Shown in pieces: positions 1-64,000 of a stretch of 64,000 bases of DNA (position 1 is the stretch's first letter; each line of letters opens with the position of its first letter). The notes beneath the pieces are model-generated. The model had not been told where the DNA came from, made no database searches, and was given only the letters and a program-made list of their open reading frames with translations. A program made the position numbers and the translations under genes. This DNA is from Tachypleus tridentatus (taxonomy: Eukaryota > Arthropoda > Merostomata > Xiphosura > Limulidae): contig NW_027467782.1 of the NCBI RefSeq assembly GCF_004210375.1, positions 22,237,276 to 22,301,275 of the forward strand. The letters run 5' to 3'.

Positions 1-28
1 TAATGATTCATATAGTTGCAAACTCTTT

Positions 29-120
29 AACCTAAAGATGACCTAAAAAGGTCACAACGTTGTTCTCTACTTCTATAGTTTTAATACCCATACCAACTGT
101 ATTGAGATAGAATTTTACAA
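29..120 (+). mobile_element. Penelope-like element end fragment (left arm)
   Basis: Contains AACCTAAAGATGACCTAAA, then GGTCACAACGTTGTTCTCTAC. This is a diverged form of the GATGACC...GGTCGAAACGTTGTTC motif seen better at 52038. Its mirror is at 46695-46786. It is a short fragment without coding sequence. Confidence 0.5.
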
Positions 121-1312
121 ACGATTTATACAGTCCACACTTAATTCAAAAAATAACTATAGCAATGATGCTGCATTAAACCGTGTTATAGAGAAAAGAG
201 ATTTAGCCTGAATCGTTTAGGGTTAGAATATAAAATGCTAATTTACTTACGTACATACTGCTTCGAGGTTTTTGGATTATTTTAACATCAAAGCATTTTG
301 CGATATAAGTTTAAAGTGCCTGATAACACTTTGTGATGTCCTAAAAGTTGGAAATAATAAAATCCTTTTGTTATAGACATTTGTTTTATCAGATTTGAAC
401 CCTTTCTCGCATTACTTTTACATGTCTTGCGATCTCTTGTACTGTTTTGATTACGTCACACAGATAAATTGTTGTAGACACGTGAACGAATATTGATTCA
501 AAAATATGAAAAATTCTGGAAAACCGTTAATAAACTAAGTTACGAGTGAAACCTCCATCTCATTTATACTGAGATTCACAGTGAAAACAAGTTTGCGAGA
601 TTAATATTGATAAATATAATTTTAATATTTTACACATTAGAACCTTACTATATTTTCAAATACCTGAATAATATTTCAATTATATTAGGTGAGAAAAAAT
701 TTAATTTTTCATGTATTGTGATGAAATTCGTTATTACCACCATTGGCCAAATTAATTGGCCAAAGTAAAGCCTAAATCTTGTTAGGTTTAGATTAATTTG
801 TAAGTGCTGAGTTTTCTTGTGAAAATATAATTTCGAAATATAATTAAGTTAATATTAATGAGATTAATTTATTCATTGTAGAATACTAATAATTTTATAT
901 ACATGTGTGTGTATATACATATGCATGTATGTTTAGAATATAACCTCTTGCGTTGAAATGACACGTTTCCCATTTTAACCAAAGTATGTATCAAATATAG
1001 TGAAAACCGATGATGGTGTTCTATTGTGTTTATGTATGTTTTCTTACATCAAAGCCACATGAGCTATTTGCGATGTACACTGAGGAAAATCCAACCCGTT
1101 ACTTTAGCTTTGCAAATCCTAATATTTAACACTCTTCTACCGCGGAAGTGATGTTATAGCCTCGGAAAAGTTTAAAATTTAAAACATTAAAGTGTTTTTC
1201 TTATCAATCCTAATCAATAATATGGGCCATAATGTGTTTCCAATTTGTAGACAAATTATTTTAGGAAATAAATAAGATTCTATGAATTTTCGATATTGTT
1301 TAAACTAACGAA

Positions 1313-1545
1313 GGCCCGGCATGATCAGGTATTCGGGTTCGAATCTCCGTCGCACCAAACATACTCGCCCTCCCAGTCTTTGGGACGTTATAATGTAACG
1401 GTCAATCTCACTATTCGTTGGTAAAAGAGTAGCCCAAGAGTTGGCGGTGGGTAGCAATGACTAGTTGCCTTCCCTCTAGCCTTACACTGCTTAATTAGGG
1501 ACGGCTAGCACAAATAGCCCTCGAGTAGCTTTGTGCGAAATTAAA
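1313..1545 (+). mobile_element. tRNA-derived SINE, family 1 (left arm)
   Basis: Head GGCCCGGCATGATCAGG, B-box GGTTCGAATCTCC, core with AAGAGTTGGCGGTGGGTAG and CTTCCCTCTAGCC, tail GTAGCTTTGTGCGAAATTAAA. The head is shortened between the A-box and the B-box. It inserted before the arm duplication, since the mirror copy at 45262-45502 is identical as far as I compared. Confidence 0.93.
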
Positions 1546-2215
1546 ATGCGCGCGCATGTGCTTATTTTCCAATATACGAGGACTGGTGGGTAAATTGCAA
1601 CATTCTCGCGCAAGTGTTAATTTTGTAGTTGAGCGTGCAGGTGTTAATTCTGTGGAAGCTCGCATAGATGCTTGTTCTGTTAAATGTTAGCGAAGTTAAT
1701 TAATTGATAAATGCCATATCAAGTATTGAATATCTTAGATGCGCGCACAGATTCTTATTTTGTTATTTTGCCAGAAATTATTAAATTGGTAGACATACTC
1801 GCAGGTGTTGTACTTCTTAGATGAGCGCGCAGGTGCTTATTTTGGACATGCGTCCAGGAGTTTATCAAAGTATATGAGCACGATAAATACTAAGCTTGTA
1901 GACACGCGTGCAGATGTTTATTTTCGTAAATGGGCACAGTAATGTGTAAATTGGTACATGCAGGTTTAAAGAAATACTTATTTTAGCACATTTGCACACA
2001 GATAGATAAATTGGTAGATCAACGCACATGAACTTGCCTTCGTACACGCACGTGAAAGTGCATAAATTTCTAAATGACGGCACAGGTGCTTATTTTATAT
2101 ATTCCATTACCAGTATAGGCGTGCGTGTAGGTGCTTATTTCGTAAATTCTCGTGCAGATGCGGAAATTGGTATGTGAATACGGAGGTGCTTACTTTTGTT
2201 TCTGTGCTTTTAGAT
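1545..2215 (+). repeat. Degenerate minisatellite (left arm)
   Basis: The motif GCAGGTGCTTATTTT and variants (AGATTCTTATTTTG, AGATGTTTATTTTCG) recur at irregular spacing of roughly 35-70 bp, often after GCGCGC. A 72-codon open frame across it is a by-product of the repeat. The mirror is at 44590-45262. Confidence 0.75.
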
Positions 2216-3284
2216 GCACAGATTTATTTCAACAGCCTTCATAGTTGTTTGTGTTTTTTTCGTAAGTGTTTTATAATAGAGGAAATATTTTACTCTTAAA
2301 GTATAATAACAAACAGGCAAAAATAGTATAGTGAACATCACCTACAATACGAGAATAAACCATATAAAAAAAGCAATTGGGTAATTTTATTTAAACGAGA
2401 AGAAAGAGAACACAACATTCGGTGTCTTTTGTAACGTTTTTTCTCGTTTTCATATCACATTTTCCATTGTAAGAAACAGCTATAGCATTGGTTTCCAGGT
2501 GAGATTACCCCGCCTTTAAAACAAATGGTTGGAATACAAATCAAATTTTTAAAACTGAATATCACATCGTTATCGACACAGTTTTTTTACCAGCTTGGAA
2601 TATGAAACGTTTCGTTCCTGTTTTGTTGTTATAAGTCAAATGTATTAATCTTTGTGTTTAATAATATTTAGTAAGAAATACGGTTATTTCTGTTGTTTAT
2701 CGCATATGAAACATTAAACTAACTATGCTAAAGGAAATGGTATTAATTACATCAGCTGGCGAAGAACGACATTTTAGTATTAATGTATGTCTAACAGTAA
2801 GACACACCATTCTTTTTGTCCACCAGATTTTCATTTGAGGCCATGTATTAGATGACGTGACAGGTTTTGTTATGAAGCGAAAGACGTGTTTATTTTATAT
2901 ATCTTTGTTAATCAAATACGATTCACATTTAGTATCGAAATGAAGCCGGCTGTGTTTTAATCTTAACCTAAAACATACATAACAGTAAAAGAGGTACATG
3001 TACTTACCTTAAGTGTTTCAATTTATTTTATAACCACTATTTCAAGTTTCATAACTGTAAACACATTTGCAAGTGTTGTAGTGCTAGACTTGACTAACAA
3101 TTGTTCAAATTGTAATACTCAAAGAAATCAGGACAAATCGTCGCATTTTTTATAAACAAATCACTACACGTCATTCATTATTCGCACTTGTTGATAAACT
3201 CAACAACACTGAATGAATATTTTATCTCAACACATAGCCAATATCACTTCTCAGATTACTGGTTTTGTTCTCCGATCAACTGAA

Positions 3285-3720
3285 GGTCAATATTACACCT
3301 TAAGCGACTGCCTATTGATATTCTAACATATGGAAGGTACAATCAAATCATAAGTAAATGTTGTTTTGTTGTTGGTGTTATAACGGTAAGAAGTGAACAC
3401 TACACCTTAAGCGACTACCTATTGATATTCTAACATATGGAAGGTTCAATCAAATCATAAGTAAATGTTTTGTTTTTTGTTGTTGTTGTTATAACGGTTG
3501 GAAGTGAACACTACACCTTAAGTGTCTAACTATTGATATCCTAACATATGGAAGGTACAATCAAATCATAAGTAAATGTTGTTTTGTTGTTGTTATGTTG
3601 GAAGTGAACACTACACCTTAAGCGTCTAACTATTGATATTCTAACATATGGAAGGTACTATCAAATCATAAGTAAATGTTTTTTTTTTTTGTTGTTGTTA
3701 TAACAGTTGAAGGTGAAAAT
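3285..3720 (+). repeat. About 105-bp tandem repeat, four units (left arm)
   Basis: Each unit has CACCTTAAGCG, TATTGATATTCTAACATATG, GAAGGTACAATCAAATCATA, AGTAAATGTT and a T/GTT-rich linker. The right arm (43230-43520) has about one unit fewer and also lacks the sequence that follows. Confidence 0.88.
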
Positions 3721-4779
3721 TACATCTTAGGCGACTGTATATTGTTAATTTAAAATGAGGAAGTCACCACCTCATCGTAAGTAACTAATTTTTTTATTTA
3801 ACACTAAGAAGTTTTTAAGTGACTGATGTTTATAAAAATAAGGAAACTGGAGTAAGATTTGTTATGTACGTTTTATTGAGACACAAACAGAACTGACCGA
3901 CAAAACGACCTTCAGGTTTTGGTAACTTTTCTTTAACAGACCTGTCATGACGTCAAGGAAATAAAATTGCTACGGGCAGAGTTTTTCACTTTCAAATCTC
4001 ACTTAAGAATATATTAGGACTACTATATTAACTAACTTAGGAAAAGAGTGGACGTTTGAAGCACGGGACATGAACTTCACACAGCAACCGAACAACAAAC
4101 AGCAGAAAACACCTTTCTACTGTTCATGGTTTTTACTTACTGCTTTATTAAATCAAAGGGTGAACAGAAAATCAACCAATAAAGTGCAGAACGAAGAAAT
4201 ATCCTAATTTCTGACCAATCCTGGCTTTAATAAATGTACATAAGGATGACAACGACTTTGCAATGTTGGAATTATTTTGTTAAATATATTCTCAGTTTTA
4301 ATATTATCTTTCTGAATTTCATTTCTAGGTTTTTTATGCTCGAAAATTTGTTTAAGAAATTTAGAAAACTATATAAACAAAGAAGAAATTGTGGCAGTTT
4401 AAAATATAAAAATTTTAACAAACAAAACTTAAAATTGATCTACTTAAATAAAACGTAAATATACATAAATGACATCTCTTGGAACGCACAGTTACATAAT
4501 GTATTTGATTGTACTGAATTAATGTCTCCCTAGATAAATTATTGTGTATATGTGCACATGAAAATGGTTTTAAATGAAACAATTTAGGGTGTGGGTGCAC
4601 TTAGAAGTTGTGTCTAATGGAATAAATGAAACAGAACATTTAAACAAATTTATTTTACTGGTTTTCTGAGGTGTATTTATTTCTTCATCGCTTCAACTGT
4701 ACATGTATATAACTGTATGCTTTTTCAACTATATATATATATACATATATGTCTTGACAGTGTATTTTGTTTTCTACAG

Positions 4780-5079
4780 CATTTGCTTGTGTTAAAGTTA
4801 CGTCTTTGGATAACATATCTCCTGAAAATGAAACATCAGAAGCCGTCAGTGTAGAAAATGGAGTGGAAATGATCACAATACCCGATGAAATGAACCAGTC
4901 GGTAGTGATCACAATACCTGATGAAATGATCCAGTCGGTAACAAGTCCAGATAAGGAGAAAGAACCAGAACGTTGGGAATGGGAAGGAAAACTGGACTTT
5001 GTTTTAAGTTCTATAAACTACTCTGTCGGTCTTGGAAACGTATTGCGATTTCCATACTTGTGTTATGAAAATGGTGGAG
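4780..5079 (+). CDS. Left SLC6 copy, exon A: N-terminal tail and TM1
   Basis: Acceptor TTTCTACAG before 4780, donor GTATGT at 5080. It encodes an acidic cytoplasmic tail with a short internal repeat ([13 protein letters not shown], then [12 protein letters not shown]), then [17 protein letters not shown] and TM1. It ends in phase 1 inside NGGG. It begins with two bases of a codon, so an upstream exon must supply the start. Trp of NVWRFPY is Leu (TTG against TGG in the right copy), and TM1 has NYSVG against NYAVG. Confidence 0.9.
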
Positions 5080-8000
5080 GTATGTGTCTTGTGGTTTAAT
5101 CCAACAAAATATACATGAAACCTTTACCTTACTAAATGTTAAATCGATGGTTCTAATGGATTATATGTTGTTGTTTGTTATTTAGGGGCATTTTTGTTTC
5201 CCTACCTCATCTGTTTAGTCTTGTGTGCTGCTCCTCTATTCTTCCTGGAAGTGGCCATTGGTCAGTACCTCAGCGTTGGTGGTATCGGGGTCTGGAATTT
5301 AGTTCCTATCTTTAAAGGTAGCTATTGTTGTTCACTTCTAATGCCTTGGTATTTTTCACCTTTTCCGGATAAATATAACTCATACTTGTGTCTCAAATAT
5401 GTCAACAGTTCTTATGTTATGTAATCTATACTTTCACTAGGAATTGGCTTTGCTTCAATGACCATCGTTTGTCTTTATAATATCTACCACGTGGTGATAA
5501 TAGCTTGGACTATATTCTACTTCTTTTCCTCAATGACGTCACCACTGCCTTGGGAATCGTGTGGTAATTGGTGGAACACAAAATACTGTATGAAAGAGGG
5601 AACCAACATCACGAATCTTAATATTACAGCCACCGAAGCAAAATCACCTGTAACCGAATTCTGGGAGTAGGTTTAATTTTTTATTTTTCAGATGAATCTT
5701 TTATTTTCGATCAATAAATAAAAGTCGTATTTGGATCTAGTGTTCTCAGAATATTGTTTTCTATGTATATATATACATATATATATTACAATGGGAGTAC
5801 AATTAAATAACTATTTTCTATCAACATAATGTTATTATTTATTCATTTTCCACATTTGTACACTGGTTTTTAGTCCAGTTAACTGTTTACCAGTAATTTA
5901 TATTTTTCTACTTTAATTTATGAAAAATATATTGTCGATAGTCCAAAATGTTTAACTTGTCCAGCCACAGTGGATTTTCAACATTTATTTTAAGATATAC
6001 CACGATGTAAAATGATAATATAATTTATTTATTAACTTATAATATATGTGGTTTAAGCATGCAGAACAAACAACTAATCCTTTACAATTAAGTTTCAATC
6101 TAGGTAAATCTCAGAGTAATAAAGATCTTCCCAATTCTATTGAAATAAATTCCATTAACAAACATTCATTTACTAACGTCGGCATGGCCGAGCACGTAAG
6201 GCATGCGACTCGAAATCTGCGGGTCGCGGGTTCGAATCCCGGTCGCACCAAATATGCTCACCCTTTCAGCCGTGGGGGCGTTATAAAGTGGCGGTCAATC
6301 GCACTATTCATTGGTAAAAGAGTAGCCCAAGAGTTGGCGGTGGGTAGTGATTACTAGTTGCCTTCCCTCTAGCCTTACACTGCTAAATTAGGGACGGCTA
6401 GCACAAATAGCCCTCGAGTAGCTTTGTGCGAAATTAAAAAAACAACAACAAACTAACGTCAAAATAACTATCTTAGAAAGTTATACAATGTAAATCTACT
6501 AATAAAAAAAGGAAAATATTTTGAAGAAAAACTCCTTATTCTTATAAATTATACAGTGATTTTCAAAACAAAACTACTGATTTTTAAATAAAATTATTTG
6601 TATTAGAATTTCAATTGAAATAAATACTTGTAATAGTAAAAAAAAGAAGTAAAGGTGGCTTCCTAGTGGCATAACGGTTTGTCTGAAGACTTATAATGCA
6701 AGTAACAGATATCTCAATGTGTATCTTTGTGCTTAACAATGATAAAGTTAAAGATAAAAAATATGATTACTTTTGATAATTTGTATTAGAATGTAAGATA
6801 CTTCTTTTAGCAGATATGTTAACACCTAAAATTAATATTAATAGTAGTGTTTTATATAAATGAGAGAAAATTTAAATATTTGTAAAATAATTGTTAAATT
6901 TTGAATTCAAACATCTTTCTATTAAAGTTTAATTTTAAATTTGATTAAATTTTGTTTAATATCATTTTTTAAATAAAATAGTGGAGGTTGGAAGTTTCAA
7001 CTTTTAGAATTTTTTTAGGATGCTTTTAAGGTTGTATCTGAATATTAAGCGTAACTGCCTTCTCACAGTTGCTGCAGCCCTATGAAAGGCAGTAGGAGTT
7101 GAGATATTACGTTTCTAAGCACTCAAATTCTAACCCTTAAATGATTTTCCATACCTGCTGACTAGTCTGACATCAGTGTCTGGATTTTATCTGACAACAT
7201 AATGCAATGGCCACTTACATTATTTGTTGTGACTCATGGTTTAGAAATAAGATTGATAATTCAAAATAACTGTTTAATTTTAATTCTGTTATAATGTTTG
7301 TTATACGTATATTTTGTAGAAGTTGGTTAAAAACAGATGATGCTTACTGTAGCTACATCTAGGAATAGACTCAACTAACAATGACTGTAATAATAATGGA
7401 CACCTCATGTGCCAGTTATGATGCACCATGTACCTTGTGAGAATTTTACCCAGTTAACCTTATTGTTAATCTTGTAAGATAAAGTTTAGGACATATATTT
7501 CTAGGTATAATTGGTTTTTAAATAACCTTCCTTGTTTCTATTATTGGCTTGAAAGGTACTTATAATACCATAGTTGACAGTTTTATCATTTAATACTCAA
7601 AAATTAAAAATTATGAAATCCTAACTGAAATTGGTTTAATAGTACATTTCAATAAAACAGTATTTATTACTCTTTTGAAGGCGTCGAACATTACAGATTA
7701 CTTCGGGATTACATGACTTGGGAGGTGAGAACATGGAACTGAGTTTGTGTTTGTTACTTGCCTGGTTTGTGGTTTATTTCGTCATCTGGAAAGGTCTACT
7801 GAGAAGTGGCAAGGTAAGATTTAAACTAAAATAAAACTTGGAAAGAAAGGAAAGATTGCATAAAACAGTGTTACAGTAACCATAAGGAAACATCACCTAA
7901 TGACATAAAACACCATTTTTGTAATTACAAGAACAGATCACATAGTAACAAAAAACATTACAGTAATCACAAGGAAAGATCACCTAATGACATCAAACGC

Positions 8001-8629
8001 CATTACAGTAATCATAAGGAAACATCACCTAATGACATCAAACACCATTACAGTAATCATAAGGAGAGATCATCTAATGACATAAAAACACCATTACTAA
8101 TAATCACAAGGAATATCACCTAATGACATAAAACACCATTACAATTATGAAAACATCACCTAATGACATAAAACACCATTTACAGTAATTATAAGGAAAA
8201 CATCACCTAATGACATAAAACACCATTACAGTAATCTATAAGAAAACATTACCTGATGACGCAAAACACCATTTTAGTATTCATGAAAACATCACCTGAT
8301 GACATAAAACACCACACAGTAATTATAAAGAAACATCACCTAATGACATAAAACACCATTACAGTAATTATAAAGAAACACATACCTAACGACATAAAAA
8401 ACAATTACAGTAATCATAAGAAAACATCACCTTTATTTAATCCAATATCTTTAATGTTTCTGGCATTAATTATTTCATATCTTCGGACTGTTTTACTTTA
8501 TTATTTGTTCATTGTTTGCAGATTATTGAGGTGTACAGCAGTCACCCATACGTCATTCTAATCGTTCTTTTATTCGTGGAGTGACGTTAGAGGGCGCTGG
8601 AGATGGACTACTTTTTTACATTAGTCCAC
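4780..8629 (+). CDS. SLC6A1-like: SLC6 GABA-transporter-like gene, left copy, partial (exons for N-terminus to TM5)
   Basis: Plasma-membrane symporter of the Na+/Cl- dependent neurotransmitter transporter family (SLC6). Five exons are visible: 4780-5079, 5186-5317, 5441-5666, 7681-7813 and 8522 to the gap at 8630. All internal junctions are GT-AG and their phases agree. Seen: TM1 motif ending [14 protein letters not shown]2 [25 protein letters not shown], the EL2 cysteine pair C-x8-C, two NIT glycosylation sites, and VTEFWER before TM4. These match mammalian GAT1 better than monoamine transporters; TM1 has Gly where amine carriers have Asp. Substrate GABA is inference; a related amino acid is possible. 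The start codon lies in an upstream exon I could not find, since exon 4780 begins after a splice acceptor in phase 1. Odd: the normally invariant Trp of NVWRFPY is Leu here (NVLRFPY). The copy stops at a 500-N gap, and no later exons occur on this strand. Confidence 0.85.
5186..5317 (+). CDS. Left SLC6 copy, exon B: TM1 end, TM2
   Basis: Acceptor TTATTTAG, donor GTAGCT. 132 bp, phase 1 to phase 1. It encodes [19 protein letters not shown], then [19 protein letters not shown] and VPIFKG. This is the conserved SLC6 TM2 with the G-Q-Y motif. It is the same length as its right-arm partner at 41765-41896. Confidence 0.93.
5441..5666 (+). CDS. Left SLC6 copy, exon C: TM3 and extracellular loop 2
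   Basis: Acceptor CTTTCACTAG, donor GTAGGT. 226 bp, entering in phase 1 and leaving in phase 2. It encodes [19 protein letters not shown], the rest of TM3, then [16 protein letters not shown] and the loop with NIT twice, ending VTEFWE. The PW..C and NT..C cysteines form the family's EL2 disulfide. This exon has no partner in the right gene copy. Confidence 0.92.
6180..6450 (+). mobile_element. SINE family 1 in the intron between the TM3 and TM4 exons
   Basis: Full form: A-box TGGCCGAGCACG, anticodon-arm region GCGACTCGAAATC, B-box GGTTCGAATCCC, core, and tail ending GCGAAATTAAAAAAACAAC. It lies inside the left SLC6 copy, in the part missing from the right copy. Confidence 0.93.
6656..6740 (+). 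mobile_element. SINE family 2 fragment
   Basis: Head GGCTTCCTAGTGGCATAACG, then GTCTGAAGACTTATAATGC and tail TTTGTGCTTAACAATG. It matches the other members of a second, tRNA-like family (see 11790 and 21261), with an internal loss. Confidence 0.6.
7681..7813 (+). CDS. Left SLC6 copy, exon D: end of loop 2, TM4
   Basis: Acceptor TTTTGAAG, donor GTAAGA. 133 bp, entering in phase 2 and leaving in phase 0. It encodes [20 protein letters not shown], then [20 protein letters not shown] and RSGK. LAW..VYF.IWKG is the standard SLC6 TM4. It is absent from the right gene copy. Confidence 0.92.
7855..8440 (+). repeat. About 45-bp minisatellite in the intron before TM5 (left copy)
   Basis: About 12 units built from CATCACCTAATGACATAAAA, CACCATTACAGTAATCATAA and GGAAA. 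The right-copy partner is at 41480-41735. The deletion that removed the TM3 and TM4 exons ends in this array. Confidence 0.9.
8522..8629 (+). CDS. Left SLC6 copy, exon E (TM5), cut by the gap
   Basis: Acceptor TTTGCAG. It encodes [10 protein letters not shown] and then, in another frame, [18 protein letters not shown], the conserved TM5 and loop 3. The frame is lost near LLF/RG by one base, a defect shared with the right copy. Two more single-base differences from the right copy (one extra base, one missing) lie near 8540-8550. These look like consensus errors or decay. The gap follows directly. Confidence 0.85.
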
Positions 8630-9129
8630 NNNNNNNNNNNNNNNNNNNNNNNNNNNNNNNNNNNNNNNNNNNNNNNNNNNNNNNNNNNNNNNNNNNNNNN
8701 NNNNNNNNNNNNNNNNNNNNNNNNNNNNNNNNNNNNNNNNNNNNNNNNNNNNNNNNNNNNNNNNNNNNNNNNNNNNNNNNNNNNNNNNNNNNNNNNNNNN
8801 NNNNNNNNNNNNNNNNNNNNNNNNNNNNNNNNNNNNNNNNNNNNNNNNNNNNNNNNNNNNNNNNNNNNNNNNNNNNNNNNNNNNNNNNNNNNNNNNNNNN
8901 NNNNNNNNNNNNNNNNNNNNNNNNNNNNNNNNNNNNNNNNNNNNNNNNNNNNNNNNNNNNNNNNNNNNNNNNNNNNNNNNNNNNNNNNNNNNNNNNNNNN
9001 NNNNNNNNNNNNNNNNNNNNNNNNNNNNNNNNNNNNNNNNNNNNNNNNNNNNNNNNNNNNNNNNNNNNNNNNNNNNNNNNNNNNNNNNNNNNNNNNNNNN
9101 NNNNNNNNNNNNNNNNNNNNNNNNNNNNN
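8630..9129. other. Assembly gap, exactly 500 N
   Basis: A run of 500 N, the size of a standard scaffold placeholder. It falls inside the TM5 exon of the left SLC6 copy, so the true distance and the order and orientation of the flanking pieces are not shown by the sequence. Confidence 0.99.
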
Positions 9130-9840
9130 CAGATTACAAGTATCCAGAGAAGTATCTTCTACATCTTACAACAATAAAGTTTCATATATAGAAGGAAGTG
9201 TAAAGTACAATACAACTATTTCATGAAACAATGGATATGACTCTTTGAATGTTAACCCATTCATAGATATCCCTCTTTGTGTAACACTGAAGGGAGAGTC
9301 TGCATGATATATTTCAACTAGTTATATGCTATGACTAGTCAGAATATCTTAGTGATCAGCTTTCATTATGCTCTAAATGCCACATGTAATGTGTAGAAAT
9401 TCACACACCTACATGTGGTAAATTAATACAATAGTATTATGATGTTGAACAACCAAGTTACTGCTACAATGAAGTTATTTCATTTATGCCACATATATCA
9501 TCCTCAGCAGTTTTCAGTTCATTTCTGTGTGCTTGTGCATCATGCAATTCAATGATTTATAAAAAGAATCCAGTTTATGATTAACATTGTAATTGTGTCT
9601 GTTGAGGTTCACACAAATAGTGGTTTTCACTGTTTTAGTTACTGGTGAAGTCATGATCAGAAAATTATTTTTGGGAGCAGTTTGGTCGTACATAAGTTGT
9701 TTAATATTTCACTGCATGTTGTAGGTATGCAGCAGCCATTCCAGATGTATGATAAATTTTAATTGTGTTTTTCATAAATTGGTTTTGATTCATAGTTTTT
9801 ACACTAAACATTTTTTAATCTTTTTGCTTATTTTATTTAG
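9130..9840. other. Unassigned DNA after the gap
   Basis: AT-rich and without SLC6 coding sequence. Nothing recognised. It does not match the part of the right copy that should follow exon E (41259 down to 40488), so the gap does not simply join the two halves of one gene. Confidence 0.6.
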
Positions 9841-9844
9841 TATG

Positions 9845-10285
9845 TTAGATTTTCTGTTTTAAAATGCAGTTTAAGTGTCTATGTAAATCAGTAAAGTCCG
9901 TTTGAAAGACTAAAGTTTCATCAATGCAGCTGATGAAATCATCCTCACGCTCTTTATGATATTGAAGAAGAATGAGGTTTTGTGAAACAAGAACTTCTGC
10001 CAGTTCAGTTTCATAGTATTTAATTCCTTGTAGGAATGTTTTAATATTCCCATCGTCTCCAGGAACAATGAAATGTTTTGTCTTTATATAATGAATAAAG
10101 AAAGAGAATATGGTCCCACCTCCTTGAAACTGATATTTCTTATCTTTAGGCAGATGCCAAGGTCGTTGACGTACTGGAGTGGTAAGGGAACTGTCTACTT
10201 CACACTTGGAGAGCTTTTCAACTGGAATCCTGTGTCTGATTCCATTGATACTCAAATGTATTGTTTTTATTCCTTCAGGAAACAT
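9845..10285 (-). CDS. Unrecognised open frame, 146 codons, possible terminal exon
   Basis: An uninterrupted minus-strand frame with coding-like composition, unlike the surrounding AT-rich DNA. Seen: INGIRHRIPVEKLSKCEVDS, TTPVRQRPWHLPKDKKYQF, GGGTIFSFFIHYIKTKHF and an acidic C-terminal third ending LNCILKQKI. There are no membrane segments, signal peptide or known catalytic motif. A stop lies a few codons before the first ATG at 10285. A pyrimidine-rich stretch ending CCTGAAG just inside the frame could be a splice acceptor, so this may be a last exon starting near GIKT. AATAAA follows the stop closely (about 9832), as in a 3' end. I could not assign a family. It could also be an intact-looking retrocopy, or part of a gene whose other exons lie in the gap or beyond. 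Confidence 0.5.
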   Translation of the reverse strand: MFPEGIKTIHLSINGIRHRIPVEKLSKCEVDSSLTTPVRQRPWHLPKDKKYQFQGGGTIFSFFIHYIKTKHFIVPGDDGNIKTFLQGIKYYETELAEVLVSQNLILLQYHKEREDDFISCIDETLVFQTDFTDLHRHLNCILKQKI

Positions 10286-10429
10286 GACAAAATATCAAGC
10301 TATACCAACTTATTTCACTTGAGATTCTTGTTTCCCAGATTCCTATTATTTTAATTGCTGTCGTTCATTGACTTGTCACGTAGAAACTATATTTCGTAAA
10401 CGTGTTCGTCTTTCCGTATCTAAGCATTG

Positions 10430-10706
10430 GGGCCTGGCATGGCCTAGCGCGTTAAGGCGTGCGCTTCGTAATTCGAGAGTCGCGGGTTCGAATCCTCGTC
10501 ACACCAAACATGCTCGTCCTTTCAGCCGTGGGCGTTCTAATGCCCCAATCAATCCCACTATTCGTTGGTAAAAGAGTAACCCAAGAGTTGGCGGTGGGTG
10601 GTGATGACTAGCTGCCTTCCCTCTAGCCTTACACTGCTAAATTAGGGACGGCTAGCGCAGATAGCTTTCGAGTAGCTTTGCGCGAAATTCAAAACAAAAA
10701 ACAAAC
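10430..10706 (+). mobile_element. SINE family 1, full length
   Basis: Head GGGGCCTGGCATGGCCTAGC, B-box GGTTCGAATCCTC, core and tail GCGCGAAATTCAAAACAAAA. Intact in structure. Confidence 0.93.
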
Positions 10707-11204
10707 GTTCACAGAGATTGTAGCCAAGTGTCGGTTTCAGATTGTGTTCTTAGATAGTTCCGGTATCCGACTTTTGAATGTGGTCCTTCTTGTTAGCTTG
10801 GATTAAACCTGAATTAGAGACAAACAAAAACATTTTGTGTTCTTAATTTAAACTTTTAAACTTAAATTATCATTTGATTTGTCTAATGTACTGTTTGTTT
10901 TTCTTTGCTTTAATATAACAGTAAAATGGAAAATATTTGAAAGAGGTACATAAATAAATACAACAAATATGTTGTGAAAGTGAAGAGAGTGAGTATATGT
11001 TCACATGCCACTTTTCTCGTTTTGTGAATAACTTAAAGAGTGAACCGGACTGAGTGAAGACCGAAGACCTCCTCTTACGTCGTCCGACGTTTTAATGACA
11101 AAACACCGCTAAAGATATTTCAAAATAACGTCTCTCTGCTAGTATTTCACAGTGACAGATAGATCAATTGTTTTTTTACTTTCACAACGAACGATGGAAT
11201 ATAT

Positions 11205-11345
11205 ATTTTACTTTAACATAAAAAATATGCTACATCTTTTACTTTGAATGTGAAAGATAGACAATATATATTTTACTTTAACATCAAAAAATATGCTACA
11301 TCTTTTACTTTGAATGTGAAAGATAGACAATGTATATTTTACGGC
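11205..11345. repeat. Duplicated 72-bp unit
   Basis: TATATTTTACTTTAACAT, ATGCTACATCTTTTACTTTG and AATGTGAAAGATAGACAA appear twice in a row, with a third partial start. Confidence 0.8.
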
Positions 11346-11789
11346 GACGAACGAACAATGGATTTTAGTGTTATAAGCCCATAGACTTTCTACTCTCCCA
11401 CTGGCAAATTAGAATATGCTGATACTTCGATTACTTAGACTAGTGAAGAAACTAGTTAGAATATTAATTATTTTATATATCTTGCAGTACGTCTTACTTG
11501 ACGCAATCTGCTATGAAACACCACTTTGAAATACATAATTTTAAAAGACAACTATTAACCGAACCAGCACAGATTTTAATATGAAAATAAAATACGTAGT
11601 TTAAGTAGATGATCCGGTATAAGCCAGTGTATAAGACGATACTTTTTAGTCTTAAAACAATGTCTGATTTCACCTCTCGTCTTATAAGACCTATAAATAC
11701 ATAGGCTCAAAAGTAAAGGTGTAGTAATAACTCTCCGGTCGGTAGCATATTTATCCAAAATTGTGTAGTTTATTTTACTTTGTTTTTAG

Positions 11790-11862
11790 TAGTCCCCCAG
11801 TGTGGTGGGCAGAGCACAGATAGCCCATTGTGTAGCTTTGTGCTTAATTCAAAACAACAACG
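11790..11862 (+). mobile_element. SINE family 2, 3' part
   Basis: GTGGTGGGCAGAGCACAGAT, then AGCCCATTGTGTAGCTTTGT and GCTTAATTCAAAACAACAAC. The tail resembles that of family 1 (AGATAGCCC...GTAGCTTTG.GC..AATTCAAAAC). Confidence 0.75.
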
Positions 11863-12081
11863 TTTTTCAGTAAATGAGTCGATATCATGCCATATAGTGT
11901 GTTATAATGACATATTTGTCTCGAGTTTTTACACCTAGAAGTTATTTCTCAAACGTGTTAATTACAATTAATCAAGTCATTTTGATCTGAAATGTTTTGA
12001 TCGTATTTGTCATAGTAAAATATTGGTAATATTGTATGTAACACACGTTAGTTTTATTAACATGTTTTTATTGCTCTTTTT

Positions 12082-12345
12082 AAATTCGCGCAAAGCTACA
12101 CGAAGGATATCTGCGCTAGCCGGTTCCTAATTTAATAGTGTATGACTAGAGGGAAGGCACAGCTAGTCACCATCATCCACCACCAAAATTTAGGCTACTT
12201 TTTTACCAACTAATAATGGGATTGACCGTCACATTATAACGCTTAAAAGGCAGAAAGGGCGAGCATATTTGATCAGATGAAGATTCGAACTAGTGACTCT
12301 CAGAATGCGAGTCGAGCGCCTTTATCACCTAGCCATGTTAGGTCC
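12082..12345 (-). mobile_element. SINE family 1, full length, minus strand
   Basis: Reads as the reverse complement: tail AAATTCGCGCAAAGCTACAC at 12082, core, then head CTAGCCATGTTAGGTCC at the right end. Confidence 0.9.
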
Positions 12346-12913
12346 AATATGGTTTTGTAGAACATCTTAAGGTTTGATATTTTGATTATATAAAACGATT
12401 TAAAATGTAATGAAAACTTCGTAAAGTTGCTTGTTACATGTTTGTGATATAATGAAGGCCGGATTGAGCTGTGTGTAGCATTTGAATTGCATGAAAAAAA
12501 CACAATCGTTGTTACATTGAATATCCTAGAGTTCATTGTGTAAAAGTGACACATACACTTTACAAAAGTAACATCCTAGACTTGATAGACAACAGAGGTC
12601 ATGTTATACACCGAACCTCAAAGAAATACACTGAACTAGCTCAAAACATCCAGGGTCGTTTTATATTTGGAATCATCTTTACACCGAAAAATATGGTAGT
12701 AGTTACAAACTTAAACAACTATTCTGGCTAACTATACCGTTATCATTAATTGTTACAGACAAGAAACAATTAGAATATAATTAAAATCATTATACTTTAT
12801 TTTCACATGTACTACCCTATAAAATAGTTTATTCTCAGTTTAGGTAATATATGTTAATTAATGAATGTTAGAACACCACATTACATAATTATCAAACATA
12901 TAATACATTGAAA

Positions 12914-13092
12914 ACGTGGGGGCGTTATAATGTGACGGTCAATCCCACTATTCGTTGGTAGAGTAGCCCAAGAATTGGTGGTGGGTGGTGCTGACTAGCC
13001 ACCTTTCCTCTAGTCTTACACTACTAAATTAGGGACGGCTAGCGCAGATAGCCCTCGTGTAGCTTTGCGCGAAATTCAAAAACCAAACAAAC
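12914..13092 (+). mobile_element. SINE family 1 without tRNA head
   Basis: Begins at the core (GTGGGGGCGTTATAATGTG) and runs to the tail (GCGCGAAATTCAAAAACC). The head is missing, as expected from 5' truncation during insertion. Confidence 0.88.
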
Positions 13093-13269
13093 TTAAACCA
13101 ATAATATTTTATTGATCTGACACGAAGATCTAAACTTAACAATTTGCAACAATTATGACATTTTCTGAATTATCTTCTCATTATCAATGTTAACATGAAA
13201 TTATTTTACCATAAAACAAGTTTGACAACTTATATGGTGAATGTATTTATACATAATTTATAGTCAGAT

Positions 13270-14749
13270 GGATATTTTTTTTATTTTAAAGAGAAATATA
13301 TGCACCTGTAATAACTGTTACAATACCTGTACTCGTAATAACGTTACAAGCTCAGAGTATGTGATGTTACACGTGTTAAGGCACTGATTGTCAGACCAAA
13401 ATGACAATAACAGTTGTGCACTTTGAAAACGGAGGAAAACAGGATTTTTCGCCAAAACGCATTCGTGTTTAATAAATTTTTTGAAAGATCTGCATGTTCT
13501 GCAAGTGCAACATGTGCAAAATCCCTATAAAGTGACGGGTTCTCGGTTTCCATAGCTCAGTGTTAAGCCACCGACACGCAATACAGTTACGCCAAGACTG
13601 ACTGAAGCACAACACAACAATGCCATTGGTCGCTTGGAAGCAGGCGAATCTCGATCAGATGTTGCCAGATCTGTGAACGTCCACCCAAGCACCATCACAA
13701 GGCTATGGAATCGTCACCAATAACATGGATCAACTCGTGACCGTTCACGATCTGGCAGACCTCGTGTGACCACGCCCGCAAAAGATCGCTACATCCGGTT
13801 ACGTCACCTTCGGGATAGGACCATCACTGCGACGTCTACTGCCTCAAACATACCAGGGCTGCGTAGGATTTCCGATCAGACCGTACGCAACCGTCTACGA
13901 GATGCAGGAATCCGACCTCGACGTCCAGTCAGAGGCATCATCCTCACCCAGCAACATCGTCAAGCACGGCTGCAATGGACTCAGGCACATCGGGTATGGT
14001 CTCATCGACGATGGAGGCATGTTTGGTTCAGCGATGAATTGCGTTTTATGCTTTGTAGGCAGGATGGAAGGACTCGTGTTGACCGTCGCCGAGGTGAACG
14101 TTTTGCTGAAAAACACAGATTTGGTGGTGGCAGCGTCATGATGTGGGGTGCCATCGCCTACAATGCCAGAACAGACCTTTTGCACATTCGAGGGAATCTT
14201 ACGGCTCAACGATACGTCGACAAGATTCTTAGGCCCCATGTGCAACCCATCATGATGAACGTCAACGACGTTTTTCAACATGACAGCGTCCGTCCTCACA
14301 CAATCCGACTCACCACTATCTTTTGAGACACCACAACATCAACGTTCTGGCCTGGCCCTCCAGATCACCAGATTTGAACCCAATCAAACATCTTTGGGAC
14401 GAGTTGGACCGACGTCTGCGACGGCGACAACCTCAACCGCAGACTCTACCTCAGCTTGCAGCAGCTTTTCAGGCTGAGTGGACAGCCATTCCACAGGATG
14501 TGTTTCGTCATCTCATCGCTTCCATGGGCAGGAGATGCCAAGCAGTTATTGATGCTCACGGGGGGCATACTCGTTATTGACGTTGAGTGACGTTAAACTT
14601 CAACTAGTGAGCGTGGACTTCGCCTTTGCAGACTTTGGATGTTCAGCAGTGAATGTACAAAGTTTCAAAATGTCATACAGAACGACACGGAATAAACTTG
14701 TTAATAATTTATCTCAAATTTTGCCTTTTGCGCTTCTCTTTTGAAAAGT
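13270..14749 (+). mobile_element. Tc1-like DNA transposon, decayed copy 1
   Basis: Carries a transposase of the Tc1/mariner superfamily (DD34E). The 3' inverted repeat survives as CTTTTGCGCTTCTCTTTTGA. The matching 5' end is missing, and the element begins abruptly at GGATATTTTTTTT. It is the parent type of copy 2 at 15001. A 5' untranslated stretch (CTCAGAGTATGTGATGTTAC) is shared by both. Confidence 0.88.
13589..14580 (+). pseudogene. Tc1-like transposase, inactive (copy 1)
   Basis: Transposase for cut-and-paste movement. In order: paired-type helix-turn-helix (VNVHPSTITRLWNRHQ, then SGRPRVTTP), second HTH (RRISDQTVRNRLRDAGI), catalytic core WFSDELRF, GGGSVMMWGAI, FQHDSVRPHT and SPDLNPIKHLWDEL. 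The first two Asp are present, but the catalytic Glu of NPIE is Lys. There is a TAA at 13721 inside the first domain, the expected ATG at 13589 reads ACG, and a frame change lies near 14300-14325. This copy cannot make active enzyme. Confidence 0.88.
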
Positions 14750-14750
14750 T

Positions 14751-14997
14751 TAGTTCATCCTCAGCTTTTAAAGGACATACTTCTCTAATCAGTGATTGAC
14801 ACCTATGTTGATGTAGTAGCAGGAAGTAGAAATAGTTCATTTTCAGCTGTTAAAGGACACACTTCTCTAATCAGTGATTGACACCCATGTTGATGTAGTA
14901 GCAGGAAGTAGAAATAGTACATCCTCAGCTATTAAAGGACACACTTCTCTAATCAGTGATTGACACCCATGTTGATGTGGTAGCAGGAAGTAGAAAT
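14751..14997. repeat. Three tandem units of about 83 bp between two Tc1-like copies
   Basis: Unit begins AGTTCATCCTCAGC, then TTAAAGGACACACTTCTC, AATCAGTGATTGACACCC and TAGCAGGAAGTAGAAATA. The array fills the space between the end of copy 1 and the start of copy 2, almost exactly. Confidence 0.9.
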
Positions 14998-15000
14998 ATA

Positions 15001-16146
15001 CTCTTCAAAAAAAGAAATGCAAGAGGGATATTTTTTATTTTAAAGAGAAATATATGTAATAACGTTACAAGCTCAGAGTATGTGATGTTACACGTTTTAA
15101 GGCACTGATTGTCAGACCAAAATGACAATAACAGTTGTGCATTTTGAAAACAGAGGAAAACATCGGATTTTTCGCCAAAACGCGTTCGTGTCCAATAAAG
15201 TTTTGAGAGATCTGCATGTTCTGCAAGTGCAACATGTGCTAAATCCCTATAAAAGTGATGGGTTCTCGGTTTCCATAGCTCAGTGTTAAGCCACCGACAT
15301 GCAATACAGTTACGTTAAAACTGACTGAAGCACAACGCAACAACGTCATTGGTCGCTTGGAAGCAGGCGAATCTCGAACATATGTTGCCATAGCTGTGAA
15401 TGTCCACCCAAGCACCATCACAAGGCTATGGAATCGTCACCAACAACATGGATCAACTCGTGACCGTCCACGATCTGGCAGACCTCGTGTGACCACACCT
15501 GCACAAGATCGCTACATCAGGTTTCGTCACCTTCGGGATAAAACCACCACTGCGACGTCTACTTCCTCAACAGACCTTTTGCACATTCGAGGGAATCTTA
15601 CGGCTCAACGATACTTCGACGAGATTCTTAGGCCCAATGTTCGACCCATCATGGTGAACGTCAATGACGTTTTCAACATGACAACGCCCGTCCTCACACA
15701 GCCCGACTCACCACTGTCTTTTGAGACACCACAACATCAACGTTCTTTCCTGGCCCTCCAGATCACCAGATTTAAACCCCATCGAACATCTTTGGGACGA
15801 GTTGGACCGACGTCTGCGACGGCGACAACCTCAACCGCAGACTCTACCTCATCTTGCAGCAGCTTTGCAGGCTGAGTGGCCAGCCATTCCACAGAATGTG
15901 ATTCGTCATCTCATCGCTTCCATGGGCAGGAGATGCCAAGCAGTTATTGATGCTTTCGGGGCATACTCGTTATTGACGTTGAGTGACGTTAAACTTCAAC
16001 TAGTGAGCGTGGACTTCGCCTTTGCAGACTTTGGATGTTCAGCACTGAATGTGCAAAGTTTCACACATTTCATACAGAACTACCCGGAATAAACTTGTTA
16101 ACAATTTGTCTCATGTTTTCCCTTTTGCGTTTCTTGTTTTGAAGAG
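15001..16146 (+). mobile_element. Tc1-like DNA transposon copy 2, both ends present, internally deleted
   Basis: Inverted ends CTCTTCAAAAAAAGAAATGC and its partner GCGTTTCTTGTTTTGAAGAG, flanked by TATA on both sides, the TA target expected of this superfamily. About 320 bp of the transposase middle found in copy 1 is missing, so it could only have moved with help from another copy. Confidence 0.9.
15316..16000 (+). pseudogene. Tc1-like transposase remnant (copy 2)
   Basis: N-terminal HTH (LEAGESRTYVAIAVNVHPST, RLWNRHQQHGSTRDRPRSG) joins at TSTSS directly to TDLLHIRGNLTAQRY. The second HTH and the first catalytic Asp are therefore deleted. NPIEHLWDELDRR keeps the Glu that copy 1 lost. The frame changes after the middle Asp region. 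Confidence 0.85.
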
Positions 16147-16392
16147 TATATATTCAACTATGCTTATTTTATCCATAGTCTGATGTGAGTGTCTTAAACC
16201 CTTCAAATTTATATTATTTCGTTTAACTAGAAACTACAATTCTCAGATGTTCATAATTTGTATGTTTACCTGGTAGCTAGACCAACATATTTCGTATTAT
16301 TTGTGAAACTGAAATCATAATCTAATTTATCTAACAGAACCAGTTAACTTTTATGACCTTATCTTTCTCGTGTTATTTGTAATTCTACTAGT

Positions 16393-16785
16393 TCAAAACG
16401 TCAGTTTTTGGTTTTACTGGTGGTGTTCACATGTGTCTGTCTTCTAACTCAAAATTCCATGCTTATATTTTATTGGTAATGTTTAGACGTGTCTGTGTTC
16501 TAGCTCAAAAGTGAAGTTTTATTTTTACTGGTAGTGTTCATATGTGTCTGTATTCTTGTTCCAAACATCATGTTTTGGTTTCACTGGTAGTGTTCGCATG
16601 TGTCTTTCTTCTAACTCAAAATTCCATGCTCATATTTTATTGGTAGTGTTTAGACGTGTCTGTGTTCTAGCTCAAAAGGGAAGTTTTATTTTTACTAGTA
16701 GTGTTCATATGTGTCTGTATTCTTGTTCCAAACATCATGTTTTGGTTTCACTGGTAGTGTTCGCATGTGTCTGCATTCCAGGTTA
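16393..16785. repeat. About 56-bp tandem repeat in a three-unit higher-order array
   Basis: Units share ACTGGTAGTGTTCATATGTG and TCTGT. Subtypes (AACTCAAAATTCCATGCT; AGCTCAAAAGTGAAG; GTTCCAAACATCATGT) recur in the same order, giving a period of about 167 bp. The 80-codon frame over it is a by-product. Confidence 0.85.
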
Positions 16786-17430
16786 ACAACATTGGTTCAG
16801 GTGTTGTTCGAAATAAATGGCTGCAAGTAAAGGTCGAAAATAATGAACATAATGAAATGTTTGAAACATAACAGTTGAGAACAGCAAGTTTGAACGTTAG
16901 TAGATATATTTAACCTAATTTTTGTTTAATTATAAGTTTGGAAATAGAAGTTGTGTATATTTTTGTATTCATGAGATCTCGTAGTGCTTGAGCCGCAAGT
17001 CGTAGCTGGCTGTGGTACTGTTTGTCATTTAGTATAAGCTAGAATGTTTTAAACTAGGAAGCCTGTAAATTATTTTATAGAGTATAAAAGTGTTGAAAAA
17101 TGTGTTTGTTTGTTGGACTTAAAGCCACTTTGAGCTGTCTAGTATAGGTGTACAAACAGAAATACTGTTTTATACTAAATTTTTTTAATTTTGTAATTTA
17201 AATGTTCGGTAGTGGGAGTTGCGGGTCCTAAAGATAGTATTGACATGAAAAGGTTTAATAACTTAGGCCAAGAATACCTTAGGCCAAGAATTTTCATTTT
17301 AAGCTATGAGACATTGTGGAGTGATTAGAGTTGTTTCAACAGCATAATTAGATAAAAGAAAGTCACGTGGATATTGGGAACCAGTTTGTGTGTTCGCTAT
17401 CGCTGTTATTGAGTCGTTTCACGTTAATTA
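16786..17430. other. Unassigned DNA
   Basis: A short direct repeat, TTAGGCCAAGAA, twice at 17262-17290. Otherwise nothing recognised. Confidence 0.5.
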
Positions 17431-17574
17431 GTTTGTTTGTTTTGTTTAATTTTGTGCAAGGCTACACGAAGGCTACCTGCGCTAGTCATTCTAATTTTGC
17501 AGTGTAAGACAAGAGAGAAGACAGCTAATCATCACCACCCACTGCCAACTCTTGGGCTACTCTTTTACTAACGA
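17431..17574 (-). mobile_element. SINE family 1, partial, minus strand
   Basis: Tail TTTGTGCAAGGCTACACGAA and core CCAACTCTTGGGCTACTCTT are recognisable. It stops in the core, with no head. Confidence 0.8.
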
Positions 17575-17963
17575 TACATTAAGATACGCGGTTTCTTTTT
17601 TCCGCAACAAAACAGAAAGAAAAAACAAAAATGGCAAACCGAGTGTTTGTAATTTCAAAACTTTAAACAACTCAGAAAAAAAATCGCAGGGTGCGGTATC
17701 TATCAGATGCAACAATGATTTAGTAATAAATCTAACTCGAAGTGAGTTTGTGACGGTTAGGGTCTTTGTTTACTATGATTTCATCTGTTGCTGTATGTGG
17801 ACAGAGCCAACTACTGAAGATTTCTGTCATTATTTTCAAGAAAGCAACTAATAAAACTGTTTTGGGTTTGAATTTTGCAGCTGGGAATATGGTTTATAAT
17901 TATTTTTAACAGTGAGTTTTCGACAGTGAAACATAACAAAACGATTGTTTGTTTCTTTCTTAG

Positions 17964-18035
17964 GTTAGCACAAAGCTCCATATTTTACTATATACTTTCT
18001 GTCTACAGCGAGAAATCGAATTCCTGACTTTATGC
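17964..18035 (-). mobile_element. SINE family 2 fragment
   Basis: TTAGCACAAAGCTCC and GAGAAATCGAATTCCTGACT fit the reverse of family 2 (tail, then B-box region). It is badly eroded and directly abuts the next SINE. Confidence 0.4.
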
Positions 18036-18036
18036 G

Positions 18037-18310
18037 TGGCCCGACATGGCCAAGTGGGTTGAGGCGTGCGACTCGTAATCCGACGGTCGCGGGTTCGAAA
18101 CCCCGTCGCACCAAACATGCTCGCCCTTTTAGCCCTGGGGGCGTTATAATGTAACGGTCAATCCCACTATTTGTTGATAAAATAGAAGCCCAAAAGTTGA
18201 CCGTGGGTGGTGATGATTAGCTGCCTTTTCTCAAGTCTTACACTTCTAAATTATGGACGGCTAGCGCAGATAGCGCTCAAGTAGCTTTGCGCGAAATTCA
18301 AAAACAAATC
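18037..18310 (+). mobile_element. SINE family 1, full length
   Basis: A clear head: GGCCCGACATGGCCAAGTGG, then GCGACTCGTAATCC (loop with CGT at the anticodon position, suggesting a tRNA-Thr ancestor by inference), B-box GGTTCGAAACCCC, core and tail. Confidence 0.93.
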
Positions 18311-18365
18311 ACCCCAAGCGGAGGATAGGACACACATAAAATGTGGTTTAAAATGGTTGAAGTTA

Positions 18366-18460
18366 AGTACAAAACTGCACAATAAGCTATCCGTACTCTG
18401 CCCACCACAGAGATCGAAAACTGGTGTCTAGCCTTCTAACTCTACAGACATATCTCATTG
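18366..18460 (-). mobile_element. SINE family 2, minus strand
   Basis: AATAAGCTATCCGTACTCTG, CCCACCACAGAGATCGAAAA and CTGGTGTCTAGCC follow the reverse of family 2. It is adjacent to a family 1 copy on the same strand, so insertions cluster here. Confidence 0.65.
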
Positions 18461-18702
18461 GTTTGAATTTTGCGAAAAGCAGGACAAGGGCTATCTCTAC
18501 TTACTTTTCATAATTTAGCAACCATAAACTAGAAGAAAGATAGCTAAACACCATCCACCACCAACTCTTAGACTATGCTTTCACCAGCAAATAATGGGAC
18601 TGACCGTCATATATAATGCCCCATGGATGAAAGGGCAAGTATTTTTGGTGACGGAGATTCGAACCCATGACCCTTAAATTCAGAGTCGAGCGCCTTAAAC
18701 AC
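18461..18702 (-). mobile_element. SINE family 1, minus strand
   Basis: Tail GTTTGAATTTTGCGAAAAGC, core CCACCAACTCTTAGACTATG, then the B-box region GATTCGAACCCATGACCC and a shortened head. Confidence 0.85.
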
Positions 18703-19039
18703 GAGATCATACCAAGTATACAACAGCTGTATATAAGTTATCAGAAAAGTGTAGTGCAGCGATTCACGACCTCTAAACCTGTACCTGATCTCAAAATGAA
18801 GGTTCTTGGGTTCGAAACGTGCGTATTCAGTTTTATAGTGTATTTATAGAAGTGGAATATTTAGAGACAAGGATTAATGTTAAAATTTAATGTAATCATG
18901 ATGCTAATATCTGGATGTATTTTATTACTCACAATCTCCAACTGTAACAGATTAGAAGTCTGGGAACAATGTATTTAAGACTATAGAGTGATATACGAAC
19001 ACATGTAACTATTTATTGTAAGAAAACGTAATTTGAGCT

Positions 19040-19195
19040 TATTTTTAATCAGGCAAGTGCTAAGGATCGTAACACACAACAGTATCTATCTAGGCAAATA
19101 CTAGCGATCAGAACATAGATGATTGTTTATCTAAGCAAATACTAGAGATATAAACATAGGTTACTATTTATCCAGACAAGTACTACAAATCAGTA
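19040..19195. repeat. Degenerate tandem repeat, about 55 bp
   Basis: Three to four units of the type AGGCAAATACTAGCGATC, AGAACATAG and TTTATCT. Imperfect. Confidence 0.6.
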
Positions 19196-19204
19196 AAACG
19201 TGCG

Positions 19205-21260
19205 CATGCCATAAATCACGAGTAGAATTATGCACTCTCTTGGCTAGAACACAGCATCACATATGAACCATAAAAGCAAGAAATGAAAATACTTGTTTCT
19301 TTTAATTTCAGTTTGGAAGTACATCTAGTTCACATGGTGTCATTCGTTACTAAGATATAGTTTGTTCTTTACCTGTTTTTTTCTTTAATTTTTGGCTTAC
19401 TGTGTTTCTCCAAAGAAAATTGCAAGATGTAGCTTTCAGTAGGTCCCGGGAACTATGAGGAAAACAGCACCAATAAAGTTATTGAATGGTAAAGAAAGAA
19501 ACATTACCGTGTTTTGTGGAAAGACCACAAGACAACCTTCAGAATCTTGACTGCAGGAGTTTATTTCTGGTGCTGTCATTAGTGAAGATGTACAATCTCT
19601 TACCTTACTGGACCTGTTCATTTTCAGGTCACCACTTTAGTTTCATTGGTCAATGGACTTTCAGAATGACCAGTACGTTGGAATGATCATATGGAGGTAG
19701 TGAGAAGATTTGGCACCAAACTAACACACTTCTGGTTTCGGTTTATGAAACAACGGTTTATCTGCTTACACGTTTTAAGAGCCAAACTAAAAGAAGAACT
19801 GTCTGAGCTGGATAACTTGGTTACATAGAGTTAGCCATTAACATTATGACGAGTTGTATGTGTGACTGCAATACATCCAAGAGAAGAGAACCTAAAACTT
19901 TGCACACATAGTAAGGGGATAGTGTGGGTGTGTACTGAGGTACTATGTGTTAGATTTGACTCAAAAATGTTCTTTATTCTAATTATTCTGCTTTGTAAAG
20001 TCTATAGAAAAGTATCATTTTTCTCTCTCTTACTCAGTACACTATTTTCAACATAAACTTGGGAACTCTAAACATTTGAAGTAAACTATGTTTTGGAAAC
20101 AGAAACAGAGAATTCGGTCGAATTCGAAGACTGAAAAAGATTCAGATAAAATCACAGTAATAAAATAATCGAATGTGAGAAACTAAAGTAAATCTATTTG
20201 TTTTTAAAAAGGGTTGGACTGAATTAAGATTGGAAAATCGTAAAATAAAAATCATCAAAGAATTGGTGCATTGGGGTAGCTATAGAATTAATTGAAATAA
20301 AGGAGACACTTAACTGGTATAGTAAGATCTTAGTGGATCCACTCCTTACTATGTTTTAGTACTGTATATAGTGGCCAGGTTAAATGGATTATAACTAAAA
20401 TATTCCTGGTTGACCAAGTATGATAATGATTGAAAATGTTTCATGACCAATGCTGTCAGTGAACAAAGGTCATGGAGTGACATTATTCACTGGACAAAAA
20501 ATGTAAGTTGAAATTTTTGATATGAGTATGCTTTCTTTGTACACACCCCCACTAAATGATCAAGAAAAAAGATGTTTAACATTACAGATATCAATCTTGA
20601 GGTAAAAAGGACTGGAAGGTTAAACACTAACCATTAGTGGAAAAGGAATATTATATTGTTTGAAATGGTAAGTTGTACCAGTGATGAATATTAGTTGTCT
20701 GTTCTCTTTATTATACTTTTAAAATTAAACAATAAGTTATCCTCTTATAAACACTCTCAAACTCCTATATTTTGTTTTTTCTTTAACTAATTTTTTTTTA
20801 CCCAGTGTTTTCCTTACATCATTACAATATATTACTGATTTGCATGTTTGTTTGTTTCTTCTCTTTATCATTTAATACTAAAACTTATGTTAGTGAACTT
20901 TCTATTTGTCTTTCCTACAAGAAAACATCTCTTAAACAGCAACTTCTATAACTTTTTAAGAAATAAAAATCATTCAATGTTTTTAGGCAAAAATATAATA
21001 TCTACTATTTCTAAACGATTTGGTTTAGATTTGAATTTTTTCAAAATTGTAAAAATAAACTTTAAGAATATAATATAACAAGCTAGAAACTTAACATCTC
21101 CCTCTGAATGCATTAATTAAAATAAAACTACATGTACTTTAGACTTCAAAGGTTTATTACATGCATTAATGATCTAATGATTTCATTCATATATAATTTC
21201 AGTCAGACAATATGGTGAGTGGATGGTAGATAATATTCTAAACATACCAGACAGAATGTG
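19205..21260. other. Unassigned DNA
   Basis: AT-rich with several 60-76 codon open frames that have low-complexity composition and no recognised domain. No splice pattern supports a gene. Confidence 0.5.
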
Positions 21261-21376
21261 TTTGTTTTGTTATAGCAAAGCAACAATGGGCTATCTGCTG
21301 TGTCCACCAAGGGGAACCAAAACCCTGATTTTAGCATTATAAATTCAAACACTTACCTCTGTCCTACTAGGGAACA
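21261..21376 (-). mobile_element. SINE family 2, minus strand
   Basis: AGCAAAGCAACAATGGGCTA, TGTCCACCAAGGGGAACC, and AAACCCTGATTTTAGCATT, down to CCTACTAGGGAAC. It covers most of the element, including the promoter-box region. Confidence 0.65.
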
Positions 21377-22147
21377 GACAATGAACACTTGTATAACAGC
21401 TGTTATGGAGTGAATACCTTTTCTAAGTTAGCATTCACAAACTTCATATCATAAAACTGTTGTTATAACAAACTACTTACATCAATAGTATTCCAACCAC
21501 TACTGTAGTTGTTGTATGCCAGTGAGCCTTATAAGCTGTTAAATGCAATAGTAGCCCACATCAAGATCTTATATCAAGGTTAAAATAGCCTTCTTGTTTT
21601 CAAATTATAAACTTCTCTAAAAAAAAGGATCCCAATTTTTTAGCTTGTTTCACCACAGTCAAATACATTAGACTACTGAAGGTTTTTCAATGTGTGTAAA
21701 TATTCATACTTAAATAATTTTAAACCTTCACACCACCATTATTTTCCAATGGGATTCCAAACATATTTTTACATGGTGTCTTTGTTGTTAATATTTGCAA
21801 TAATTTTATCAAGATACAAATAATAGTTGATACTATGGAATAAGAACCAGAATCTCATTTGAAGTAAATGGTTCAAAAGTTGTATGAAGTTCAAAGTTAG
21901 AAAATTGAAAACAGATGTTTCATTTCAAAGAGAATAACTGATATTTACCTGTAAGACAGGAGTATTATGCAGTGAAAACAATATTTTATTGTTAAAAAGG
22001 CTCCAATGCATACAAAGATTCATTAAAATCCATCATCATATCGTATTATTTACAATAGGAAAATAATTAAATGTTTAAAAATTACCTTTCAAAATTATAC
22101 AAGAGTGTACACGTTATCTTGTATAATTATATGAGAGTAGACAAAGT

Positions 22148-22256
22148 GTTGGGGTGGGTAGTGATGACTAGTTGCTTTCCTACAGTACTTAATCAGGGAC
22201 GACTAGCGCAGATAGCCCTCATGTAGCTTTGCACGAAATTCAAAGCAAACCAAATT
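22148..22256 (+). mobile_element. SINE family 1, 3' fragment
   Basis: GGGTGGGTAGTGATGACTAG, then GGGACGACTAGCGCAGATAG and tail GCACGAAATTCAAAGC. 5'-truncated within the core. Confidence 0.82.
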
Positions 22257-23264
22257 AAAACCAACTGGTCGTTTGCCTTCACTTTTTCCTTCAGTATATA
22301 ATTATTTATTGTTTCTATCAGTTTACATGCTATTCTATCCATGATTCCGATAGCATGTGACCCAATTTAAACACGTTACTTTTGGCCTTCTGCCAAATGA
22401 ATAATTTTGTTTTTTTATGCGAGGGAGAGTAGTAAGCTTGAGTAATTACTGCCTCCAGTCGGCACTGCAAGTTCACGCTGAGTGATTTAGTGATTTCGAT
22501 ATTAGTTGTAACCTGTTATCTTGAACTCGCAAAGTTGGAGAGAAATTCAGATTCTTTTAAAAACAAATCTTAGTCAAAGTGACGCCTGTTAGAAATTGAT
22601 GAAATAACATTTAATTTCGTTTTGACCCCGATTGTCTCAGTATTTAAATTTATAAAACTATAAACATAACCCATATAGCCCTTTTCACTAAAGTTTCTGC
22701 TACATTTACGATTTCAAACAATCGTTTATAAACTCACACTCAGTGAACATGCGCAAGTTAAAGAATTTTGTGAAAACCTATTCTGACCTTCAAGACACGT
22801 GGTACTGAAAACCTAGTTTATAGAACACGAAATATAATACTTAAAGGATTGTTGTTTATAAATGTTTTTTACCATACCCCAGTTTATATCAATTTGCCAC
22901 GCTATGAAAACATTTAGTAAAATGAGGGTTTACATTTCTACGTTTTTAAACAACAACTAGTTTAGTGTTAACTCTAACGTAGACCTTACAAAATCAAATA
23001 TTGGCCTTTATGAGGGTTTTAAGCATAGCAGCAACATATATCAATAGACTATGATCTAATTTGTCTTAATTTAACATTTTAATTAAATAATTACATAAAA
23101 CATCTTTAGTTAGCATGCTTGAACGTCATATAAAATAATTAAGATTCAAATCGAATTAAATGTTTGTCTTGAAAACTTATCCAACACGTAATCGAACAGT
23201 TTTGTGAAACGTTAGGATTAGTCTATTTAACTATTTACGTCACTCGGAAAAGGGTTCACTGCGT
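22257..23264. other. Unassigned DNA
   Basis: Nothing recognised. Frames are short and closed on both strands. Confidence 0.5.
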
Positions 23265-23800
23265 CTCATAATGATGGACGTGCGAGAGTGTGGAGACGTC
23301 GAGGAGAGCGATTTTCCGTAATGGTTCTGTAATGGTCTAAGCAGGCATATGTTTGGATGGCCGCTCCGACTTACTCATACTCAACAGGGTGCTCTGAATG
23401 CACGACAATATAGAGACGAAATTCTGGAACCCATTGTGAGGCCTTTGCCGGTGCTGTCGGCGATGGGTTCATTTTCATGCAGGTTAACGCGCGAGCCCCC
23501 GTCGCCTAACTGTGCGCGCGTATGGACTTCCTTGATGAGGAAGACATATAGACTTTTGAGTGGTTCGCCAGATCTCCAGATTTAAATCCGATTGAACATT
23601 GTTGGGACATGTTGTCGAGGTGTGTTATTGAACGGCAGCACTCAGAATGTACAGGAACTCCGACAAGCCCTGCTAGACAAGTGGGCTCCCATACCCCAAG
23701 ATAACATTGATAGACTGATTTGAAGTGTGCCAAATCGGTGTCAAAAGTGTATCACAGCCCGTGGAAGTCACATTAGATATTGAATGTTTCAAACATTTCT
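23265..23800 (+). pseudogene. Tc1-like transposase remnant, a different lineage
   Basis: Fragments in order: VWRRRGERF, GALNARQYRDEILEPIVRP, FAGAVGDGFIFM, DLNPIEHCWDML, and a C-terminus with the TARGSHTRY-like end. Frames alternate and there are several stops. The part holding the first Asp is lost. It is clearly separate from the 13270/15001 family by sequence. No ends were found. Confidence 0.8.
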
Positions 23801-24094
23801 TGAATAAACGCATGTAAACTGTTTAAAGTATTGTATCGTATGGGATATCAGTTTTTGTGATACTAGTCATTTTTTTAATTTTATTTCTCCATGTTTTACA
23901 CTTCATCACACATTAAAAATGTATATAGATGAAACTGAAATAAGACAAAATATCTAAAAAATAAAAGTATTCTCACATTTGGAACACTGAGATAAATTAT
24001 ATAAGAAAACGTACTTGTTCTTTTAATTTTAGCAGTTTTTTATAGCCGTAAGGAATTTCAGCTTAAACAGCAATACAGAGGTTCCATCTGGTCA

Positions 24095-24440
24095 ATGAAG
24101 ATATACTTAGAATATTTCACTTCTGTATTTTGCAGTTTTATGAGCGTTTTTTTACCATTAACCTGTGGTAGATGGATCTTCACCAAACTCGGTATGGTGG
24201 TTCATTGGGTCCATGGGGGGAAACACATAGACCTTTTGGGGCTTACGGTTTTTATGAGCGTTTCTTTTACAACTACTTCGCCCCTTATTTACCGATCAAC
24301 ACTGAATTTGTCTACGAAGGTTTGTTGAGTCGATGTGAGGATACGTTCAAATTTTCGGTTTTACATTTTGTCTTTGGCAGTTTTTATGGGCGTTTTATAC
24401 AATTACATATAAGGGAAGCAACTTTTCAAGTCCTTGAATA
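24095..24440 (+). repeat. Unclassified stretch with overlapping open frames
   Basis: TTTTATGAGCG (or TTTTTATGGGCG) occurs at about 24138, 24250 and 24385, which hints at an old tandem repeat of about 115-135 bp. Between them lie CTTCACCAAACTCGGTATGG and GTTCATTGGGTCCATGGG. It is higher in GC than its surroundings. Frames of 77 and 89 codons overlap, and neither is recognised. It may be a fragment of a dispersed repeat. Confidence 0.35.
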
Positions 24441-25264
24441 ACCATGAATTTACATAACTTACGTCACTACTTTTTCACTTTTAACACGATAAATATGATA
24501 CGCATAAGAAAATACATAGGTAAATTCAGGATTTATAACGCAACAGTTTACCCTCTAGTAATAGAGCGCAGACAGCTCACAGTATAACTGTAGGCTCAAA
24601 ACAGATAAACATAACATAGAAGCAAAATGGAGTATTCAGATCCTAACTTTAAAGACTCAAGTCCCAGTTCTTTCAAAAATTACAAATTTTAAGTAAATGG
24701 CAATGGACATCTTCAGATCCAAAGTTTTAAGACTCGAGTCAGATGTTTTCCAAATTTACAAATTCCTCGTAAAGACGACAGTTTAATACAAACTCTTTAT
24801 TTCTCAGGGTCGTCGTTACGTCGTATTAACTCTATAAACCTTCTATCAATAATTACTTGTTTTCCATGCAATATCTCATGATTATCAAAAACCATAACAA
24901 TGGCTGAAAATATACTGCACGTAGTAAGTTGATACTACTGCTCTCTATAAATCATGTTCTTAATAATAATATCTGTATTTCAGTTTGAGTCGCCACAGCT
25001 GAAAGCAGAGGGTCAAACGGTATAAAATATCTATTCTTTAGGTCTGTATTTTTATTACTGTGTGATATGTATACTTTCATAGAGTTTAAAAACATCCTTT
25101 TAATTAAAAACTTTAAAACCAAAATACGTTTTACCTTTCTCACGTTTGTTCTTCAGACTGGATTTCTTAATGGAAAATTAAAACGACAGTTAGAAAATCG
25201 TTTGGGATTAGAAATTGCTTTAAGAATATCGTCAAAACAAAAAATATGATTCTTATATATAAAT

Positions 25265-25545
25265 CTTACATCCCTGTATGTACCAGTTTCTGTTAGTCAC
25301 ATCTTAGTTTGTACCAGTTTCAACTAATTACATCTTAGTTTGTACCAGTTTCAACTAGTTACATCCTATTTTGTAATTACTTCTGTTAGTTGCATCCAAC
25401 TTTTTATCTTTTTCTGCTAGTTACATCTTAGCTTGTACCTCTTTTTTCTAGTTGCATCCTAGTTTGTAACTATTTCTGTCAGTTACATTCTATTTTGTTG
25501 TTTTTTTCTGACAGCCTTATCCTAGTGTGTACATGTTTGTATCAA
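25265..25545. repeat. Degenerate 36-37 bp tandem repeat, about seven units
   Basis: Unit TAGTTACATCTTAGTTTGTA followed by CCAGTTTCAAC. Variants drift steadily along the array. Confidence 0.75.
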
Positions 25546-26587
25546 CCTCAACAAGATTCTAACCAAGTGTACATTTTTCAAACCAAATTGTAAGTTAATA
25601 TGATATTTGTCGGTGGTTTTTTATAATAGATTATGAATTGTTAAAGTTCAACGTTCAACACAATAAATTGCATGACAGATGAAGTAAAACTAGTGAGGTT
25701 GGTGTTTGAAACCAAAAGCAGTGTGTTATGATTTACTTTCATTTCTTTGACATCCACAGTACCAACATACGAGTATTATGTGATCTCATCCCTCTATGAC
25801 CTTTGATCTTGTCTTGAATATGATAACGTTTATTGTCACGATAAAACAGACTACACTAATTTAAATTTGCTTTACTGTTTCGGTTGTTATTTATGTTTTC
25901 TCTTACAGTAGGTAAGTTATGTCTAGCAATGTGTTAACTGGTTCTTCTTTTTTTGTATTTAGGAGTTGTGTACAGTTATCGAACAACATATCACACTGAG
26001 TTTTGACGTTAATGAGTTATTGGAGGTTCCTTTGTTTTCCACTTTTTACCAGAGCACTGTCACCCCTCTCTTCCCTAAACGGCAGTATGGGCTGATATGT
26101 GAACTCCATGTGACAACCATATTTTATCTTTTTTTTTTTAAGGAACCGTTCTTCAAATGACATCGATTTAACAGGTTTTGTTGTCTGGCTTAATAGTTTC
26201 ACTTCAAATAAAAACAAAACAAGCAAACAACCTAAAAGGTACCAATTTGATAATTTAATCAGGAGAATTACAAATAGATATTACAAAAATTGACCTGAAG
26301 TCATAACAAAATTTTATACTCTTAATACATCAAGTGATTTATTACGACTTTCTCAATCTATTCAAGTATACACATAATAAAATTTTGAAGGATAGAGTTA
26401 CCCTTGGAATTTTTTCATGCAGTCTTTCAAAATAACATTATTTAACATGATTAATTAGGCTTGAAGAAAATAAGATAATTCTACTTTATTTTCCAATTGA
26501 AATTTGAGATTTATATCTAGAAGTTAGACGTATATAATAAATAAATATATTGTGAGCTTAGAATCAAAATATTTTTAATTTTCGTTT
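25546..26587. other. Unassigned DNA
   Basis: AT-rich with no recognised gene. Frames of 64-69 codons on opposite strands near 26000 overlap each other and have no domain. Confidence 0.5.
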
Positions 26588-26853
26588 GTTTTGAAATTCG
26601 CACAAAGCTACTCGAGGGCTATCTGTGCTAGCCGTCCCTAATTTAGTAGTGTAAGACTAGAGGGAAGGCAGCTAGTCATCACCACCCACCGCCAACTCTT
26701 GGGCTACTCTTTTACCGACGAATAGTGGGATTGACCGTCACATTATAACGCCCCACGGCTGGGAGGGCGAGCATGTTTAGCGCGACTCGGATGCGAACCC
26801 GCGACCCTCAGATTCCGAGCGCAAGCCTTATCGCGCTCGGCCATGCCAGGCCT
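26588..26853 (-). mobile_element. SINE family 1, full length, minus strand
   Basis: From GTTTTGAAATTCGCACAAAG to GCTCGGCCATGCCAGGCC. It ends about 75 bp before the large satellite begins. Confidence 0.92.
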
Positions 26854-27159
26854 TTCATTTTCGAGAAAGGAACTTCAGAAATCGATCTCAAATTGAAGTT
26901 ACTTGCTCTATCAGAGAGTAAGACGTTTAGGGTCAGTAATATGATTATGTACTAAAAAAAAAGACCTACTGTTACAAATATGATCATATAATAGAGGTAG
27001 ATCTAGTTTTAGGAATATGATCATGAGCTAAAGGAAAATCCAGTGTTAGCAATACGATCATATACTACAGGAAGACCTAGTGCTAATAAATATGATCATG
27101 TACTAAAGTAAAATCTAGTGTTAGTAATATGATCATGAACTATGGATAGATCTTCTCAA

Positions 27160-27320
27160 TTATCATATTACTAACACTAGAGTAAGAACTAGTCAAGGTT
27201 CATATCACTAACACTAGAGTAAGAACTAGTCAAGGTTCATATCACTAACACTAGTTCTTACTTTAGTACATGATCATATGACTAACACCATGTGTTTCTT
27301 TCGTATATGATCATATTTTT
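27160..27320 (-). repeat. Satellite units in inverted orientation
   Basis: TATTACTAACACTAGAGTAA and AGAACTAGTCAAGGTTCATA, repeated, are the reverse complement of the array's unit. They switch back to plus orientation by about 27330. Confidence 0.88.
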
Positions 27321-27790
27321 AACATTAGTAACATTATTATGTACTAAAGGAGAATATAGTGTTAGTGATATCATCATCTACTGAAAGAACCTAGGGTTAG
27401 TAATATTATCACGTACTGAACATCTAGAGTTAATAATATGATCACGCACTAAAGTAAGACCTGGTGTTAGTAATATGATCATGTACCACAGGAAGATCTA
27501 GTATTAGTAATATGTTCATGTTATAAAGGAAGACCATGTGTTAGTAAAATGATTATGTACTAAAGTAAAATCTAGAGTTCGAAAAATGATCATGCAGTAA
27601 AGTAAGATCTTGTGTCAGTAATATGATCACACACTAGAGTAAGATCTAGTGATAGTAACACGATTACGTACTAAGGTAAGATCAAGTGTTAGAAATGTGA
27701 TCCTGAACTAAAGGAAGACCTAATGTTAGTACCGTGATCATGTACTAAAGGAAGATTTATGTTAGTAATATGATCTGTACTAATCGAAGA

Positions 27791-27856
27791 TATAGTGCTA
27801 GGAATATTATGATGTATTAAAGGAAACCTAATCTAAGTAATATTCCTAGCACTATA
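27791..27856. repeat. 19-bp perfect inverted repeat within the satellite
   Basis: TATAGTGCTAGGAATATTA at 27791 pairs with TAATATTCCTAGCACTATA at 27838. A short direct repeat (CTAATCTAAGTAATAT) flanks it. Confidence 0.88.
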
Positions 27857-30217
27857 CCTAATCTAAGTAATATGATCATTTAACAAAGTAAGATCTAGTG
27901 TTAAAAATACGATCATGTACTGAAGATCTAGTTTTAGTAATATGATCACGTTCTGAAGGAAGACCTGGTGTTAGTAATATGATCATGTACTAAAGGAAGA
28001 TCTTGTTTCAGTAATATGATCATTAACTAAGGATAGATCTAGTGATAGTAATATGATCATGTAATAAAGAAACGCCTAGTGTTATTCATATAATCATGTA
28101 CTAAACTAAGACCTAGTATTAGTAATGCGAGATTTTTGTCAGTAATATGATCATCTAGTAAAAAGTGTTCTTGTGTTAGTTTTGTAATCATGTACTAAAG
28201 GAAGATCTAGTGTTAGTAATATGATAATGAACTAAAGTAAGATCTAGAGTTAGTTATATGATCATGCACCAAAGTAAGTTCTAGTGTTAGTAATATCAAA
28301 ATATACTAAAGGATGATCTCGTGTTGGTAATATGATTATGTAGTAAATGAAGACCTGGGGTTAGTAATATAATGATGTAGTAAAGGAAGACCTTGTGTTA
28401 GTAATATAATCATGTACTAAACAAAGAACTAGAGTTAGTTATATTACCATGTATCAAAGTTAGTAATATCATCATGAACTAAAGATCTAGTCTTAGTAAT
28501 ATAATAATGTACTAAAGAGAAACCAATGTGATCATTGTGATTACATTGATCAATTATGATCATGTAATAAAGGAACACCTAGTGTTATTCATATGATGAT
28601 GTACAAAACTAAGACCTAGTATTAGTAACAAGATCATCTACCAACGCGAGATTTTTGTCAGTAATATGATCATCTAGTAAAGAGTGTTCTTGTGTTAGTT
28701 TTATGATCATGTACTAAAGTAAGATCTAGTGTTATTCAAATGATTATTTAGAAAAGTAAAATCTAGTGTTAGTAATATGATCATATACTAAAGGAAGATC
28801 TAATGTTTGTAATATGATCATGAATTAATATAAGATGCAGTGTTATTAATAAGATCACGTACTAATGAAAGACCTATTGTTACCAAGATGATCACGTACT
28901 AAAGGAAGTTCTAATGTTAATTACACGATCATTTACAAAATGAAGATGTATTGTTAGTAATATGATCATAAACTAACGTAAGATCTAGGGTTAATAATAT
29001 GACCATTGAGTGAGGACGACCTAGTGTTAGTAATATGATCACGTACTAGAGTATGATTTATTGTGATAAGTCACGTACCAAAGGAAGACCTAGTGTTAGT
29101 GATATGATCATGTGTTAAAGGATGATCTAGTGTTAGTGATATGATCATGTAGTATAGGAAGACCTAGAGTTAAAATATGATAATGTACTAAAGGAATATC
29201 CAATGTTAATAATAAAATCTTGTACTAAAGATCTAGTGCTAGCAACATCATAACGTACAAAAGGAACATCTGGTGTTAGTAATATGATCATGTACAAAAG
29301 AAACATCAAGTATTAGTAAAATGATCATGAAGTAAAGTAAGATCTAGTATTGGCAATATCATCATGAACTAAAGAAAGACCTTGTGTTTGTAATGTCATC
29401 ATGTAATAAAGGAAGACGTAATACGGTCATGTATTAAAGGAAGAACTAGAGTTAGTAATATCATCAAGTACTAAAGGAAGACCAGGTGTGAGTAATATGA
29501 TAATGTACTAGAATAAAATCTAGTGTTACTAATTTGATCATGAACAAAAGGAAGACCTATGGTTAATAAGGTGATCATGCACTAAAGTGAGACACATTGT
29601 TAGTAATATGATCATGACCTATTCTAAGATACAGATATAGTGTGAGTAATATGATCATGAATAAAGTAAGATCTAGTGTTAGTAGTGTGATCACGTATTG
29701 AAGATCTAGAGTTAAAAATATGATCATGTTCTCAAAAAAATATCAAATATTATGAATGTGATCATGTACTAGAGGAAGATTTAGAGTTAGTAAAATGATC
29801 ATGTGGGAAATTAAGACCGAGTGTTTGTAATATGATCATATATATATACCAAAGGACAATTGAGTATAATAATATGATCTTGTGATAAAGAAAGATCTAT
29901 TGTTAGTGATATGGTAATGTAGTGAAGGAAGACATAGTTTTAGTAATATGATCAGTAACTAAAGGTAGGTCTAGTGTTAGTAATATGATCATGTATTAAA
30001 ATACGACTTAGTGTTAGTTATATGATCAAATACTAAATTAAGATCTAGTGTTAGTAATTTGATCATGTAATTAAGTGAGATATACTATCAGAAAGGAAGA
30101 CCTGGTATTAGTAATATGTTCAAATACTAAAGAAAGATCTAGTTTTAGTCGTATGATGATGTACCAAAGAAACACCTAATGTTTGTAATATGATCATGAA
30201 TTAATGAACGACCTAGT

Positions 30218-30585
30218 GTTAAAATATGATCATGTACTAAATGAAGGTATACTGTTAGTTATATGATCATGTACTAAATGAAGCTATACTGTTAGTAATA
30301 TGATCATGTACTAAAGGAAGACCTAGTGTTAGTAATATAATCATGTAATAAAAGATGATCTAGTATTAGTAATATCATCATGAAGTAAAGGAAGACCTAG
30401 TGTTAAAATATGATCATGTACTAAATAAAGGTATACTGTTAGTAATATGATCATGTACTAAATGAAAGTATACTGTTAGAAATATGATCATGTACTAAAG
30501 GAAGACCTAGTGTTAGTAATATAATCATGTAGTAAAAGATGATCTAGTATTAGTAATATCATCATGTAGTAAAGGAAGACCTAGT
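30218..30585 (+). repeat. Two copies of a 184-bp, five-monomer higher-order unit in the satellite
   Basis: GTTAAAATATGATCATG, a four-base-shortened monomer, recurs at 30218, 30402 and 30586. The four monomers between carry the same private variants (GAAGGTATACTG, AAAAGATGATCTAG, ATCATCATG). Confidence 0.88.
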
Positions 30586-32230
30586 GTTAAAATATGATCA
30601 TGTACTAGAGAAATATCTAGTGTTACTAATATGGTCTTTTATTAAAATTCTAGTATTAGTTATATGATCACGTACAAAAGTAAGAAATGGTGTTAGTAAT
30701 ATAATCATGTGCTAAAGGAGGGCCTAGTATTAGTAATATGATGACGTACTAAAGGAAGATTAGGCGTGAGTAATATTATCATATAAAAGAGTATATTTAG
30801 TGTGAGTAATATGATGAAGTACTAAAGGAAAACCTACTGTTAGTCATATGATGATGTACTGAAGGAAGATCCAATGTTAGTGATATCATCATGAACTAAC
30901 GTAAAATCTAGTGTTAGTAACATGATCATGTACATAAGGAAAAATCTAGTGTTGGTAATATGATCACGTACTAAAGGAAGACCTAGTGTTAAAAATATGA
31001 TCATGTACTAAAGATTTAGTGTTAATAATATGGTCATGCAGTATAGGAAGATCTAGTGTCAATAATATGGTCACGTACTAAAAACCTATAGTTAGTAATA
31101 TGATCGTGTACTAAAGTAAAATCTGGTGCTAGAAATATGATCATGTACTACAATAAAATCTGGTGTAAGCATTATGATCATGTACTAAAGTAAGATTTAG
31201 TTCTAGTAATATGATCACGTACTAAAGATGTAAGTAAGAAATATTATCATGCACAAATGGAGGACCTAGTGTTAAAAATATGTACATGCACTAAATGAAA
31301 GCCTACTCTTAGTAATATGATCACGTAGTAAAAAAAAAAAATATTCTTTGTAATGTGACCATGTACTAAAGAAAGACCTAGTTTTAATAATGTGATGAAG
31401 TACTAAAGGAAGATTTGGTTTTAAAAATATGATCACCTACTGAACATCTAGTGTTAGTAATACGATCATGTAGTAAAGAAAGACCTAGTGTTAGTAACAT
31501 GATCATGTACTAAAGTAAGATCTAGTATGAGTAATATGATCATGTACTAACTAAGATCTAGTGTTAATAATATGATTATGTAGTAAAAGAAGACCTAGTG
31601 TTAGCAATATGATCATGCACTAAAGGAAGATCTAGTGTTCGCAATATAGTCAGGTACGAAAGATCTATTGTTAATAATACGGTCACGTGCTAAAGGAAGA
31701 TCTAGCGTTGGAAATATGACCACGCACTAAAGGAATACCTTGTGTTAGTGATACGATCATGTAGTAAAGGCAGATGTGGTGTTAGTAATATGATAAAGTA
31801 CTAAAGGAAGATCTAGTATTAGTAATGTGATGATGTACTAAAGAAAGACCAGGTGTGGGTAATATGATCATGTATTGAAGGATTCTCTAGTGTTAGTAAT
31901 ATAATTATGTAATAAAGGATGATCTAGTGTTAGTAATATGATGATGCACTAATGTAAGAACTAGTGAAGTGATACGATGGTGTACTAAAGGAAGCCTAGT
32001 GTTAAAATACAATTATGTACTAAAAGAAAATCTAGATTTAGTAATATAATCATGTACTGAAAGAAGACCTGGTGTTAGTAATATTGTCATTTTCTAAAGG
32101 AAGATCTAGTGTTAGTAATATAATCATGAATTAATGGAAGACTAATGTTAAAAATATTATCATATATCAAACAAAGATCAAGTGTTAGTAATAAGATCAC
32201 GTACTAAAGAAGGATCTAGTCACTAGATCA

Positions 32231-32364
32231 ATTATACGTTGACAATCCAAGAAATACTTCACATTTAAATGTTAAAAAGTCTATGAATCTAGTGTTAGTA
32301 ATATGATCACATAGACTTTTTAACATTTAAATGTGAAGTATTTCTTGGATTGTCAACGTATAAT
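32231..32364. repeat. Perfect 55-bp inverted repeat at the satellite edge, 3' of the SLC6 stop
   Basis: Arms 32231-32285 and 32310-32364 match with no difference I can find. The 24-base loop is a piece of the satellite unit (TAGTGTTAGTAATATGATCA at its end). The right arm is contiguous with unique sequence leading to the terminal exon. On transcription of the minus-strand gene this would lie in or just past the 3' untranslated region. Confidence 0.95.
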
Positions 32365-32431
32365 TTCCAATGTTTGACAGTTGATTCATTTGAGTTTTGG
32401 GAAGCTCGAAATCTTCACCAAGTGCCTTTTT

Positions 32432-32479
32432 TTATTTCTTGGAAGGTCGAAGTGTAGGAGTTATGCCAGCAATCAGCCG
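32432..32479 (-). CDS. Right SLC6 copy, terminal exon M with stop
   Basis: 48 bp: acceptor CATTTCAG, then [15 protein letters not shown] and TAA. It corresponds to the RI.....PS..RP stretch after TM12 in GAT1, but the tail is much shorter than in mammals and shows no PDZ-type end. It sits in an island between two blocks of the 37-bp satellite. I see no convincing polyadenylation signal before the satellite begins. Confidence 0.88.
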   Translation of the reverse strand, partial: RLIAGITPTLRPSKK

Positions 32480-35400
32480 CTGAAATGAAAAAAACAACTA
32501 ATTCAATAGTTGAGGTATAACTTCCTAATCTGAATATTAACCTCATTTATCATCATAAATATTATACCTGGAAATATTAACATAAATGATATTTATACGT
32601 AAAGAAACTGGTGTATCTTAGTAATATTTTATTTGTCAACTTTGAGACTGTCTCTATAGTCAATATAAGTGTTGAAAATCTACTACAATATGATCATATA
32701 CTAAAGGAGGATCTAGTGTTAGTAATATGATTATGTACTGAAGGAAAACATGATAATAAGTTTCAGTATAAATAATTTATCAATAATATTTAAAATTTTA
32801 CTTTTGATAAAGACGAAAAGCAACTCACGTCCTTAAGAGAACCTGGTGTTACCAGCATAAAATGAAAAGCATATAACGGAATCCATAACATTGAAGCCAG
32901 GGCTATCCCCCAGCCTAAGACTTCTCCCCACCAAGGATAAACGTAAGTCTCTGCATACACCAAAGGCTTGTATCTCATAACTGAAAACAGGAATATTCCC
33001 TAAAGGAAATATGTATTTAGAATTAGAAAAAAAACATTCTCTGGTTCTCTGAATGAAACTGAAATAAAATTGAACATAATTTGTGTATATATATATATAT
33101 ATATTAGCTACTAAAGATAAGGTATTTATTTATATGATTTTGATACTGTGAGAAACGTAACTGAGTTAACATAATGCCAGTTTTATCGAGTAAGTGAGAA
33201 AAATGATCTGTTATCACAATTAACATATAGTATTCTCACTTGCTGAATGTTCAAGGTTCATTTCGTTACTTACAGTGAACAAATGTACAAATCCAGGTCC
33301 TCCATTATCCATAAATACTTTTATAACTCCACCATAGGTGAGGGTCAATACAGTTTACCGTAACTGAGATATGGCGTGGCTGTTTATGTCAATGTCAGTG
33401 GCCGAAATAAATAATACTATTATGCAATCTGTTGTGCTGAAATACAACTAGTTCTCAATATCAGAGGTGGCGATTGAGGCTCATGAAATATTTCGCCATC
33501 TATTGAATGACACCTCAAACAAAAATCAATAAAAAATTCACACTTCGGGTTTGGTTTGTTTTGAGTTTCGTGCAAAGCTACATGAGGTGTATATGCGCTA
33601 GCCGTCCATAATTTAGCAGTGTAAGACTACAGGGAAGGCAGCTAGTCATCATCACCCTCCTCCAACTCGTGAGCTTCTCTTTTACGAACGAATAATGGAA
33701 TTGACCGTTACATTATAACGTCCCCACGACTGAAAGGACGAACATATTTGGTGTGACGGGAATTCGAACCCACGACCCTCAGATTACGAGTCGATTGTCT
33801 TAACCACCTGACCGTATCGGTCCTACATTTTGTGTATTCAAGATTTAAACAATTATAAAAATAATTGTGGTATGTGTAGCCATCATTTCTTTATCACATA
33901 ATTATAAATAAAAGTACTGTGCGCTCAACATGAACAGGACTTTCAGTATGTCAAGATCCTGATTATATACTTATTGATAAATGTTTTAAATGTAATACTA
34001 AAATTGCGGTTGTTAAAACTAAATTTAATTTTCAATGAACGGTGCCATCTTTAACACATAAAACATTAATGTTTATATCAGAATTGTGCCTTTTCAACCC
34101 TGAAAGGTGCCACAAACAAACTCCGATATCAGAGTTGAATTCAACAATCATAGAAATCTATCCTTAAATTTTCATTATTCCAGTTGGATTTTCAGTCGAA
34201 TTTCGTCCTCTTCTTCTTGGAAAGGAGTCTGTGGCATTTAGGTGAGGACGTTTCTGGGACCAAACCCGAACTCACCATTAACGTACCAATAATCGCGTGC
34301 TGATATAATCCACTAATTCCAATGTTATACTGTTATTGGTAATATAGGGGGTATCAAACTTACCAAACAAATGGCTGGAGAGACAAAAACCCAGGTAGCG
34401 AGGAAGTACCAGTTAGGCCGATATCCTGTCATCTCTTCAATGTTGCTAGACAACCTTTTTACACCTGCAATAATTTATTGTTATTAATATTTTAACAAAT
34501 TTATTGTTTTACTGGTTGTTACCTTCACGTAAAAAAACCACTTGACATAAAACTTGAATTAAATCAAATCTACAAATTAAAAGTGTATTTGTTAATTAAT
34601 AGTTCAAAGTTTATAATGAAAACAACTGAAAATCCCACAAAAGATTAAAAACAAAAAAAGACCCTGGTGGTTAGGGCGCTCGACTCGTAAACTGAGGGTC
34701 GTGGATCCGAATCTCCGTTAAACGAAACATGCTCGCCCTTTAAGCCATGAAGGCATTATAAAGTGATGATTAATCCCACCATTCGTTGGTAAAAGAGTAT
34801 CCCAAGAGTTGACGGCGAGTGGTGACACCTAGCTGCCTTCTCTCTAATCTTATACTACTATATTAGTGATGCTAGCGCAGACAGTCCTTATGTAACCTTC
34901 GCAAATTTAAACAAAACAAAAGGTAAGAAGATAATTTAAAGGATGAATAGCGAATCTGATCCTTTGTGGTGATAAAGTTAAAAAAAACTAGAAAAAGTGA
35001 AGCGAAGAAAAAATTAAGTTGTTAAAAACTATTGGCTTTTGAGTACAATAATACAAGGATTAAATGTAACGAATAATTAACTATCATCTCTGAAGTGAAA
35101 CTTGAGTAAGACACAATCTTCTACGGTTAACTTGAGAATAATATATCATCATCTTTAGGAGAGCTTGCACATGGTACAACAGCACATTCTAGAGTTAATT
35201 TCAGAATAATATATCATCATCTTGGATATAGCACATCAGCACATTCTAGGGTTAACTTGAGAATAATACAACAACATATTTTAAGGGTAACTTGCATATA
35301 GTACAACAGCATGTTCTAGGGTTAACCTGCATATAATAAGATACCACCCTTCAAGATTAACTTGTTTATTGTACAACAGCTCCTCCTAAGATTAACATAC

Positions 35401-38400
35401 GTAAAATACATCATCACATTCTACAGAACAGAATAACAACATATAAATAAACAGATATATTAGAAGTGGGAAGTGACGTAAGAAATAATGCAGGACATGA
35501 ATTTGAAACTTACCATAAACCCATGTAATAGCTATAGTTTGAAAGAATACAATGAAGAGTAGAGTCATTCCACTGGCAGAATAACAATCCATTATTTGAA
35601 ATATGTACATGCCCCCCTGAAAAGTAAAAAGATTATTTTAGTGACTAATACAATCAGTTTAAAGAAATCCAATCAGAATTATTTATTAACAGTTTCGTTT
35701 TTATTAAATATATTTCATTACAAGTTACAGTTTTCATATTCTAGATACAAGATAACACCATGGTAAAGCCACAGAAATAAACAGATATATCAGAAATGGA
35801 ACGTTACTGAATAAATATAATAGTATTGGGAGTTGTGCTTATGGTAAGTTTTATTTATTACGTCATTTTTACAGTGAATAAGATTTGTTTTAGACTACCC
35901 ACCCAATATTAGACATCATGCACTACACACCCAACATAAGTCTTCATGAGACATCACACATTATCATGAGACATCATGCACTACACATCATCATGAGACA
36001 TCATGTGCTACACATCATCATTAGACATCATGCATTACACATCATCATGAGACATCATGCAATACACATCATCATTAGATCACGTACTACACATCATGCA
36101 TACTAAACATTAAACATCATTACATCACGTACTACACATCAACATCAGACATCATGCACTACACATCATCATTAGACACGTTACATACTAAACACTAAAC
36201 ATTTGACATCATGTGCTACACATCATCATTAGACGTCATGTACTACAGACCAATCATTACATAACAAATTGAGATAGTTATAGATATCTTTCTACAGGAA
36301 CTAACATCTCACTCTACAGCAGTACCTTACTGTTATCATCATTGACGCCATTAATTATGACGCCATTACTGAAGACATCTTGGATAAGATGACGGCTTGA
36401 GGAACTTTTTTTTTTGACAGACAAATGAAACATCTACCATAATGATAGCTTCCTTTTACTCGTTTATTGATTTTTTTAAATATTATGGAACATACCTTAG
36501 TGACCATTGGTAGGCCTAACATGTATAAGATGATAACAATTACTACGGTAAAAACTTCTCTTCGCGGTCTCAAAAGAGATGGCCATTCGTCCACGATCCC
36601 TGTGATGAAAGTTTCCACGGTGCAGAACTGAAAAACAAAAACTGACCAATATCAGTACACATGTTGTCATAACATACAGATCAAAGTAACTTAATAACAT
36701 AGTTAGACAGATCTATATAAATTGTATATGTACACTGCTAACCAAAATCTTAAGATCAATGAACAAAAAGAGAAAATATGCATTTTGCGTTGTTAGACTC
36801 AACCACATATTTGAGTGGAGCTTCGATAAAAGACAATAAGAAAAGGGAAAATAAAAAACTTTTTTAGCATTTAATAGGAAAAATGTGAACACTATGAAAT
36901 TAGCCTAAATACTAGTTGATCAAAAGTTTAAGACCGTACTGAAATGAAGCGTTAATCGGTAAACACGAAACGAAATTTAGTCATTTGTGTTCAAGCATTA
37001 GTATTGTCAACATCTTCCACTCGCATCTCCTGTGTAACATTGGGTACAAACATGCCAAAGGCAAAAAAGTTGACAGAGTTTGAACGTGGCAGCATTCTCG
37101 AACTGCAAAATTAAGGTATCTCTCAACATGCCATCGCTGGTGAGACTGGGCGTAGTAAAACTGCTGTTGCAAATTTCTTAAAAGATCCTGAGGAATATGG
37201 AACGAGAATTTCAAGTGGTCAGCCCAAAAATATTTCGCTGGCGTTGAGTAGGAGGATTCGACGGGTTGTCCGGCAAGACAACAGCCAATCGTCGAACCAG
37301 ATTAAGGCCCTTACGGACACAGAATGCAGCTCAAGAACAATAAGACGGCACCTACGAGAGAAAGGTTTTAAAAATGATAAACGTCTTCAAAGGCTACGCC
37401 TCCTTCCACACCACGAAACAGCTCAGTTAAACTTTGCTGAGAAGCACCAAACATGGGGCGTAGAAATGTGGAAGAAAGTTTTGTTTTCCGATGAGAAAAA
37501 AGTTAACCTGGACGGTCCAGATGGCTTACAACGTTACTGGCACGATAAGGATATCACACCAGAGAAAGTTTCTACACGACACAGTGGAGGAGGTTCCATC
37601 ATGATCTGAGGTGCTTTCTCCTTCCATGGAACAATAGAACTCAGATTATTCAGGGGCGTCAAACACCAGCTGGCCACATTAGCATGTTGGCGAGAGCATC
37701 CTTATTGACTGAAGGTTCCCGCTTGTGTGGAAATACCTGGATCTTTCAGCAAAACAACGCTGCAATCCACAATGCCCGCAGGACAAAGGACTTTTTCATG
37801 GCGAATAACGTGATTCTTTGGGACCATCCAGCGTGTTCGCCCGAACTGAACCCCATTGAAAATGTTTGGGGGTAGATGGCAAGGAAAATCTATAGAAATG
37901 GACGTCAATTTCAAACAGTGCATGATATTCGTAAAGCCATCTTCACCACTTGGAATAATATACCAGCCAGCTTTCTGCGAAATCTTATATCGACCATGTC
38001 AAAGCGAATGTTTGCAATTATTCGCAATGACGGCTGTACAACTCACTAATGAGATCTCTTATTGGGCATTTCCTACCCTGTTTAGAACTTCTTTTTGGTA
38101 TGGTCTTAAACTTTTGAGCAGCTAGTATTTAGGTTAATTTCATAGTGTTCACATTTTTCCTATTAAATGCTAAAAGGTTTTTTATTTTTATTTTCCCTTT
38201 TCTTATTTTCATGTTTTGAAGCTCTACTCAAATAAGTGGTTGAGTCTAACAACGCAAAATGCATATTTTTTCCTTATGTCAATTGGCCTTAAGATTTCGG
38301 TCAGCCTTGTATATATATTTAGTGAATTAATGTTTTATATAATAAAGTTTCAAACACACGTGTTATTATTTAGTTTGATAACGTAATACTTCATCTTGCG

Positions 38401-41400
38401 TGAGAGGACGTTTTAAGTTATAAGTTTCTGAAATAGAAGTTTATCTCTATGGATCACTGAAGAATGGTACTTTGAAATTTCTTACATATTAAAATACTTA
38501 ACCAGCGATAAATTGTTAAACAATATGTGGTTTCGCATCCATTGTTTGATTTGTTAGATATAAAATAGAACATAATGTAAACTCATGTGACGTGCAGCAA
38601 CAAGTATATGTGCCACACAACAAACGTGTGTTAGAGGTCGCAGTTGAAACATACAACAATCTGAAACTAGGACTAGAATAAAGTGGTGAAATTTGTCGCA
38701 GGTATCAACCACGTAACTCATTAGTGACATATGTAACAACTTACAAACATATGTAGCAACTGCAAGAGGTATTAACTATGTAGTTGATATAGTTCATTAC
38801 TGTGACATGTGGCACATAACTAAAAAATGTAACACGTAACAGCCATGTAACTTGTTGCTAATAAATGTAACACGTAACAGCCATGTAACTTGTTACTAAT
38901 ATATGTAACACGATAGGAAAACTTAGGAGGTATCCATCGTGTAGATGATATCTGTTATATGTAGCAAGTTACATACAATTGTAGGATGTAGCATACACAT
39001 GTATTAACAATTGTATTGTAACTCGACACATGACTTGCAACCAAATGTTTGATAGGGCAGAGGAGGAAATAAAATATATGATATTAGCAACACACCAGAA
39101 GGGCTAGTTTTGTTAAACTGAAAAATTATATGTTACACGCACACCAGGGAATAATATATGGGAGTCATGGAGTAAAACAGTTCGTAGCTTCTACCGTTAG
39201 CTCCTGTTGCTACTCAGGTTGTCAGTGCAATTAATGACAATGATATCCTTTCATTTTATCAACTACAAGTTTCACAAATTTCACGTACTAGCCTTACGTT
39301 CATTGAGGGATTGGCAGAATTTCTAAATCCCAGAAAACAGTCGCAACTTGCTAATTGTTTTCCCCTTACCTATCGGTTCTCTCGTATATCTCTTGTTATT
39401 TGTTGAAATGTGTAATTGGGTAAAATGTAACGGACGTACTAAATAACACCCGCACGTTAACGTTACTCACGTTTTTATACTGCTGAAATTGTTTATTTCA
39501 CTTCCAAGGAGATTCCATACGTTGAACCACGCATAAGACGTTAAAACTCCCACCAAGCAAACGATAAGAGAAACGTATAAATTTGAAACAAAAACGAAAA
39601 GACAGTGTTTAATCTCTGAATATTTCACAATGTTGACGTACATTAACACATAAACATATTATCTGCTCACCTGACTATTTATGCCCAGGACTACCAGCAT
39701 GAAGAAGAATACAGTTGCCCATAGAGGTGAACTTTGCAACTGTGAAACAACTTCAGAGTAGGTGATGAATGCCAACCCTGGACCTGAAGAAAATACACCA
39801 TGTTAGATTATACTAAACAAGGACCGTGTTTGTACTCTGAAAATAACACAGCAGGTCACCGTCTGATAATACTTAGTGTATATTAAGATGTTGATGCACT
39901 GTAACTTAACAATAGACGTTTCATTTTAAATGTTTCAGAACCAAGATTAAAAAAAAATATATTAATAAAGTTTGTTCTGAAATATTCTGTTACACGTTGA
40001 TTTTGTACAGAAACAGAATTTTTAGTGTTTATATAAACAACTGAAGCACTAGAAGCCTGAATTATCTTACCGGACTTCACAACGTCAGCAACTTCAGTCC
40101 CGTCACCTTTCAAGTAGGCCATGTGTCCGAGGACGGAAAATACAACGCTACCAGCAAATATACTGGTAGCAGGGTTAATAAGACAAAGAATATATCCGTC
40201 TCTAGAAATAAAGATAGAGAAACAATAATGAATGTGTGCAAAGTGTACAATAATATCCATGGAAACAGAAACACTGAAAGAATAACGAGACAGAATTATT
40301 ACATTATTGAACATTTTGTGCAAATCATTGTTAAATAATTAAATTAAAACATAAGAAAACATTTCTTAAGAGTTTGTTTGTTACCGGAAGAAGTTGTGGC
40401 TAAACTTGTTGTAACTTCCAAGAGTTACGACGGAACAGAAACCAACACCAAAGGTGAAAACACTTGCGTTCCTGCTGTCACCCAGACCTAATAACATTAA
40501 TACAATAAATTAATACTGATTACAAAGAGTTCACTTCTTTAAATTTAACACTAATTTAGTTTCGTTTCGTTTTGATTAAAGAATTATTAACTAGTATTAA
40601 AGCTTGATAGCAAATAAACGAAAAAAAAAGTCGCTTAACAGTTACTGATTAACAATGACACTGTTTCACTAAAGACGTAAACTATAGCTTCATTAGATGG
40701 GAAGTTTTATTTGTTGCCCAGCCTGGTTGTTAGTGTTTGTCTTCAGCGTCAGGGGCATTAAAATGTACGATTAATCCCACTATTCGTTGGTAAAAGAATA
40801 TGCCATTGGTTCTGTCCAACAACCTTTAACATCTAACATTAATATTTACTGGTGTTTATATCGTATATGAATGTAATAATGATAACATTGGTATATTAAT
40901 ATAATAACAATAACACTTAAATCTCAATATAGTAACAATAACATTTAAATCTCAATATAATAACAATAACATTTATATAAGAATATAATGACAATAACAT
41001 TTATATGTGAATGTAATAACAAATACATTTGTATATGAATATAATTGCAATAACATATATGAATATAATAACAAATACACATTTATATATGAATGTAATA
41101 GCAATAACATTTATATATGAATACAATAACAATAACATTTTATATATGAATATAATAACAATAACATTAGGTATATGAATGTAATAACAATAATTGAGTA
41201 TATGAATGTAATAACAATAACATTAGTATATGAATGTAATAACAATATCATAAACGAACCTTGGGATCCAAAAGTTTGTCAAATTGTGGACTAATGTAAA
41301 AAGTAGTCCATCTCCAGCGCCCTCTAACGTCACTCCACGAATAAAAGAACGATTAGAATGACGTATGGAGTGACTGCTGACACCTCAATAATCTGCAAAC

Positions 41401-42302
41401 AATGAACAAATAATAAAGTAAAACAGTCCGAAGATATGAAATAATTAATGCCAGAAACATTAAAGATTATTGGATTAAATAAAAGGTGATGTTTTCTTAT
41501 GATTACTGTAATTGTGTTTTTTATGTCGTTAGGTGATGTTTTCTTATAATTACTGTAATGGTGTTTTATGTCGTTAGGTGATGTTTTCTTATGATTACTG
41601 TAATGGTGTTTTATGTCATTAGGTGATGTTTTCCTTATAATTACTGTAATGGTGTTTTATGTCATTAGGTGATGTTTCTCTTATGATTATTGTAATGGTG
41701 TTTTATGTCATTAGGTGATCATTCCTTGTGATTCAAGGCATTAGAAGTAAACAACAATAGCTACCTTTAAAGATAGGAACTAAATTCCAGACCCCGATAC
41801 CACCAACGCTGAGGTACTGACCAATGGCCACTTCCAGGAAGAATAGAGGAGCAGCACACAAGACTAAACAGATGAGGTAGGGAAACAAAAATGCCCCTAA
41901 ATAACAAACAACAACATATAATCCATTAGAACCATCGATTTAACATTTAGTAAGGCAAAGGTTTCATGTATATTATGTTGGATTAAACCACAAGACACAT
42001 ACCTCCACCATTTTCATAACACAAGTATGGAAATCGCCATACGTTTCCAAGGCCGACAGCGTAGTTTATAGAACTTAAAACAAAGTCCAGTTTTCCTTCC
42101 CATTCCCAACGTTCTGGTTCTTTCTCCTTATCTGGACTTGTTACCGACTGGGTAATTTCATCAGGTATTGTGATCACTACCGACTGATTCATTTCATCGG
42201 GTATTGTGATCATTTCCACTCCATTTTCTACACTGACGGTTTCTGATGTTTCATTTTCAGGAGATATGTTATCCAAAGACGTTACTTTAACACAAGCAAA
42301 TG
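32432..42302 (-). CDS. SLC6A1-like: SLC6 GABA-transporter-like gene, right copy, 3'-complete but missing two exons as assembled
   Basis: Same transporter gene on the opposite strand. Exons in transcript order: 42302-42003, 41896-41765, [TM3 and TM4 exons absent], 41392-41260, 40487-40385, 40201-40071, 39783-39671, 36627-36496, 35616-35514, 34464-34364, 32999-32829, 32479-32432 (stop). All introns are GT-AG. Features resembling GAT1: NVWRFPY, SYNKF in TM6, [10 protein letters not shown] in TM7 with the Na+-site Asn and Cl--site Ser kept, [39 protein letters not shown] and SLKDR. Odd: the Na2-site Asp of LGIDSQ is Asn (LGINSQ). Phase bookkeeping shows exon 41392-41260 two bases short and exon 40487-40385 one base short. 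Joining exon 41765 directly to 41392 would break frame, so skipping cannot rescue it. Whether this is a pseudogene or assembly damage is open. Confidence 0.87.
32685..32748 (+). repeat. Two satellite units in the last SLC6 intron
   Basis: CAATATGATCATATACTAAA, GGATCTAGTGTTAGTAATAT and GATTATGTACTGAAGGA. They lie between exon L and the terminal exon, separated from the main array by about 320 bp that includes the terminal exon. Confidence 0.88.
32829..32999 (-). CDS. Right SLC6 copy, exon L: TM11-TM12
   Basis: 171 bp (57 codons), acceptor TTCCTTTAG, donor GTGAGT. It encodes [20 protein letters not shown], then [20 protein letters not shown]12, and [13 protein letters not shown]...YVYPWWGE resembles creatine/GABA carriers. 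SLKD..I matches the GAT1 C-terminal entry. Confidence 0.94.
33550..33824 (-). mobile_element. SINE family 1 in an SLC6 intron
   Basis: TTTGGTTTGTTTTGAGTTTC tail, core, then GAATTCGAACCCACGACCC and GACCGTATCGGTCC. It lies between exons K and L of the right copy, in the same orientation as the gene. Confidence 0.9.
34364..34464 (-). CDS. Right SLC6 copy, exon K: TM10-TM11
   Basis: 101 bp, acceptor ATTATTGCAG, donor GTAAGT. It encodes [20 protein letters not shown], then [13 protein letters not shown]. The N..EM.G.RP motif of GAT-type carriers is present. Confidence 0.93.
34661..34920 (+). mobile_element. SINE family 1 in an SLC6 intron, opposite strand
   Basis: ACCCTGGTGGTTAGGGCGCT, CGACTCGTAAACTGAGGGTC, GGATCCGAATCTCC, core, tail GCAAATTTAAACAAAAC. 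It lies between exons J and K of the right copy. Confidence 0.88.
35090..35400. repeat. Degenerate tandem repeat, about 55 bp, in an SLC6 intron
   Basis: GGGTTAACTTGAGAATAATA, AGTACAACAGCACATTCTAG and variants, about five units, between exons J and K. Confidence 0.75.
35514..35616 (-). CDS. Right SLC6 copy, exon J: TM10
   Basis: 103 bp, acceptor ACTTTTCAG, donor GTAAGT. It encodes [20 protein letters not shown], then [19 protein letters not shown]...D.YSASG is diagnostic for SLC6 TM10. It leaves in phase 1. Confidence 0.94.
35915..36250. repeat. About 27-bp minisatellite in an SLC6 intron
   Basis: ACATCATGCACTACACATCA plus TCATGAG or TCATTAG, about a dozen units, between exons I and J. An open frame across it reads as HHALHIIMR repeats and is not a gene. 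Confidence 0.9.
36496..36627 (-). CDS. Right SLC6 copy, exon I: TM9
   Basis: 132 bp, phase 0 to phase 0, donor GTATGT. It encodes [19 protein letters not shown], then [19 protein letters not shown] and LPMVTK. FCTVE.FIT..VDE.P.LLR.RRE is close to mammalian GAT1 and unlike the monoamine clade. This is the best single exon for assigning the subfamily. Confidence 0.94.
36732..38312 (+). mobile_element. Tc3-like DNA transposon with about 200-bp inverted ends, in an SLC6 intron
   Basis: The ends carry CCAAAATCTTAAGATCAAT (left) and the reverse of CTTAAGATTTCGGTCAGCC (right). The inner edge of each arm has AAATACTAG...CAAAAGTTTAAGACC. The arms are about 200 bp and still highly similar. It is flanked by TA-rich sequence, as expected. 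It lies between exons H and I, on the strand opposite the gene. Confidence 0.9.
37052..38049 (+). pseudogene. Tc3-like transposase, inactive
   Basis: About 330 codons from [18 protein letters not shown], through a helix-turn-helix ([20 protein letters not shown]) and [18 protein letters not shown], to the catalytic region: [15 protein letters not shown] (first Asp), [13 protein letters not shown] (second Asp replaced by Asn) and [12 protein letters not shown] (Glu kept). Stops: TAA at codon 21, TGA after GGGSIMI, and TAG after NPIENVWG. The frame also shifts in the region 37620-37690. Not functional. Confidence 0.9.
38690..38970. repeat. Degenerate repeat with TGTAACACGTAAC motif
   Basis: ATATGTAACACGTAACAGCC and CATGTAACTTGTTACTAAT recur three to four times at about 38-45 bp. 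Each unit contains its own short inverted repeat (GTTACA/TGTAAC). It lies in an SLC6 intron. Confidence 0.65.
39671..39783 (-). CDS. Right SLC6 copy, exon H: loop 4 and TM8
   Basis: 113 bp, donor GTGAGC. It encodes [19 protein letters not shown], then [19 protein letters not shown]. The SLC6 signature L-G-[IL]-D-S-Q has Asn (AAT) for Asp. In GAT1 this Asp (395) helps bind the second sodium. Confidence 0.93.
40071..40201 (-). CDS. Right SLC6 copy, exon G: TM7
   Basis: 131 bp, donor GTAAGA. It encodes [20 protein letters not shown], then [14 protein letters not shown] and TEVADVVKS. The Asn and Ser of N-x3-S in INPATS correspond to the Na+ and Cl- ligands of GAT1 TM7. The second residue of the motif is Pro, where GAT1 has Ser. 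Confidence 0.93.
40385..40487 (-). CDS. Right SLC6 copy, exon F: TM6
   Basis: Acceptor TTATTAG, donor GTAAC. It encodes [10 protein letters not shown], then [19 protein letters not shown] and SHNFFR, the SLC6 TM6 region with the SYNKF motif. The phases need 104 bp but only 103 are present. One T appears to be missing from the run between VF and TFGVG. Confidence 0.9.
40736..40806 (+). mobile_element. SINE family 1, core fragment
   Basis: GGGGCATTAAAATGTACG, then AATCCCACTATTCGTTGGT and AAAAGAATATGCC. It has neither head nor tail. Confidence 0.65.
40845..41250. repeat. AT-rich 27-bp minisatellite next to the TM5 exon
   Basis: TATATGAATGTAATAACAAT plus AACATTT, about 14 units, ending within about 10 bp of the exon E donor. 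Confidence 0.9.
41260..41392 (-). CDS. Right SLC6 copy, exon E: TM5 and loop 3
   Basis: Acceptor TTTGCAG, donor GTTCGT. It encodes [18 protein letters not shown], then [13 protein letters not shown], then [14 protein letters not shown]. It is 133 bp, but the flanking phases (0 and 0) need 135, so two single bases are missing. One is before RGVTLE (shared with the left copy). One is in the T-run of LLFY, where the left copy has six T and this has five. Confidence 0.88.
41480..41735 (-). repeat. About 45-bp minisatellite in the right copy, five to six units
   Basis: Same unit reversed (GGTGATGTTTTCTTATGATT). Fewer units than the left copy. Confidence 0.9.
41765..41896 (-). CDS. Right SLC6 copy, exon B: TM2
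   Basis: 132 bp, phase 1 to phase 1, encoding the same [11 protein letters not shown] to VPIFKG segment as 5186-5317. About 17 bp into the following intron the match to the left arm stops. The sequence jumps to the minisatellite before TM5, so the TM3 and TM4 exons are missing. Confidence 0.92.
42003..42302 (-). CDS. Right SLC6 copy, exon A: N-terminal tail and TM1
   Basis: 300 bp, the same size and splice sites as the left copy exon 4780-5079. It carries the intact family motif [16 protein letters not shown]. It has the same duplicated VxITIPDE element in the tail, with a few amino-acid differences from the left copy (ETVSVE for EAVSVE, DEITQS for DEMIQS). Confidence 0.92.
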
Positions 42303-43229
42303 CTGTAAAAAACAAAATACACTATCAAGACATATATGTATATATATATATATATAGTTGAAAAAGCATACAGTTATATACATGTATAGTTGAAGCGATG
42401 AAGAAATAAACACACCTCAGAAAACCAGTAAAATAAATTTGTTTAAGTGTTCTATTTCATTTATTCCATTAGACACAACTTCTACGTGCACCCACACCCT
42501 AAATTGTTTCATTTAAAACCATTTTCATGTGCACATATACACAATAATTTATCCAGGGAGACATTAATTCAGTGCAATCAAATGCATTATGTAACTGTAC
42601 GTTCCAAGAGATGTCACTTATGTATATTTACGTTTTATTCAAGTAGATCAATTTTTAAGTTTCGTTTGTTAAAATTTTTATATTTTAAACTGCCACAATT
42701 TCTTCTTTGTTTATATGTTTTCTAAATTTCTTAAACAAACTTTCAAACATAAAAAACCTAGAAATGAAATTCAGAAAGATAATATTAAATCTGACAATAT
42801 ATTTAACAAAATAATTCCAACATTGCAAAGTCGTTGTTATCCTTATGTACATTTATTAAAGCCAGGATTGGTCAGAAATTAGGATTTCTCTTCGTTCTGC
42901 ACTTTATTGGTTGATTTTCTGTTCACCCTTTGATTTAATAAAGCAGTAAGTAAAAACCATGAACAGTAGAGTGGAAAGGTGTTTTCTGTTGTTTGTTGTT
43001 GTGTGAAGTTCATGTCCCGTGCTTCAAACGTTCACTCTTTTCCCGAGTTAGTTAATATAGTAGTCCTAATATATTCTTAAGTGAGATTTGAAAGTGAAAA
43101 AACTCTGCCCCGTAGCAATTTTTATTTCCTTGACGTCATGACAGGTCTGTTAAAGAAAAGTTACCAAAATCTGAAGGTCGTTTTGTCGGTCAGTTCTGTT
43201 TGTGTCTCAATAAAATGTACATAACAAAA

Positions 43230-43520
43230 CATTTACTTATGATTTGATTGTACCTTCCATATGTTAGATATCAATAGTTAGACACTTAAGGTGTAGTGTT
43301 CACTTCCAACCGTTAACAACAACAACAAAAACAAAACATTTACTTATGATTTGATTGAACCTTCCATATGTTAGAATATCAATAGGTAGTCGCTTAAGGT
43401 GTAGTGTTCACTTCTTACCGTTATAACACCAACAACAAAACAACATTTACTTATGATTTGATTGTACCTTCCATATGTTAGAATATCAATAGGCAGTCGC
43501 TTAAGGTGTAATATTGACCT
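43230..43520 (-). repeat. About 105-bp tandem repeat, about three units (right arm)
   Basis: Same unit as 3285-3720, reversed. The copy-number change explains most of the length difference between the arms. Confidence 0.88.
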
Positions 43521-44589
43521 TCAGTTGATCGGAGAACAAAACCAGTAATCTGAGAAGTGATATTGGCTATGTGTTGAGATAAAATATTCATTCAGTGTTG
43601 TTGAGTTTATCAACAAGTGCGAATAATGAATGACGTGTAGTGATTTGTTTATAAAAAATGCGACGATTTGTCCTGATTTCTTTGAGTATTACAATTTGAA
43701 CAATTGTTAGTCAAGTCTAGCACTACAACACTTGCAAATGTGTTTACAGTTATGAAACTTGAAATAGTGGTTATAAAATAAATTGAAACACTTAAGGTAA
43801 GTACATGTACCTCTTTTACTGTTATGTATGTTTTAGGTTAAGATTAAAACACAGCCGGCTTCATTTCGATACTAAATGTGAATCGTATTTGATTAACAAA
43901 GATATATAAAATAAACACGTCTTTCGCTTCATAACAAAACCTGTCACGTCATCTAATACATGGCCTCAAATGAAAATCTGGTGGACAAAAAGAATGGTGT
44001 GTCTTACTGTTAGACATACATTAATACTAAAATGTCGTTCTTCGCCAGCTGATGTAATTAATACCATTTCCTTTAGCATAGTTAGTTTAATGTTTCATAT
44101 GCGATAAACAACAGAAATAACCGTATTTCTTACTAAATATTATTAAACACAAAGATTAATACATTTGACTTATAACAACAAAACAGGAACGAAACGTTTC
44201 ATATTCCAAGCTGGTAAAAAAACTGTGTCGATAACGATGTGATATTCAGTTTTAAAAATTTGATTTGTATTCCAACCATTTGTTTTAAAGGCGGGTAATC
44301 TCACCTGGAAACCAATGCTATAGCTGTTTCTTACAATGGAAAATGTGATATGAAAACGAGAAAAAACGTTACAAAAGACACCGAATGTTGTGTTCTCTTT
44401 CTTCTCGTTTAAATAAAATTACCCAATTGCTTTTTTTCTATGGTTTATTCTCGTATTGTAGGTGATGTTCACTATACTATTTTTGCCTGTTTGTTATTAT
44501 ACTTTAAGAGTAAAATATTTCCTCTATTATAAAACACTTACGAAAAAAAACACAAACAACTATGAAGGCTGTTGAAATAAATCTGTGCA

Positions 44590-45262
44590 TCTAAAAGCAC
44601 AGAAACAAAAGTAAGCACCTCCGTATTCACATACCAATTTCCGCATCTGCACGAGAATTTACGAAATAAGCACCTACACGCACGCCTATACTGGTAATGG
44701 AATATATAAAATAAGCACCTGTGCCGTCATTTAGAAATTTATGCACTTTCACGTGCGTGTACGAAGGCAAGTTCATGTGCGTTGATCTACCAATTTATCT
44801 ATCTGTGTGCAAATGTGCTAAAATAAGTATTTCTTTAAACCTGCATGTACCAATTTACACATTACTGTGCCCATTTACGAAAATAAACATCTGCACGCGT
44901 GTCTACAAGCTTAGTATTTATCGTGCTCATATACTTTGATAAACTCCTAGACGCAAGTCCAAAAATAAGCACCTGCGCGCTCATCTAAGAAGTACAACAC
45001 CTGCGAGTATGTCTACCAATTTAATAATTTCTGGCAAAAATAACAAAATAAGAATCTGTGCGCGCATCTAAGATATTCAATACTTGATATGGCATTTATC
45101 AATTAATTAACTTCGCTAACATTTAACAGAACAAGCATCTATGCGAGCTTCCACAGAATTAACACCTGCACGCTCAACTACAAAATTAACACTTGCGCGA
45201 GAATGTTGCAATTTACCCACCAGTCCTCGTATATTGGAAAATAAGCACATGCGCGCGCATTT
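44590..45262 (-). repeat. Degenerate minisatellite (right arm)
   Basis: Reverse complement of 1545-2215, with motif AAATAAGCACCTGCGCGC in this orientation. Confidence 0.75.
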
Positions 45263-45502
45263 TAATTTCGCACAAAGCTACTCGAGGGCTATTTGTGCTA
45301 GCCGTCCCTAATTAAGCAGTGTAAGGCTAGAGGGAAGGCAACTAGTCATTGCTACCCACCGCCAACTCTTGGGCTACTCTTTTACCAACGAATAGTGAGA
45401 TTGACCGTTACATTATAACGTCCCAAAGACTGGGAGGGCGAGTATGTTTGGTGCGACGGAGATTCGAACCCGAATACCTGATCATGCCGGGCCTTCGTTA
45501 GT
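45262..45502 (-). mobile_element. tRNA-derived SINE, family 1 (right arm)
   Basis: Mirror of 1313-1545, present through the inverted duplication rather than a separate insertion. Confidence 0.93.
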
Positions 45503-46694
45503 TTAAACAATATCGAAAATTCATAGAATCTTATTTATTTCCTAAAATAATTTGTCTACAAATTGGAAACACATTATGGCCCATATTATTGATTAGGATT
45601 GATAAGAAAACACTTTAATGTTTTAAATTTTTAAATTTTAAACTTTTCCGAGGCTATAACATCACTTCCGCGGTAGAAGAGTGTTAAATATTAGGATTTG
45701 CAAAGCTAAAGTAACGGGTTGGATTTTCCTCAGTGTACATCGCAAATAGCTCATGTGGCTTTGATGTAAGAAAACATACATAAACACAATAGAACACCAT
45801 CATCGGTTTTCACTATATTTGATACATACTTTGGTTAAAAAGGGAAACGTGTCATTTCAACGCAAGAGGTTATATTCTAAACATACATGCATATGTATAT
45901 ACACACACATGTATATAAAATTATTAGTATTCTACAATGAATAAATTAATCTCATTAATATTAACTTAATTATATTTCGAAATTATATTTTCACAAGAAA
46001 ACTCAGCACTTACAAATTAATCTAAACCTAACAAGATTTAGGCTTTACTTTGGCCAATTAATTTGGCCAATGGTGGTAATAACGAATTTCATCACAATAC
46101 ATGAAAAATTAAATTTTTTCTCACCTAATATAATTGAAATATTATTCAGGTATTTGAAAATATAGTAAGGTTCTAATGTGTAAAATATTAAAATTATATT
46201 TATCAATATTAATCTCGCAAACTTGTTTTTCACTGTGAATCTCAGTATAAATGAGATGGAGGTTTCACTCGTAACTTAGTTTATTAACGGTTTTCCAGAA
46301 TTTTTCATATTTTGAATCAATATTCGTTCACGTGTCTACAACAATTTATCTGTGTGACGTAATCAAAACAGTACAAGAGATCGCAAGACATGTAAAAGTA
46401 ATGCGAGAAAGGGTTCAAATCTGATAAAACAAATGTCTATAACAAAAAGGATTTTATTATTTCCAACTTTTAGGACATCACAAAGTGTTATCAGGCACTT
46501 TAAACTTATATCGCAAAAATGCTTTGATGTTAAAATAATCCAAAAACCTCGAAGCAGTATGTACGTAAGTAAATTAGCATTTTATATTCTAACCCTAAAC
46601 GATTCAGGCTAAATCTCTTTTCTCTATAACACGGTTTAATGCAGCATCATTGCTATAGTTATTTTTTGAATTAAGTGTGGACTGTATAAATCGT

Positions 46695-46786
46695 TTGTAA
46701 AATTCTATCTCAATACAGTTGGTATGGGTATTAAAACTATAGAAGTAGAGAACAACGTTGTGACCTTTTTAGGTCATCTTTAGGTT
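46695..46786 (-). mobile_element. Penelope-like element end fragment (right arm)
   Basis: Reverse complement of 29-120, carried by the inverted duplication. Confidence 0.5.
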
Positions 46787-46814
46787 AAAGAGTTTGCAAC
46801 TATATGAATCATTA

Positions 46815-48395
46815 CAATTATAAAGTACAATGTATCAGTTGAAAGAGTATATCCTTGCTTTTTTGTTTTTCAACAAAGACAACTTTGACCTTTGTGTGGA
46901 AAACTTGTAATTATAAGAGATTGAAGAAAATTACGTTTTGAACGGATTTAAGAATAATACTTTTATTGTACTTTGTGATGATGTAAGTAGGTTTATGTGT
47001 GAAATACAATCAGTAAGTTGAGATAAACAAAACATCTGAAATTTAGAATGTGATTTAATACTAATCAGAAAAATGATTGTTCTTTAGCAGAAAAGAATGA
47101 TCGTGTGAAGTGTTAAAATGTAAACATGTGTTATGCTCATTTTCATGTAAGATTGTTGTTGTTATTCAAGAGAAAAACTTGTAAATATATACAAATTAAA
47201 CATTAAAAATTTCTTGCTTTCTGTTTATTTCCTGGGAAAAAAGTATGTGCTGCTGGATGTAACAAATTTTGAAATAAACGTAGATTATTATACATTTTCT
47301 AACACTGGGATATTTATTTTATGTACATGGTAAACTGTTAAGTGATTTACTAATATATGGGTCACAATCTTTAAATTTGTTATCATTACTCTACCAGCAG
47401 TACATATGACTCTGAATAATGGACAGAAAAATATATTTAATAATCTGGTAACTGAATGTATAATATTTTATATGAAAAGATATCCAAGACTTTTTAATTC
47501 GTACTGTCAGGGTTACTATAATAAAATTTAATTTCTTTCTTACTCTAAAAAAATTAATCAGAAAGAAAATGAAGTGATTGAAAGATGAGTTTTCTTATGA
47601 CTGTAGAGAAGAAGTTAAGGTTGTTACTGTTTGTTTGTTTTTTAAGACTGTTATGTTATTATCATTTCAATATATTCCTGAAAAAAATGTACATCTTGCT
47701 TCTGGATATTATCTTCATTTGAAATGAATTTATCCTATCTTAATAGAGTAAACAGGCTTATCTTTATTTGCTTCTAGAGTTTCTCTTTTTGTAAATTAAA
47801 TCAAATAATGGGGACTGCAAGGTAGGGGAAAGTATGAAAAACATCCCCAGAGTCCTCCTCAGCTTTCAAACTTAAAACTTTAGAGTTTGACAAGTTGGAA
47901 GGAAACCAGCTCTTTCCTCTTTTCCGATAAATGAGGGGGCTTTTGATAAGCATGTAGAGCAACTAAATAGAAAATGGATTGGTGGACAATTTAAATCACA
48001 TGTTATTGAGAGAGTACCACTCTAGAAGAGCACAGTGGCAAACATCACTGAAACCAGGAAGATTCTCTTGTTTTGATCAAGGAAGTTTTGCAAGGTATTT
48101 CAATCAATTAATGAACAGCACAAAAGAAATATCTTGAAAACTAGAATTTTCCAATCAATTCAAGCACTAATAAAACAGTCTATAATACATTACATAAAAA
48201 CCCGCAATTTGAAGTTGTATAGGCTTCTAATAAGTTTCATGAGTAAACAATATTTTGAAATACAGTTCATTTTCTAAAGTATATTTGAAAAAGTGTGAAC
48301 ATTTATCAGTTTGAAAACAATTATATAAAGTTAATGTGAATTTTAACTTGAAATTTTATTCTAGAAAATAGTAATTAAGGTACTTTGTAAGTTTT
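46815..48395. other. Unassigned DNA outside the right arm
   Basis: AT-rich with no recognised gene or repeat family. Whether it matches sequence left of position 1 cannot be seen here. Confidence 0.5.
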
Positions 48396-48399
48396 CTAC

Positions 48400-48495
48400 A
48401 TGAGAAACAGTCTTGATGAGGCTATAAAAAAGGTGAATGATAAACATGAGTGTCTGATGAAAAAGGTTGAAGAGCATTTGAGAGAAAATTTAAAT
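48400..48495 (+). CDS. Possible small exon, coiled-coil-like
   Basis: Reads MRNSLDEAIKKVNDKHECLM, then KKVEEHLRENLN, and is followed at once by a good donor, GTACGT. A pyrimidine-rich stretch ends in ACATGAG just before it, which could be an acceptor. Heptad-like spacing of hydrophobics with many Lys and Glu. No partner exon is proved and the family is unknown. It could be chance. Confidence 0.25.
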
Positions 48496-49748
48496 GTACG
48501 TATGTAAAACATTTTGTAGAATTGAATATTATCTGTGAAACATCTTCTAATTGTATATAATTTTATATGTTAAGAAAGTGTTATTAAGGCATTTAGTATA
48601 AACTTATTGAGATTTAATATACCAATTTTGTTAACAATTAAACCCATTCATTGAATAATTGTTTGATAAACATGCCAGTTGCATAATATAAATAAATGAA
48701 GGTTATTAAAATGGAAGATTTAATTTGCTAATGTAGTAACTTGTGGTAAAATCATTTTATCTGTATTTGTTTATTACCAGGTTCTAATGTGACATTGTAA
48801 GAAAAGCTGGAAAAATTAGTTGGAAAAAGAAAGAGAAAAGATAGTCATCAAAAATGGTAATTAAAGTTGTAAAGGTATTGTTATTTTTAAATTTTCTATA
48901 AAACCTCTTGTTCCACAACTTTGTGGTAACTGTGATTTACAATGTGTCTTTTAAAAATAACAACAGTATAAAAAATGTTCTAGTACAATGAAATTATGCA
49001 AACTGTAGGGTTAGTCCTTATCCAACCTTTCTACCCTGAGTATATTATCAGCACTAGCTCACAAATAATACAGAATGTATCTATTTATATTGTTGACAGG
49101 ATATATTTAATGAATGATACACAACAAGTTTTGATTTTCAATATCCAAAATGATTCATGTATCATCTTTTATGCATTGACAGTTCCAGGTCAGTCTTGAT
49201 ATTGATAGGATGTGCAACAAATTCTTGTTTTTATAAGTGTTTTTATTTATGTCTTTTGCAACTTTCCAGATGTTACTTCCTATGATTCATGAATTCCTTT
49301 AGATATGTCTTTTCATATTTTGGAAAATTATAGCACAGAAAAGGAGTGAAAGAATATACTAAATTTTTTTTTTGTTGAAAATCCAAAGATTGCTGGGTTT
49401 TTTTTTATCATTTATTGTTGCAACGTTTTTATGTTACCACTAAATTACAGCCTCTGTTAACCACAATATAACCAAAATTATGTTCAAAGTGGCATATAGT
49501 GTCAATCAATCAATTAGTGAATCTGTTTTACTCTTTCATAGATGTTTTAAAAATGTCTTTATATCTTGCACATTAATGTGAAACAAGGGAATGATGTCAG
49601 CAAATTTTACTTTTGAAAAATCTTGGATGGCTGAATTATTGATAGAGGTTTTATATTGAAAGTTAGATAGACAATAAGGAAAATGGACTTTGGTTATATT
49701 TTATGATGTTTGTTATTACATTACATTTCCATTTGCTTTGTCTTTTAG

Positions 49749-49895
49749 AACATTTATGATGATGCAATCTCACAAAGACATTTGTATTTTGCAGATGAGG
49801 AGGTACCCCATCTTCTGGTATTTATACACAGTCTGCAGGAAATTTTAACAAGATATGATGTTGGTGATAACAAAGGTTTTTATGAAAACCAATAA
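49749..49895 (+). CDS. Possible terminal exon
   Basis: After the acceptor TGTCTTTTAG comes an open frame of 48 codons: NIYDDAISQRHLYFADEEVP, then HLLVFIHSLQEILTRYDVGD and NKGFYENQ, stop. Its composition is coding-like for this AT-rich region. It may belong with 48400-48495, which has the same orientation 1.3 kb upstream. Not recognised. Confidence 0.28.
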   Translation, partial: NIYDDAISQRHLYFADEEVPHLLVFIHSLQEILTRYDVGDNKGFYENQ

Positions 49896-50693
49896 CATTT
49901 GTGTTGCAATGATGCTATCAACAGTGAGGTATTATGTGTTTGATTTATAACATTCAACCATTTATTCAAAATATTTTCGGATAGTACAACATTGGTTAGT
50001 TTTAAATGTGTACACTTAATTAAACAGTTCTAACTTGAAAGAATTTTTGCATATTTTATCAAGATCTAAACACCAAATTACTAATTTAGAGAAGTCTTTT
50101 AGTTAGTGTTAATATTTCTACTTGACGCAAGTAAAGTTTCAATTTTGTATAATATACTTTTGTTTATTGTGTAGATTTGTCATCTAAAAACTAATTTATA
50201 TATATATATAAAGTTTTAATCAAGTATTTGTGGATGTAATTTTACATGTGCATGAAATTTAAACAAAATTTATTTCTTGGTCTTGTAATAAATCAATATA
50301 CCTACCAAAATTGTAATCAGCCTACACCTGTGGTGTTAATGTAATAAATATCTTAAACATGTGAATGTGAAAATTATCTGATGCATGATTTTAATATATT
50401 ATAAGTTTTAAACTTAAAACACTAACATTGTATTGGAATAACATTAGTGTTTAATGGATATTAACAATAGGGTTTAATATGGTGCAAATAAAGTGTAAAT
50501 ATGTTTTCAAAATGAACACTTGTTTTCATAGGGCAGTTGTGGGAAGGCAGTTACTCTTAATTTTCTTGAATTTGAAATTAAACCACCCAAACATTTCTAC
50601 ATGTTAAAACTCCTAACATCCACCATTACAAAAAAGTTATGAAATAGAACTAAACGAAACTACAGATCCTATCTCATAAGATCTTTTAACTTT

Positions 50694-50856
50694 GCTCTCC
50701 CTATCAGCTGTAGGGGACTTTTATTGTGATGATCAGTCTCATTATTTGTTGGTAAGAGAGTAACCCAAGACTTGGTGGTGGGTGGTGATGACTAGGTGTC
50801 TTTTGTTGTTTAATTAGGGATGACTAGTACATATTTAGCAGGTGACTTTGCAAATA
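50694..50856 (+). mobile_element. SINE family 1, eroded
   Basis: CAGTCTCATTATTTGTTGGT, AACCCAAGACTTGGTGGTGG and GGTGATGACTAGG. More diverged than the copies near the gene, so older. Confidence 0.75.
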
Positions 50857-51934
50857 GTTGCACTAGAAAATAATATTGTAACTATATTTTTAGATTATTA
50901 AGACTGGTTAAGATGCAAGGGTTTCCCCTGAGTGGTAGAAGTAGGTTTTGTCTGTTATAACAGTTGTTATCAAAGTTTTTACAGCTATGAAACTTGAGAC
51001 CAGTGGTTCAAACTGGTGTATAAATAAACTGAGACACCCAAAGTAGTTTTACTTTATTCTTTGTTTCATGTGTGGGTTACAATATGGACATTATTAAACC
51101 CATTATCAGGCATGAGCCCACTACTGGTAGTAAGAAGTCAGTTTCATTGTTTTGAGGAAATTCATTCCATTATTTGTGTAAATTTATAGTAACAATAAAT
51201 AAAGTAAAAATAATAATCATTTAACGGACCTAACTAACAACAGTACAAGTTATGTAAATATAATAAATGTTATAAAGAACATGTTTATTTCTGTTTGATG
51301 TTTTTCCTACTAATTTCTTCAATACTGAAGTAGAAATGAAAGTATCTTATTGCAGTCTTCATTGGTTGGTTCTTTTGAACAGTAGTAACAGGATAAAATT
51401 TGTAATGCATTAGAAGGTGTTTAATGTAAATAAGAAATAAAATGTTCATACATGTATATGCTATCACTTTGGTACCTTGGGTAGAGTAGAAAGTTGCATC
51501 TTTGCTAACATCAGTTTTTGTATGTATAAATTTGTTTATAATGTTTATTAATTTCTTTACAGTAAATAGGATAATTGTTTATGCAATTTTTCTGGATTTG
51601 TCTCTTACATTTACCTCTATAATTAATTATCTTTAGTTTTAGGCATTTCATATTCCATTTGATGCTTTTTATCTTGCTCGTGCAATGGTAGATAATCTTT
51701 TATGAGTCTGAACTTGGAAACTTTAAACATCAGTAAAATTTAAATTCTCAAATTTAGTAGTTTACAAACTTTCTTTATGTAGCACAAACATTTATGTTTT
51801 TATACATTGTATTAGACTACATCATGTTTAACTATACCCAATATCAGCTTGATCATATTATTAAAATAGCATATGTGTGTAAATTACAATTGTTGAAAAT
51901 GTTTTTTTCAATTCACATTAAGAGTATCATTTAC

Positions 51935-52010
51935 TCAGTGATGTCGAGAAACCCACTTGTTGAGAAATTTATATGCAAAAACAGCTCGTTTGGGTTGAGA
52001 TAATATTTTG
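51935..52010 (-). mobile_element. Penelope-like element terminal fragment, inverted
   Basis: CAGTGATGTCGAGAAACCCA, CTTGTTGAGAAATTTATATG and AACAGCTCGTTTGGGTTGAG are the reverse of the sequence downstream of the motif at 52791 (CAAGTGGGTTTTCTCGACAT). It faces the fragment at 52025. Confidence 0.7.
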
Positions 52011-52024
52011 CATTGAAAAGCAAA

Positions 52025-52130
52025 CAACCTTTGTGAACCTGACGATGACCGAAGAAGGTCGAAACGTTGTTCGCTCTTCTATGTAAAATATTTTCTCAAC
52101 CCAAAGGAGCCATTTTTGCATATAAAAGTA
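52025..52130 (+). mobile_element. Penelope-like element terminal fragment with hammerhead-like motif
   Basis: GAACCTGACGATGACCGAAG, then AAGGTCGAAACGTTGTTCGC, then TCTCAACCCAAAGGAGCC. The series CTGACGA, a GACC/GGTC stem and GAAAC resembles the hammerhead ribozyme core reported in Penelope-like retroelements. One extra base lies between CTGACGA and the stem, so self-cleavage is uncertain. No reverse transcriptase was seen nearby. Confidence 0.6.
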
Positions 52131-52218
52131 TCATTTACTTTTTAAACAAACAAAAGTTAGATGTTTCTTAAATACTAGACTATACATTTTTGTGTACATG
52201 TTGGTTATTTTTTAATCT

Positions 52219-52330
52219 AGTGAAAATCTACTTGAGAACTATTTGGACTAGCCATCCCTTATTTTGAAGTGACAAACTAGAGATAAAATCAGTATCACTT
52301 AGCTCCAACTTTTGACTGTCTCTTACCATT
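52219..52330 (-). mobile_element. Possible eroded SINE family 1
   Basis: GACTAGCCATCCCTTATTTT and ACTTAGCTCCAACTTTTGAC follow the family 1 order in reverse, with many differences. Confidence 0.4.
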
Positions 52331-52679
52331 GGAAAGGAGGTGAGTTTAGATGAATAAGTTTACATCACGGATGAATAACAACATCCACAACACCACCTTA
52401 CCAATAAGATGCATTAAAATCATTGTATGACATGACTCTAATTATAGAGATCATAGGTGTTTTGCAATAGTGCTTTGTATTTAAAGCTCTTCATATTTTA
52501 TATTTACAATAGAAAGAGAACTTATGCATTCATTATTATGGCTTAGTGCAACTTTCAGTTGATATGCATTTCATCTTTTGCAATTGTTATATTTTTTTAT
52601 ATCTGTAGATTTACAGTACAAGAAACCTGATTTCAAAAGGGTGGTGTTAGATGTTTGAATATATTTTATATTTATATTA

Positions 52680-52912
52680 TATAATATATTCAAACATCTA
52701 ACATTGCCCTGTACATTCCAACACTCGGTTACACAACCCCTTTCAAACATGTGGTCAGCTTCCGGTCAGTTACCTTCCTTTCTTTGTGAACCTAACGATG
52801 ACCAAAGAAGGTTGAAATGTTGTTCCCTCCTCTATGTAAAATATTTTCTCAACTCAAACGAGCCATTTTTACATATATTTTTCTCTACAAGTGGGTTTTC
52901 TCGACATTACTG
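52680..52912 (+). mobile_element. Second Penelope-like element terminal fragment
   Basis: CAACACTCGGTTACACAACC, CATGTGGTCAGCTTCCGGTC, then AACCTAACGATGACCAAAGA, AGGTTGAAATGTTGTTCCC and CAAGTGGGTTTTCTCGACAT. It is the same end as 52025 with more 5' sequence and more mutations. Confidence 0.65.
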
Positions 52913-53119
52913 AATACTATTTTAGATTTATTGTTAACTTTTCATATAGAAATGGTTCAGAGGGTAAAAATTGGGGAACACATAGTTACCAGTTATCATT
53001 GCTGTATTAGGTTCAGCATTTTACTGAATATGAAAATAAGAAATAATAGTATTTAAGTTAAAATTTCAAAACACATTTTGAACAACAAGAATTATCTGTT
53101 CTGAATTGAGCAGCTGAGC

Positions 53120-54990
53120 AAATGGAGGGGGAGGGAATTTATAAACTTTTTTCCGTACGCAAATATATAATTCTTAAAGAAAGAAAAGAGTAACCACAGG
53201 TAAAAACACAGGTTGCCTTAGAAAGGATATGAGATAGAATTCAAGAAAAGCATAAGAAATTTAAAGTTGTTAGTAGTGTAGAAAATCAACAAGAAAGTTA
53301 GTCAAACAGGAAATAAGGACATCCAAAAATATATGTGAAAAAATCAACTGAATGAATTATTAATAAGTAATTTAAAAGTACATTAGGAGTAAAACATATT
53401 AGGATGGAGATAGGTCTCTTGAGAATGACAAAAGAAGACTTGGATCTGATAATCATGAATTGGCTAGGTTATTATGTTTTTTTTGTTTTTTTTAGTGTTT
53501 CAGAATAAACACTTAATCAGTGTTCTTCATCTGAACAATTGATAGATAAAACTGAAGTTGAAGAAGATAATTGCATAAATTCTGAGCTTGTTAAAATTAA
53601 GAAGTTAAGGCTCATGGGCAAGATAATATTTCCCTCAGGGTTTTGAAGAATTGGATGTCTGAGCCATTTGGTACTATTGTTTTTGTAAGTTCTTGACTAG
53701 TCAACAAGGATTAATGAATTCAAATTACCTAATATCATTCATATCTTCAAGGGAAGTGATAGCAGTTATACCAGTATTTATAGGCTTATTAATCTCACTT
53801 AAATTGTGGAAAAGTTTTTGAAAGTCTGAAAGAAGATGCTTTCTGAAGTAATTTAACAAAGTTTAAAATTTTATTGAAAAGTCAACTCTAGGGGGAAATA
53901 TTGCCCTAGGAATCTTTTAACATTCTTTGAAAAGGTCATTGCTTATGTAGATGAGGGTAGAAGTACAGATTTGTTATATCTGGATTCTTGAAAATCATTT
54001 GACAAGGTGACACATAAAATGCTGGAAAAATTCTTTGACTGTGAATAATAAGTTAATTGAGAAGAAAAGAGGTTAGATATTAGAAGTGGAGTATCTCAGG
54101 GCTCAGTCTTGGGATCTTTGCTTCTTTTTTATTTACAACAAGATACAAATGAAGGAACACAATAAATTACTTTTAATATTATAGATATACTAAAATGTAT
54201 TGCTAACTGTGAAGAGAATGCTACTGCTTTACAAATGGATTTATCATGTAGAGAGTTCTAGAACTAAATGGCAAATTGGCTTAAATTATAACAAATGTAA
54301 GATAATGCATATGGTTTACCAGAATTTAATCTATATGTACAAGTTGGATGATAATCACTTTAACAATGTCATAAAAGAAGTGTTCTTAGTGAAATAGTTG
54401 ATTGGTCCCTAAAACTAAAGCAGTGTGCTGTTGCTAGTGGTATAGAGGAAAGAGATTTTCAGGTTATGTCTTCAGAAATATTGAACACAAGTCTAAAGAA
54501 GTTACAATTTCTTTGTATAGGTTATGGTTAGGCTGCATTTGGAATATTTTGTTCAGTCTTGGCCTCATTACTTCAAGAAAGACCTTGAATTGTTGGAAGG
54601 GATTCAGAAGAGGGTTATAAGTGTGGTATCTGGGATGGTTGTCTTATAAGAAGGGATAAAAACTATCCTATTGTTTTCACTTGAAAAAAGAGAAACATTT
54701 GGATTAAATCTGATGGCAGTGTTCAAGATTGTAATAGGAATTAATAGTTTTGATGCATTTTTTTTTCATATTTAACAGTTAAAGTACAAGAACTAGGGGA
54801 CAAAATTATAAATTTTGGCAGGGTAGGAGTCATCTTCAGTTAAGTCCAATTTTATTTTTCATAGAGGATGGTTGGTCTTGGCTATGGGTTACCTTCTGGT
54901 GTTCTGGATACAGTAAATATAAGCCAGTTTAAAAAAAAAAGCTTTAAGTGTTGTTTTATGTATTTGTTTATTGATAAATAGTTTTAGTTT
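53120..54990 (+). mobile_element. LINE remnant, non-LTR retrotransposon (CR1/L2-like), plus strand
   Basis: A decayed reverse-transcriptase ORF: PDNISPRVLKNWM, SGVSQGSVLGSLLLFYL (family motif SGVPQGSVLGP), TKWQIGLNYNKCKIMHMVYQ, HLEYFVQSWPHYFKKDLELL and EGIQKRVISVVSGM. The YADD-type Asp pair is not readable. Many stops and frame changes. It is related to the copy at 56900. Confidence 0.8.
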
Positions 54991-55027
54991 ATTTTAGACA
55001 ACAGAACTGAGATGTTTTTGTTGTTTT

Positions 55028-55279
55028 CTAATTTCAAACAAAGCTACACATCTGTGCTAGTTGTTTATAATTTAACAGTATATACTAGATAAAAGGCAGC
55101 TAGTTATCACCACACTCCACTAATTCTTGGGCTACTCTTTTATTGATAAATAGTGAGATTTACTGTCACATTATAATGCTCACACATAAAATTGTGCACA
55201 TATTTCATGTAATGGGATTTGAACCCTCATTCCTTAAATCATGAGTTGAGTGTCAAACCACATGGCCATGTTGGCCCTA
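55028..55279 (-). mobile_element. SINE family 1, eroded, minus strand
   Basis: TTTCAAACAAAGCTACACAT tail, TTCTTGGGCTACTCTTTTAT core, GGGATTTGAACCCTCATTCC B-box region and CATGGCCATGTTGGCCC head. Confidence 0.85.
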
Positions 55280-56710
55280 AGTGAAGATAAACCAATAGGT
55301 TTCATACTGTCTCAAAACATGTTTATTTCTGAGAGTAACAATACAAACTGAAAAATAATATGCCTCTCAATAGATCTGTGTAATATTCTACAGTATAATG
55401 TTTGGATGGTTTACGGTTTATTTCTGAGAAAATGATTGAGAAACAATTACAGTTGTGTTAGAAAATATAATGAGATTAGTAATAATATATTATGCAATTA
55501 TAATGGCTTTCCAGTATATTTTTCTGTACTTCCACTGTGCTGTCTTCCTTTTATTAATGCTCATGAAGTTCTGAAAACAAGTTGAGTTTGTCCTTTAGGT
55601 CTAAAACTAGAAACCAACCAGCTACCAATCTTCCAAACAAATGAACAACATTAGTTGACAATTTGAATAGCCAACTGCCACTTTACTATTCACATCCAGA
55701 ATAACCAATGGAGAGACAACAGTTTGACATTCAAAAAGTTAATAGTCATTCCTCGATTGCCATCTATCTCTGCATATCCCACATTAGTTGTATTTTTTAG
55801 TAGATAAACATTCAGTAAGGCCACTTTGTATTGTTTTGGAGATAAAACTTGTACTTGCATCTAGATCATTGAAATAACCACATCCTGAGTTACTTATGTT
55901 TAATAAGTTATTTTATATTATCAACACTTACTTTTTCACATACCTCAGTTTTCGTACAGTTTCTAGTGAAATATAAAATTATTCTTCAACATGTCTAATT
56001 GAGAAGTGTTCAGTAGACAATACTACTATTTTTTTTACTTGTATGAAATGTACAGTTTATGTCGTGGAAGCCAAAACTGCACTCGCTACTTTGTATAGTA
56101 CATTTCCTGATACTTCTGTGACTTTGTATAGTGACAGATGATAATAGTGGAAACTTTCAGTTCAGGACTATACATTGGGTCATTTAATTTTTATTATAAT
56201 AGTCTGGGAACAAGCCAGTCATACTTTTCTTTTTATACCAATTATTTCTATAATTATTTTGAATATATTATCTTTTAATATAACATAACCCACACCATTA
56301 TAATATGAAATCATTATAGAATTCAAATTTGAGTATGATCTATTCATCTAGGACATTGAAAATAAGTTAAGAAAAACACAACACAACAATTACTTTATTT
56401 AAAGATGTTAAATAGTGATGAATAATTATTGTAATACAAAACTAGCTTCTACACTAACAATTTGGCCATTGTCTTCGTAGAATAAACACACAGTGTTTGT
56501 TCCACGGTAGTCATAAGTTACTTCTACCTGTTTAAAACTTCAGTTAAAATGTATACCAACAATTTATGTTTGAGGAGGCTAATAATATAGTGTGTAATAT
56601 GTCATTCCTGTCTATCAATAGAGTTATGTCAACGTTATTTTAGCAATAAATACTTCTTTATTTATCATTATTAAGTACTAATGAACACTCATTCAGATAT
56701 TTAAAGAAGT
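55280..56710. other. Unassigned DNA
   Basis: Nothing recognised between the SINE at 55028 and the SINE fragment at 56711. Confidence 0.5.
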
Positions 56711-56790
56711 TTTTGTTTGTTTATAGTTAAGCATATAGCTACACAATGGGCTATCTGCATTTTACTTGCCACAAACACTGAAACAAGGTT
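56711..56790 (-). mobile_element. SINE family 2 fragment, minus strand
   Basis: AGCTACACAATGGGCTATCT followed by GCCACAAACACTGAAACAAG, which fits the reverse tail and B-box region. Confidence 0.55.
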
Positions 56791-56899
56791 TTAAAATAAT
56801 GTAATGTGTTTCAGTACAATGAGGGATGTGTTGGTCCATTACAGCTTTCTCATTATCTAAGCCAAACTTAGACTATTAAATGAGTAAATTAACAAATTT

Positions 56900-57900
56900 A
56901 AAACTAGCACTTTTCATTCACATATCTATCAAGCTTTAGTTTAAAAACTCAATCAAATTTACTTCCTCTGCAACATCTGAAGGCAACCCATTCAATAAGC
57001 CAATGATTCTATTTGAAATATAAATTATCTTGATTGAAACACTGCTTCTATCTTCCCTAAATCTCTACTTGTCCCCCTCCCAAGTTCTATAATTATTTTG
57101 TTAAGTGTGAAAAATGTTGATCCATGAACATTATCAATTCTTTTTAAAATCTGAAACACTTCAATTAGACCCCCTTTAACTTTTTCTAAGACAAAATATT
57201 TTTAAGGAAATAAATCTCTCCTTGTGTGACAGCCCTCCATTACAGGAATAATTCTTTGAAGCCATCAGAACAAGTTGGTGTATTTCCAGAAGTACACAAA
57301 ACTCCAAATGTGGTATAATTAGTGACCAAAACAATGAAGTTATAAATTTCAGATCAGTATTCAACATTTCTTTAGATACAACCTAAAGTTCTATTTGCCC
57401 TATCCCTAGCAATAGCACAGTGCTTGAATGGTTTTAGAGATTGATCAGCTAGTTACACCAAGATCCTTATCTTTCATGACACTATTAAGGTTATTCCTAT
57501 CCAAATTATACTTAATTGGAATTATGATAACACAAAAAATTGCATTTATCATACTTAAAACCCTACTGCCGTCTATCTACTATTTCAGGTGTGGAATACT
57601 GCTTAATTATTCCTTAGTGAAAATAAACTATTCAAAATTTAGTAATGCAATCAGCAGATCCTAACTTTCCTTTATCATCCCACTAGGGTCTCACCCACAT
57701 TTTAACCTTTTTCTTTACCCCTTATTGTAACTAGATCCTTAGCATTAATATTTAATTTTTACCTAAACTTTTTCAAAACATTCATTTTGATGCCCTAAGT
57801 TTCCTTATTTTTTTATACCATAACAATTTAAATATCTTAAATTTATTATGCTTTTCTTTAATTTTTCTTGCTCTTTATGACTCAATCTGGTTTTTATTTG
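56900..57900 (-). mobile_element. LINE remnant of the same family, minus strand
   Basis: Minus-strand pieces YNLDRNNLNSVMKDKDLGV, then IIPHLEFCVLLEIHQLV, GLSHKERFISLKIF, IEVFQILKRIDNVHGSTFF and GCLQ.LQRK follow the end of a CR1/L2-type ORF2. It faces the plus-strand copy at 53120, with about 1.9 kb between. Heavily mutated. Confidence 0.78.
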
Positions 57901-59630
57901 CAAGCTACCCTTTTCTTTAAGGAATATTTAAAGAAGAATCTCATCTAATCAGTATCTGCAAATAACCCAGATGGATTCAATCTCCTTGCTATTACTTTTT
58001 GATATCATCAATTTCAACAGGATGCAAATTAAATTTCACGTATAAAACCACTCCTCCTTTTGTTCTTTATCAACAACCTGTAAACCTGCATTTTAGAGAA
58101 ATTTCTGTCATCAACATCATCTATGTGCAAGTTATTCTAGTTACATCAAAATTGTCCATTCCTGTTTGTGCTGTCATCATTTATTTTATATTTCTAGCAC
58201 CACAGTAGTAACAATTAAACCTACCCTTATAACCACTTGTATCAATTCATGCATTAACTCTAAAGATGTTATTAAAATAACCAAATTTTATTTTTATTTT
58301 CTTATCTATCTTACTCTATTTGTGCTGTTGATTTTATTTTCTAGCATAACAAACCACAATTTATAATATTGCTTGCTATGTTTCTTGACCTAGAAACATT
58401 ATTTTAATGTATTAGACAAGCTTTTTGTTGTTGTTGTTGCAATGCATCTTGTGATTTGAATTGTTACCTTATATCCTGTTGTTTATCAAATGTCTCGCAC
58501 TTATAGAAAGTTTAAGTGATTTAGCTAAAAATATGTAGAGACAGTCCAAATACATTTAATACAAAGGCAGAGATGCCAACTATTTCAAATGACTGAGTGA
58601 TTGTAGACAGAGCCCTTTCAGAGTTTTAGTCCTTTTAGATTTGCCAGAAACAAGACAACCTGGTGAAAGAGGCCTCTTTTTTTTTTCCATCTTGTGAATG
58701 ATCACATTGGTGTTTCTATGCTGCTTAGAAAACGAGAAATACCCATCTATGCGAGCACTAATTGGCTAACAAGCACTGATGGCGTAACTATGGATTCCCC
58801 CACGTACCCAATATAGAGAAGCACCGCACTCAAACTATTGGTAGACGGAGATACAAATATTTTTTATTATTTCAAGCACAAACATGATTATTGCAAGTAG
58901 CCATTTGGACTGTCTTTTATTTATTATCAAAATTTATTTGTATCTAACTAGAAATTTTCTTTTCACCCCTTTCAAGCCCTGGGGAAATAATTTATCACTT
59001 TATTGTATAGGCTTATATCATATATAATAATTTGGGAGTTTCAACAAGTCGTAATATTTGTCTGTATGAGTGTATAGTTGTAATGAATACACCAAAATCA
59101 TAATGGTTGGCATCTCTCCAAAGGGAGCTTAGTTTTGAAACAAAATACTTGTTGCTTTTAGGTTGACATTAAACCCATTAACGTTAGTTCAATGAAAAAA
59201 ATGTGATGCCATTTACTTCAAAACTTTTACTACATTGTCAATGAGCAAGGACAAATTGTTTATTTTTCTCACTGCTGAAAGTAAAGGTTGACACTGATTT
59301 AGTAATAACCTGGGCTCCAGAGGAATTCATGTTACTGTTTTGTTTTTAAACTTATGCCTTGTAAATATTTTAGTGTGATTTAGATTGCATTATGCTCCCA
59401 CTCATGTCATGAAATAGCACTGTTAATGAACAAAACCAGTTTTGTGTTGTTTACATTATTCTATCGTATATTGTTATTAATTTATTTCAACTTGACAAAC
59501 ACGTTAAAACACAGTTTACAGTTCTCCAATTCAAAATTTTAATAGTTAGTTCTCTTAAATAGATAAATACATAACACCAATACACATATTCAGTAAAACA
59601 CACTTAACTCACTCATCTTGTTTGTCAATC
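57901..59630. other. Unassigned DNA
   Basis: AT-rich. Open frames of 66-69 codons near 58000-58360 are T-rich, low complexity and unsupported. Confidence 0.5.
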
Positions 59631-59690
59631 AATAAGAACAAAGCTACACAAAGGGATATCTTTGATCTGCTCACCCAACAAAGCTTGAAG
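59631..59690 (-). mobile_element. SINE family 2 fragment, minus strand
   Basis: AACAAAGCTACACAAAGGGA and CTGCTCACCCAAC fit the reverse tail and the box after it. Short. Confidence 0.4.
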
Positions 59691-59697
59691 AACCCAG

Positions 59698-60065
59698 ATA
59701 GAAAAACTGTCAACAAATTTCACAGATTCCTTCCATTCTTCATCCATGCTATGGTTACAGGACAAATGTTTTGCTGAAAACTTTCAGATTCATAAGCTGA
59801 AGAACCATTCTAGGAAGACCGTTTCCATTGATTTCCCACCATCTAAGACGAACAACTATGCCTAATGTATGATAACAGAAAGCAATGTTGAAGCATCTTA
59901 TTTTAAGCCCTCAGGATTTTCTTTGGGTACAGCTGTTTTCCTCCACAACAATGTTTTGTTGTAGAATCTCAAGGTACCATTGCATACAGACAGAACTTTT
60001 CCATTTTTCATTGGCATGATTGAAAATTCTTAAACTATTGTAAAGAATTTTGTAATTTTAAGACA
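59698..60065 (+). pseudogene. Coding-like stretch with stops, unrecognised
   Basis: One plus-strand frame reads STNFTDSFHSSSMLWLQDKC, FAENFQIHKLKNHSRKTVSI, DFPPSKTNNYA, then after a stop CMITESNVEASYFKPSGFSL, GTAVFLHNNVLL, stop, NLKVPLHTDRTFPFFIGMIE. Three stops in about 120 codons, with protein-like composition throughout. It may be the remains of a gene or retrocopy. I could not name it. Confidence 0.35.
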
Positions 60066-60795
60066 TGTAACAAATCCTTGAATTTATCCTGATTTTGTTG
60101 TGTCTTCATTCTTAAGTATTTCTTGCCTTCAACAGGAATATTAATGTCAGCTTTGCAGGATATCATTACCATAAAAAAATCTTATTGATAAATTTAAAAA
60201 ATCAAACCACATGTAATAAAATTTGTATGCCATTCACTTTTCATTATATTCCTTATTTAGTTATGAAATTAATATTGTTGTTATTTAACCTATCCATTTA
60301 GTTTGGACTTTTTCTTAAAACATAATGTGGTATTTCCATTTTACATCTTAGCATCATATAGAGACAATCACAGGTTGAACTACACATTTGTTGTGATAAT
60401 TATTAATCATCAAAATTTGTAAAAATGCACTCCTTGCACCTTACAAATCTTTGTTTGATTCTTGTTTGGGTAATGTTTATTTTTGGTGTTCTAACTGAAT
60501 GGATTCACTAACCACAACTTGAAATGCAAAATATAATAAAGTTAGGAAGAAAATCTTAATTAAAAAGACAGTAAAAAGTTTCTTCAGCCAGTGTGGTCTC
60601 ACTCAAGTAATAATGTTAAAATAAAGATATCAGATTTAAAATACTATTTGACATAATTATGGTTAAGGAATTTATCATAAGAATTAATATAAAATTAAGA
60701 TGTGTTAGTAATTTTTTCTTAGTTTATTAATTATTTTATTTCCTTTAACATTATTTACAATGTGTATGATTTTAAAATTTTCTATGTGATATTGT

Positions 60796-60872
60796 TAGTG
60801 GTGGGTGATAACGAAGTTGCCTTCCCTCTGGGATTTTACCACTAAATTGGGGACAGCTAGTGCAGATAGTAC
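60796..60872 (+). mobile_element. SINE family 1, 3' fragment
   Basis: TAGTGGTGGGTGATAACGAA, GCCTTCCCTCTGGGATTTTA and GACAGCTAGTGCAGATAGT. Confidence 0.6.
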
Positions 60873-62399
60873 TCATTTTTTTAAATAAAAATCATGTCAA
60901 TTATTTGAAATAAAAAGAAATAGCTTCTTTTTTTAAGATAAGCAGGAACTTACACTATTTGTGTACTCACCACAAATATTGAAGTCTGGTTTTGTCCTTT
61001 GACTTATCGCTCTGCCACTAGATCTGAAAATACTATCAAATATTGTTTAACGTGTAAAACAGAAAATGTTTGAGCTTTGAATCTTTTATTGCTTTTATAC
61101 ACAATAGTGTGATCTTGGCAATTTCTGAGCAGTGGTAATACATAAACTCCACTGTTTATTTGAAAAAGAAACTTAGTTTTGCTACGATACTAAAGTTCTT
61201 ATTACAGCTGAGAAACATCTAACCTTAATTTGTGTTGGATGTTGAATCTGCTACATTCCCCAATCATAACAGTGAATTCAAAATAACAAAAATCTTCTCT
61301 CATGTTCTGCTGATATCATTTCCTAAAATTATATTTACTGACAATGTATGAGTGGTTTTCATCATTTGTTTGTATGTTTCATAATGGAAGTGTTGTTATT
61401 GCATCAGTTCTACATGTGGAAGAAGTTTTAGTTGGTAAAAGATGTCTTGGCCTTACTTCCTGTGTGTTGTAAAACAAATGTTACTGTTGCAAATATACAA
61501 ATAGCTAACTTCTAATTTTGCATCTGTCATAAACTTACTGTAACTCTCACTAAGTCTGTGATAAACTGGTTCTTCTCCCATTCTTGGAAGGGTATTTTAT
61601 TAATTGTTTCCAGAACAAACTGTACTGTCATCCTTCATATGGTGCTGTTGCAGTGCCTATAAACAGGGACCAACTATTTATTTAATATACCTTTCATGAA
61701 CATATGGTGCTCAACTAGTCTTATACAAGGTAACTCTTTATGGCTGAAGTTTCTTTCCAAACAAATATATCCTGAGATATCTTTGTGTACATAAGTGACA
61801 GAGGAATTTTTAGGCCTCATTCAACTTGAATGCAAATGTGTCAAAGGAAATTAACAGAAAAAAGAACAACATTTTGTGATAAGGAAGGAATAAGATATAC
61901 CTAAGTTGAATGCTATTGTTATCATCCTGTGTTTTGTTTTCATATCCATTATATTAAACAGATAAGCTTGTTCTTACTTTAACAATTTAAAATATTACTG
62001 AAAAGTAAACTGATGTGTATCTTCAGCCTTGGCAAGTTACCCTATTCCAACTTTTCAGGGAAAATATTGGCCACCGTATTGTTCAAGGCTTCTTCAGTCC
62101 TACATATTTTCAGTTCACAAAAAGTTATTAAGTCCTGAGTAGTGACATTGATAAAAATCCATCACAGTTTGACCAATGTAATATTACAACTATCTCTTTC
62201 CAAACCTGTGTAGACAAGTTAATTTGCTGTAGTGTACTACTTTTAGCAATAATGGAAAGTAAAAAGTCTTGGAATACTATTAATGAAATTAATTTTGTAT
62301 CAATACTGCTGACAGATATCAACAAAGCTGTTTCAGTCAATCATAGTTAACTGTTACCAGTATCATGAACAATATGAGACAACAGTGTTTCACAGATTT
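60873..62399. other. Unassigned DNA
   Basis: No supported gene. A minus-strand run DLITFCELKICRTEEALNNT near 62090 looks coding-like but is short. It may belong to the region at 62400-63320. Confidence 0.4.
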
Positions 62400-63320
62400 T
62401 TTCATGAACCAACTGGATCAAACTTGGGCACTTCTAATTCCATTCCAAACATAATTTCTGAGCTAAGTACCTTAGAATTCAATGAGTGGTTAGCAGAGAT
62501 AAATCCAGGCTTTGAAGAAAAGGAAATAGAACCCCTTGGAAAGTGTTTCAGATTGTCATTTACAAAATTAATTGCTGTATATAGACTTTCTAGACAACTT
62601 TGAGCACCATATTACATCAGATCTGAACCCTTTAATCTGGTGCTCAAAAACCATCACATGGAGTTCTTCCAAATGTGAAAGGCTTCAGCATCATGAATCT
62701 CATAATAATGGAAACAGATTCTAAGCTGTTAATCAACCATGTGATAAATCTCAATTTCATTAAACTTCAGTTTCTGATTGAAAACTAGAAACCAGACGAC
62801 TGTGATGTCTTTACAACTTTCAGCTAATATTCCTGAAATGTGTTTTATTGTATTAGCAATGTGATAAATACAAACAATACCAACACTTTTCAAACATGTT
62901 CCCCCACTTCTATACTGAACACTACACCAAGGGTTAGTGATATGTTTACTGACTTGTAATGGCAAAATCTGGGGTTTCATTTCTTGCAGTTGACAGAGTA
63001 CATTAAAACCATTGTATATTTCTACTCTAAAACTAATAAACACTGAAAAATATCGTTCATCAACTCTAATTACATGAATCATGTCATTTCACTGTTATAT
63101 CTTCACAATTATTTGCAATTCGTTAACAACATATAATTAAAGTTACAACATAAAGTAGCAATATAATGCTTTGCATACAACTTGTTATGCAAATGAATTA
63201 TAAAATAATTAGATACGAACCAGTTGTCTTCTACCAAGTAAACCAAAATATCTTTTCCAGATTCCTTTACAAATTCGTAGGGCTTCTTTATGGTTAAAAA
63301 AGGCTTAATCTCAACAGAAG
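62400..63320 (-). pseudogene. Coding-like minus-strand region, unrecognised
   Basis: Pieces in transcript order: MKFPSVEIKPFLTIKKPYEF, VKESGKDILVYLVEDN (possible donor GTTCGT after it); after a possible acceptor CATTTCAG near 62833, ESCKDITVVWFLVFNQKL, KFNEIEIYHMVD, stop; then HYYEIHDAEAFHIWKNSM, and AINFVNDNLKHFPRGSISFS, SKPGFISANHSLNSKVLSSE, IMFGMELEVPKFDPVGS. Stops separate some pieces, so this is a decayed gene, a retrocopy with gaps, or a gene with introns I misplace. No family recognised. Confidence 0.35.
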
Positions 63321-63330
63321 GAAATTTCAT

Positions 63331-64000
63331 CTTCTTCTGTGTAATCTGATTATGTTTTAGATAACATTTCTTAAATAGTTTGACAGAAAAGTTTTGTGTA
63401 TAATTTCAAGGAATGTTAGAACCTTGTCAATGTTAATGAACTGCAATTTGGATCAAGATAATCATTAATTATAATGAATTCTATCATAGATGAATATTTT
63501 AGCTGTAATAGCACTTTAATATGAATGATGAAAAATGCCTAACAACACACTATTCAGTTGTTAAGATAATTCATTTAAATTTGTTCTTTGAAATCACGAT
63601 AAAGTAGAGCATGTTGCTAAGTGTTTCACATATATTTCTATAACCCAAATATATATATAAGCCATGAACCTACAACAATATTGTACATTCAAATTACATT
63701 TATTACTTTAGAGAAAGAACTTCAGAGATTTTAAAATATAGTAACTTACAATTTTACCAAGTTTTCCATCTTTCTATTTTCCTGAAGAGGATGTAACCAA
63801 TGAAAGGATTATTTTCTGTAACAAAAATTGATTGTTGTTTTAAGGTTATAAGCACAATAAATATTAAAACAATAATGACTTCATTCTTTTATTTGTAAAG
63901 ACTGTATTTCCAATATATAAAATTTATATTTAAATATGAAAAATAAAGTTGTACCATATGTTATTGTCTGTCATTCAGTGTTAATTTCTATAAAATCTAC
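63331..64000. other. Unassigned DNA
   Basis: AT-rich. Nothing recognised up to the window end. Confidence 0.5.

Follow-up and report, generated by a model that had tools for sequence, protein, structure and literature searches.

The inverted pair and its arms

Two near-identical sequences face each other across an assembly gap in the 64,000 nucleotides of Tachypleus tridentatus DNA that we analysed (the window). Are they two alleles of one gene, a local inverted duplication, or two members of a larger family? The initial annotation gave two readings: an inverted duplication of recent date, or head-to-head scaffolding of two haplotypes. We propose, with a probability of roughly 65%, that a composite segmental duplication is present here in two paralogous copies, with their genes converging.

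When the window is compared with itself, positions 1-3580 (plus strand) align in inverted orientation with 46814-43228 at 99.3% identity (4 mismatches and 21 gap bases in 3594 columns). Farther in, 3604-5348 (plus strand) aligns with 43518-41734 at 91.1% (97 mismatches in 1796 columns). Nothing in the right arm corresponds to the next stretch of the left arm, 5349-8186, whose place there is taken by the junction 41733/41734 (minus strand). Pairing then persists at 92% between 8187-8629 and 41733-41286, so that the gene part of the right arm (41286-43518, minus strand) is 91-92% identical to the left. The best inverted score is 6330 bits, against a maximum of 38.3 bits in 20 first-order Markov shuffles. 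The inverted pairing of 1-5348 with 41743-46814 described earlier is thus real, but its bounds were set by the edge of the window.

Arm identity is uneven, with a step at a 111-bp minisatellite (3294-3736, plus strand, 4.2 copies). A 45-bp minisatellite (7859-8432, plus strand) has its counterpart in the right arm at 41484-41733. Both arms do share SINE-like and minisatellite stretches, as had been noticed. The description of their identity as allele-like holds for the first 3.6 kb, but not farther in, where it is 91-92% and 5349-8186 is unpaired.

The arms had been taken to be about 5 kb long. The left arm, however, continues beyond position 1, a point marked for checking, to position 22182214 of C19, the contig that carries the window. 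This is about 55 kb left of the window. The right arm (43228-64000 within the window, minus strand) runs past the right edge to C19:22338983. High-identity pairing thus covers about 58 kb (C19:22182214-22240855 versus 22280503-22338983), with 22189919-22207275 on the left side covered by a single 1.5-kb probe only (99%).

The outer positions 22182214 and 22338983 limit high identity only. We dropped the idea that the arms end there, since an inverted match at 93% resumes beyond them after an offset of about 5.7 kb; no outer end was reached. The mirrored chunks at C19:22345276, 22365276 and 22411276 contain no arm match, only 180 columns at 77%. A 2-kb probe from outside the right arm had no place beside the left arm among the best 40 of 6912 candidates, and direct comparison of the same outside sequence with the left flank gave short repeat matches only. 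Together with the 93% inverted match and its offset, this mismatch of the outer flanks points to an indel more than to flanks of separate origin.

A GAT1-like transporter gene in both arms

Each arm holds part of a gene of the SLC6 family: the family profile PF00209 matches open reading frames of the window with 55.2, 62.4 and 32.5 bits (cut-off 27). In the left copy (plus strand), the first mapped exon, exon 1, lies at 4780-5079 (PF00209 E 6.9e-15 on the reading frame 4758-5096) and is 100% identical to the exon of a relative at C19:27.4 Mb. Mapping against relatives places exon 2 at 5186-5317, exons 3 and 4, both absent in the right copy, at 5441-5666 and 7681-7813, and exon 5 at 8522-8629. 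Exon 5 is truncated by the gap, with 109 of the 135 bases of the relative's exon.

The right copy occupies 32850-42302 on the minus strand, as located by PF00209 matches and exon mapping. Its exons lie at 42302-42003, 41896-41765, 41392-41260, 40487-40385, 40201-40071, 39783-39671, 36627-36496, 35617-35514 and 34464-34364, and a putative last exon at 32945-32850 matches weakly only (E 0.008). The two genes converge, facing each other in the assembly across a gap of 500 N (8630-9129), the only N run in the window and just as first reported, and a spacer (9130-32849) that extends to the 3' end of the right gene. A search of the spacer for SLC6 exons on the plus strand found none. Hence the window contains no complete open SLC6 gene: the left copy is truncated at the gap and the right copy lacks exons 3 and 4. 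Nor did the window yield an RNA family at gathering score or, in a search with bacterial settings, a tRNA.

Several reading frames are disturbed. In the right copy, exons 5 and 6 are each short of single T bases within T runs; exon 5 of the left copy shows small indels; and a G run at exon 10 throws the C19:27.4 Mb copy out of frame. These frameshifts look like long-read consensus errors, and we took none of them as a sign of gene decay.

Joining 9 exons of the C19:27.4 Mb copy gives 468 amino acids that match PF00209 with 533.9 bits (profile positions 1-407 of 524), and their best match among solved structures is GABA transporter 1 (GAT1, 483.6 bits). The name glycine transporter 2 was rejected: it is best for a single right exon only, and for the longer sequence joined from the relative the nearest match is GAT1. 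From its sequence, we predict that the gene encodes a GAT1-like SLC6 transporter, a prediction that does not extend to its substrate. That copy is like the SLC6 symporters, GAT1 (SLC6A1) among them, in profile match over the fold and in best structure, but both copies in the window differ from them in being incomplete. Another difference is the motif GLGNVLRF in the left and C19:27.4 Mb copies; the right copy has W there, as does the SLC6 probe. A literature search limited to glycine transporter expansion in horseshoe crabs found no paper.

A duplicated block with many copies

The arms are not alone in the genome. Among the best 40 of 62 candidates scored, window positions 2000-3000 (1001 bases) have at least 13 full-length places at 96% identity or more, 11 of them besides both arms. 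Exon 1 has at least 40 places (the best 40 of 83 candidates), and 37 of these cover at least 849 of 901 bases. C19 holds 27 of the 40 while making up 3.2% of the assembly. For a probe lying some 19 kb to the left of the window, 16 places match at 97-100%, both arms among them. All these copy numbers are lower bounds, counted in assembly sequence.

For exons 5 and 6, 21 places are without a scored exon-1 partner. We fetched six of these: none contains N or starts at a gap, and all continue upstream. On the basis of these six, we rejected the explanation that gene halves were lost at gaps. Most likely the missing partners reflect that only the best candidates were scored.

A segmental duplication is defined by two or more places that share 1 kb or more at no less than 90% identity and are not only a known transposon. 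The block, which includes a multi-exon gene, qualifies with its at least 13 places at 96% or more over 1001 bases. Like other segmental duplications (low-copy repeats), it forms mosaic blocks of tens of kb above 90% on the contigs of several chromosomes, with inverted neighbours. It differs in its heavy concentration on one contig and in its at least 40 exon-1 places, a copy number taken from the assembly.

Alternatively, the long upstream part could be one large mobile element that inserted beside the gene and whose copies form the arms. In a shorter gene copy (L045) similarity is lost at window position 2730, where different upstream sequence is joined, and another copy (L021), broken near 2222, is arranged in a third way, as such insertions might produce. 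However, the long copies that were fetched carry the gene along with the upstream part, and pieces of the arm recur alone elsewhere, which makes a mobile element highly improbable.

Mosaic relationships among copies

The arms differ from each other by 9 substitutions in 5125 bases upstream versus 40 in 1474 in the gene. There, the left arm is identical to the C19:27.4 Mb copy (0/1514) and to a copy on contig C13 (0/1515), and the copy nearest to the right arm is a third one (L015, 19/1482). In the upstream part, the right arm and the C19:27.4 Mb copy (7/5155) are no farther apart than the two arms. That copy, which is gap-free, supports the reading as paralogs: its left-like upstream sequence and exons are followed by sequence collinear with the right gene at 94%. 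The gene tree separates the right arm from left-like copies with support 100, and the upstream tree groups the two arms with support 44 only.

These relationships bear on the reading in which scaffolding placed two haplotypes of a single locus head to head (a false heterotype duplication). A gap between a duplicated pair on one scaffold is a published mark of false duplications in assemblies (PMC9516828), and the arms show this mark at 8630-9129. Their upstream differences also suit alleles: 85 substitutions in 23222 aligned bases, and 51 gap events of which 42 are single-base, 37 of those in homopolymers. Furthermore, all four probes from the high-identity upstream part, their own places aside, match the other arm best. 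However, alleles should be closest to each other throughout, and the gene part of the left arm is identical to copies on contigs of other chromosomes instead of to the right arm. Since the right arm also lacks 2.8 kb that the left arm has, is as close upstream to another copy, and matches the left flank at 93% on its outer side, where another place matches that flank equally well, the arms are probably not two alleles, and we regard head-to-head haplotypes as unlikely. Unlike the false duplications described there, this pair is mosaic and sits within a family of many other copies.

Of the two options first offered, simple alleles are thus disfavoured by the 11 further copies, the mosaic identity and the 93% outer flank, where the left side has its best match in a place other than the right side. 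A local inverted duplication is compatible with the mutual best matches, as are conversion between neighbours and alleles. The mosaic could also be mimicked if the assembly followed a chimeric path through the minisatellite.

The assembly gap and the placement of the copies

Even if the arms are paralogs, the left contig that ends at 8629 might belong elsewhere and have been set facing the right copy, with Hi-C reads unable to distinguish near-identical copies. We give such a misjoin somewhat less than an even chance. It shares the duplicated family with our preferred explanation and disputes the side-by-side placement only, so that the odds of the two overlap. The early concern about the gap was well placed: the left gene breaks off mid-exon at the 500 N, in exon 5, with no further plus-strand exon found, and a second head-to-head pair of the family flanks another 500-N gap at C19:11.81 Mb (C19:11808499-11808998). 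Of 14 copies inspected, 4 contain N runs, and the identity of the left gene part with the C19:27.4 Mb and C13 copies would also suit a misjoin. In contrast, the other arm as best match of all four upstream probes is expected of a local inverted duplication, the six fetched 3' halves start at no gap, and real palindromes break assemblies too. The choice is between real palindromes at which the assembly broke and a head-to-head scaffolding of similar contigs. It is plausible that the pair are true neighbours, oriented as assembled.

Large inverted repeats (palindromes) are known on sex chromosomes. With these the pair shares arms of tens of kb at about 99%, a gene within the arms and a spacer between them. 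It differs in the assembly gap at its centre, the arms of about 58 kb being joined only across 500 N, and in the closeness of other copies, which match as well as the other arm over the 5 kb compared and better in the gene. For all four upstream probes, on the other hand, the other arm is the best match.

Discussion

Under the preferred reading of two paralogous copies, a block of about 60 kb or more, made up of the GAT1-like gene and its long upstream region, would have spread recently to many places, mostly on C19. Non-allelic recombination or gene conversion may have spread the copies and kept them alike, with a switch between copies at the 111-bp minisatellite. Near-identity with other copies in this stretch would have made the assembly break inside the left gene, at a point now marked by the 500-N join.

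More speculatively, C19 might be a chromosome poor in genes and ampliconic in nature, whether sex-limited, supernumerary or largely heterochromatic. Amplification there would have raised a GABA-transporter-like gene to dozens of copies, and some of these would form real head-to-head palindromes and exchange sequence with copies on other chromosomes. We consider this doubtful. In its favour are the share of scored exon-1 places on C19 given above and a search for rhodopsin-type receptors, which gave 157 matches with 147 of 1103 candidates scored; none of the matches listed lies on C19.

Unless the search extends to the whole genome, an inverted pair of this local kind, next to a gap, is easily mistaken for alleles or a simple duplication. 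If the copies are a product of assembly, then gene counts taken from this assembly are inflated. If they are real, they represent a large and young expansion of a neurotransmitter-transporter gene that is concentrated on one contig.

Extent of the inverted arms

The inverted similarity within the window (G+C 32.5%) is real: its top match reaches 6330 bits, whereas the highest score from 20 shuffled sequences is 38.3. Window 1-3580 pairs with 46814-43228 at 99.3% identity, 3604-5348 with 43518-41734 at 91.1%, and 8187-8629 with 41733-41286 at 92%. In the arm comparison, nothing in the right arm corresponds to left 5349-8186, whose flanks abut there at 41734|41733. The initial annotation described the identity of the arms as allele-like, which fits 1-3580 but neither 3604-5348 nor the unpaired stretch.

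Positions 1 and 46814, previously taken as the ends of the arms, are limits of the window and not of the repeat. The assembly searched totals 2.17 Gb over 205 contigs; we numbered flanking positions as in the window, with negative values to its left. With the flanks added, -19999 to 3580 matches 66784 to 43228 at 99.25% over 23,620 columns, and the inverted match extends to -29999/76640. A probe from C19:22319675-22321175 (the window lies on the same contig, at C19:22237276-22301275) finds its inverted partner at 22200021-22201515 with 99% identity; left 22189919-22207275 was compared through this single probe. At 22331276, 1501 columns pair with the other arm at 99.8%. The last stretch of high identity is 22332776-22338983, which matches 22188417-22182214 at 97.96%; no N marks the point where it ends. 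The left arm does continue beyond position 1, a point raised initially for checking, on to C19:22182214. Past this limit a 93% inverted match resumes at an offset of about 5.7 kb, hence the outer end of the repeat was not reached.

Just outside the right arm, the block at C19:22339675-22348419 recurs about 135 kb further right (C19:22475143-22483883). There the right-flank probe matches at about 100% in the same orientation and the left-flank probe at 92%.

A transporter gene in both arms

Open reading frames matching PF00209 (SNF) lie on the plus strand of the left arm (4758-5096, E 6.9e-15) and on the minus strand of the right arm (41986-42321, E 4.6e-17; 39886-40338, E 5.2e-8). Exons were placed with an SLC6 probe and then with the exons of a relative. 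Five exons map in the left copy, the fifth truncated by the 500-N gap. The right copy has nine, plus a weakly supported last exon; mapping with the relative's exons found exons 3 and 4 missing. To the right of the gap, the SLC6 probe yielded no convincing plus-strand SLC6 exon.

In a gap-free relative at C19:27414509-27432008, left-like upstream sequence is followed by exons 1-5 and then by a stretch collinear with the right gene (94%). Of the 11 exons mapped there, nine share one frame and give 468 aa that score 533.9 bits against PF00209 and have GABA transporter 1 as top match among solved structures (483.6 bits). The left copy and this relative carry GLGNVLRF, whereas the right copy carries GLGNVWRF.

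The arms as mosaics

We aligned 13 sequences: both arms and the related loci L010-L020, leaving out L021. L019 was excluded from the trees on account of an N gap in its upstream part. Between -1900 and 3280 the right arm differs from the left by 9/5125 substitutions and from the C19:27.4 Mb relative by 7/5155; the left arm differs from this relative by 15/5176 and from a copy on C13 by 15/5164. Between 3820 and 5340 the left arm shows 0/1514 substitutions to the relative, 0/1515 to the C13 copy and 1/1521 to L011, but 40/1474 to the right arm, whose closest copy is L015 (19/1482). The gene tree joins the right arm to L015-L018 and L020, separate from the left-like copies, with support 100; the upstream tree places the arms together with a support of only 44. 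The stretch 8433-8629 shows gaps only and zero substitutions among left, right, relative and L028, and is therefore non-discriminating.

Both arms are mosaics, and the identity step lies at a 111-bp minisatellite. Ectopic recombination or gene conversion is the natural reading, although the assembly may also have crossed between copies at the minisatellite and so produced a chimera that mimics the mosaic.

The haplotype reading, in which the arms are two alleles of one locus, gains from the upstream part: all 4 probes taken from the high-identity sequence have the other arm as top non-self match, two of them narrowly. A gap between a pair on one scaffold is also a published sign of false duplications (PMC9516828). 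However, in the gene part the left copy is identical to unlinked copies and the right copy is not, and upstream the C19:27.4 Mb copy is as close to the right arm as the left arm is. The right arm lacks 2.8 kb of the left, and in the outer flank right matches left at 93%, not above the 95% of C19:12128443-12130347 (over a slightly shorter stretch). Alleles are thus an unlikely explanation; the arms are probably not allelic.

The gap and head-to-head junctions

The 500-N gap reported initially is present at 8630-9129, the sole N run of the window. N runs occur in 4/14 copies inspected (left arm, L010, L019 and L020). To the left of the L010 gap (C19:11808499-11808998) lies a locally rearranged arm in plus orientation whose end is at equivalent -3627 (its final 3.6 kb at 97%); to its right an arm in minus orientation starts from equivalent 7513. 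C19:11791553-11834640 (L044 and L010) is hence a second head-to-head pair of the block around 500 N, which fits both real, assembly-breaking palindromes and similar contigs placed head to head. The junction of our arms at the gap is putative. Single-base events make up 42/51 gap events between the arms, 37 of those 42 in homopolymers, which points to long-read consensus error.

Other features of the window and assembly

A 5.3-kb minisatellite of 37-bp units occupies window 26928-32220, with adjacent inverted units at 26966-27328. A minus-strand ORF at 9848-10294 matches BTB_2 below threshold (E 0.0019, 18.9 bits, cut-off 21.4). Sequence from 9887 onwards has many further copies, 87-96% identical, on C19, C8, C1, C12 and other contigs, and is perhaps another amplified gene piece. 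Tc1/mariner-like transposase pieces (PF01498) lie at 13335-16150, which contains an internal direct duplication (92%), and at 37115-37872.

Contig C205 is mitochondrial, uses the invertebrate code and carries ND2, COX1 and COX2 in the usual arthropod order. COX1-like stretches in large contigs (C9:118898281-118899402, C13:169799699-169800061, C3:62898857-62899363 and others), most with stops, are probable nuclear copies of mitochondrial DNA.

Copy number

Both arms belong to a segmental duplication that carries the gene and has been amplified. All copy counts are lower bounds read from the assembly. Window 2000-3000 has at least 13 full-length places at 96% or more (40 of 62 candidates scored), both arms included; the 11 others among those scored fall on C19 (5), C13 (4), C1 (1) and C9 (1). 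At least 16 places, again including both arms, match a probe taken about 19 kb to the left of the window, at 97-100% over at least 981/1001 bases. Exon 1 with its surroundings occurs in at least 40 places (40 of 83 candidates scored); 37 of these 40 span at least 849/901 bases at 89% or more, and 19 have an exon-5/6 partner in order within 20 kb.

Contig C19 (69.8 Mb) holds 27/40 scored exon-1 places and 26/40 scored exon-5/6 places (40 of 1070 candidates scored). It is also commonest for a spacer probe (23 of the best 40 rows), though probes taken from C19 are biased towards it. As a rough control, none of the rhodopsin-type receptor matches listed (out of 157; 147 of 1103 candidates scored) is on C19. 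C19 is possibly an ampliconic or repeat-rich chromosome.
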